A DNA stretch of 46,085 bases from Parietichytrium sp. I65-24A. Lineage: Eukaryota; Sar; Bigyra; Thraustochytrida; Thraustochytriidae. Below are positions 1 to 46,085 of the stretch, piece after piece. The stretch lies in assembly GCA_012862575.1 (NCBI GenBank), contig BLSF01000131.1, positions 1-46,085 of the forward strand, written 5' to 3'. Positions within the stretch are counted from its first letter, which is position 1. Each line of letters starts with the position of its first letter. Under the pieces are notes generated by a model. The model saw nothing but the letters and a program-made list of their open reading frames with translations. It was not told the DNA's origin and made no database searches. The translations under genes and the position numbers were made by a program.

Positions 1-4
1 CAGT

Positions 5-1480
5 ATGGAGAACGAAGATGGCGGCGGGCGCCTTTACGAGCCCCTGGTCGCGCCAGACGATGAAGGGTCAGACGACGCCACCAGGATGGTGCTGGTGAGC
101 CAGGAGGACCAGGAGCTGGAACAGGAGCTGAACGGGCAGGTGCCGTGCGACTCGCAGGGCGGGAAAGAGTCGATCGGTTTTCAGATTGCGAGCCTGTTTG
201 CGTTCTCCATCAATTACATTTTCGGGGCTGGTGTGCTCGGCGTGCCGTACGCCATTGCGCATGGCGGGATTCTCGCGTCCGCGGTGACACTCGTAATTTG
301 CAGCGCGTTCGGGCTGCTCAGCATGACCTGGATCTTGGAGTCTCACGAAAGAGCAAAGCACGTCAGGGGCACAGCCGGGATCGTCGAGTATAGCGAAATT
401 TGCCGCATGTTTCTCGGGCAACGAGTACAGCGCGTGTACGATGTTTCTTTGACAATCTATGTGGTGTGTTCTGCATGGATGTATGCCTCCATTTTCTCTG
501 TATCGCTGTCGAAGGTGGTTCCGATCTTTTCAAACGCTACCGAATGTGATCTCTCTTCTGTCAGCGGGCCTCTGTGGAACGCCCCTCGAACTTGTTGGAC
601 GGACTATTTGATCTATTTGGCCTGCTTTTCGGTCATCATGTCGTTTTTGGTGCGTCTGGATCTCAACTCAATGAAGAGTCTCCAGCTCGGCCTTACTTGC
701 ATAGGCCTTGCTGCCCTCTTCACAATGTTTACCACGGTAATGGCCACTTTGCCAGAGCACGAAGCCAAGTTGAACGACGCAACCAAGTACTTTAATGCTG
801 CCAACTTTGGTGGAGTGTTTGGCACCTTTGTATTTGCGCAGTTATGCCATCCTGGAGTCCCGCTTTTGGCAGAGATTCCGCGCCGTAAGGAAATTGTCCG
901 CCCCGTGTTCATTAGTGTCATCTCTACCACAACAGTCTTATACTTGGCTTTGGGCGTTTCGTGTGCCATTTTCTTCGGCGTAGATGGGAGCGCCGTGGAC
1001 CCGAAGGCTGTCAACAAGCTCATCACGCTCAACTGGCAAGACTATACAGCAGGCAAGCTAAAGGCAGGGATTTTCGCAGACTTCGTGTCGTTCTATGTAA
1101 GGCTTTACCCCGCGGTTACATGCGGGGCAGCCTTTCCCCTCTACATCATCACATTGGGCAACGGTTGGTTTCAGGCTGTTTATGGTGATGGAAACCAAGG
1201 CGGGAGCAAAACAGTGTTCTATATTGCAGCGATGGTTATCTCGATTGTATGCGCGGGGATCCTCGCCGACGTGAGCTTCATGCTCTTCTTCGTGGGCATG
1301 AGCGGTTTCGTGATTGCATTCTTCCTTCCGCCTCTAATGCAGATCAAGTCAACCCAAAAGGTGCCCGAACTACGAACAACAATGTACTCGAGCTTCATGA
1401 GCAACTTGGCTCTCTGCTATGCGTGTCTTGTGTTTGCCTCCGTCGCAATGCTCTACACCCTTTACAACCAATTCGCCTAG
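5..1480 (+). CDS. AAAP-family amino-acid transporter
   Basis: A 491-residue multi-pass membrane protein predicted to move amino acids across the plasma or an organellar membrane. A hydrophilic, acidic N-terminal tail of about 55 residues is followed by about 11 hydrophobic segments (near residues 57-78, 84-108, 143-168, 203-218, 228-247, 270-290, 302-325, 360-385, 405-423, 424-445 and 465-488). The first carries the GAGVLGVPYA signature typical of the amino acid/auxin permease (AAAP, SLC32/36/38-like) family, where an unwound TM1 binds substrate. Length and topology match the family. The substrate cannot be read from sequence. The ATG at base 5 lies at the window edge, so an upstream exon cannot be excluded, although the acidic tail looks like a normal N-terminus for this family. 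The frame has no intron. Confidence 0.85.
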   Translation: MENEDGGGRLYEPLVAPDDEGSDDATRMVLVSQEDQELEQELNGQVPCDSQGGKESIGFQIASLFAFSINYIFGAGVLGVPYAIAHGGILASAVTLVICSAFGLLSMTWILESHERAKHVRGTAGIVEYSEICRMFLGQRVQRVYDVSLTIYVVCSAWMYASIFSVSLSKVVPIFSNATECDLSSVSGPLWNAPRTCWTDYLIYLACFSVIMSFLVRLDLNSMKSLQLGLTCIGLAALFTMFTTVMATLPEHEAKLNDATKYFNAANFGGVFGTFVFAQLCHPGVPLLAEIPRRKEIVRPVFISVISTTTVLYLALGVSCAIFFGVDGSAVDPKAVNKLITLNWQDYTAGKLKAGIFADFVSFYVRLYPAVTCGAAFPLYIITLGNGWFQAVYGDGNQGGSKTVFYIAAMVISIVCAGILADVSFMLFFVGMSGFVIAFFLPPLMQIKSTQKVPELRTTMYSSFMSNLALCYACLVFASVAMLYTLYNQFA

Positions 1481-1827
1481 CTCTAGGAACCCACACGAAA
1501 GACTGATGGCTCTGACCTGACATACATCTCGCTGCCTTGCTTTCTTTGAGGTTTACCCCCTTTTTCTTAACTTTTTAATTTCCCATCTTTTTAATTAAAA
1601 AAGCACGAGTTTCACCTCCACCATCATTCACACATTCACAGGCATGCGCAGTCAGAGGTATGTATTTACTTTCGCCACTAAGAATCGTGTGGCGGCCACG
1701 CTAGGTAAATGGTAGAACTCGGGACGCTGGTCCTGGATCACCTGAGATCACCGTTGAGAAGCGTGCGCACCGCGAGGGAGAGTTGGGAGAGTTGGAGGAA
1801 CGACTTGCTCAAAAGAGAGTGGCGAAG
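1481..1827. other. Intergenic region between transporter and HAAO gene
   Basis: It holds the presumed 3' UTR of the transporter (T-rich, with TTAATTAAAAAAG near 1591) and the 5' region of the HAAO gene. The HAAO reading frame stays open upstream to about 1705 without another ATG. No separate gene is seen. Confidence 0.5.
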
Positions 1828-2925
1828 ATGGAGAGCCCCGTCGCTGTTGAGGAGTGGCACTCCGCCAACAAGGCTTGTTTTGCCCCGCCTGTATGCAACA
1901 AGCTTATGTACAAGAACCAGGTGTAAGTGGACGGGATGGTGGGTTGGCGCTGGGATGCTTTGCGAGAAGGATGGTCGATGAAAGGCGCTGACGTCTCTTG
2001 TTCGCAGGTCGGTCATGTTTGTCGGCGGGCCAAACACTCGCGAAGACTTTCACCTGCAAGCTGGAGCAGAGTTTTTCTATCAGCTGAAAGGAAACATGCA
2101 GCTTCCCACGGTAAGTGTGCTGACGTCAAAAGTCCGAGTTGAGGCTGAGTATTTATGCTTACGAGACTAGTGTTGAGTCTGTGTCAGATCCAACAAGGAA
2201 AGCGCAAGCTCGTAGAGATCAACGAAGGCCAAGTGTTCTTGCTTCCACCACGAATTCCGCACTCACCACAGCGCCCAGAACAAGATTCACTTGGACTTGT
2301 CATAGAGCGAGAGCGCAACGGGGGCGAGGAGGCTTCGAAAGAATTCGATGCGCTTCGATTCTACACTGACTTCTCTACATGCGAAACAAAATTGTGGGAG
2401 AGGAATTTTTACTGCTCAGACCTCGGAAAAGACCTTGTTCCAGTAATCACCGAGTGGAAAAACTCTTCTGAGATTCAGACCCGCGAGCCAAAGGAGGATA
2501 GTTTACCAGAGAATCCGATGCTGACCGAGAACAGCTCGATCTCTGTTCCAGACCCTTTCAGTCTCAAGGATTGGCTGGAAAACAACGCTGACGAGCTCCG
2601 AAAGCCTGGGACTTCCTTGGCGCTCTTTGGAAGAGACCATCCCGACACTGAGTTTGCTATCACAGTCGAAGGGCCAACGGCTGGTCAGGAATGGCGGACT
2701 GCGCCTAGTCCGCAAGTTGAGACCATCATACTGCAACTCGAAGGCGAATCTGATTTGCAAGTGCAGCCTGTAGATGGTGAAACTAGCACAAACTCCTACA
2801 AGCTTTCAAAAGGTTCAATCTTTGTGATTCCCCGCGGCGCAAAATTTTCGGCTACGCGCGAGGACGGTTCTCTGGCAATAATTATCTCCCAGACCCCAGG
2901 CGGTGTGCCCCATGGAGATGCGTAA
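1828..2925 (+). CDS. HAAO: 3-hydroxyanthranilate 3,4-dioxygenase (three exons)
   Basis: Non-haem iron dioxygenase (EC 1.13.11.6) of the kynurenine pathway. It opens 3-hydroxyanthranilate to the precursor of quinolinate, feeding NAD synthesis. The gene model is join(1828..1922, 2008..2110, 2188..2925), with introns GTAAGT..CGCAG and GTAAGT..GTCAG; it gives 311 residues against about 286 in animals. The assembled protein carries the cupin signature: PPVCNKLM near residue 20, VGGPNTR ending at Arg43, metal ligands His47, Glu53 and His91, and Arg95 in PHSPQR. All of these fall at the numbering of the animal enzyme. FYCSDLG and the C-terminal second cupin-like half are also present. The ATG at 1828 is the first in frame. 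The gene is tail-to-tail with the tetraspan gene. Recognition is strong; an extra upstream exon remains possible because the frame is open to 1705. Confidence 0.93.
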
Positions 2926-3054
2926 ATAGCTAGCGAGTCACAGGTTTGATGCCAGTAGCGTAGCAAAAGCCCGCAATACTCTCAGTCGTGACCAATTCGC
3001 AACAATTTTGACGTGTGAAGAGAAAGCTCAAAACATCATATTCAGTGAGTATCC

Positions 3055-3071
3055 TTTTTTTTTTTTTTTTT
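3055..3071 (+). repeat. Poly(T) run
   Basis: Seventeen consecutive T between the convergent ends of the HAAO and tetraspan genes. On the minus strand it reads as A17, so it could be a relic poly(A) tract or a simple microsatellite. Confidence 0.8.
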
Positions 3072-3147
3072 CTTATATGATCAAACGACAATTTTTTTCA
3101 CGTGAATCTATTTCAGTGCACTCTCTCCGATTTGGCTGCTCCTTCGG

Positions 3148-3990
3148 TTAAACTTCGACTTTGTGCACCTCGGAGGTCGGGTCATAGGCTGGCACTTGTG
3201 GGACATAGCGCTGACCAACATTGTCGCCAGTTTCAATGTCGAGGCTGTCTTCAGGGTCGGAGTTTGGGGTGCGACTTGCAAGGAGGAAAACTGATGTGGC
3301 GTAGAGCTCCAGGAAGAAGCAGGCGATCATGGCGTAAAAGCTTGGTCCCCACCACATCCCGTAGATACTGTTGAAGATTGCAAATTCGCCAGAACTCAGC
3401 TCGACGAGCAGACCCGCAGAACCAGCGCGAAGATCCTGAAAGTAGGAGAATTGTGCAGCTTGCGAAAAGGCTGTCACCGAGGATATCACTGCAAGAAACG
3501 ACACTACTGCGCCAAATACGGCGAAACGCTTGCCCCGAGAGGCCGTCAGGCAACCAAGGATCGAAGCCAGAACTGCCAAGCTAAACGTGAGCAGGGTGAA
3601 GGCTCGGATGACCGTGATAGCGGTCGGCACTACGAATTCGCCGCTGGTACAGAATCCATACTGTTGAAACGCGCTGTACGCTGTGCCGGTGGAAGAGCCA
3701 CCGAGGCTCACCGGAATGGTGTTGTTGCACGCGGAGTTTGATACACTATTGTACCAAAGCGAGTACTCTGCCCAAGAGTAGTGCATCCAGCCTTGCACAG
3801 CACTTGCGGAGGACGAAAGAATGAATGGGCCCGTTCCCAATGTAGTCTGTGTTGTCGTGGTCCAGTTCCAGTTGACAGTTCGTGCCCAGACCCAGTTGGA
3901 AGCTAGAGTTGCATAGAGCGAGGCTCCCGCGGTCACCAGACTCACAACGAGACCAGTGGATATAGTGCTCGCACGCACGGTCTTGCCCAT
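3148..3990 (-). CDS. Claudin/PMP22-like tetraspan membrane protein
   Basis: A 280-residue protein with four hydrophobic segments near residues 12-34, 131-155, 160-180 and 217-240, a large first extracellular loop (about 95 residues) and a hydrophilic C-terminal tail. The first loop holds Trp-rich stretches and a YSLW segment followed by Cys residues, reminiscent of the W-x-LW-C-C pattern of the claudin/PMP22 superfamily, plus N-x-S/T sites. Proteins of this shape organise membrane contacts or channels, but the family assignment rests on topology and a loose motif. The start is the only upstream ATG that places TM1 correctly. No intron is seen. It could equally be an unrelated four-helix protein of a protist-specific family. 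Confidence 0.7.
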   Translation of the reverse strand: MGKTVRASTISTGLVVSLVTAGASLYATLASNWVWARTVNWNWTTTTQTTLGTGPFILSSSASAVQGWMHYSWAEYSLWYNSVSNSACNNTIPVSLGGSSTGTAYSAFQQYGFCTSGEFVVPTAITVIRAFTLLTFSLAVLASILGCLTASRGKRFAVFGAVVSFLAVISSVTAFSQAAQFSYFQDLRAGSAGLLVELSSGEFAIFNSIYGMWWGPSFYAMIACFFLELYATSVFLLASRTPNSDPEDSLDIETGDNVGQRYVPQVPAYDPTSEVHKVEV

Positions 3991-4146
3991 TTCTCCCTTG
4001 ATGAGTACCTTACAATTGCTCTCCTTGATGTTTTGCTACTTTGTCGTTTTTGTTTCGTTCTGTTGTTGTTGTTTGCCGATTGCCGATTGCCGGATGAGTT
4101 TCTGGTTTGCTTTGATTTCCGCAACCTCTTGCATTTCTGTCTTTTG

Positions 4147-4160
4147 ATTGACTGTGAGTG
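4147..4160 (-). promoter_or_regulatory. Dispersed motif, copy 1 (core CTCACAGTCAAT)
   Basis: ATTGACTGTGAGTG on the plus strand, one mismatch from the 12-base core shared by five other sites in the window. It lies 157 bp upstream of the tetraspan start. Function unknown. Confidence 0.4.
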
Positions 4161-4213
4161 GCATGCAGATGGAACACCGCTAGTGTATTCCCTAATTCGA
4201 TGAATCCATCGGT

Positions 4214-4271
4214 CGAATTCAGTCGAATTCAGTTCTGAATTGTCAATTGTCAAATTCTGAATTCTGAATTT
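4214..4271. repeat. Imperfect direct and inverted GAATTC repeat
   Basis: Short units of TCGAATTCAG are followed by TTCTGAATT and CAATTGTCAAATT units. Direct copies and reverse complements are interleaved, so the stretch could fold into hairpins. It lies in the tetraspan 5' region. Confidence 0.6.
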
Positions 4272-4750
4272 CGCTAGCAACTAGCACAAAGCTCAACATA
4301 TAAGATTCGGTTCAAGCGCCAATACAAATGACTTGAGCTGTACAAAACCACAACTGCCGCGGCAAGCGACTCACTGTCAGGATCTCGTTCATTTGCATGC
4401 GTTTGTTTGTGCGACTTCTGAAAAAGTGTAAGGCGGTGTACTCTGAACCCTGGTCCTAATCTCAAATGGTAGAGGCCGCTAATGTTATTCTTTCAACTTA
4501 GGTTTTTCTAATCGGAAAAACCAAAAAGAAAGCGATTTGCTCAAGTATTCGCAGCGATCAAGTGCGGAGTACCACTCGAATACTCGAGCGCCAGGGCAGT
4601 TCCAGCAATCTGAAACCTGAAAGAGAATAATCGATTCGGATGGTGCTTTCAGTGAACACAATCAGTGCATTCTCTTTCTCTCCTTCATCCCTTCACTGCT
4701 CTGAATTACCTGAGCCGAATTTTCGCTTACCGAAATTAGTAACTAGTAGT

Positions 4751-4854
4751 TACCGGTACCGGTACGTAAGACTCTGACACCCCAGGTTAGTAATGTTATC
4801 GTTTTACATGTTCATCAAATCATCTACATCATGATGTGAGTAACGGTACCGGTA
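4751..4854. repeat. Palindromic GGTACC/ACCGGT clusters
   Basis: TACCGGTACCGGTAC at 4751-4765 and ACGGTACCGGTAA at 4842-4854. The unit is self-complementary and recurs in other head-to-head intervals of the window. Confidence 0.7.
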
Positions 4855-5490
4855 ATGTGAGTCGGCACTCGAAGAACAAAATAGAACAACTTCACTTATA
4901 ACCTGTTCTGATGTTACGTATTATTTAGATGACGCTGCTACTCGAGTACTAGGTCCGAGTACTAGGTCGATGGACATGTGTGTGAAGCGTGTGTGAATCT
5001 CATTGACTATGAATATTGATTTTGATGTGAACATTGTGAACTGAGTTGGTGGAGTCAGGCTGCGACAAGCCAAGAACTTGAAATTCAACACATCCTAGCT
5101 CCTCTCGAGCAGTCATCGCAGAGAGCTTGCGGCGGCATGCCACAGTGTACATAGATAGGCCCAGCAAAATCACCGGACTCGCTCATTCACGTTGGCGCTG
5201 CAAAACCAGCAAAATGCGATCCATCGCACATCCCTCTTCGAATCAATCTAGACTAGAGTAGCCAAGTTGATCTAGGGGACACAAAGCGTTGAGAGAAAGG
5301 GTGGAAGAAGTGTGTGCACGAACTTACCAGTGTCTATCTGCCAAGTATGGCAGACTCAGTAGAAAGAAGCTGTTGCCTGCGCTATGATGCGCTATGGAAG
5401 ATGACAAGGGGCATTACCAGAACAGTAAAATCGATCGGACGTTGCAGGAAGGGTTGCGAGGCCACACACGTGCGCGAATAAAGGCAGAGA

Positions 5491-6838
5491 ATGGCGAGAC
5501 TGAGCGTAAAAGTTGACGACGGGTCGATGACGACGTCCACGCCGCACGAGAGGTTTGTGCGCGACTGGGGCAAGACCGAGGTGCCTGTGGAGGTGAGGCT
5601 GATCTACTGCAGGTACATTGCAGATGTGTCCACTGTGGAGTCCACGTTCAAAGTGGCCATGGGGTTTGACATGGTATGGCCCGCCACCTCGGCAGACGTG
5701 GCCAGTTGGAAAAAGAGCCCGAAGGAATTTGTCCCTCATTTTGTGCCGCTGTGGGAGTACCCCAATGCCAAAGAGGAGGTGGTGGAGCCCCGGCCCCAGG
5801 AAAATGGAAACCCATTCAAGATTGAGGTCATTGACGGCGAGAATTTTAATTTTGTGCGGAAACTTGTGTATCTGACATGCATGCAAACCCTTCAGTTGCG
5901 CAAGTTTCCCTTTGACTGCCAAGACCTCACCGTCTACATGGACATGTCTTTCAACACGGTTGAGAAGGCGATGTTTGTCCCGGGGCGAGGGTCACTCTCG
6001 GACGACGGCGCGACGCTCGGGGATTCTTCCATTTTAATCCTCAACCGCCAATTCTCTGCTGTGCCGGAGTTTTCCTGTCGCCGTGTGGTCGTCGAGTTCG
6101 CCTCACGCTCTTCCGATGGAGACGAAGGAAAGGACGAGAATGCATTTCGCTGGTCTCAGATCGTTATCCGGTTTCAAGTGGAGCGCAAGAGTGAAGGGTA
6201 CCTGTGGCGCATTGGATTTCTCTGTTTTCTCCTTTCGATGACTTCCATTGCGGTTTTTTCTTTGGACCCTGTCGAAGATCTGTAAGTTTGCTCGATGCTC
6301 TTTGAAGTGCCGCAGCGGATTCCCACACTTTTTTTCCGGTTTCGCTAATGTGTTTCTTTGTTAAAATAGGTCGGATCGTATCAACTATCTGATTACTCTG
6401 GTGCTTGCCGCCACTGCGTTCCAGTACTTGGTATCCCAGTACATTCCGCAGGTGCCGTATCTGACGCTGCTTGACATCTATACCCTCGCAGTCTTCACTG
6501 CGACTGTGATTCTCCTTGCTCTTGTTGCCTTGGTCGGAGGCAAAATGGTGCAAGACGAGGACCTTCGAAGCACCATGGACTTTTATTTGTTTATCGGGTA
6601 CATCAGTTTCTTGTTCTTGGTCCAAGTCAGCTTCGTCGCAGGGGGTTACTTTGCGAAGCGCAGGGAAATAGAAAAACTCACTTATGGCTCACAAAAGCTC
6701 ACGAACATCGGCACTGACGTAAGCGACGATACGCCGATATCGATCAGCGGAAAAGGCTTGTTGCCAGAGTCACAAAAAATTCCCAAGAAAGCCAGAAATG
6801 CCTTTGTGTCATTTCAGGGGAAAGCAAAAACGCACTAG
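5491..6838 (+). CDS. Pentameric ligand-gated ion channel subunit (two exons)
   Basis: Model join(5491..6281, 6370..6838), intron GTAAGT..AATAG of 88 nt, gives 419 residues. The N-terminal half is a beta-rich ligand-binding domain with the family signature KFPFDCQDL. M1 begins near YLWRIGFL; M2 and M3 lie in exon 2, with the diagnostic VPYLTLLDIY at the M2-M3 junction; M4 follows near DFYLFIGYISF; a short basic tail ends the protein. Known family members open a cation or anion pore on agonist binding. The canonical Cys-loop is absent: the position normally held by the second Cys after FPFDxQ is Leu, as in bacterial Cys-less channels such as GLIC. No signal peptide is visible at the chosen ATG, so a short upstream exon may be missing. 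The gene is tail-to-tail with the ABC1 kinase gene. Ligand and ion selectivity are unknown. Confidence 0.88.
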
Positions 6839-7260
6839 TTTCGCAAGTCCTACATTGATGTGACTGCTTTCCCAACGTGGCCAACGCACTTACTCTGAGC
6901 TGGAGTTAGAATGCCGGCACCTAAAACGTTCCCGTTGTTTATGTTTACTGTTAACCGCTTCGATGAATGCATTGATCTCAAAATTCTGGATGATAAATAT
7001 TATTCATATTTTCAGGGGTTGTTTCTCCATAAACAAAAAAATATAAAGCGGCAGAGAGACTGCATCGCCGCAAGCGAGGGTTGTACTAAAGCCTACCACG
7101 TTCTAAAGACCGTTTGTTCTACTGAATGTGAATAAACGAAACAGCAACTTGCCGGCTGGTGTGTGCAGGGTGATATAAACAAACGCAGAGCATTCCAGCA
7201 AACAAACAGAACTACATGCTACTCTGAACGTGGCAAACGCAGACTTTATGAACTTCACGG
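6839..7260. other. Convergent 3' intergenic region
   Basis: 422 bp between the ends of the channel and kinase genes, presumably two 3' UTRs. It is A/T-rich with no recognisable gene; the small frame at 6911-7135 lacks any family feature. Confidence 0.5.
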
Positions 7261-10200
7261 TCAATAAGCCGCCCCAGACCCAGATCGCAAAATTGCCCCC
7301 CAACCATACTTTTGCAGAACCTTGTCACGTAAGCGCGGAAAGTGAGGCGACGAGGAAATAGAGCGCAAAAGAGCTTGATAGTTGGAAGTCACAAATTGCT
7401 CGAATAGGACGCGAACGTCGCGGTCAAGTTTCCCATCCACGCGGACAGCGTGCTCTCGCAAAGTGGTGTTTGTGCTCTCAAGTGCAACAAGAGCGAGTTC
7501 AACACTTGCCCATAGGCTCGTTCCCTGCAGCTTGTACTTTCGCATGATCGAGTCCAAGTCATGAACGGTCGCATTCACATCCCAATTCTTGTTGTTCGAA
7601 TAGTTCTTTTCAAGCGAAGGTATCATGTCCGCGCAAAATCTCTCCTTGACTCCGGGCTCAGAAAACACCTCTTCTCCATTCTCCACAAAACTCTCGCAAT
7701 ACACATCCAGAGCGATGTCGAATTGACCCGAAAGAGCTGCCACAAAAAATGTGGTAAACTTGACCCGGTCTTCCTCCTCGAGCTCGCCAACTAAACCAAA
7801 ATCGACAAGCGTCATGCGACCGTTCTCTTTCGGATCCAAAAAGATGTTTCCAGGGTGCAAATCACAGTGAAAAATCCCATCCACGAACGCGCTACGAAGA
7901 AAATAGTGGCCGAGTCTCATCGCAAGCACTTCAGGAGGAATGCCGACTTCCATAGCTCTCGCGGCAGGAAGCTGGTTTTCAATGAGCTCCATCGTCAGAA
8001 CATTTCGTGTAGTAACAAGCGAATACACTCGCGGAAAGCGAGGGATGCGATACAATTCGCCAGTGTGTGTTTCACTCGCGCGCTGCATGGCCATGATGCT
8101 TGCAGCCTCCAACATCATATCCGTCTGACACAAAACCAGCGCATAAATTCGACGAGTTCGCTGCTGCAGGGCCGAGCTCCGAATGAGACTACTCGAGAGA
8201 ATTACATTCACAATGTTTAAAACTTTCCGCAAGCCGCCGCGAATAGAGTGCCGGACCACTTTGACGGCAACCTTGGAGCCGCCATTTACGAGTTTGGCAC
8301 GGTGAACCTGTGCAATAGTACCAGAAGCAATGGGGACCATATCAAATTCCTCAAATATGTGCGAGCGGTCTCTGCCAAAAGAATGTTCCAGTTCCAGCTC
8401 TAGTTCGTGTCGAGACATTGGTGGCACGTTCTCACGAAGAACTTGCAATTTGTTAGTGACATGCTGATCGAGCAAATCCGGTCGACTCGACAAAATTTGA
8501 GCAATTTTGTGGATTGTAGGGTTGTTGATCCACAAAACTGATTTCAAGATGCAGTGCGCCCTATAGTCCAAAAAAGACGGTGGTGAACTTGAGCGAGGGA
8601 AGCACACGCCTCCAAAGCGACTCCGCGCCACGCGGTTTCTACACGCGATGGCCACAAAACCGAGCGGGCGCATCAGAAACCACCAAAAGAACACGACGGC
8701 GACAATCTTGACAACGACAAATGACAACGCGATCCATCTTTTCAGAGCTCTAAAAGGTGTAAGCACCCAGCGGCCCAATGTGAGCAGACCCAAGATGGCG
8801 TAGCGAAAGCTGACATTCCGGACGATCGGTGTGGAGACCTCCAAGGCTCCGGCCGCGCGAAGGTGCCGCCTGACGCTCGTCAATGTCTCCACTACTTCGG
8901 CACGAACCAAATCGTCTCCAGCCTTGGTTGGGCTCTCGCACATCCAGTGGCTGACTTGCGATGATGCACCAATAAGCCTGTTGAGTCTTTCGAGAGCAGA
9001 TTCGGCGGCAACGTCCAGCTCTCCAGCAGCGCACCCTGCAGTAACAAGCTGCTCCACTGTCTTTCCAAAATAGTACAATGAATGAATCCGTGGGGAATAT
9101 CTCCCGTCTCCGCTTCCAACCAATCTGAAAAAGGCGCCTGGTCCAAGCCTCTCCCATTCCAGCCTTTCTTCAACATGACGCCAAAGACCAGCCACAGCTA
9201 CCGCAAGCGGTGACTCCATCTGCAAAGTGCGTGCGTTGACACTGGCGCCCTGTCCCAAGAGATACTTTACAAGGTGCATGTGGCCATTGTAGGCTGCAAA
9301 ATGGAGACAATTCCACTGCGCCAACGAGTCCCTTGCGTCTACCCACAACGGCTCGCGCTGCACAAAGTCATAGATGAAACCCAAATCGCCGCGAACGCAG
9401 CCCTCAAAGAACTTTTGGCGCACCATCTCACAGTAATCGGGTTGAAAATCACCACGAAATATGAACGGCGAGAGCATCAGGCGACCTGGGAGGGCCTGAT
9501 TCTCGTAGCCAAGAGAAGATTGCTGAGCATCGCCTCCAAATCCAGACGCGCTGTCGGAAGCCCCGCTGTGTACACTCCTATTCGCGCAACTTGTAGACAG
9601 AGACGGAATGGCTTGGCGCGGATTCTGTGAAACGCTCGCCACTGAGTGTGCTCGCTGTACGGTGGACTGATGCTGCTGCTTTGGAAATGTGCTGTTTCGC
9701 ACAGCAAGCACCCCATACCGTCTTACAGTGGGCAGCATGTACACATCTTCGTAGGGGTCACTCTGGACCGTGGCGACCAGGCGATCCAGCGAAAAACCAA
9801 GGCCCCTAACAGCCTTCAAAGCTTCCCGCATGTCGTTTGGCTCCATGTAGGGTTCTCGGGAGCATATGTACACCCCTGTCTGTTTCCGCCCCTTGCGTGG
9901 GGATGATGCATGAGAGGCTTCGTCAGCCGAGCGCACGGGGCAGAGAATAATCCACCTGTGATCTCGACCGCAGTGCGTCACACGAACCTCAAAAGAGACG
10001 GTCATGAGTCCGTTAAATACACGCATTGTCCATGTCAGGCGGTCGGGCCCTGATATGTACGCTCGGCCGGAGTTGAATGCTCGTGTTCGCTGTGTGGACA
10101 GGAAATTCTGCTTGTAGCAACTTGCAGCCAGGTCCATGGTCCCGTCGGCCATGAGCGTGAAGTCAATCGAATTGTTTGTGCTCCAGCTAATCATCCGGAG

Positions 10201-10416
10201 CAGTGAGCCTTGAATCGAGGCAATCTCGTACCAGCGTCCTGCATACCATTCTCCGACGAGATTCTCCTCCGCCGACCTGGCCCGTGTGGCCGCTTGCCTC
10301 CTGGCCTTCCTATTTGCGCATTCTGGGTCCCGTCGGAACAATATCCACACAGAGGCGCACACCATCAAACAAAACAAGATACCTTGCAACACCGCGGCTC
10401 CAACCGGGGCGTCCAT
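7261..10416 (-). CDS. Lipocalin - ankyrin - ABC1/ADCK (UbiB-type) kinase fusion
   Basis: A 1051-residue intronless protein. In order: an N-terminal membrane anchor (about 6-27); a lipocalin-like domain with the GRWYEIA signature at 60-66 that runs to about 230; a Ser-rich linker; an ankyrin-like segment near 366-400; a second hydrophobic stretch near 562-592; then an atypical ABC1/UbiB kinase domain from about 610. Visible kinase features are VAVKV (ATP-binding Lys), QTDMMLEA, DLHPGN (catalytic loop, about 852) and DFG (about 871). The family's inhibitory KxGQ motif reads KIAQ (about 636), and the Ala-rich loop reads ASGTIAQVH rather than AAASIGQVH. Family members support coenzyme Q and lipid metabolism in mitochondria or plastids. 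A lipocalin fused to the kinase suggests direct binding of a lipid ligand, which is inference. The first in-frame ATG is 10416. Confidence 0.88.
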   Translation of the reverse strand: MDAPVGAAVLQGILFCLMVCASVWILFRRDPECANRKARRQAATRARSAEENLVGEWYAGRWYEIASIQGSLLRMISWSTNNSIDFTLMADGTMDLAASCYKQNFLSTQRTRAFNSGRAYISGPDRLTWTMRVFNGLMTVSFEVRVTHCGRDHRWIILCPVRSADEASHASSPRKGRKQTGVYICSREPYMEPNDMREALKAVRGLGFSLDRLVATVQSDPYEDVYMLPTVRRYGVLAVRNSTFPKQQHQSTVQRAHSVASVSQNPRQAIPSLSTSCANRSVHSGASDSASGFGGDAQQSSLGYENQALPGRLMLSPFIFRGDFQPDYCEMVRQKFFEGCVRGDLGFIYDFVQREPLWVDARDSLAQWNCLHFAAYNGHMHLVKYLLGQGASVNARTLQMESPLAVAVAGLWRHVEERLEWERLGPGAFFRLVGSGDGRYSPRIHSLYYFGKTVEQLVTAGCAAGELDVAAESALERLNRLIGASSQVSHWMCESPTKAGDDLVRAEVVETLTSVRRHLRAAGALEVSTPIVRNVSFRYAILGLLTLGRWVLTPFRALKRWIALSFVVVKIVAVVFFWWFLMRPLGFVAIACRNRVARSRFGGVCFPRSSSPPSFLDYRAHCILKSVLWINNPTIHKIAQILSSRPDLLDQHVTNKLQVLRENVPPMSRHELELELEHSFGRDRSHIFEEFDMVPIASGTIAQVHRAKLVNGGSKVAVKVVRHSIRGGLRKVLNIVNVILSSSLIRSSALQQRTRRIYALVLCQTDMMLEAASIMAMQRASETHTGELYRIPRFPRVYSLVTTRNVLTMELIENQLPAARAMEVGIPPEVLAMRLGHYFLRSAFVDGIFHCDLHPGNIFLDPKENGRMTLVDFGLVGELEEEDRVKFTTFFVAALSGQFDIALDVYCESFVENGEEVFSEPGVKERFCADMIPSLEKNYSNNKNWDVNATVHDLDSIMRKYKLQGTSLWASVELALVALESTNTTLREHAVRVDGKLDRDVRVLFEQFVTSNYQALLRSISSSPHFPRLRDKVLQKYGWGAILRSGSGAAY

Positions 10417-10436
10417 CACTCGCTGCTCCGGGCCTA

Positions 10437-10498
10437 GCCGCGCTGCTGCTGCTGCTGTGTACTGCACACAACAACAACAACAACAAAGACAACAAACG
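10437..10498. repeat. GCT and AAC trinucleotide repeats
   Basis: A short (GCT)n run, then an (AAC)n run, in the presumed 5' UTR or promoter of the kinase gene. They are out of the chosen coding region. Confidence 0.8.
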
Positions 10499-11324
10499 AC
10501 AGCAACGCTTAATCAACCTGCCGAGCGCAGAGCCCCAAACCGACAAGTTGGCAGCACCAAAAGCACGACACCCCAAACAAAGTCTACTCCGAAAGACGCA
10601 CGCCACGCCCACACACAATCTCTCTACGCTCTTCAAGCCCTCAAATTCGTGCAGCAGTCAAATCTGTTCGCACTTTTCATCCCTTATCCGCCGTGCCTCA
10701 ACTTTCTCTTGCCCGCGCGCCAGCGCCAGGTCCGCTATTGCAAATTCGCGGATGCGCGGACGATGTGCGTGCCTCTGATACGGGACGCGCGGACCCCGCG
10801 CACTCCCCGAGAAACGGTTCCGCAAAATGGACGCCCCCCTGTCCCCGTGTGTTTCTGTCTCTCTGTTTCTGTCTCGCTTGTCTTTCGCAACATTCCCAAC
10901 TCTGAAAGTACTTGTACTCTTATGCGAGCAGCTATGAAGCGCTAGACTCCCACGCTTCTCCGCAGCAATTGGCCCTGGCTAGGGTAAAGTGTAGAACCTC
11001 TGTACCAGCTACTAGAAGGGAGAGTGGTTGGACTGTATGGTTAGGTCACGGTTGCAGCTCATGACGTCAGCAGCATTGTAGTAAGAATCTAATGGATATT
11101 AGAATGATGACGCTAATGTGCACAGAAGGGAATGATTTGTTTTGATTACCGTACAATTAATAGTGATTACACATATGGATCAAATTCGACATGCGGTGAG
11201 GCTACACTTCACACTTATTGGTACTACCGGTACCGGTATTACAAGCCAGTGGTCAAGAGGAACATTTCTCTTGTTCGAGAACCATTCTCTCATTCGCGAT
11301 CTTGGTCTGTTCATCTGTTCAATT

Positions 11325-11347
11325 TACCGGTACCGGTACCGGTACCG
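11325..11347. repeat. Longest GGTACC/ACCGGT palindromic run
   Basis: Nearly four units of the self-complementary hexamer, able to extrude as a hairpin. Shorter versions occur at 4751, 4842, 11225, 11753, 18824 and 45825. Confidence 0.85.
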
Positions 11348-11703
11348 AGTTCAGTGAGCAGGTGTTGAATGCTTTCGCATGAGAGCAAAACCCCCTTCTC
11401 AGATGAAAGATATTGCTCACAACGTTGAAAGTCAAGAAACCATCCATTGACAGCGACTTCCAAACAATCGCATAGGCAAAATAATTAATTCGTTCCCACC
11501 TTTCCAATCGGTGAATGAGAAGACATGGGGCAGACATGCGCATACATGCCTCACTCGATTCGCGGCGGCGCAGGAAGCCTCGGACGGACATGAAACGGGC
11601 ACCACTGCTGGCCGTCCCTGAGCAAGTAGCACGATCAGTCCGCATTTCGGGGGCAAATCCACCCTCGCCGACATCGTGTGCGGCTCTTCAGGAATTTCTC
11701 CTT

Positions 11704-11720
11704 GTACTGACAGTGAGTAC
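11704..11720 (-). promoter_or_regulatory. Dispersed motif, copy 2
   Basis: GTACTGACAGTGAGTAC, one mismatch from the core and flanked by GTAC on both sides. It lies about 400 bp upstream of the first SDR copy. Confidence 0.45.
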
Positions 11721-11769
11721 TGGTACTACAAACCTTGATCAAGTTTGAGTAAGTACCGGTACAGTGCAT

Positions 11770-13009
11770 TACACACAACTACGAGTACACACTCGGGAAA
11801 AACGAAAATTGCCTGCTAGGCAATCTTGTCTATGAATCACCAGAGACAGTGTGCTTGACGTGAGCGCACGGCGAAAAGAAGGATTTGCCTTCTCATTGTC
11901 GAGTACTTCGAATATTGTGCGGAGTGAGCAAGACATGGACAGAAGAGATGAACTTGCAAGTGCTGACTGTTGAGTACTCTGGCGCAAATGTCAGTCGCTG
12001 CAGACCCGAAACTTGGCGATAGACAGTCAAACACACAAAAAGAAAGAGCGTTGCTTTGAAACCTGAACTCTGAACCCAAGACAGGTACCGCTTGGTAGCA
12101 CAAACAAATATGGGAAACTCAGGCTCCAGTTCCAAAAACAAGAGCAAGAAGATGAAGGTCTTCGTCACTGGTGCCAGCGGATGGGTTGGAAGCAAGGTCA
12201 CCCAGATACTCGTTGAGCAGGGACATCAAGTCACTGGTCTCGCGCGCTCAGACAAGTCCGCTGCTCGCGTCGAGAGCCTCGGCGCGAAGGCTGTGCGCGG
12301 AGGTCTCCTGGACCTGGACGTCATCAAGGCTGCCTGCAAGGACGCAGACGCAGTCATTCACACTGCATTCGACCACGACTTCAGCAAATNCTACACACAA
12401 TTACAAGTACACACTCGGGAAAAACGAAAATTGCCTGCTAAGCAATCTTGTCTATGAATCACCAGAGACAGTGCTTGACGTGAGCGCACGGCGAAAAGAA
12501 GGATTTGCCTTCTCATTGTCGATACTTCGAATATTGTGCGGAGTGAGCAAGACATGGACAGAAGAGTTGAACTTGCAAGTGCTGACTGTTGAGTACTCTG
12601 GCGCAAAAGTCAGTCGCTGCAGACCCGAAACTTGGCGATAGACAGTCAAACACACAAAAAGAAAGAGCGTTGCTTTGAAACCTGAACTCTGAACCCAAGA
12701 CAGGTACCGCTTGGTAGCACAAACAAATATGGGAAACTCAGGCTCCAGTTCCAAAAACAAGAGCAAGAAGATGAAGGTCTTCGTCACTGGTGCCAGCGGA
12801 TGGGTTGGAAGCAAGGTCACCCAGAGACTCGTTGAGCAGGGACATCAAGTCACTGGTCTCGCGCGCTCAGACAAGTCCGCTGCTCGCGTCGAGAGCCTCG
12901 GCGCGAAGGCTGTGCGCGGAGGTCTCCTGGACTTGGACGTCATCAAGGCTGCATGCAAGGACGCAGACGCGGTCATTCACACCGCATTCGACCACGACTT
13001 CAGCAACTA
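11770..13009 (+). repeat. Tandem duplication of SDR 5' region and first coding third
   Basis: Bases 11770-12389 and 12392-13009 are near-identical direct copies separated by a single N. They carry small differences, such as a 2-base and a 1-base deletion in the second copy. Both include about 340 bp of upstream sequence and the start of the SDR gene. The single N marks a contig join, so the duplication may be partly an assembly effect. Confidence 0.85.
12110..12389 (+). pseudogene. Truncated SDR copy 1 (5' fragment)
   Basis: The first 93 codons of the same NAD(P)-binding reductase as the gene at 12729. They begin with the MGNSGSS leader and the TGASGWVGS nucleotide-binding loop, then stop at the N of base 12390, after which the upstream region of copy 2 begins. 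The last bases (CAGCAAAT) match copy 3 rather than copy 2, and several silent differences separate it from both, so it is a real third sequence rather than a simple echo. Whether the gene is truly cut or its end is lost in an unsized gap cannot be told. Confidence 0.7.
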
Positions 13010-13649
13010 TGTCGAGAACTGCAAGATTGATCGCAACGTCATCAGTGCCATGCTCGATGCTCTCTCCGGTTCTGGAAAGACCTTGGTGGTCGCCATGGGA
13101 CTCTACGGACTTGGCGACGAAGAGTCTATGGCCGAGACCACCGGTCTCAAGGGGATCCGTGGCGCAACAGAGCCCATGCTTCTCGAACGCGGCGAGAAAG
13201 AGAACGTGCGCGTCGCCAGTGTCCGTTTGCCTCCGTCTGTGCACGGCGTCGGCGACCAGGCGTTCCTCAAGTTCATCAACGCGTTTGCCAAGGAGGCCCA
13301 GGTGTCTCCTTACGTGGACGACGGCAGCAACCGGTGGGGCACAGTTCACCGCGATGACGCTGCCAATGCATTTGTGCTGGCGCTGACAAAGGGCCCAGCT
13401 GGTCAGCGAATCCACGCTGTTGCCGAGGAAGTTGCGTTCAAGGACATCGCCAAGGTGGTGGGAGCCAATCTGAATGTGCCGGTAAAATCTATCACCCCGG
13501 AGGAGGCAGGGGAGCACTTCAAGGTGCTGACTCCATTCGTGAGCAGCGAGTACACCGCTCCAACAGAGATCACGCGGAAGCGTCTTGGCTGGGAGCCAAA
13601 GGGTCCAAAGTTACTCGACGACCTCCGCAACCCAAAGTATTTCGCTTGA
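12729..13649 (+). CDS. Extended SDR / NAD-dependent epimerase-like reductase, copy 2 (intact)
   Basis: A 306-residue Rossmann-fold protein. After a 14-residue leader it begins MKVFVTGASGWVGS, the TGxxGxxG dinucleotide-binding loop of extended or atypical SDRs (epimerase/dehydratase and NmrA-like proteins). DLDVIKAACKDADAVIH follows, and LPPSVHG and GTVHRDDAANAF appear in the C-terminal substrate half. The usual YxxxK is not clear; a Tyr in the MGLYGLGDEES region may replace it. The substrate is unknown. The leader starts M-G-N-S-G-S, which fits the N-myristoylation pattern (Gly2, Ser6), and is followed by Lys-rich residues that could add membrane binding. The ATG at 12729 is the first Met in frame. 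The gene has no intron and is tail-to-tail with the lectin gene. Confidence 0.85.
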   Translation: MGNSGSSSKNKSKKMKVFVTGASGWVGSKVTQRLVEQGHQVTGLARSDKSAARVESLGAKAVRGGLLDLDVIKAACKDADAVIHTAFDHDFSNYVENCKIDRNVISAMLDALSGSGKTLVVAMGLYGLGDEESMAETTGLKGIRGATEPMLLERGEKENVRVASVRLPPSVHGVGDQAFLKFINAFAKEAQVSPYVDDGSNRWGTVHRDDAANAFVLALTKGPAGQRIHAVAEEVAFKDIAKVVGANLNVPVKSITPEEAGEHFKVLTPFVSSEYTAPTEITRKRLGWEPKGPKLLDDLRNPKYFA

Positions 13650-14090
13650 ACCATCCGTTCTCGAATCCAATACAAAACAAAGGAACGGCCATCTACAGGA
13701 AACACACAAGCTAAAATGATCTTCTGTGTGCTGCTCCTTCCATTTTAAGGCTTCAAATCAGTGGACCAATAACCGGAAGAGAGCGTTAGGCTGTCAAGAA
13801 GAAGGCAAGTGAGAACAAACAGAAGAAACTTCACTGTTCATCACTATAGAATATTTAGAGCAATTATTTGAAAGTAAATTCGAGCTTTGGAACAAAGCGT
13901 GGCGGCTTCAGCTTCTTTATATTTATCTCGGAGAAGCTTCGCCTCTTATTAATTAAAGAGTAGATCATTATACTTGACAGGCATCTATACCTGTTTCAAG
14001 CTGTGGGGAAGAGTTCATGACGCAATTGGTAAAAGCAAGTGACGACAAGAAGTTCACTCCTCATTCAGTGCAAACTTCGTGTTGAGGATT
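13650..14090. other. Convergent 3' intergenic region
   Basis: 441 bp of A/T-rich sequence between the SDR and lectin genes, presumably their 3' UTRs. No gene, RNA or repeat recognised. Confidence 0.5.
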
Positions 14091-17000
14091 TTAGCACGTT
14101 CCAGTAACTTGGACGGTGGGTGGCTGATAGGCGATACCCTTGTACCACGGTGAGCCAAGAGCTTTGTAGTCGGACATGCTCGCGAGAACGCAAAAGTGAC
14201 CATTGCCATCGCTCCTGCCAATAGCACCGTTATTGTTAAAACGCCACCAGCCGCTTGCGAGAACTGGAATGGGGCATGCACCGATATTGACCACCTGGTT
14301 GGTTAAGCGAGACACATCCACATACGAACCCTGATAGTAGTACATATCCCAGACGGCCTCACTCGGCATTCCGCACGCCTGGTTTTCAGCAGTAATTCTG
14401 TAAATTGTTCCTGCAGGAATGCGTAGAAATGATCCCACCGGTGGCGATGGCTCCACGCAGCTGCCAGTGAACACCATTGGGGATGGCGCGCGCGGGACGG
14501 ATCCTTGAGTTGAGGTGATGCCGAGCACACTCAGAGCAAACGGATCTTGGACGTGGCAGTATTTGCCCTCACCGTCTGAAACGACGACCCAGCCACTGTC
14601 TTCCAAACCAAAGTTTCCTTTTGGAAGAAGGGGCTCCGGGCAAATACTCGTTTGAACCACGGTGTTGTGGAGGCGCTCCACTTTGGTGTATGTTGCGAGG
14701 TACATCTTCCAGACATCCTCCGTCGCGAATCCACATGCTTCGCCTGGAGCTGTGATGAGGAAAATTGTCCCAGTGCTAATCTGATAGAATGCGCCGACTG
14801 TCATTCCTGGTTCCACACAATTGCCAGTGAACACCATTGGGGATGGCGCGCGCGGGACGGATCCTTGAGTTGAGGTGATGCCGAGCACACTCAGAGCAAA
14901 CGGATCTTGGACGTGGCAGTATTTGCCCTCACCGTCTGAAACGACGACCCAGCCACTGTCTTCCAAAATAAAGTTTCCTTTTGGAAGAAGGGGCTCCGGG
15001 CAAATGCTCGTTTGAACCACGGTGTTGTGGAGGCGCTCCACTTTGGTGTATGACGCGAGGTACATCTTCCAGACGTCCTCCGTCGCGAATCCACATGCTT
15101 CGCCTGGAGCTGTGATGAGGAAAACCGTCCCAGTGCTAATCTGATAGAATGCGCCGACTGTCATTGCTGGTTCCACACATTTGCCAGTGTACACCATTGG
15201 AGACGGTGCGTGCGCGATGGATGCTGAAATTGACGTGATGCCGAGCACACTCATAGCAAACGGATCTTGGACGTGGCAGTATTTGCCCTCGCCGTCCGAA
15301 ACGACGACCCAGCCATTATCTCTCAACGCAAAGACACCCTTTGCGAGGATGGGTTCTGGGCAGATGGAGGTCACGGTCACGGAGTTGGGAAGGCGATCGT
15401 ACTCCAGAAACGTCGCAGGGTAATACATTTCCCAAACATCCTCGGTCGCCATTCCACAAGCAATATTGGTGTCTACCAGTTTGAAGATCGTCCCGGCCGA
15501 ATTTTGGATAAAGGTGTTGGCTGGGACATCAGGCTCTCGACAGTATCCGTCAAACACCATCGTCGAAGGCAGGTGATCAACCTGATTGAAAACACGACTC
15601 ATGCCAAACAACTCAAGGGAGGTCACATCTTGTAGGCAGCAAAAATGCCTTTCTGACATGAGAAACACTGCTCGGCCGACTCGATAGTGGTCGACGGGAA
15701 TATCCGCGGATTCCAAAACGTACTCGAACACCTGAGCGCTTTGGCCTGTCGAATCACAGTCCTCAAAGTGGTAGGTCCCATCTGCGCGACCCGTCAAGCA
15801 CTTTGGAGGGGAAGACAGGGAGCGGATTTGCCCAGTCGCCGTGCGCACGAAGCGCTGCGTCAAGGAAGAGTCGCAGTCTTTCTGGCGAGCAACTCCATCA
15901 CTCTCCACATTTAAACAGGTCGAGTCCTGGAAGCGAACGAGATGACCATTACTCGTGTAGACGAACAGTGTCGGTGGAAAAAATTGGCTGCAGACGATCG
16001 CCAAATTCGGGTACGTTGAACCAACCTCCTTAGTATAGAGGCACTGCTGGGAGGCTTTGTCTTTGAGGATGAATGGAACGGATTGCCAAATGTGTGTTTG
16101 CGCCGAGTCGCATGAACCCATCGTCGCGTCTGTTTGAAGACAGAGCTGGTTGTAATTATTCTTAATTTTCCCACTGTCTAATTTCCATCTTTGAACCACT
16201 GAACCGATGCACGGGGTGGTTACAAGTGGCGCCCCACTGGTCGACATTGTTAGACACTCTTGATTGTCAGCGCTAATCAACGCTTGCGAGTCCATTTTGT
16301 AAACCCACTGTTGCTGGGAGGCGGAGTTGCATTCGTTGTAGCGCACGCTTCCATACGCATAGAGATCCACATCAGGGGCTACCCGGTACTTTCCTACATT
16401 GAGGCAAGTCGTGTCCTCTTGTCGTGTCTTGAGTATGATGGGTAGGTCAATCGTTGGCTGTACGACACTCTCCTCCGAGCTCAGGCGGCGCCGGCCGCCG
16501 AAAGAGAGATCGTACAGGGCACCAACTAGGGAAGTCCCGCCTGGGATAGTGATGTCGGGGACGGGAAAGTTGAAGTAGTACTCCATCGGGCGAATCGATA
16601 GCCCTCCGAAGCTCAAGTCCAGACCGAAGCAGTCGTAACCAAGAATTCGGTCTTGGCGCAGTCTCCGCCTTGCATTGAACCAGTTTGTCGGAGAGGAGCG
16701 CACAACACTACTCACCAGACCACTTTGAACATCTGTAGCCACCCGTGCTTCAAGGTGGAGGTCGCAAGTGAGATCGGGGCCATCATTCTCACCAGTCAAA
16801 AAGCTCAAAGAGCTGCCAAACCCGATTCCACCCCTACGGCCTGCATCGGCATCCATGCTCATGTGGAGGCCGTACCACATTCCCGTCTGCACTGTTGAAA
16901 CCGATTCAATGGACTTGGTCACGCTGGTGATAAAATCAATCTTGGGCCGTTCCGGTGCTGACAACGACAGAGTTAGGAGGACCGGGATAAGCTTCACTTT

Positions 17001-17993
17001 GAAGAAAGCTGGTTCTTGGTCAAGAGTATCAACGCATATGGATATCTGCACCTGGGAGGAGAACTTGTCCGCGATTGGGCTTGTGACCTGGAGCCCAAAA
17101 CACACTTGCCTTGCATCGGATCCTGAGTCTCTAACTGCGTCGTGGATTAGCGTTGCCACATTGTCGGAGGTGGATCCAGTAACAAGGTAATAGAGTGCAT
17201 CCTTAAACTCCTGAATCGGCACCATGAGCTCTTGAAGAAGAACTTCGAGGTTAGGCTCGCACAACGAAAAGTCGATTGTGGGAACGCTCGGTAGGCATGG
17301 GATATCATTTATCATGTCCAGGAAATCTGAGAGACCATCTGGAGTCGAAACGTGGATGAAGGTGCCCTGAGAGCATTCTTCTGGAGATACGAAGTGGCGC
17401 GTCAAGATCTCACTGAACTTTGCTGCCGAAGCAGCAATGTTCATATTTGTCATCTCGGTGCTGACAAAGTCAATGACTCTACTAAAGTCGTCGTATGATT
17501 CGGCCAGTTCATCCAATCCGCAAACGCACAAGACTGGGTTTCGCCCGTTCACAAGCTCGATTGCGAAACAACTGAACAGCTCCGCAATCATCTTGAGCGC
17601 TTCGTATGCCTTTTCGGCAATGTCGGTGGCAACGCTGGCGACAATTTCGGACACGATTCGCAACGTCTCAACTGCGGACATCGTTTCACTAACTACCAGG
17701 GAAGCAAAACCTCCAGCTTGTTCCGAAACGAGATCACCGATCTCGGCAAAATCAATCTGATCGTCGATCTCGTTAATCGCATCAACGAAAAGCTCCCCGG
17801 ACACAACGCTTTCGAAAACATCGTCGACACCAATGTCCTCGACTTCAGACCACCCGGCCTCGAGCACGCCCACAAAGTCCTCCAAGAAGCCAAGGGCTGA
17901 GTCCAAGAAATCACTGAACCCACTGCCATTCGAAGGGGCTACGTTTGCAAGGATACACAACGCGGCGAACCACGAAACTCTCGCGGCTCGCAT
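14091..17993 (-). CDS. Secreted ricin-B-fold lectin with tandem 120-residue repeats
   Basis: A 1300-residue intronless protein. The first in-frame ATG (17993) opens a signal peptide of about 22 residues (hydrophobic core WFAALCILANVA). Residues about 23-400 are acidic and helix-rich, without a recognised family. Residues about 530-770 form a beta-trefoil lectin region with CLN starts and QxW-type motifs (QQQW, VQRW, THIW), which in this fold bind sugars. From about 770 to the end lie five units of about 120 residues sharing SDGEGKYCHVQDP, a TGxCVEP step, GTIFLI and EACGFATEDVWKMY. The third and fourth units are almost identical. This C-terminal unit is not one I can name; its GTIxxI...F/W layout loosely recalls bacterial surface repeats. 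Likely role: carbohydrate binding at the cell surface or outside, by inference. Confidence 0.82.
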   Translation of the reverse strand: MRAARVSWFAALCILANVAPSNGSGFSDFLDSALGFLEDFVGVLEAGWSEVEDIGVDDVFESVVSGELFVDAINEIDDQIDFAEIGDLVSEQAGGFASLVVSETMSAVETLRIVSEIVASVATDIAEKAYEALKMIAELFSCFAIELVNGRNPVLCVCGLDELAESYDDFSRVIDFVSTEMTNMNIAASAAKFSEILTRHFVSPEECSQGTFIHVSTPDGLSDFLDMINDIPCLPSVPTIDFSLCEPNLEVLLQELMVPIQEFKDALYYLVTGSTSDNVATLIHDAVRDSGSDARQVCFGLQVTSPIADKFSSQVQISICVDTLDQEPAFFKVKLIPVLLTLSLSAPERPKIDFITSVTKSIESVSTVQTGMWYGLHMSMDADAGRRGGIGFGSSLSFLTGENDGPDLTCDLHLEARVATDVQSGLVSSVVRSSPTNWFNARRRLRQDRILGYDCFGLDLSFGGLSIRPMEYYFNFPVPDITIPGGTSLVGALYDLSFGGRRRLSSEESVVQPTIDLPIILKTRQEDTTCLNVGKYRVAPDVDLYAYGSVRYNECNSASQQQWVYKMDSQALISADNQECLTMSTSGAPLVTTPCIGSVVQRWKLDSGKIKNNYNQLCLQTDATMGSCDSAQTHIWQSVPFILKDKASQQCLYTKEVGSTYPNLAIVCSQFFPPTLFVYTSNGHLVRFQDSTCLNVESDGVARQKDCDSSLTQRFVRTATGQIRSLSSPPKCLTGRADGTYHFEDCDSTGQSAQVFEYVLESADIPVDHYRVGRAVFLMSERHFCCLQDVTSLELFGMSRVFNQVDHLPSTMVFDGYCREPDVPANTFIQNSAGTIFKLVDTNIACGMATEDVWEMYYPATFLEYDRLPNSVTVTSICPEPILAKGVFALRDNGWVVVSDGEGKYCHVQDPFAMSVLGITSISASIAHAPSPMVYTGKCVEPAMTVGAFYQISTGTVFLITAPGEACGFATEDVWKMYLASYTKVERLHNTVVQTSICPEPLLPKGNFILEDSGWVVVSDGEGKYCHVQDPFALSVLGITSTQGSVPRAPSPMVFTGNCVEPGMTVGAFYQISTGTIFLITAPGEACGFATEDVWKMYLATYTKVERLHNTVVQTSICPEPLLPKGNFGLEDSGWVVVSDGEGKYCHVQDPFALSVLGITSTQGSVPRAPSPMVFTGSCVEPSPPVGSFLRIPAGTIYRITAENQACGMPSEAVWDMYYYQGSYVDVSRLTNQVVNIGACPIPVLASGWWRFNNNGAIGRSDGNGHFCVLASMSDYKALGSPWYKGIAYQPPTVQVTGTC
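14461..15180 (-). repeat. Two near-identical 360-bp in-frame repeats
   Basis: Bases 14461-14820 and 14821-15180 differ at only about a dozen positions, while the next unit (15181-15540) is clearly more diverged. The period is exactly 120 codons, so gain or loss of a unit keeps the lectin gene in frame. Confidence 0.9.
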
Positions 17994-18575
17994 TCTTCGC
18001 GAGAGTATTAGATTAAGAAGCTCGCACGGAGCTCGACTCTTGTTCTCGCCTCGTCTGCACAACACAGCTAGATTTGGTGATTGCCTGAGCCCTCTCCTCG
18101 ACACTCCACGTTTGTCTTTTTCTTCCTTTCAGCGTTCTCGTACTGGCACCTTCTCTTTGGGCGAGACTGAGGTTGAGATCGACTGTAAGATTGGTTTCAA
18201 CCCAACAAACACCACGAAATTGGACGCAATTGAACGACTTGGCCGACGCCTTTGTTTTCTAATCATTTTTAATCCCCCATATCACAAACGTGTTGTACGA
18301 AACCCCGCCTATCGAAGAAGTCATGCAAAGTGCGCGCACTCTTACACTCTCTCCTACTTGCTTGTTTTCTTGCGTTGAATTGTGGCGTTGAGCAGTAGTG
18401 CACTCCTCGTTTTTGCTACCTGGAGAGGTAGCAAAATCCCTCTTTCAGGATTCATCTAAAGTTCGCCAACTTTCTGGGTCAAGAGAGTCAAGAGGGTCAA
18501 GATCGTGATGAAGTGCTGCTACTCACATCTACTCACCGATGCAACACCGGCACTCTTGGTACCGCTTGTACCGCT

Positions 18576-18590
18576 ATTGACTGTGAGTAC
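18576..18590 (-). promoter_or_regulatory. Dispersed motif, copy 3
   Basis: ATTGACTGTGAGTAC, one mismatch from the core, followed by TGGTACC. About 580 bp upstream of the lectin gene start. Confidence 0.4.
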
Positions 18591-18827
18591 TGGTACCCGC
18601 GTTGTAGTTGGATCTCGAAGGCGCACTCTTCCCAAAATCAGAATTAGAACACAGTAGAGTACTAGTACTACACAATTCAGATCGCTCTGCTCATGCTGCT
18701 GCGAGTCAAGACTTCCCCGTCCCTGTCATTGTCTCTCGCTTCTTTCACATTCATTGCGTTGGGTTGCTTTGCTTTTGCTTTTGTTTTTGAGTCTCCGTTG
18801 TCGTGCACTCGAGTACCGGTACTGACT

Positions 18828-18843
18828 GTGAGTTCTCACTTAA
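18828..18843 (-). promoter_or_regulatory. Dispersed motif, copy 4
   Basis: GGTACTGACTGTGAGT, an exact 12-base core, directly abutting the palindromic GTACCGGTAC. Confidence 0.45.
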
Positions 18844-19661
18844 TACTGACTGACCGAGAGCGTCCATGTTTCTGTTGATGCTGTGGACAGAAAAAGGAGT
18901 TGGTTGGGTTGACGAAATTGGCTGCCTTCTCTTCTTGTCCTCATTCTGTAACAGACTAGGTGCAAAATGCTCGAAGTATGTAGTTTTGGACCAGATTTAG
19001 CAGATGGCGTTGCCGCTCAGATTGCCTACTTAGTTTATTGCTCTCGGTGTCTCTGACGCTCTCCCAACTATTCTCTGTATCCACTTGTCCGCCTCGCTCT
19101 CTGAGTGAGTCGGGTTGCTTGAGTTCGCGCGTTGCGTGAGACTCTGTCGCGTGTGCAAGTTGTGTTTTTTGTCACGCCAAACGTGTCTGAGTGCGGGAGG
19201 CAGTCAGTAGACATTCCTAGAGACATATTATAGAAGTACTAAGTTTTATGGTAACAAGCACTTCATTCATAGCGTAAAACGGTACTTGCCTATCTGGTCG
19301 GGGAAAACCTGTTTGCGGAACTCATTTATCCACGCCCAGTAAAACCCGTCGGAACAATGAGGAAGGTTCGTGTGGAACTTAGAGATTGCGGAACTATCCA
19401 CGGGTGGGTTCCTTTGTTCGGTTGGGTAGGTTGCTTCACAATTCTCATTCTCCCTCCCGCTCTCTTCATTGTGTCGGTACTAAAAATACAAGAGCCACAA
19501 GAGTTCAAGTAGTTGAAGACTTCAATCCAAGAGGATCCAAGAGGCATCTTTTCTTCCCTCTCTTTCATTCCAAATTTCGGCCAACCTCCGCATTCACATG
19601 CCCATTTAACATTGGTGCGCGGGTTTCGAGGCTGTTGAGCTGCGGGCAGCGGAGGCGTGCT

Positions 19662-19882
19662 TTAATTCCCCCGCGCGAGGGTGGGTCCTCGGCAACCAAA
19701 GCTCACACACGTCTCATAGGACCAATCACCGGTAACCTTAGCGTCCGGTCCGTTGAAAGAAAAGGTCGTCTCAAAGATGTTTGGAGCACAAGCAATGGAC
19801 CAGTCATTGTCCCGTTCTTCCATGCACGTCCACGCAGAAAGCACATCGTCAGTGCAATGAGGAGAGAGAGCGGGGAGCTCAT
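19662..19882 (-). pseudogene. Possible frameshifted small secreted Cys-rich protein
   Basis: On the minus strand an ATG at 19882 opens a signal-peptide-like start (MSSPLSLLIALTMCFL). In the neighbouring frame a 60-codon open stretch reads as a plausible mature protein with Cys and aromatic residues (SIACAPNIF, VTGDWSYETC, VSFGC) before a stop at 19662. The two halves overlap out of phase, as if one base had been lost near the peptide cleavage point. No family recognised. An undetected intron or chance would also explain it. Confidence 0.25.
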
Positions 19883-20200
19883 ACTAACTTGATGGCAATA
19901 AAAGACCCGCACGGCAATAATGCAGAACATGGAAGTTGAATAATCTAGTTTGGGCCAAAACTTGAACATCCTGGCCAAAACGTACCAAAACATTTCTCAA
20001 AGCCGACTGACTCTCTTAAGTCCCGCACTTTAGCGCACTATTATCGCGAGAGATAGTACTTCACTAGACGATGAATGAGTGTACACGTACGATCAAGCTA
20101 GCTGCTGGTACCGCACCTAAGTGGGCCAAAGGATTGCAAAGGACTGCAAAGGATCTCAAAGTGGTCGAATGACTGATTTCAAGATTGATTGTGGTGACTG

Positions 20201-20218
20201 GGTACTCACAGTCAGTAC
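20201..20218 (+). promoter_or_regulatory. Dispersed motif, copy 5
   Basis: GGTACTCACAGTCAGTAC, an exact core with GTAC flanks, about 760 bp upstream of the third SDR copy. Confidence 0.45.
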
Positions 20219-20979
20219 AATGTGATTGATTGGTGTTACAATGTGATGCAAACGACTGACATAGACTGAAAGGCTCTACAGATCTCAAAGCCTCCGACGC
20301 CGGCGAGAGAGATCCACCACCGAAAGCAGATTGGCGCCAATGCGCTATCATTTCCGAGATTTCCGCAGAATTTCGTGGTGTAGTGTACTGAGTACTACGC
20401 CCGGTGCACCACGTACTAGCACCCTGGTCTCGGAACGATGTCCGGGAAAAAAAAGTCCCATTAGCGAATATTGACGATGATGTGTTAGGAGAGACATCCG
20501 GGCAAAGGGAAATTTCACCATTAGTGTGAGTGCCGAGATGCTCACGCTTGCGGTGTAAAGCAAGAATTTGCCGTCTTTCACTGTCTAAATTTGAAGAAGG
20601 AAGCAACAACAACAATTGAATATCGTCTCATCGTGGTCGCACGCTTCTCACCGTCAACCACAGTTATCGACACGTTACTACAGCAAATCCACCTGCCTTC
20701 ACAGTCAAGCGAAAGAACTCTGCAACAGCACTGCCGGGCAATGAAGAGTTTCGCCATACTTGCAGACCCGGAGGTCCGGGGAATATGCCACGGCACCTCA
20801 AAGGAATTTGCCGTGTTGAAAAGCTTCTCGATTTAGACAACCCGATCCCATCGGGTCCATCGGGTGGCTTCTCATGAAGCAAAATCCAAACACAAGAGCA
20901 CAAAGCAAGCAACACAAAGCAAAGAAAATCGAGGCTAACCAAACATCAGACCACGCTAAACAAACTACTAGCTAGGAAA

Positions 20980-21641
20980 ATGAAGGTCTTCGTTACTGGT
21001 GCCAGCGGATGGGTTGGAAGTAAGGTCACCCAGATACTCGTTGAGCAGGGACATCAAGTCACTGGTCTCGCGCGCTCAGACAAGTCCGCTACTCGCGTCG
21101 AGAGCCTCGGCGCGAAGGCTGTGCGCGGAGGTCTCCTGGACTTGGACGTCATCAAGGCTGCATGCAAGGACGCAGACGCGGTCATTCACACCGCATTCGA
21201 CCACGACTTCAGCAAATATGTCGAGAACTGCAAGATTGATCGCAACGCCATCAGTGCCATGCTCGATGCTCTCTCCGGTTCTGGAAAGACCTTGGTGGTC
21301 GCCATGGGACTCTACGGACTTGGCGACGAAGAGTCTATGGCCGAGACCACCGGCCTCAAGGGGATCCGTGGCGCAACAGAGCCCATGCTTCTCGAACGCG
21401 GCGAGAAAGAGAACGTGCGCGTCGCCAGTGTCCGTTTGCCTCCGTCTGTGCACGGCGTCGGCGACCAGGCGTTCCTCAAGTTCATCAACGCGTTTGCCAA
21501 GGAGGCCCAGGTGTCTCCTTACGTGGACGACGGCAGCAACCGGTGGGGCACAGTTCACCGCGATGACGCTGCCAATGCATTTGTGCTGGCGCTGACAAAG
21601 GGCCCAGCTGGTCAGCGAATCCACGCTGTTGCCGAGGAAGT
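20980..21641 (+). CDS. Extended SDR reductase, copy 3 (runs into assembly gap)
   Basis: The first 220 codons of the same reductase as the gene at 12729, nearly identical at the DNA level with four amino-acid differences. Sequence identity to copy 2 begins exactly at the internal ATG AAG GTC: this copy lacks the 14-residue MGNSG leader and has unrelated upstream DNA. It would therefore be a soluble, non-myristoylated version. The frame enters the N block at 21642. The missing 86 or so residues would need about 220 to 260 bp, which fits the 610-base gap if its size is realistic. Sequence after the gap is unrelated to the enzyme. Confidence 0.8.
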
Positions 21642-22251
21642 NNNNNNNNNNNNNNNNNNNNNNNNNNNNNNNNNNNNNNNNNNNNNNNNNNNNNNNNNNN
21701 NNNNNNNNNNNNNNNNNNNNNNNNNNNNNNNNNNNNNNNNNNNNNNNNNNNNNNNNNNNNNNNNNNNNNNNNNNNNNNNNNNNNNNNNNNNNNNNNNNNN
21801 NNNNNNNNNNNNNNNNNNNNNNNNNNNNNNNNNNNNNNNNNNNNNNNNNNNNNNNNNNNNNNNNNNNNNNNNNNNNNNNNNNNNNNNNNNNNNNNNNNNN
21901 NNNNNNNNNNNNNNNNNNNNNNNNNNNNNNNNNNNNNNNNNNNNNNNNNNNNNNNNNNNNNNNNNNNNNNNNNNNNNNNNNNNNNNNNNNNNNNNNNNNN
22001 NNNNNNNNNNNNNNNNNNNNNNNNNNNNNNNNNNNNNNNNNNNNNNNNNNNNNNNNNNNNNNNNNNNNNNNNNNNNNNNNNNNNNNNNNNNNNNNNNNNN
22101 NNNNNNNNNNNNNNNNNNNNNNNNNNNNNNNNNNNNNNNNNNNNNNNNNNNNNNNNNNNNNNNNNNNNNNNNNNNNNNNNNNNNNNNNNNNNNNNNNNNN
22201 NNNNNNNNNNNNNNNNNNNNNNNNNNNNNNNNNNNNNNNNNNNNNNNNNNN
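21642..22251. other. Assembly gap (610 N)
   Basis: An unresolved run of N. It hides the end of SDR copy 3. Its edges (near-identical paralogue on one side, GA-rich low complexity on the other) explain why assembly failed. Confidence 0.99.
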
Positions 22252-22430
22252 GCAAGCAGAGAAAAAAATTTGAATTATTGGCCGAGGTCGCGAAGTGCGC
22301 TGGGAAAGCTGCGAAAAACAGAAATAGTGGCTGGAGCACATAGATTGGAGGGGGAGAGTGGAGAGGGAGGGGGGACAAGTCAGAGGGAGACTGCCTGCCG
22401 AGTTTGCCGAGTTTGCCGAGTTGCCACCTT

Positions 22431-22695
22431 GAGAGAGAGAGAGATAGAGAGAGGGAAGAGAAGAAAGAAAAGAAGAACGGTGAGAGGGCTAGGCTTGGAA
22501 CGCAAGGAGCGAACGACGAGGGGACAGCGGAGACAGCGGAGACAGCGGAAACAGCAGAGCGGACAGTGCTCCCACGCTTCCACTCGTTCACTCACTTGTT
22601 TGCGTAGCCACGGAGTACCTTGCTGCGGGCGAACGGGCCGGAGAGAGAGAGAGAAGAGAGAGAGAGACAATAAGAGAGAGAGAGAGAGAGAGAGG
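22431..22695 (+). repeat. GA-dinucleotide and purine-rich tracts
   Basis: Interrupted (GA)n runs at 22431-22453 and 22641-22695, with purine-rich sequence and a 9-bp GACAGCGGA repeat between them. Confidence 0.85.
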
Positions 22696-22930
22696 CGATA
22701 CATGACTCACCCGTCGGCGGGAGCTACTCGGGCGTAGGCAGCGCTAGTGGCTCGACTCGTGCGGGGAGTGGCGGCGAAGCGGGGAGGGAAAGTTTCCCCG
22801 ATTGATCCGGCGAGCGGGCGATCGCGCGATCCGGCGGCGCGCTCGGCTTAGTTTCGCGTGGCCGCGGTGGGCGTTCACGGGGGCAGGCAAGGTGCTCGTG
22901 GCTCCCGCGCCGGAGGATAGGAGGATTGCA

Positions 22931-22969
22931 GTTGTGAGCTGTGAGTTGTGAGCTGTGAGTTGTGAGCTG
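22931..22969 (+). repeat. 14-bp minisatellite (GTTGTGAGCTGTGA)
   Basis: About three direct copies in the 5' region of the PMS2-like gene, about 170 bp upstream of its ATG. Confidence 0.85.
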
Positions 22970-23140
22970 GGATCTGGGAGCGTGGGCGAGAGGTGTACTG
23001 TGCTAGAGTTGTAAAGTTTGTTGGACTGGGCCGGGGAGTTTGTGGGGGATAGATAGGTTTGGGCTGCTGCAAGACAAGATCGGGATAGTGTGCAGTCGCT
23101 ACTGTGCATTTGGGGAAGGGAGGATCGTGCAGCAGCAACG

Positions 23141-26100
23141 ATGTCTGGCATCGCGGCGCTTCCGGTGTCCGTGGCGCACAGCCTTTGCGCCGGGCAGGCG
23201 GTGACTGATCTCCGCTCCGCTGTGAAGGAGCTGGTGGACAACGCGCTGGATGCCGGCGCCACGCGCGTGGACGTGCGACTGGGCGGCTCGGACTGGCTGG
23301 AGGTAGCCGACAATGGCAGTGGCGTCGCCGAGGAGGATTGGGACCGCGTTATGCGCAGGCACTGCACCTCCAAGCTGTTCCCAATACGCAATCAACCTCC
23401 CAATTCCAGCACGAGCAATAGCCTCAACAACAAAAGCGATGCCAATGCCAATGCCAATGCCGATGTCGATGTCGATGCCGGCGCCGATCCGAGTTTAGCT
23501 GGCAGTTCTGGAAACAGCACGGACGCGTTCGAGGCACTGGGCGCGGTACGGACGCTCGGCTTCCGCGGGGAGGCGCTCTCGGCTCTGCTGGAGCTGTGTC
23601 CCGAAGGCGGCGTGGAGATCGTGACCCGCACCGCTGGCAGCCGGGGCTCGCTGGCGGTGGGAGCCAAGCTAACGTTCCGGCGCAGCGACGGCGGGCTGCT
23701 GAACGCAGAGCCTTGCGCAAGAGGCATGGGCACCACGGTCCGCGTGCAAGGGCTGTTTGCGCTGCTTCCCGTGCGCCGGCGGCAGCTGGAGCGGAACTGG
23801 AAGGCCCAGTTGGCGGCCACGCTGCAAATGCTACAAGCATATGCCGTGATCGCAGCCGGAGTTCGGATCTCGTGCGCTACAGTCGCTGTAGCAGCAGGAA
23901 AGGCCAAGCCCGCCGCCCGCGCAGCCGTGGAGAGGAAGAAGATCGTCTTACAGACCGCAGGCGCGCGCTCGATGCTGGGCAACATCGCCAGCGTGTGCGG
24001 GGCGGGGCTGTGTTCACAGCTCACGCCAGTCAGTCTAGAGTTCCTTCAAGAGGATCAGCTGCGTGCGCAGGAAGGCGAGGGAAGCGCGGTTCCCGATGAT
24101 CGGCTGGTTCGCCTGACCGGGTTTGTCTCCAAGTTCGGCGAGGGCATCGGCATGAGCAGCGGGGACAGACAGTTCTGGTACGTGAACAACCGGCCAGTGG
24201 ACTTTTCCAAGGGCTCTCGCGTTCTCAACATGGTCTGGCGACAGCGCGAGATGAAGCACAAGCCAGCCCTTTTTCTGAATTGGGAGGTCCCCGACGGCGA
24301 CTTTGACGTCAACTTGACTCCTGACAAGCGCCAAGTGTTTTTGTCCAACGAAGCGGTGCTCCTGGCACAGCTGAAATCACTTTTCGAGCAGCTGTGGCAG
24401 CGCGGGGAGCCCACAGCCGCGCAATCTTCGCAGGCACAGCCCCAAACGATGAAAAATATGTGGGGCTCCCAGCAATCGCAGCGCGCACAAGAAGATGACA
24501 TCGAAGCTGAGAGTAGCAGTGCACAGAACGAGATTTCGCAGCCAACTCCGGTTTTCGAATACGCCGTCGGCGAGCAGAGTGACGACGACACCAGGAAGGT
24601 GACGTCCTCTTCTTCTGGCGCGACGAAACGGGTTCTCGCGGATAGACAAGATTGCATCGCATCTGACGGCGATGGCGATGGCGGATCTGACAACGGACTT
24701 TCTCCAGCACTGGCCACCAAAGTGCCGTATCCGAGTGCCGAGGCGAATCCCCCAGCATCAGACTCTTGTCACGGTTCTGACGCACAACCTCCTCTGAAGA
24801 AAGTCAGCTCCCTGTTTGATGCTCTCGATGACTCATCTTCTGACGGGTCCCGGGAAGACGACGAAGGCACGGCGGGCAGAGGTGCGGGCGCCGTGGGCCA
24901 GAATGCCGACCAGAGCAAGGCACTTAGCGCATTTTTGGAAAGCCAGGAACTTGCTCGTATCGACGATCTCGACGCGGAAGGGAGCCCAACATCGCCAGCT
25001 GAGACCTTTGTGTCAGTGGATGAGGAATCGCGTCTTGTGCCGGCTGTGGAAAAACAAGCCAATGAGCCCACCATTTTGAGCGACGACGAAGAAGAAGAGA
25101 ACACAGAGTTACGCAGCCAGTGGAGAAAAAGTAGGGGCTCTCTCCCTTTTCCTAGCGAGGAGTTGAGCGAAGAAGAAGTGGAGGAGGAGGGAGAGCGGGA
25201 AGACGACGACATGGCCGACGTTGACGGCGACGCAGAAAGGCAGAGCGTGCACGAAGAGCGTGAGCCGGACAGGTCGTTGCTTGGGCGTTCTAGGTCTCGA
25301 GCCAAGCAAAGGAAAAATCCTAGTGCATCCTCCTTATCTTCAACTTCCGATGCTGTTCCAACATCGCGAAAACGCGAGCGTCAAGCACTATTAAGCGAGC
25401 GAAAAGAAGAAGAGCAGCAGTTGGTGGACGAGGAGGAAGACGACAATGAAGACACCAATCGGGAGCCGAGGCAAACCCCTCCCAAGTCGAATCGCAGGGG
25501 TCGCACTAACACTCCAACACCGAGCGAAAATGGCACAAAGAAACGCAAGACTAGACGTACCGACACGTTGGAGGAGATGCCGGCTCTGGCTGGGTTTTCC
25601 GTCGCCACTGCGCCTACCCCTAGCGAGCTTGGCGCGGCGAGCAACGGAGTACGGCAAAGGAGGAAAAGGAAGCAGTTCGGTCCGGATACTTACGTGGGGT
25701 TGGGAGGAACCTCTATTTCGGTGCTCCGACAAGAGCTAGAGTTGGCCAAAGTATCAAAGGTGCGATCTGTGACAGAGCCTCAGACGGACGGCGTGGGTCC
25801 AGAAGAGACAGGTGGCTGTGCGACTCGAGTGAAGGACGTGAATGGCCAATATTCTGAGCGCGTGTTCTCCAAAGGTGACTTTGCGAAAACGAAGGTGCTC
25901 GGACAGTTCAACAAAGGCTTTATTGCAGGGCTCATCGGAAGCGACTTGTACATATTCGACCAGCATGCGTGCGACGAAAAGTATCGTTTTGAGACTCTTC
26001 AGAAGACTACAAAAATCCGTGAGCAACCACTCATCCGCCCGTTTCCCGTGGACTTGAGTGCCACTGATGTCGAGGTCGTCCGCGATAATCTTGATATTTT

Positions 26101-26575
26101 TGAGCATAACGGATTCAGATTTGCGAGCATTCCCGACGTTGCTGTTGACGACCATGGAGATATGGCAGCAGGGGCCGATGGTGGCGATACGCATCCCGAC
26201 ACAGCCACCACCAAACTCCATCTAGTGGCTATTCCCCACAGCCTCAAGACGCAGTTTGGTGCAGAAGACGTGCGAGAACTCGCTTCTCTTCTTCGGGAAA
26301 ATCCGCCCCCGCCGAAAGATCTTCGACAAAGGCTCGGTTACGTTCCTCCGCGACTTCCTCGATCAAGAGCTATGTTTGCATCGCGCGCCTGTAGATCGGC
26401 GATTATGATTGGGGACGAACTAAACACCAGCAAGATGGTGAAAATTGTTCGAAACATGGTGGACTTGGACCAGCCATGGAATTGCCCTCACGGTCGTCCA
26501 ACTATGCGACATTTGTTGGATATTGGCGATCTTTACAAAAAGCGCGGAAATCAGAACTATCTCGCCTTCGAATGA
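23141..26575 (+). CDS. PMS2: MutL homologue, PMS2-type mismatch repair endonuclease
   Basis: A 1144-residue intronless protein, longer than the 862 of human PMS2. The N-terminal GHKL ATPase has VKELVDNALDAGA with Glu30 and Asn34, DNGSGV at 57-62 and GFRGEAL at 140-146. A low-complexity insert of about 45 residues lies between TSK (76-78) and GFRGEAL, built partly from a 6-bp repeat. A long acidic, Ser-rich linker (about 440-880) follows. The C-terminal endonuclease has DQHACDEKYRFE starting at Asp940, the ACR element with Cys1084 and CPHGRP starting at Cys1115, the metal-site set that defines the PMS2/yeast Pms1 nicking subunit. It should pair with MLH1 to nick the new strand after MutS recognition. 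The start is set by the conserved MSGIAALP opening; an upstream in-frame non-ATG extension is ignored. Tail-to-tail with COG8. Confidence 0.95.
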   Translation: MSGIAALPVSVAHSLCAGQAVTDLRSAVKELVDNALDAGATRVDVRLGGSDWLEVADNGSGVAEEDWDRVMRRHCTSKLFPIRNQPPNSSTSNSLNNKSDANANANADVDVDAGADPSLAGSSGNSTDAFEALGAVRTLGFRGEALSALLELCPEGGVEIVTRTAGSRGSLAVGAKLTFRRSDGGLLNAEPCARGMGTTVRVQGLFALLPVRRRQLERNWKAQLAATLQMLQAYAVIAAGVRISCATVAVAAGKAKPAARAAVERKKIVLQTAGARSMLGNIASVCGAGLCSQLTPVSLEFLQEDQLRAQEGEGSAVPDDRLVRLTGFVSKFGEGIGMSSGDRQFWYVNNRPVDFSKGSRVLNMVWRQREMKHKPALFLNWEVPDGDFDVNLTPDKRQVFLSNEAVLLAQLKSLFEQLWQRGEPTAAQSSQAQPQTMKNMWGSQQSQRAQEDDIEAESSSAQNEISQPTPVFEYAVGEQSDDDTRKVTSSSSGATKRVLADRQDCIASDGDGDGGSDNGLSPALATKVPYPSAEANPPASDSCHGSDAQPPLKKVSSLFDALDDSSSDGSREDDEGTAGRGAGAVGQNADQSKALSAFLESQELARIDDLDAEGSPTSPAETFVSVDEESRLVPAVEKQANEPTILSDDEEEENTELRSQWRKSRGSLPFPSEELSEEEVEEEGEREDDDMADVDGDAERQSVHEEREPDRSLLGRSRSRAKQRKNPSASSLSSTSDAVPTSRKRERQALLSERKEEEQQLVDEEEDDNEDTNREPRQTPPKSNRRGRTNTPTPSENGTKKRKTRRTDTLEEMPALAGFSVATAPTPSELGAASNGVRQRRKRKQFGPDTYVGLGGTSISVLRQELELAKVSKVRSVTEPQTDGVGPEETGGCATRVKDVNGQYSERVFSKGDFAKTKVLGQFNKGFIAGLIGSDLYIFDQHACDEKYRFETLQKTTKIREQPLIRPFPVDLSATDVEVVRDNLDIFEHNGFRFASIPDVAVDDHGDMAAGADGGDTHPDTATTKLHLVAIPHSLKTQFGAEDVRELASLLRENPPPPKDLRQRLGYVPPRLPRSRAMFASRACRSAIMIGDELNTSKMVKIVRNMVDLDQPWNCPHGRPTMRHLLDIGDLYKKRGNQNYLAFE
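23438..23476 (+). repeat. In-frame hexanucleotide repeat inside the ATPase domain
   Basis: GATGCC/AATGCC/GATGTC units encode alternating Asn/Asp-Ala and Asp-Val pairs at residues 100-113 of the PMS2-like protein, within the ATP-lid region. Confidence 0.9.
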
Positions 26576-26825
26576 GCTTTGACTAAGTTGCGAATTGCCC
26601 ACTCTTTCGTTTATCCCGCAAATCAAAGTTTGTCAATTGTGACCACGTATCTTTTATTTTTCTGCACACTCCGTTTTTTAATTAAATTAACAAATCTCGC
26701 CTTCAATACTAGGGAAACGGAACAAGGGAAAGAAAAATGGGTATCTTCTGTGTGCTAAATTGCGAGCGAAATATGTGTAAGTCACAAGATTGTTTTGGCT
26801 TCTCCACCTCTACTAAACCTAGTAG

Positions 26826-29075
26826 CTAATCAGTCACAAACTCGCCATCGTCGTCACCAAGATCAAAATCTGAGCCTTGGTCATCCACGTCGACCTCTCC
26901 GGAAGCCACGGACTCGTGTAGACCTTGCGCTCCTTCGGGGACCTCGTTTAATTGATCCAAGTCACCTGCACTAGCAGCTTCGTTGGATGGTTCAATGCTT
27001 GGTGGTAAGACATCCTCTTCCAAGTTGTCGGGGTTTTCAAGTAGAGCGCTACTATTGTCATCGCGGTCTTCCAAAATATCGTCTACGACTGGAACCTGTA
27101 ATTCAGAAGGAACCACCGGGGCTTGTTCTTCTGAGTCGACTGTCGGAGTTGGAGCGACGTCTCGGTTCGAGCTCTCTGCTTGTTGAAGCTTGGCTTGAAG
27201 CGGAGCAATAGAAAGAAATGTTCTGATGTCCGACGAGAGCGCTTTGCAGTCGAACAACGTGTCAAAGCAGTTTTGAAAATAAGGAAGCATGACGCGAGCA
27301 ATGGTGTATCTGAGCTTCTCGAGCCGTTGCGGGGAGCAGTCCTGTTCCTCCGCGACACCATTCGGTTGCTGTGAGTTGGCCCCAGGGGACGCTTCGCCGT
27401 TTTGACCGCGTGAAGCCTCGAAGCTCAAAAGAGCAAGGTGCAGGCGCTCCAAGTGGGTCATCAGAGCATGACCCAACTCTAGAGCAAAGATAGGAGAGGC
27501 GCACTGTCGCAACTCGTTGAAGCTGGTTAAAACAAGGTTCACATACTCTGCAATAGCGGGGAACTCGAGGAGGTCATAAGGTGGAGTTAACGAATCATCC
27601 TGCTGCTGGTCGGCCTCTGAGACGACGGGGTCCATCTGGGCTGCATCGCCATCCAATTGTCCTTCTGAGATTGTGGCGTTCGCGGACATTTTGTCGGCCC
27701 CGCTCGCGCTTCCTAATGGCCTCGGGATTGGCAACGGAAGACCCCACTCGCCATCAGATAGCTGCTGAACGACTCTCTCAGTCGCCTGCTGCCACATGTC
27801 CCCCATCACCTCAAAGATGCGGTTCTTAAACGGCTCCATCAGAAGAGGCCTAAAGTCCGCCCCAACTCTAGCCAAACTGAGACCAAACTTCATGGCTTGC
27901 TCGAGCACATTTGCGAGGGATCCAAAATCGTCAATGTACCCGATCGCCTTGTTGAGCGTGATCAAAAAATCAATCATTTTCCCAGACACCCACCGCGCTA
28001 GAATACCCCCATCTTCATCCAGCTCTTGCAAGATATTGTCTCCAGTGGCGAATATCGCCTTGTACTGGGTAACCACATCGAACCAGTTCACGCGACACCT
28101 CTCGATGAGCTTCAGAGAGCTCTGGTACGGTCTGCTCACAAAGCTGCTTGGATCTTCGGTGCTCAGCGAAGAAATATACGAGTCCCGGCAGTCTAAGAAC
28201 TCAAAACGGAGGTGAACTTCCTCGTTTTTGGAGCTCTCTGGCGTCATCTGGGACTGCTCCTGCTGCGGGGAGGGCAGGTCACCATCTCGTGCTATCTGCT
28301 GTTGTTGTTGTTGCTGCTGCCAAGTGGAATAAAGAGCCTTTCTTGTACGTTCTTGCGCGTCGAGTCTGCGGAGGTAGGAGATGAGCCGCAGACACTCCGG
28401 CAAACTTATCTTTTGCCGAAGCGCTTGCAGAAGTTGCATGCGCATAAGAGCAGCTGACTCGTAGACTTCCTCAGAAATGGAGTTGACGATGGCGGTTCCA
28501 CCGGCGTACATGCTGTCTTCCGGGAGCTCCTCGTCTGGCTCCATGAAGCTATCCCTGGCGATGTTGTGCGCGTTATCGCTGCCGCTCCCACCCGAACTAG
28601 CTCTCTTCCGGAGCGACCTCGCGACGCCCGTGGAGATGGCAATGTGCCTCTTTTGTAACGTGCTCGCAAATGACGACAGATCCAGCGCTTCGTCGTAAAG
28701 GCTATTTCTCGCGCAAGTGTCCATCAGCTGTGGGATCTCCAGAAGCTCCAGTAACTGCACGTGCCGTGCCAATGTCTGCACATTGCGAGAGTGCTTGTCC
28801 GCAAGTCGCTGCCCAAACGTTTTGAACCGCTTCAAATCCGCAGTGAGATCTCCCAGCTGACTCGAGATTGACTGTGCACAAGACCTGGCCTCCGCGCCGC
28901 GCGCTCTCACAGCCGCCAGCGACCTCGCATTCTCGATGTGCACCTGATAGTGCTCCACAGACAGCGACTGCTGCGACTCGGACACCGCTTTCAGCTGATC
29001 CCGGAGCCTATTTGGCTCCTGGTCCAACTCGCCCAAGCCAAGACGCCCGACCGCAGAAACAAAATCCTCCGACAT
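26826..29075 (-). CDS. COG8: Conserved oligomeric Golgi complex subunit 8
   Basis: A 749-residue subunit of the COG tethering complex, which docks retrograde vesicles at the Golgi. The N-terminal Dor1-like region is recognisable: coiled-coil start, then VQLLELLEIPQLMDTC and NSLYDEALDLSSF near residues 110-150, and later LLQALRQKISLPECLRLISYLRRLD (quoted in part: SLPECLRLISYLRRLD). A glutamine run of mixed CAA/CAG codons interrupts the middle (complement of about 28291-28320). The C-terminal 120 residues are acidic and low-complexity beyond the usual fold. The first in-frame ATG is 29075. No intron. Convergent with the PMS2-like gene, 250 bp apart. The identification rests on the conserved LLEIPQLMDTC block and is strong. 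Confidence 0.92.
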   Translation of the reverse strand: MSEDFVSAVGRLGLGELDQEPNRLRDQLKAVSESQQSLSVEHYQVHIENARSLAAVRARGAEARSCAQSISSQLGDLTADLKRFKTFGQRLADKHSRNVQTLARHVQLLELLEIPQLMDTCARNSLYDEALDLSSFASTLQKRHIAISTGVARSLRKRASSGGSGSDNAHNIARDSFMEPDEELPEDSMYAGGTAIVNSISEEVYESAALMRMQLLQALRQKISLPECLRLISYLRRLDAQERTRKALYSTWQQQQQQQQIARDGDLPSPQQEQSQMTPESSKNEEVHLRFEFLDCRDSYISSLSTEDPSSFVSRPYQSSLKLIERCRVNWFDVVTQYKAIFATGDNILQELDEDGGILARWVSGKMIDFLITLNKAIGYIDDFGSLANVLEQAMKFGLSLARVGADFRPLLMEPFKNRIFEVMGDMWQQATERVVQQLSDGEWGLPLPIPRPLGSASGADKMSANATISEGQLDGDAAQMDPVVSEADQQQDDSLTPPYDLLEFPAIAEYVNLVLTSFNELRQCASPIFALELGHALMTHLERLHLALLSFEASRGQNGEASPGANSQQPNGVAEEQDCSPQRLEKLRYTIARVMLPYFQNCFDTLFDCKALSSDIRTFLSIAPLQAKLQQAESSNRDVAPTPTVDSEEQAPVVPSELQVPVVDDILEDRDDNSSALLENPDNLEEDVLPPSIEPSNEAASAGDLDQLNEVPEGAQGLHESVASGEVDVDDQGSDFDLGDDDGEFVTD

Positions 29076-29653
29076 CTCCCCGTCGATTATCCCTCTTCCT
29101 ATCCTATTGAAAGCGACGAAAACAGCACTCAGCAACTGGTCTCTGCCTCACGATCCGCCCCAAAAATATGCGGCTCGGCCCCTGCCTTCCCTACTGTCCC
29201 CACGTTTTCCCACTGTTCCAGTTGGCTCCGAGATATATGTATGTTCCAAGCAAGAAGTTTCAAGCAAGAGGTTTCTTTCAAGCAAGAGGCTCCAAAAGGT
29301 CGCAGGCTTCGAACGAAAGCTATTTTTTTTTTCTTCCGCGGTTTTGCACGCCACCGTGTACCACAGCGTACCGCCAGCTAACTAAATCCCGACGCTTACC
29401 GCCCGCTAAACGATGATGTATAGTTATTTATTCTATGGTACTCGTAATAGGGGTACGCGAGGACCCCGAGGACCGTACGCCACCTGTGCTGTCACTGTAG
29501 AAATGGCTACCGGTTAGGGTAGGAGGTAGGTAGGCCAAGATAGGAGCATGTCCCTATTATATATGATGGCTATGGGTTTATAGAAGTAATTACTTGTTAT
29601 GAGATTCGCTTAAAAGGAGGTAGGACGGTAGTGGAGCCGGAGCTGACCTAGCG

Positions 29654-29700
29654 GAGAACCCGAGAACCCGAGAACCCGAGAACCCGAGAACCCAAGAACA
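29654..29700 (+). repeat. GAGAACCC minisatellite
   Basis: Five direct copies of an 8-bp unit, decaying into AAGAACCC-like units to about 29720. Related arrays occur at 30049, 38160 and 42401. Confidence 0.9.
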
Positions 29701-30048
29701 TCCAAGAACCCAAGAAACCGAAGAAAGAACAAGTGAGAAAAAATGAGGGATCTAGCATAAGTTGAACAAGGTACCACTCTTTCGCATAAGAAAGACATGG
29801 CGCCATGTGCTCGCAATTTAAAAAGTTGTTGTTGTTGTTGTTGCTACTGCTGTTTTCGTTGTTGTTGCTGTTGTCGGGTGGAGAGCAGGTAAGCCACAAA
29901 GTCCAAGTCGTGGCGGGTCGTCGCAAAGTTGGATGAGCCTGTCGAAAATTTGCAAATAACTTTGGATTCACAGTATTAAATGTGGAATTGATTAGTAAAC
30001 AAGGTCTCTGCAGGCGTGAAGCGTAGCCTTACGATGATCGTTTGTTCC

Positions 30049-30112
30049 GAGAACCAAGTACCAAGAACCAAGAATCTCGAGAACCGAGAACTGACTGTGA
30101 GAACCGTGAACC
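30049..30112 (+). repeat. Degenerate GAGAACC array
   Basis: Imperfect AGAACC units, interrupted by one copy of the dispersed ACTGACTGTGAG core. Confidence 0.7.
30090..30101 (-). promoter_or_regulatory. Dispersed motif, copy 6
   Basis: ACTGACTGTGAG, an exact 12-base core, but without the GTAC flanks and embedded in the GAGAACC array. Confidence 0.4.
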
Positions 30113-30289
30113 TTGCCATTACCGATACTATTACATGTCCTAGTACGACAAGAAACTCATCACACACCCCCAAGACCCTAGCGTAAGTGGTAATCAGGCT
30201 AGGTTTGCTCTACCCTCTCACGAGATGTGACGAGATTAGAAAAAAGAAAAACGAAAAAAGAAAAAGAGAGAGAGAACAGTGGAGCGAGC

Positions 30290-30304
30290 ACTCACAGTCA
30301 GTAC
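30290..30304 (+). promoter_or_regulatory. Dispersed motif, copy 7
   Basis: ACTCACAGTCAGTAC, an exact core, 157 bp upstream of the LRR gene start and followed by TGAGTACTGAGTGTAC. Confidence 0.45.
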
Positions 30305-30461
30305 TGAGTACTGAGTGTACAAGGAGATCCAACTTCGAAGTGCTTCGTATACTTGGTGTTTGCAGAGAGGCGTTGCGCGCAAAGGGTTCCGGAGAGCACC
30401 CAGCACCCAGCACACCTTCCTATGGGTGTTGCTTGCGCCAGCAGTCTGAGAGGTGACAAAG

Positions 30462-33400
30462 ATGGGCAAATACACAGAGATTAAGGTGGCTGGCGTCGAG
30501 TCCACAGTCTGGGCCGCGGAAACGCTGGACGAAGGGCTTGAAGCAGCGGGCCGGGAAGATGCCGTGTGGTGAGTCGGTTGTTTATTTGCTGAGTGCCAGA
30601 GAGAAAGTAGTGAAATGAGTTCCCTGAAATGAGTTGACTTGGTTTCACAGGTTTGGGTGGCCTGACGCGGAGTTTGGATTGAAGATGGGGCCGAGGCAAG
30701 CGGAAAAGATCGCCTTGGCAATCAATGGGAACAAAACGCTTCGAAAGGCTGTGTAAGTGAATAGTTCGGACAATGGCTTTGAGGAAACTTACTTTCGCGA
30801 CGAAGTTTTGTATTTAACTCTGGAGACATTCTTGTGACATTGTCGTGTTCTTGGAAATAGTCTAGTCGAAAACAAGATTGGCGACGAAGGAGCATCAGCG
30901 ATTGGTCTTGCGTTGGAGCGAAACACTGTGCTGACTGTGTTGGAGTACGTGCGACTTTGACGCCGATTTTGTGAAACAAGTTAAACACTTGTCTATGCTC
31001 TGGAGCTGACACTATCTTGCTGCGTTTCTTTCTTGAAATAGTCTTCGGCAAAATGGAATCGGCGTTGAAGGAGCAACAGCGATTGGTCGCGCGCTTGAGA
31101 AGAACGCTGTGCTGACTTTTTTGGGGTACGTGCGACTTTATGATACCGGTTTCGTGAAAGAAGTTAGCCTTTCTTTTTTTTCTTTTTTTTGTGATTTGCG
31201 GCTGACAGTTTCATTTCTTTTTCGGGAAAAGCCTTGGATTAAACGACATTTGTGCTGGAGGAGCATCAATGATTGGTACGGCGTTGGAGAGGAACACTGT
31301 GCTGACCTCCTTGGAGTACGAATGGTTTTGACACCAATTTTGTGAAAGAAGGAATTTTTAGACCTTGTCCATGCTGTGCAGCTGACAATCTCTTGTCGAA
31401 TTTCTGGGAATAGGCTTGGTGCAAATCAAATTGGGATTGAAGGAGCATCAGCTATTGGTCGCGCGCTGGAGAAGAATGCTGTGCTGACGTCTTTGGAGTA
31501 CGTGTGACTTTGGCACCAGTTTCGTGAAAAACGTTAGCCCTCCGCGCTGTGCGGCTGACAAATTGTTGTCGCATTTCTGGAAACAGTCTTGTCGCAAATG
31601 AAATTGGCGCTGGAGGAGGATCAGCGATTGGTCGCGCGTTGGAAAAGAACACTGCGCTGAGGGTTTTAGAGTACGTGCTTAGGCTTACGGTTCGTGATAT
31701 ACTCAATTTCCTTGACAGACCTTGTTCGTGCTTGGTGGTTGACGGTTCCATGTCTTCTTAATTAATAGTCTTTGGGACAACAATATTGGCGCTGAAGGTG
31801 CATCAGCGATCGGTCTTGCGTTGGAGAAGAACACTGCGCTTACCTTTTTGGAGTACGAGCGGCATTGACACCAGGTTCGTGAATGGAAGTTAGACCTCAT
31901 TTGTGCTTTGTAGTTAACAATTTCTTCTCTTTCTTGAAAATAGTCTTGGAAGGAATGAAATTGGTGCTGAAGGAGCAATAGCGATTGGCTGCGCATTGGA
32001 AAAGTGCACTGCGCTGACTTTCTTGTCGTACGTGCGAGTTTGACTTCTTTCTTGTGGAATACTTCAGAACCTTACTGAACGGTCTCCTGCTTTGCGGCTG
32101 GCGCGATTTCTTGCCGCTTCCCAAAATAACCTTCCTTACAATAACATTGGCGCTGAAGGTGCATCAGCGGGTGTGTGGTTTCTGACGATATTTTTCTCCC
32201 TCTTGAAATTAGGCTTGGAAAGAACGAAATCAACGCTAAAGGGGCATCAGCGATTGGCCTTGCGTTGGAGAGGAACGCTACCCTCGTATCTTTGAAGTGA
32301 GTGTGGCTCTGACAAAGGTCAACAAGCTCATAAACTTGTTTGACGCCGTTTTTCTTTGGTAGCTAACAATTTCATGACTTTTCTGCAAACAGCCTTTCAC
32401 GCAATGGAATTGGCACTGAAGGAGGATCAGCGATCGGTGTTGCTTTAGAAAAGAATGCTTCGCTGACTTCCTTGAAGTACGTGTGACTTTGACACACCTT
32501 CGGGAAATATTGCCGAAATTGTTTTTGCTTTGCGATTGACAATTTCATGTATCTTCTGGAAACAGTCTTGAAGTGAATGACATTCTTGATGAAGGCGGAT
32601 CAGCGATCGGCCGCGCATTGGAGAAGAACACTGCGCTGGCGTCCTTGAAGTACGTGTGACGTTGGCCCCGGCTTTGTGAAATATTGCCGAATTTGATCGT
32701 GCTTTGCGACTGATAACAAGATATCATTTTCTGCGAATAGTCTATCTGCGAATAGTGTTGGCGATAAAGGAGCACAAGCAATCGGTCTTGCGTTGAACAA
32801 GAACACTGTGCTGACGTCCCTGAAGTAGGTCTGACGTAGGACCCGGTTCCGCGTATTACTTCAACACATTTAACTGAATCTGTTCGTGCTTTGCGGCTGA
32901 CAATTATATTGGTTTTCTGCAAATAGTCTCGGAAGGAATGGAATCAGTGCTGAAGGAGCATCAGCGATCGGCCGCGCGTTGGAGGAGAACATTGCGCTGA
33001 CTTCTTTGAAGTACGTTTGACTTTGACACCGGCTTCGTTAAGAAGTTACGCAACCTTACGACCTTTTTTCTTGCTTTGTGGGTAATAATTTCTTGTCTTC
33101 TGGAAACAGTTTTCGAGGGAATGCAACTGGCACTGAAGGAACATCAGCAATCGCTTTTGCGTTGGAGAAGAATATTGCCCTGACTCAATTGGAGTATGTG
33201 TCACAGTGACTTCAGTTTCGTGAAAGGGGTTACGTTTCTTTACGTGCATAGGCGTGCTTTGTGGCTGACAATATCTTGCATCTCTGGAAACAGTCTTCAA
33301 GGGAATCGAATTGGTGTTGAAGGAGTATCAGCGCTCGCTCTTGCGTTGGAGAAGAACACTGCGCTGACTTCCTTGTCGTACGTGTGGCTTTGGGACCGGT

Positions 33401-33742
33401 CTGGTGTAAGAAGTTGAGAAGCACCTTTATGGCTGACGGTCTGGAGTTGTTTCTTAATCTTAATTAGTCTGCAGTTCAATCGGATTGGCGCTGACGGAGC
33501 GTCAGCGATCGCTCGCGCGTTGGAGAAGAACACTGCGCTGACGTCATTGAAGTACGTGTCTTTTTTTACACCGGTTTGGCACCTTGCCAAACTTTCTCGT
33601 TCTTTATGGCTGATGGTTTTATGCTTTGTTGTAATGAAATAGCCTTTATGGTAATTTGATTCTTGATGGCAAACAATTATTATCAGCGATCAATCGAGCG
33701 CTGCATAAGAACACCTTGCGAACTAATTTGGAGCCCTTGTAG
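30462..33742 (+). CDS. LRR (ribonuclease-inhibitor type) protein, one 28-residue repeat per exon
   Basis: Exons: 30462-30568, 30651-30752, then 30861-30944, 31042-31125, 31232-31315, 31414-31497, 31587-31670, 31769-31852, 31944-32027, 32213-32296, 32393-32476, 32566-32649, 32741-32824, 32927-33010, 33110-33193, 33294-33377, 33468-33551, and 33643-33742. This gives 522 residues in frame to a TAG. The fifteen middle exons are each exactly 84 nt, in the same phase, and encode one repeat of the form LxxNxIGxEGASAIGxALEKNTALTSL, the RI/NLRC3-like leucine-rich repeat. The first two exons encode a 70-residue N-cap; the last encodes a degenerate repeat. No kinase, NACHT or membrane segment is seen. 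Such solenoids bind proteins; the partner is unknown. Donors are mostly GTACGT and acceptors are AATAG or AACAG. Tail-to-tail with the glycosidase-like gene. Confidence 0.9.
30861..33642 (+). repeat. Tandem exon-plus-intron units, about 173-190 bp
   Basis: Not only the 84-nt exons but also the introns are similar: GTACGTG(T/C)GACTTTGACxCC at the start and GCGGCTGACAATTTC about 30 to 40 bases before the acceptor. Whole exon-intron units were therefore duplicated. The CTGAC inside the conserved block is a plausible branch point. Confidence 0.9.
32130..32170 (+). pseudogene. Decayed LRR exon
   Basis: About 13 codons of the usual repeat (NNIGAEGASA core) survive. The expected AG acceptor reads AA, and the second half of the exon together with the first half of the following intron is deleted. 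Keeping it would break the frame, so it is best read as part of the intron 32028-32212. Confidence 0.8.
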
Positions 33743-34008
33743 TTTTGACGCCGGATCTCAGCCGTTCAACGCAAGCTGTCTCCAAAGCCACCTTAAATAA
33801 TGTAAAGTGACAAACCCCACTGATGGACCAATGCCTGGAGCTGGCTGTCGCCTTTTGACGCATAGTTTCCTTGACCTTTAGGTCGTGAGAGTTGAGAAGA
33901 GTCCTGTGTGCAGGCGAAAAGGAAGGTATTGACAAGAAACGAGGCATAAAAAAAGAAAGAAAGAAAGAGTGATATGCGTCAAAAGACTCACGCAACTTTT
34001 ATGAACTG

Positions 34009-36627
34009 CTATTGTCGAGAGGCGCTGCATGCGAGGGATTCGGAGCTAAAGAATGCAACCCCTCCATCGGGAATCTCGCAAGATATGTCGTGGTACTCCC
34101 CGTTTGGGTGTTTCACCATGAGTTGCACCACCTCGGAGACAGCACCATGCACCTGAACGCCGAATCCGAGGTCGCTTACTCTCAGCTGTGAAAAACGGTC
34201 ATTGCTTATTGGCACCCACTTGGTGGTGGCTTCGCCAAGAAATGCCCATCCACCGGGTAATACAGGAGCAATACTATACACCTTGAAGTTGACTCGATCC
34301 GATGGCGGAACTTCAACTGGAAGGCTTAGTGGTTGAAACGGAACATCGAGCTCCCATGCCACGTAGTCTTCAACTTCCATGGCACTAGCGTGTAAATCGC
34401 TCTTTGAAAGCGCAAACGCTGGGCTTGACGCCGACAGATAGATGGAAAAAGTGTATCCAGCCATGCGCGTGAAGGTTGTCCACACTTGATCCCCGTGCTG
34501 GTCTTCAAGACTAGTCTGTGAGCCAGCCCTGAGGAACGATTCGGCGTTGCCGAGGTCTTGAAGGCCGACCTGAGAGAAGAAGGTTTTATCTGTTCGCACG
34601 GCTGGCGCATCGGGGCGCAGCAGTTTGCCATCTTGTGCGCAGGACCGAAGAATGAGTGCCTTATCAAGATTTTCCATCTTATCAGATGGTGCTACTGGGC
34701 CGGTAGACAAGCTGGACACCAAGGCGTGGAGCCTGCTTGCTGGCTCGGACCGTCCGTTGTATCGATCAGGAAAGCTAACGTTTGGGGTCGACCAAAAGTT
34801 GTCTTTTGTTGGCGTGAGGTCGAGGGCCTGCGCAAACATACTGGTGACGCCGACATCGCGCCAGTTGTCGAGGCTGGGACAGTAATCATCTGAAGCACGA
34901 ACTTGGGTCACAGCAGGAGCTTCTAGAGACTGCATGATCTGACGCGGGAGAGCCATGCAGAATTGAATATTGATATTGTGAATTTCTGCGGCTCTTCCGA
35001 GCTGCATGACCCACGTTCGCCCAAGGTCAATGTCCTCCAATAGAGGCGGAAAATTTTCAAACTGGATGTTGAGCCAGTCCTGCTCGTAGACCGTGAGTCC
35101 CCACTTTTTGGCGTCCAGGAAGAGGTCTTCCCAAAACGACTGTTCCACGGGAAGAGCGTAGTCCCCTGAAATCAAAAACTTGTAGTTTCCACCGTTTTGT
35201 TCGGCGTACACATTATTTGCGGACCAGTATCTATTGTGCGCCACGACCTCCCAACCAGTCGCTTCTGTCAGGAAGTTGATGCCCTGCGGGAAGATGTTTG
35301 GCATCGCGCTCCAGTTCTTGACACCCGCTGCGGAACCTTTGTCTGTTCAATGTGGCAGATGGGTTTTTACAATTACAAAAGGTCAGTTCAGTGAGCAAGC
35401 GTGAACGAAAAAACGAACGAACAACAAAGAACATGGCCCTGGACCTTCAACAAAACTTACAATACCACCAGGAATCCATCAACCATTGCCGGAACGGAAT
35501 CCCTGCCGCGTCGGCATAGTCCTTGACGGCAAGGATTGTGTCCTCGTAGTTGAGGCCTTGCTCAGTGTGGTAGTAATAGTAGGCGCCGTTGTCCGTGGAA
35601 AATTGCAGATACTCGAGGGTGATGTCTCGAGCGCGCTTGAGGGAATACATTTTCTTCAAAATGCGGCCCCAATGTAGCATCGCCCTTCTGATCCCATCAG
35701 GGGCTCCGTCGAGTGCAGTTGCTGTCACGATCGTATCCGCGGTGTGCCCCTTGGGAACAGAGGTTACCGAGCCCATGACCCCAAATCCGAGCTCGTTCTT
35801 GGTTCTATCAAACATGCTGGCTGACGACATGAACGAGTTTGCCGGAGAAAACACTACTGCGCACTTTGTGGAGAAAATCACCGCAGGCCCACTCTCGTGA
35901 GCATCCAGAGCCTCCAGGTTGTTGTCGAGTTTTGTGATTTTGTAATGCGTCCCCGTCATGAACCCATGATAACGTAGGATCCCACGTGGAATGTCCTGTA
36001 TATTCTCCCACCGGAAAGCAGGGAACCAGCTCGCCATCCCGGTCTTGCCGCTCTCCCTAGCAGAGCTGGCAGGAAACTGCGTCTTCTGCAAATCGGTCAG
36101 AAACCGTTGTCCAAACACGATGGCATTCGAGCCCTTGTAGCTTCTCTGCACGAGCTCCCACTCCCGTGATTCATCAGCCGACAGCGGGAACACCTGTCTC
36201 TGCTCCTCGAACTCGCCCACATTGTCGGAGCCTGTCACCGCACACTCAAGTTAGCAAACAACCCGTGCGAAGCCCCATCTCATTCCCCATGTCCACTTTC
36301 CCCCATGGCATCAACCATGAACCATCAACCATGAACCATGCATCATGAACCATCATGAATCATGCATCATGAACCATCAACCATCAACCATGAACATCGA
36401 TCCATCCACGTACCTCTCGTCTTTTCAGATTCAAAAAGCCTCTTCAGGTCTGAGTTGCACCACTCATCCTCGTCGCTCCTCGCGCAGGCGTCTCCCAGCG
36501 CTAGCCACGCCTCTTCGTCCACGTACAATTTGCCGTCGTCTCGCACCTCCACTTGGCACGCCCCCAGCGCCCTCCCAACGCTAGCCGCGGCTACCAGAAT
36601 TACTAAGGTCCGCCGTCCTGCGCGCAT
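34009..36627 (-). CDS. Secreted glycoside-hydrolase-like protein (three exons)
   Basis: Model on the minus strand: 36627..36414, 36231..35461, 35342..34009, with introns GTACGT..GACAG and GTAAGT..AACAG; 772 residues in frame throughout. Exon 1 encodes a signal peptide (TLVILVAAASVGRALG) and a Cys-containing N-terminus. The joined second and third exons restore the block SWWYYKGSAAGVKNW across the splice. The centre has STDNGAYYYYHTE, aromatic- and acid-rich stretches (EQDWLNIQF, GRAAEIHNINIQFCMALPR) and alternating strand-helix patterns expected of a TIM-barrel glycosidase. The C-terminal 200 residues look beta-rich. I cannot name the family or the catalytic acids with confidence, and hydrolase activity is an inference. 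The gene is convergent with the LRR gene. Confidence 0.78.
36302..36396. repeat. CATGAACCATCA repeat inside intron 1
   Basis: Imperfect ACCATCAACCATGAACC units fill much of the first intron of the glycosidase-like gene. Several ATGs occur on both strands but no long frame results. Confidence 0.85.
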
Positions 36628-37273
36628 CGTGTTCTCCCCAGCAGATTTACAGATGCACGGTTACCTAGCGAGGACACTTTGCTACGTGGTCCTTGCAATG
36701 CCACTGGTACTCGACAGTCTCGACAGAAACGGTTCTCTTTTCGTTCACTGTTAGTGTCCTGGATGCCGTATTGTGTAGGAGTTGCGTTGGCACCCCCAGT
36801 GGGACTCTTCGGAGACAAATCCGCAGAAATCATGATGAAGATCTTGTGTGGGGTGATTTTGCGAAAGCAAAGAGATAGATTTCCCTGCTTGCTTTTTTAT
36901 GTTGCGAGGTGGACTATTGTGTTCTGTGGACCATCAGACCCGTGGAAAAACATCTGTTGTGCAATTGTGGAGTGTTGCCTTTCTCTCTGTGAACTTTATA
37001 CTTTAGCCTAACGAGAGCTCTTAATCGGTGAATACTTGCGTAGTAGCAATGACCTAACAGGAGGATTAAGAAAATGGACTCTACGATGAAAGCTTATAGT
37101 GTTATTAGCACATGGCATTTTACCCATACTCCTATCCTTCCCACTATCGAGTCCAATAGAAGAGACCTAGTTGGAATGGAGCAATGTATTCGTGTAGCTA
37201 GCTACTAATATACCTGTTTAGTTAGAAAGCGAGACTACGGGACTCTTGAAACTCTTGGGACGCTTCGATTACT

Positions 37274-37290
37274 GTACTGACTGTAAGTAA
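37274..37290 (-). promoter_or_regulatory. Dispersed motif, copy 8
   Basis: GTACTGACTGTAAGTAA, one mismatch from the core, about 0.9 kb upstream of the BPL_N-like gene. Confidence 0.4.
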
Positions 37291-37903
37291 CTTACTAGTA
37301 GTGTATCATCGACATCGACTCGATTGCTCTCAGGAAGAGACACGCTTTTTGAGCTGACATGTACTGACAGTTGATCAGTAGATTGGGCTCTGACAGGGAA
37401 CAATTTTAGTTTTGGATTTAAAACTTAACGTTTTAAATCTACCAGTGCCTACAACCAAAGCTTTACACGTACAAAAATATTACCTTGAACTCAACTCAAT
37501 CAAACAGATCAAAACAATTGCGAAAAATTGAACAGTTCTCCGATCTATGAAACTAATGATATGCACTAGCAAAGGCGCCCACACTAACCAGTCGCCTAAT
37601 CCAACCCTACTCAACCCAAATCGTACTCACCACCGGCCGCCTATCGCTTTCGCTAACCCATCCTAACCCGCTCCTCTACCGCCGCGCTACGCTGCACTAC
37701 GCGACATTTCCTGCGCCCTCCGCCACCGCACGGCGCGTCCACCTCGAGGCCTACCATTCGCCTAACCACCGTACTATCCTGGCCAACAGCTCCGGGCCGG
37801 CGGCGGTCGTAGCAGAGCACCCAAGCATTTGAAAAGGACTGGCACACACAATCAATCAAAGAGACAGCGAGACAAAAAAAGAAAGAAAAGAGAGAGAATT
37901 TAC

Positions 37904-37905
<2 letters not shown>

Positions 37906-37937
<32 letters not shown>
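37906..37937 (+). repeat. (GA)n microsatellite
   Basis: About 16 uninterrupted GA dinucleotides upstream of the BPL_N-like gene, near another GA tract. Confidence 0.95.
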
Positions 37938-37940
<3 letters not shown>

Positions 37941-38182
37941 CATACGGCGGGGACAGGCGCGCCGCGTACGCACAAGTACGCTCCGGCCGTTGCGGGAAAG
38001 GGAAGAAGGGCGCGCGCCGTCGCAGAGCCTCGCACTCTATCGCGGAGTCGCGTGAGGAAGAGGCGAGAAGGGATCCTTTCTGCTCTGCTCAGTTGAGATC
38101 AGGTTCGGAGCGGACACGGAGAACCGGCGCGAGGAGGGAAGGAGGGAAGGAGGGAAGGAGAACCCAAGAACTCAGGAACCGG

Positions 38183-39778
38183 ATGGAGAACCGGATGGAG
38201 AACCGGGACGACGCGGACGGCCAGTGGCAGAACCTGGCCGCGGACACTCGTTCCAAGCTGAAGGTGTTCCGCGAAAGTTCCCGCAACTCTCTGGAGGAAC
38301 TGCGCGAGTCCGCGGACGGCGCGCTCAAGTCCGTCTGGGTCGGCGCGGCTACCTTCAAGCCTAGCAACCGGCTATGGGTCCTCGCGACCGCCGCGCTGGT
38401 GGGCATGGTCTACCTGTTCGCCGTAGCGTCCGTGCTAACACCGGTGGACCGGCAGGCGCGCATGGGCGCGGTGCTGACGTCACCGCGTTACTCTTACCGC
38501 GGGGGCCTATCGGGGCTAGGCGGGGGGCCGCTCTCTGACGAGGACGAGGAGGCGCACGTGCCGATGAAAGGCGCACTGGTGTACCCGCAGTCGAAGCTGA
38601 ACCCTCTGGTGAAGGAGACGCCGCTGGTAGGGCTGGATAGCGGCAAGGCGTACGACCCGAAGAAGGTGCGGTTCCTGGCGCAGACGCGGTGGCCCATCCG
38701 GGTGGCGCTGTATAACGGATTCGGCGCGTCGTCGCGGTCGTGGCGGAACATTCGGCGCGTGTTGCGCTGCGCCAGCAACGCCGTCAACGTCACGCTCATC
38801 AAGAAGGCCAACATGAGCACGCTCAACAGGAAGAACTTTGACATCGTCATCATCCCCGGCGGAGAGGCCGGCCGCATGTACGAGTGGCACGACCGCCACC
38901 ACGCCAGCATGAAGAACGCAATTCGCAACTTTTTGCACAGCGGCGGCGGCTACATGGGCTTCTGCGCCGGCGCATATCTGGCGCGCACGCTGGCCATAAC
39001 GCCGTTTAAGCGCGCGTCTAACACGCTGGGCGTGGGCTGGTTCTCGCAGGTGGAGGCGTCCAAGTGGTTCCTGGACTCGGCAGAGTCGCTGTTCCCAGTG
39101 GACGACAACTCGCTCAACTCGAACAGGCTGTTCTATGCCAACGGACCCATCTTCCAGGAGGCTGGAACCAAGCAGTACCCGTACATGAAGAACCCGCGCG
39201 TGCTGCTGCGCACGGGAAAGCGCGCGCACGTGCACATCGACCACGGCGGCGGGTCTTCGCGGTCGAGGGACATTCACAGAAAGTACTCGGGCTTGCCGGT
39301 GGTCACGTACAATGAGTTCAGCCGCGGCAAGGTGCTGGTGAGCACGGGGCACCCGGAGTCGAACGTGAACAAGGGCGTCAAGTCGTACCAGATTCAGGGA
39401 TCCATGTGCGATTCCAACTGGGCCAACCTCATCCTGGACATGGTCATGCTCGGAACCAACCGCACCGGGTTCTACTCTGTGCTGCACGGAATGGGCGACA
39501 TGAACCCGCCGCGGTCGGCGCCTGTGGTGCTCGATGACGACGAGGTACCGGAGGGAGAGCCCGAGGACACGGACGAAGAAGGGGCCAGCGTCAGCCCTGA
39601 TCCCGCCGACACGATTGACTCTGTTGCTGACGATCTTGCCGAGGAGGCCACGGGCCAAGATGAAGATGCGGAGGAGGCGGGATTGGAGGCCGTTGCTGAC
39701 GATCTTGGAGCTGATGACAATGCGGACTTTGTCGACAGCGAGGAGGCTGACGGGGCTAGCCTAGTGGAGGAAAATTAG
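38183..39778 (+). CDS. Membrane-anchored BPL_N / class I glutamine-amidotransferase-like protein
   Basis: A 531-residue intronless protein. A short N-terminal tail is followed by a single hydrophobic anchor near residues 72-93 (LWVLATAALVGMVYLF), giving a type II topology. The body from about 175 to 430 is the flavodoxin-like amidotransferase fold named BPL_N after yeast biotin-protein ligase: DIVIIPGGEAG, then GGGYMGFCAGAYLA with the nucleophile-elbow Cys261, and STGHPE with His390 and Glu392 completing a possible triad. The C-terminal 100 residues are very acidic. No biotin-ligase domain is attached, so the activity is unknown. Two ATGs lie in a 12-bp repeat (GGATGGAGAACC); the first, 38183, was chosen, and the second would remove four residues. 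Tail-to-tail with the LRR-TRAF gene. Confidence 0.82.
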   Translation: MENRMENRDDADGQWQNLAADTRSKLKVFRESSRNSLEELRESADGALKSVWVGAATFKPSNRLWVLATAALVGMVYLFAVASVLTPVDRQARMGAVLTSPRYSYRGGLSGLGGGPLSDEDEEAHVPMKGALVYPQSKLNPLVKETPLVGLDSGKAYDPKKVRFLAQTRWPIRVALYNGFGASSRSWRNIRRVLRCASNAVNVTLIKKANMSTLNRKNFDIVIIPGGEAGRMYEWHDRHHASMKNAIRNFLHSGGGYMGFCAGAYLARTLAITPFKRASNTLGVGWFSQVEASKWFLDSAESLFPVDDNSLNSNRLFYANGPIFQEAGTKQYPYMKNPRVLLRTGKRAHVHIDHGGGSSRSRDIHRKYSGLPVVTYNEFSRGKVLVSTGHPESNVNKGVKSYQIQGSMCDSNWANLILDMVMLGTNRTGFYSVLHGMGDMNPPRSAPVVLDDDEVPEGEPEDTDEEGASVSPDPADTIDSVADDLAEEATGQDEDAEEAGLEAVADDLGADDNADFVDSEEADGASLVEEN

Positions 39779-40224
39779 GCGGGCGACGGGCTGTGCTAAT
39801 GTATTGCGGCTTGGGTTCCCTGCTACAGTGCTACAGCAGCTCGGAAAACGGAATCGATGGTCGGGACGAAAGGCCCGAGCCGCGTTTTCGGTGTTGAGCT
39901 GCCAAACACGGACCGTTGCCGTTTATTTTCGTCGGTCGAGTTTGGGAACGATTTTTGCATTTTTTGGTTTCCAAACTTGGCCTCAGGCGCACGTCGCCTG
40001 GCAAATACGTAGTACATTCGCTGTCTCAAGCTCCTTCTATTTGCATTGAAACGGCGAATGTGGGTTCGATCCAATTATACACTTTGCCGATCGGCACACA
40101 AGCGAAAACTTGTCAGGGGAATTTATTTGTTCTTGTTGAATTCGTTGACCAAAGAAGAGAGGATGTTCAAGCACACTTGTATGTACACGACGTTTACGTG
40201 CAGAAGACGAATACTTTCATAAAC

Positions 40225-40242
40225 TTTTTTTTTTTTTTTTTT
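40225..40242 (+). repeat. Poly(T) run
   Basis: Eighteen T followed by GGTTGTTGTTG. Either a simple microsatellite or the A-tail end of an old retro-insertion on the minus strand. Confidence 0.85.
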
Positions 40243-40277
40243 GGTTGTTGTTGTAATACTACTCGGATTTCGAATAG

Positions 40278-40296
40278 GGTACTCACAGTCAGTACC
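40278..40296 (+). promoter_or_regulatory. Dispersed motif, copy 9 (longest palindromic flanks)
   Basis: GGTACTCACAGTCAGTACC, with GGTAC at one end and GTACC at the other. Exact core. It lies 60 bp beyond the stop of the LRR-TRAF gene. Confidence 0.45.
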
Positions 40297-40355
40297 GAGC
40301 TTTTCATTAAGCACAGTCCCTGCTTTGATGGCAGATCAGATCACATCAGATCAGA

Positions 40356-42113
40356 TCAAGAGAACCACGCGTGAAACTCTCGGTTGTGCTTGTCGAGCTC
40401 CCTTGCTCGCAAGCTAAAGTTTCTACACCCCTCACGATTGCACTCGACAGCTCGCTCAGGACATGCATCGCGACAGTGCTCTTCCAACGCCTTGCGCGCG
40501 ACTCTGATTCCACAGCCGGCTGGGCACACCACCACAGCCATGGGACAATTCTCTTGGTGAGCGTTGTAGTCGATATCGAAAACGCGAGCTTCACAACCTT
40601 GATTGTGGCAAGTTCTTGGGACAAGTTCATAGAATGTGCGCAGGGCCGCCTTGGCAGCAGCAAACTTGGCTTGTTTCTCTTGCTTGCTAGCCTCCCGAAT
40701 GGCTAGAGCAAGGGACTTGGCATCGGCGCGTCGAGTCTCTTCGGAAGCAATTCGCTTTATGCGTCTCTGGTCCGCAGGTTGTCCTATGGACACGCACAAC
40801 GTATCAATCTGGTCTAATATGGACCTCGCGTATTCGTCCTCTTGCATGGCATCCTCTTCGTCCTCTTGTATTGCATTCTCTTCGTGTCTTGGTTCAGCCG
40901 GTTCTTCCCTTGCCGCATCCCCGAGACTTGTCTCATCGCTGTCGACTTCGCCGATGTCTCTCGGAACCTGCAAAGGGGGGCGGTTCGGACACGTCTCCAG
41001 GCAGTGTTGCCGGATGAGAACGTCAAGCAAGCCTTGACTCCTTTTAAAGCCGGTTTTGCATGCTAGTGGGCATGGGTGCTCTGCTTCGAGGCATTCCTCT
41101 GCATGATGCCGAGTGTGCAGCAAGTGGCGAGCAATCCCGCCTCGGCCACAGAGTTCGCACTCAACAGGCGCGTATGGGCAATCGCGGGCCGCGTGTTCTT
41201 CTATGAACCTCGATGCTTTCGGAGGAGTGCCGCACCCGTACGGGCAGTCCACCGGTTTGTCGCGCGCGAGTGCTCTTTGAAAGGTGTCGTGCCGCGCTTG
41301 CGTGGGTTGGTCCCTTTCAACACTGCTCATCAACTCCATGAGATGCTTTTCTTTTGCGTTTGGAGGGACCAGGCTCAAGGCGGACTGGGCGAGGTCAGGG
41401 GCGTACAGCTCACGAAGAGAGGGCTTGTGTTGAGCAGCAAGCAAGAGCTCCGAAAACGTTTCAAGCGGGTCGTCCGCGTCGTTCTCGTTCAGGTGAAGGC
41501 ACGCAAGAGGCGGAAATGTTGGCTCGAGCATCTGCTCTTCCGCGCCAAGCTCCACCGCGGCGGAATTGTAGTCCGTGAGCAGCAAAAGTCGAGCCACTGT
41601 TCGAATCCCTTCGTCCCCCAGGCCATTGTCGCTGAGAAACAAAACCGAAAGCTCCCTGCATTCTCGCGCCATTGCCTCGCACAGCACTGCAATCCCATGG
41701 GTCCCAATGGCGCAGGAGTCGAGGCCAAGCTCCTCCAAGCGGCCGAGCATCTCGCAGTCTCGGCTCAAGATGTCTGCCACTTCCCGTCCCAAGCAATTCG
41801 CCGACAAATTCAGCCTCCTCAACCCGGCTGGCGCGCTCGCAACCACGCTCTCCACCTGCTCCACGCGGAGGCCGCACGACGCCAGATTCATCTCCACCAA
41901 CATCGGGCTCAGGCTCATGGCCACTTTTTCAAAGCTGACATTCTCGCATGGGCATCCGCACAGATCCACCTTGGACACGTCCTTGCGGCGCAGCACCTCC
42001 TCCACCGCGTCCGCGGACAATCGCACGTGCGCGAATGACACGGACTGTCCCGCCCATTGCCTTGGCTGAACGATCTTACTCCTTTGTCGCGCCACTGCGT
42101 TTACAAGGGCCAT
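40356..42113 (-). CDS. LRR plus TRAF-type zinc-finger protein
   Basis: A 585-residue intronless protein. The first 240 residues form RI-type leucine-rich repeats (MNLASCGLRVEQVESVV, LRRLNLSANCLG, LGLDSCAIGTHGIAVL, LFLSDNGLGDEGIRTV). Two Cys/His-rich blocks follow. The first, about 285-365, has DCPYGCG, HAARDCPY, CELCGRGGIARHLLHTRH and CPLACKTGF; the second lies at the C-terminus (CHNQGCEARVF, HQENCPMAVVVCPAGCG, CPERAVECNREGCRNF). The spacing matches TRAF-type zinc fingers. An acidic EDEEDAMQEDE linker and a basic coiled region separate them. Such proteins act as adaptors, some with RING partners; no RING is visible here. The first in-frame ATG is 42113. Partner and pathway unknown. Confidence 0.82.
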   Translation of the reverse strand: MALVNAVARQRSKIVQPRQWAGQSVSFAHVRLSADAVEEVLRRKDVSKVDLCGCPCENVSFEKVAMSLSPMLVEMNLASCGLRVEQVESVVASAPAGLRRLNLSANCLGREVADILSRDCEMLGRLEELGLDSCAIGTHGIAVLCEAMARECRELSVLFLSDNGLGDEGIRTVARLLLLTDYNSAAVELGAEEQMLEPTFPPLACLHLNENDADDPLETFSELLLAAQHKPSLRELYAPDLAQSALSLVPPNAKEKHLMELMSSVERDQPTQARHDTFQRALARDKPVDCPYGCGTPPKASRFIEEHAARDCPYAPVECELCGRGGIARHLLHTRHHAEECLEAEHPCPLACKTGFKRSQGLLDVLIRQHCLETCPNRPPLQVPRDIGEVDSDETSLGDAAREEPAEPRHEENAIQEDEEDAMQEDEYARSILDQIDTLCVSIGQPADQRRIKRIASEETRRADAKSLALAIREASKQEKQAKFAAAKAALRTFYELVPRTCHNQGCEARVFDIDYNAHQENCPMAVVVCPAGCGIRVARKALEEHCRDACPERAVECNREGCRNFSLRARELDKHNREFHAWFS

Positions 42114-43886
42114 GCTCCGCCGCACACATTTGCTCTAACTCTCTATCTCTCTATCTCTCTACAACTCTATAACTCTATACTTTTATATTCCCCGACCTGT
42201 TGCGGTCCCCCGCAGGTCCCGCAGGTCCCGAAGGTCCTTTTTGCCGACCTTGCGAGAACCAGCGTCGGAAGTCTCGGTGGGAATTAAGGGTTGTGAGACC
42301 CTGGTGCTATACTGTTCTGGGGACGCAATTACTGCCGAGATGTCTGCTTGGTGCTCGAGTTCGTAACGGCTAGATGTGCTGCATGCGAGTTCTGAGGTGG
42401 AGAACCCAGGAACCCGAGAACCCAGGAACCCGAGAACCCGAGAATCAATCCGTGGGAACCACGACCAGCTGCCTAAAGAGAGAAAGATACTGCACTGGCG
42501 GCGACTGGGGTGCTGGTCTCCAGTTCGCGTGTTGTCAACTGTTGGAAGTAGCACTTGCTGTTTCCCCATTCCCAAACAAACAAAAATAAAGCTCGTGTGA
42601 ACGAGAGCGACAAATTCCTCAGCGCAAAATTCCATCCAGGCCATTCGCCATGCTATGCAAGCGGTAGCTAACCCTACTTGGAGACAGCGACGATGCCAGC
42701 CGGATCAGTTCCTTATTCTCTATGAATCCGTAGGAGACTTTCAGGTGGCCACAGCGATATCGTATCCTTGGCCGGAGCGGGAGAGGTCAAGAGTAGTCAG
42801 CGTCGCCATAACACCCTCCACCGACAACAATAGAACTAGAACGCTACTATCTAGTAAAGCTTCCCTAGCGCAGCAGTTGATTTTTCGTAACGCTCAGCAC
42901 GCTCAGCACGCTCCCATGTTCTAAATTTAGTCGTAGAAGACCTATACGACACACACCCATATTACGGTTTCAGATATGTGTGGCTATCATAGGGATGCTC
43001 GTATCTGTACGTCTTCGACTTGGGGTCCTAGTTTGAAACGATAAATGGTTGGTAGCACTTGGAAGCACTTTCTGGGTCGTCGCTTTGGCACGGAGATTAT
43101 GCCAACGTCTACCGTTTCACTTAGGACTATAGAGCTGAAGTGCGCTGAAACACGCTGGCAACAAGGACTACTAATAGTAGGAGGTATGAGTAGTTGTACA
43201 TCTGCGTTAGCATGTAATTACGTTTCCTCACCACGTTCTTGGTACCAGTGCTACTCCCTGTGTTAGCGGCCAGTACCAAGGTGTTGCCGCCTAATCTAAC
43301 CCTTCATGAGGAAAGGGATGTGAATGAAAATCGGCGTAAGATGGAGCGCTATTCATTCAACCTCTCTCACTCACGTGGTTCTTTTAAGTTAAGAAATTTA
43401 ATCCATCCTTTATCTCTCAAATTTACTTGTTAAAACTTGCTGATGTTTGATTTGCATGTTCATTGAAGTAAAACTATACGAACTGTTTCCTTCTCCACCC
43501 AAACACCTTGCCTCTCGATCTTGGTCGTCTCCTCCAACCCACTGCTACCATACTGCCTATCAGCACCGTACAGCGCGACACGAGGAATGAGTGGCACTGC
43601 AGTCCACTATGCCACCTTCCTAACCTTCCTAATAAGAAATCGTAAAGCGCAAAGCTACATCCTACTTTCTCTGCGCGCTGTTATAGCGGCCGTATGAAAC
43701 CCCACGATCTCTTCCCTCTCTGTTTCTCTTTTGTAAAGCAGCATGAGCTGATATGAGCTGCGGAGCTGCAGACCTGAAACGCACAAGGAAGACTGCACAT
43801 AGTGGACGACAGCGGTAGAAGCAGGAGGCACGAACGAGAGCATTGTGCATTGTTGGAGGCTTGATTGAAAGTCAGTGTTTGGGAAG
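42114..43886. other. Head-to-head intergenic region
   Basis: It contains a CTCTATCT/CTCTATAA tract just upstream of the LRR-TRAF gene (42140-42180), GCAGGTCCC copies (about 42211-42235), a GAGAACCC array (42401-42446) and no recognised gene. A hidden first exon of the DOMON gene may lie near its right end. Confidence 0.5.
42401..42446 (+). repeat. GAGAACCC/AGGAACCC minisatellite
   Basis: Alternating GAGAACCC and AGGAACCC units, the same family as the array at 29654. Confidence 0.9.
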
Positions 43887-45386
43887 ATGTCGAACTGCTT
43901 TACCAACGTTTGCGTGAGCCATGAGGTTACAAATGGGGACACCACTGTCACCCTCTCACACCCAAGCGGAACGATCCCTGAGAAAAGCTTCGTGGCGCTT
44001 GTGCTGCCTGCGGAGTTCACACGCAAGGGTGAGCAGGTGATGGCGTTTTTGGGCCACTCTGGATCCAGCCTGGAAGGCAAGGATTGCTACGGAACTCCAT
44101 CGGAAGGCTGCGACACTGCGAACTTCAGATTCTACCCGGGAGTTTCTGTGAATACCGATAGCGATGTTCGCGCGTACGCGGGTCGCTGCAATAGTGACTG
44201 CCTTTACAACGGTGAAACCCTCGCAAACCCGACCACGGTCCCTTTCAACACGCTTACCGGTGGCTCCGTGGAGCTGGAGGCTGAGGGAGGCAAAACCGGC
44301 CCTCTTACCGTGACACTCAAGGGCATCACCGCTGATTCCTTCACCGTGGCATCAGGTACGATGGTGACCAGTACTTCTGCAGACAAGAACGGAATGTACA
44401 TCTTCGAGTCCGTCGCGGAAGACGTGTACAGCACCGTTCCAACTTCTTCACCTACTGCACTTGTGACGTCCTCTCCGACCACAACCCCAGCCACTGATGC
44501 CCCGACTCTGGCACCAGAGAGTACTCCTGCTCCAACCTCCACCGACGCCCCAACCTCCACCGCTGCTCCTACCTCTTCTTCTGCCACGAGTGCCCCTAGC
44601 GTATCGAGCGACTCGAACGCCACATCTGCTCCTACGACTTCCACGACCAGCAGGTTCACCCCAGATGTGACCAAGACTATTATGAAGGGTCAAGGCCGGC
44701 TCGAGTACCAAGTTCTAAACGACGGTGTCGTCGACTTCCGCATGAAGGTCGATGACATCGGAACCCAGGGCTGGCTTGGTCTGGGAATCTCTGATAGCGG
44801 CAGCATGCCTGGATCTGTCGCTTACATTGGCATGTATGACGGCGAGAGCAACGCTGACATCGCTGCCTACAACTTGAAGGATCGCCTTCCAAGCAGCGTC
44901 AGCGAGATCGCCAGCCGCCGTCTTCAAGACAGCCAGTGCGGCGAGGGCAACAGCATGTCCTTGGAAGATGGCTCCTTGAGCATGAGGATCTGCGGGGCAT
45001 CTATCGGAAGCGAGCCATTCATCTCTGAGTCCACCGGGGAGATGAGGGGACTGATCTTCGCGTTCAGAAACGCTGCGAACCTTGACGAGGGCCACAACGA
45101 GGAGGACGTGGACTCTTTTGCTGCTCTCGGCGAAAGTAAGACCGGAGCTCCCACCGCTTCAGAGGATTCCAGTGACAACACCGGAGCTATTGTAGGTGGA
45201 GTTATTGGAGGAATCGCTGCGCTCGCTATCCTCATTGCCATCGTGGTGCTCTTGGCTCGCCGCCGCAAGACCTCCGCCGCCAAGAACGCAACTGCCTCGG
45301 ATGAGACCCAGAAGGCCGCCGCAGACGTCGAGCGCGGGCCAGTCCAGGAGAAAACCACAACTGCCGATAACGTCACTCGCGCATAA
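43887..45386 (+). CDS. DOMON-domain type I membrane protein with mucin-like linker (5' end uncertain)
   Basis: 499 residues from the ATG at 43887. The first 175 residues form a Cys-containing beta-rich domain of unknown family. A Ser/Thr/Pro/Ala linker (about 185-255, repeated APT and PTS) is likely O-glycosylated. Residues about 260-405 show the DOMON pattern (GQGRLEYQV, GWLGLGISDSGSMPGS, RGLIFAFRNA), a fold that binds haem or sugars in extracellular redox proteins. A transmembrane helix (AIVGGVIGGIAALAILIAIV) is followed by RRRK and a short cytoplasmic tail. The topology demands a signal peptide, yet none is encoded at this ATG, and the frame is closed by a stop at 43866. A TCAG at 43872-43875 could be the acceptor of an unseen first exon. 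The DOMON call is good; the start is weak. Confidence 0.75.
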   Translation: MSNCFTNVCVSHEVTNGDTTVTLSHPSGTIPEKSFVALVLPAEFTRKGEQVMAFLGHSGSSLEGKDCYGTPSEGCDTANFRFYPGVSVNTDSDVRAYAGRCNSDCLYNGETLANPTTVPFNTLTGGSVELEAEGGKTGPLTVTLKGITADSFTVASGTMVTSTSADKNGMYIFESVAEDVYSTVPTSSPTALVTSSPTTTPATDAPTLAPESTPAPTSTDAPTSTAAPTSSSATSAPSVSSDSNATSAPTTSTTSRFTPDVTKTIMKGQGRLEYQVLNDGVVDFRMKVDDIGTQGWLGLGISDSGSMPGSVAYIGMYDGESNADIAAYNLKDRLPSSVSEIASRRLQDSQCGEGNSMSLEDGSLSMRICGASIGSEPFISESTGEMRGLIFAFRNAANLDEGHNEEDVDSFAALGESKTGAPTASEDSSDNTGAIVGGVIGGIAALAILIAIVVLLARRRKTSAAKNATASDETQKAAADVERGPVQEKTTTADNVTRA

Positions 45387-46085
45387 ACCGCACCAGGGTG
45401 GAGGATTCACGAACTGTCTCACCAATTATCAAAGTCTTGTCAACCAAAAAAATGTTTCACTGTTCCTTGACTGCTTTCGTTATCCCTTTTCTGCACCATT
45501 TCCATCTGACCGTCCAGCTGGGACTTCGAGCCACACCGGCCAAGGGTTTCCATCATGGCCTGTACGCGGCACTATGACAGGAGACGCGTACACTTTCACG
45601 AAACCATGTTTTCAGCGCACCGTCGGCATTAAAAAAGGTATGTAGAAACTTGGGGGCACTCGAGCACTTGTACTGTTTAATTTATAGTATCCTGCGAGAT
45701 TGCTCGGTACATTCCTGCTCCCATTTTCCCGAGGAATCTAGCTTCCATCTCGAAACTAATTATTGAAAGCTTCATCCTCAATTAATCTAATCAAACTTCG
45801 AAGAAATTCGTTGCAGTGTACTGAGGGTACCGGTACTCGCACTCGAGCATCGTGCACTTCGTGCACCCCCTGACCCCTCCTACCTTCCTTTCCGAAAGTA
45901 GAGCAACGAAAGAGTGGTAAGAGGACATACGCCGTAGTCGCACTCCCGCAATTGTCGGACCCACTTGGTAAAGTTGTTTCCGTTTCGAGAGGGAGTTCCC
46001 GAGTCCGAGTAGGTTCTTTTTTAAAAACAATTTTATGAATGAAATGTTGTTCATGAATGAATTTTTTCAATTTGAGCGAACAAAC
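45387..46085. other. Intergenic end of window
   Basis: 3' region of the DOMON gene. It contains GGGTACCGGTACTCG at 45825-45839, another palindromic hexamer site, and no supported gene. Confidence 0.5.

Follow-up and report, generated by a model that had tools for sequence, protein, structure and literature searches.

Comparing motif counts with those of letter-reversed controls, we found that a short motif of the thraustochytrid Parietichytrium sp. I65-24A is real and genome-wide, and that the site it defines is asymmetric. The pattern of bases suggests, with a probability of about 0.72, a putative double-stranded DNA binding site for one sequence-specific nuclear protein or a pair of such proteins, serving as a transcription-regulatory element at some thousands of intergenic places. 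Judging from this pattern, the binding protein is probably a broadly acting, two-part transcription regulator.

The exact 12-mer CTCACAGTCAGT has 733 copies in the 42.5 Mb genome, compared to 14 copies of the letter-reversed control; allowing A or T (W) at the centre and at most one mismatch, the numbers are 4,305 and 456, respectively. The 15-mer TACTCACWGTCAGTA occurs 538 times, and its control is absent. The genome counts are thus far above random, in agreement with the sequence-only reading, which had noticed the motif as a repeated 12-base core. The core is (C/T)TCAC-W-GTCA(G/A)T, with a spacing of strictly 1 bp and with two unlike half-sites, GTGA and GTCA, reading outward from the central A/T. 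In noncoding DNA, TCAC-N1-GTCA was found 73 times, whereas every other spacer, from 0 to 11, gave 2-12 occurrences. When the flanks of 85 sites were aligned, information was present only at positions -3..+13, corresponding to GTACTCACAGTCAGTAC, and the edges were sharp. Copies with A at the centre are commoner than those with T, and the enriched unit is the asymmetric 12-mer. For a palindrome bound by a homodimer, the symmetric forms are expected to be at least as common as the asymmetric one; the two symmetric versions, both shorter than TACTCACWGTCAGTA, were found in 18 and 16 places (controls, 4 and 5), compared to the 538 occurrences of the longer asymmetric pattern.

The window, i.e., the whole analyzed stretch of 46,085 nucleotides (contig BLSF01000131.1 of assembly GCA_012862575.1), contains 15 matches with up to two mismatches, whereas 100 dinucleotide shuffles averaged 4.27 and never exceeded 10. 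The gene layout of the window was obtained with a home-made coding hidden Markov model (HMM), which called six head-to-head gaps. The five exact and four one-mismatch copies named in the sequence-only reading are all present, some of them at positions shifted by up to 7 bases from those originally given. The gap 4018-5503 holds a one-mismatch copy found by the motif scan (CTCACAGTCAAT, 4147-4158, minus strand), and a weak T-centre copy, CTCACTGTCAGG, lies at 4370-4381 (plus strand), with two mismatches to the core as first read and one to CTCACWGTCAGT. The single copy in the gap 10453-12113 is a T-centre, one-mismatch copy with both arms, GTACTCACTGTCAGTAC (11706-11717, minus strand). Three copies are located in the gap 17957-20992: a one-mismatch copy with the GTAC arm on the left only (18576-18587, minus strand), an exact CTCACAGTCAGT with the arm on the right only (18821-18832, minus strand) and an exact core with both arms, GTACTCACAGTCAGTAC (20205-20216, plus strand). 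The gap 29095-30472 contains two copies on opposite strands, 201 bp apart according to the motif scan and the HMM: an exact core without GTAC arms (30090-30101, minus strand) and an exact core with the right arm that continues into GTACTGAGTACTGAGTGTAC (30291-30302, plus strand). One further copy, with one mismatch (CTTACAGTCAGT, 37276-37287, minus strand), belongs to the gap 36626-37910, and the gap 42082-43881 has no copy. The ninth copy, an exact core with both arms at 40282-40293 (plus strand), lies in a tail-to-tail gap, unlike the other eight; it is part of the full form GGTACTCACAGTCAGTACC (40278-40296), which occurs once in the window, so that the fullest copy is the exception to the head-to-head pattern. 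Therefore, two earlier counts, eight of nine copies in head-to-head gaps and five of six such gaps occupied by one or more of the nine, are borne out by the HMM layout.

The positions of copies relative to genes were studied in 80 of 100 listed exact copies (733 in total); the 20 listed copies left out comprised close neighbors, a copy close to where the list for contig 3 ended, and the majority of the contig 5 copies. The HMM, for which long open frames of the sequences under study served as training data, replaced a coding score based on codon usage alone, which was too weak. Only 2 of the 80 copies were found in predicted coding DNA, where 55% were expected (p = 6e-25); thus, copies in this sample are nearly always between genes, and the scarcity in coding DNA on which the sequence-only reading depended is upheld. 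At looser scores coding DNA does hold matrix matches (7/45 at 12 bits and 1/29 at 14 bits). The proposed concentration in head-to-head promoters, on the other hand, was not established. Because head-to-head gaps make up 55% of the noncoding DNA of the window, the eight of nine copies found there give p = 0.048 only, and this within the discovery window itself. Among the sampled copies with a gene end within 600 bp, the nearest end was 5' in 37 cases and 3' in 17 (expected proportions.485:.358, two-sided p = 0.13), and 40 copies with 1,200-bp flanks gave a 5':3' ratio of 22:12, indistinguishable from that of the noncoding background of the window (3670:1840). In 40 control regions of contigs 1-3, placed at round coordinates rather than drawn at random, and the window together, 21 of 26 matches were in 5' gaps (one-sided p = 0.029); without the window, the figure was 11 of 14 (p = 0.13), below significance. 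It follows that, of the suggestion of a shared promoter element, the shared, far-from-random and intergenic part stands, whereas the head-to-head promoter part is not established. Both upstream regions of one inverted gene duplicate carry a copy; the two are oppositely oriented and lie 5 and 28 bp before a TATAAA. The density of TATAAA and CCAAT near copies was no higher than that in the remaining noncoding DNA.

The GTAC arms are optional, and their bases tend to be jointly present or jointly absent. Among 148 sites, which include 55 later stretches used for arm statistics only, all five arm bases were found in 46 (23 expected), three or fewer in 66, and none or one in 18 (5 expected). This coupling was first observed in 92 sites and then again in 56 new sites. 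Around the 80 focal copies, there were 49 secondary sites of at least 14 bits, compared to 2 for the reversed matrix, with the highest density within 350 bp. On contigs 1-4, exact 12-mers taken by themselves show no clustering at distances under 1 kb (2 gaps versus 1.5 expected); clustering emerges only once weaker sites are counted.

Given the asymmetry of the site, we favor as its reader either a heterodimer or one polypeptide that combines two dissimilar DNA-reading modules (for example, a zinc-finger array or a pair of Myb-like repeats) over a homodimer. Copies with and without arms may represent two binding modes, or a second, GTAC-reading factor may bind together with the first. More tentatively, and with odds clearly against it, the protein could be a lineage-specific genome organizer outside the described regulator families, an obligate heterodimer or two-module chain that would read a 17-bp site via two unlike halves, with an all-or-none GTAC-arm mode separating two functional classes among about four thousand intergenic sites. 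Several observations count against a regulator: the 5' bias is weak (37:17) and vanishes against the noncoding DNA of the window, none of the three tubulin loci examined has a site above 11 bits upstream, coding DNA contains matches at looser scores, a sizeable share of the noncoding copies (24 of 78) is far from predicted coding DNA, and exact 12-mers by themselves are unclustered.

The weak 5' bias would also suit a chromatin or replication landmark, in which the motif would be recognized by a protein that marks origins, boundaries or pairing sites, any link to transcription being incidental. Long noncoding stretches are indeed favored: of the 78 copies in noncoding DNA, 24 have no predicted coding segment within 600 bp (15.7% expected, p = 0.0008), and since the HMM may overlook short exons and atypical genes, this class may include copies close to missed genes. 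However, the 84 exact copies of contigs 1-4 are approximately Poisson-distributed at the 100-kb scale (variance/mean of 0.96 per 100 kb, gap sd/mean of 0.91) and, therefore, have no regular spacing; A/T content is flat around copies, and A7/T7 tracts are no denser nearby. We consider the landmark doubtful. A hairpin in transcribed copies, whose CACAGUC loop an RNA-binding protein would recognize, is improbable. GGUACUCACAGUCAGUACC can form a 6-bp stem with a 7-base loop (-5.2 kcal/mol, z = -2.9), and mirror arm positions are correlated; yet the arms are conserved as letters, the coupling extends to non-mirror arm positions, and the many sites with three or fewer arm bases speak against a stem. 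Where both partners were off consensus, complementarity was not clearly above that of shuffles (13 versus 9.1, p = 0.07; 10 versus 9.6, p = 0.51), and the 37 copies closest to a gene 5' end did not significantly favor either strand (23:14, p = 0.19).

An end of a miniature mobile element, proposed in the sequence-only reading, or its excision footprint, has very little probability. The copies are dispersed, and GTAC on both sides could represent a target duplication, but many copies lack GTAC arms, and the 85 aligned sites carry no information beyond -3..+13. An all-against-all BLAST gave 63 rows at E <= 1e-3 with just two alignments over 60 bp, one of a stretch of the window with itself and one of a duplicated gene, which leaves out the core; apart from these, alignments across the core reached 45 bp at most. 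A mobile element with a shared body was thus rejected, the flanks being alignable on neither side. Least probable of all are splice signals. The reverse strand reads TACTGACWGTGAGTA, so that a branch point TACTGAC adjoins a donor GTGAGT, as in a zero-length-exon or lariat-like junction; this resemblance, parts of which were also noticed earlier, was rejected as a splice signal, as the motif departs from the donor consensus of the genome: among eight intron-like gaps read by eye, seven start with GTAAGT and one with GTACGT, and the motif has A there in approximately 2% of matrix sites. In addition, A-centre copies lack an AG acceptor, and the 1-bp spacing is exact. The RNA-hairpin, splice-signal and landmark readings all fared worse than the binding site.

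To our knowledge, the sequence vocabulary used for gene regulation is poorly known in most protists. The present analysis defines a site to base resolution from sequence alone, including its asymmetry, spacing and arm coupling, and its binding protein could be fished out with it directly. If this protein is a general regulator, the site would provide a testable handle on the promoter architecture of the organism and an example of asymmetric recognition at a nearly palindromic site. Profile searches of the genome, with tubulin as positive control (9 matches), gave no match for chlorophyll-binding LHC or silicon transporters and, for PfaD, no match over the cut-off and 4 weak ones; missing matches are no proof of absence. 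Within these limits, the searches make it unlikely that the genome is that of a photosynthetic organism, of a diatom or of a thraustochytrid possessing PUFA synthase. A terminal 18S fragment is present in the genome sequence, and 7 stretches of viral contigs match the S/W-degenerate 17-mer, a raw count.

Sites of bZIP proteins, i.e., the CRE (TGACGTCA) and AP-1 (TGASTCA), resemble the motif in having inverted GTCA-type half-sites. They differ in that the motif has a spacer of exactly one W, unlike halves GTGA/GTCA and letters that are conserved as far as 8 bases to either side of its middle. In the noncoding DNA used for the spacer counts, there are 3 occurrences of TGAC-N1-GTCA and 6 of the CRE form, close to the 1-5 at other spacings; the half-sites of the motif without a spacer, TCAC-GTCA, occur 7 times, compared to the 73 copies with a spacer of +1. 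Proteins of the bZIP family are encoded in the genome, with 15 bZIP_1 matches, 14 of them above the cut-off; none of them was tied to the motif. The TALE homeodomain site TGACAG is present on one strand of T-centre copies, whereas the commoner A-centre copies read TGACTG and the enriched form is the asymmetric 12-mer. Motif 1, the M1BP element of Drosophila core promoters, is likewise long and asymmetric; it is common to many promoters and has other letters. Among the papers listed, no published description of the motif was found, judging by titles and openings of abstracts, and the passages seen of a study of oomycete factor specificities (PMC11267843) contain no site matching it. The copies share with yeast general regulatory factor sites their many specific intergenic places and near absence from coding DNA, and differ from them in having no A/T tracts alongside. 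In budding yeast, the general regulatory factors Reb1, Abf1 and Rap1 have specific intergenic sites in many places, tied to promoter architecture and directionality; we know of no consensus of these three factors that contains the motif sequence. By analogy with such factors, the predicted protein may act both in promoters and in long regulatory intergenic regions.

The nine copies of the 12-base core, CTCACAGTCAGT, that the sequence-only reading had reported in the window (five exact, four with one mismatch) were all recovered, at equal coordinates or at most 7 bases off; with up to two mismatches allowed, the window holds 15 matches, compared to a mean of 4.27 in 100 dinucleotide shuffles. 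We searched the genome (42,540,916 bases in 172 contigs, the window being contig 131), with the motif letters in backward order as the reversed control. Exact matches to the 12-mer number 733 (375 on one strand, 358 on the other), far above the 14 of the control. Similarly, CTCACWGTCAGT with at most one mismatch occurs 4,305 times versus 456, an excess of about 3,850, and the 15-base form TACTCACWGTCAGTA 538 times versus 0.

An alignment of 85 exact copies, comprising 80 genomic ones (out of 100 matches listed, among 733 in total) and the five of the window, gave the consensus GTACTCACAGTCAGTAC. Information is limited to columns -3 to +13; each column beyond carries 0.2 bits or less, and the background columns average 0.001 bits (sd 0.02). 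The core according to the refined weight matrix is Y-T-C-A-C-W-G-T-C-A-R-T, with both A and T allowed at the centre. The halves are near-palindromic but unlike, reading outward from the centre GTGA on one side and GTCA on the other. Across the noncoding parts of every sampled locus, excluding the copies that seeded the sampling, the asymmetric TCACAGTCA and TCACTGTCA were found 35 and 28 times, and the symmetric TCACWGTGA and TGACWGTCA 7 times and twice. Genome-wide, one symmetric 13-mer occupies 18 places (4 for its reversed control) and the other 16 (5 for its control), whereas the longer asymmetric pattern occupies 538. The TCAC/GTCA pair is enriched at one-base spacing only (73, versus 2 to 12 for any of the other spacings between 0 and 11).

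Gene layout was approximated with a seven-state coding HMM trained on long open frames. Coding segments hold 2 of the 80 sampled copies, whereas they cover 55% of the 40 regions used as controls (p=6e-25), so that the evidence for near-exclusion of the motif from predicted coding DNA is overwhelming and an equal density in coding DNA, which would have spoken against the sequence-only reading, was not observed. A matrix scan of the control regions and the window (at least 14 bits; 29 matches in all) gave 0.79 matches per kb for head-to-head gaps, 0.54 for DNA next to a lone 5' end and 0.32 for DNA next to a lone 3' end; same-strand gaps had 0.29, tail-to-tail gaps 0.20 and coding DNA 0.012. With same-strand gaps and coding DNA excluded, the 5' classes hold 21 of 26 matches (one-sided p=0.029), the discovery window being included in this count; in the control regions alone, they hold 11 matches in 19.5 kb, versus 3 in 12.7 kb for the 3' classes (one-sided p=0.13). 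The nearest gene end is 5' for 37 of the 80 copies and 3' for 17 (two-sided p=0.13), and 24 have no gene end within 600 bp (p=0.0008). For 40 copies with 1,200-bp flanks, the numbers are 22 and 12, resembling the window background (3670 versus 1840). Thus, the reported head-to-head concentration is seen, but largely reflects where noncoding DNA sits, and a promoter bias is suggestive at best.

Within 600 bp of the 80 copies there are 49 additional sites of at least 14 bits, versus 2 with the reversed matrix. These occur in both orientations, and their density per kb of noncoding DNA is highest, at 1.0-1.8, up to a distance of about 350 bp, versus 0.3-1.1 farther out. The 84 exact copies on four contigs spread as by chance at the 100-kb scale (variance/mean 0.96), with no excess of gaps below 1 kb (2 versus 1.5 expected). 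Two sampled loci, L061 and L062 (G000:C2:1105550-1112177, in the source genome), form an inverted gene duplicate, 71% identical over 569 bp. Both upstream regions contain a copy, 5 and 28 bp before TATAAA, and the two copies are oppositely oriented; in this single anecdote, the site was retained while its orientation flipped. Three tubulin loci have no upstream sites above 11 bits.

Across 148 distinct CTCACWGTCAGT sites, coupling is seen among the five bases that flank the core (GTA to its left, AC to its right): all five are present in 46 (23 expected under independence), and none or one in 18 (5 expected). A first set of 92 sites showed the coupling (odds ratio 2.7, p=0.02), and 56 new ones repeated it (odds ratio 4.1, p=0.017). 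It consists in joint presence of the bases; base-pair compensation between the arms showed no clear excess over shuffles. In the 25 bp beyond the edges of the motif, GTAC is denser too (11.7 versus 4.1 per kb). The sites thus seem to fall into armed and armless classes, which do not visibly differ in position relative to genes among the 80 positioned copies.

Within the noncoding DNA sampled, other words stand strongly above their reversed controls: GTACCGGTA (56 versus 0), AATCAATCA (38 versus 1), AGAATTCAG (34 versus 1), ACTCAGTAC (30 versus 3) and ACTAGCTAG (17 versus 1). Several resemble self-complementary units repeated in tandem; an example in the window is GGTACCGGTACC, at 11329-11346. 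Four dispersed occurrences of AGAACACTGCGCTG (31646, 32625, 33353 and 33527) lie in a 3.5-kb stretch of the window (30562-34036) with neither predicted coding DNA nor any of the nine motif copies. The 8-base unit GAACCCGA forms short runs in two separate head-to-head gaps (29656-29693 and 42410-42443). On the minus strand, 7261-10467 is a single open frame with lipocalin-like, ankyrin and ABC1 atypical-kinase domains. Another contig (locus L091, G000:C16) ends in a truncated 18S rRNA 3' end, preceded at a distance of a few hundred bases by what looks by eye like the last part of a copia-type reverse transcriptase/RNase H frame; contig C61 has a second match to the 18S word.

The sharp edges, the fixed spacing, a centre that accepts A or T, the location in noncoding DNA and the weaker copies grouped nearby suggest that the motif is a binding site for a putative protein on double-stranded DNA. 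The end of a mobile element, an option raised from the sequence alone, would be expected to share flanks; neither the 85-copy alignment nor BLAST revealed any, the longest alignment spanning the core being 45 bp, the window self-match aside. The resemblance to a branch point and a donor did not carry over to a splice signal, which would tolerate GTAAGT, the start of 7 of 8 intron-like gaps read by eye; the motif does not tolerate it. An RNA hairpin is energetically possible, but compensatory change is not clear and strand preference is not significant. Because of where the sites lie and how many there are, the most likely binder is a transcription regulator that acts broadly; a role in chromatin or replication is possible.

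Searches with the 12-mer, with its complement and with shorter versions found no description of the motif among the matches listed from the literature covered, which holds few subscription journals and in which logos are not searchable as text; therefore, the motif is probably an undescribed sequence-specific regulatory site of a familiar type, although a markedly asymmetric one. This asymmetry argues for a binder that would be a heterodimer, or a single chain combining two dissimilar modules. Although bZIP proteins are encoded in the genome (15 matches, 14 above the cut-off), the motif does not match an ordinary bZIP site in its spacing, its unlike halves or its length.
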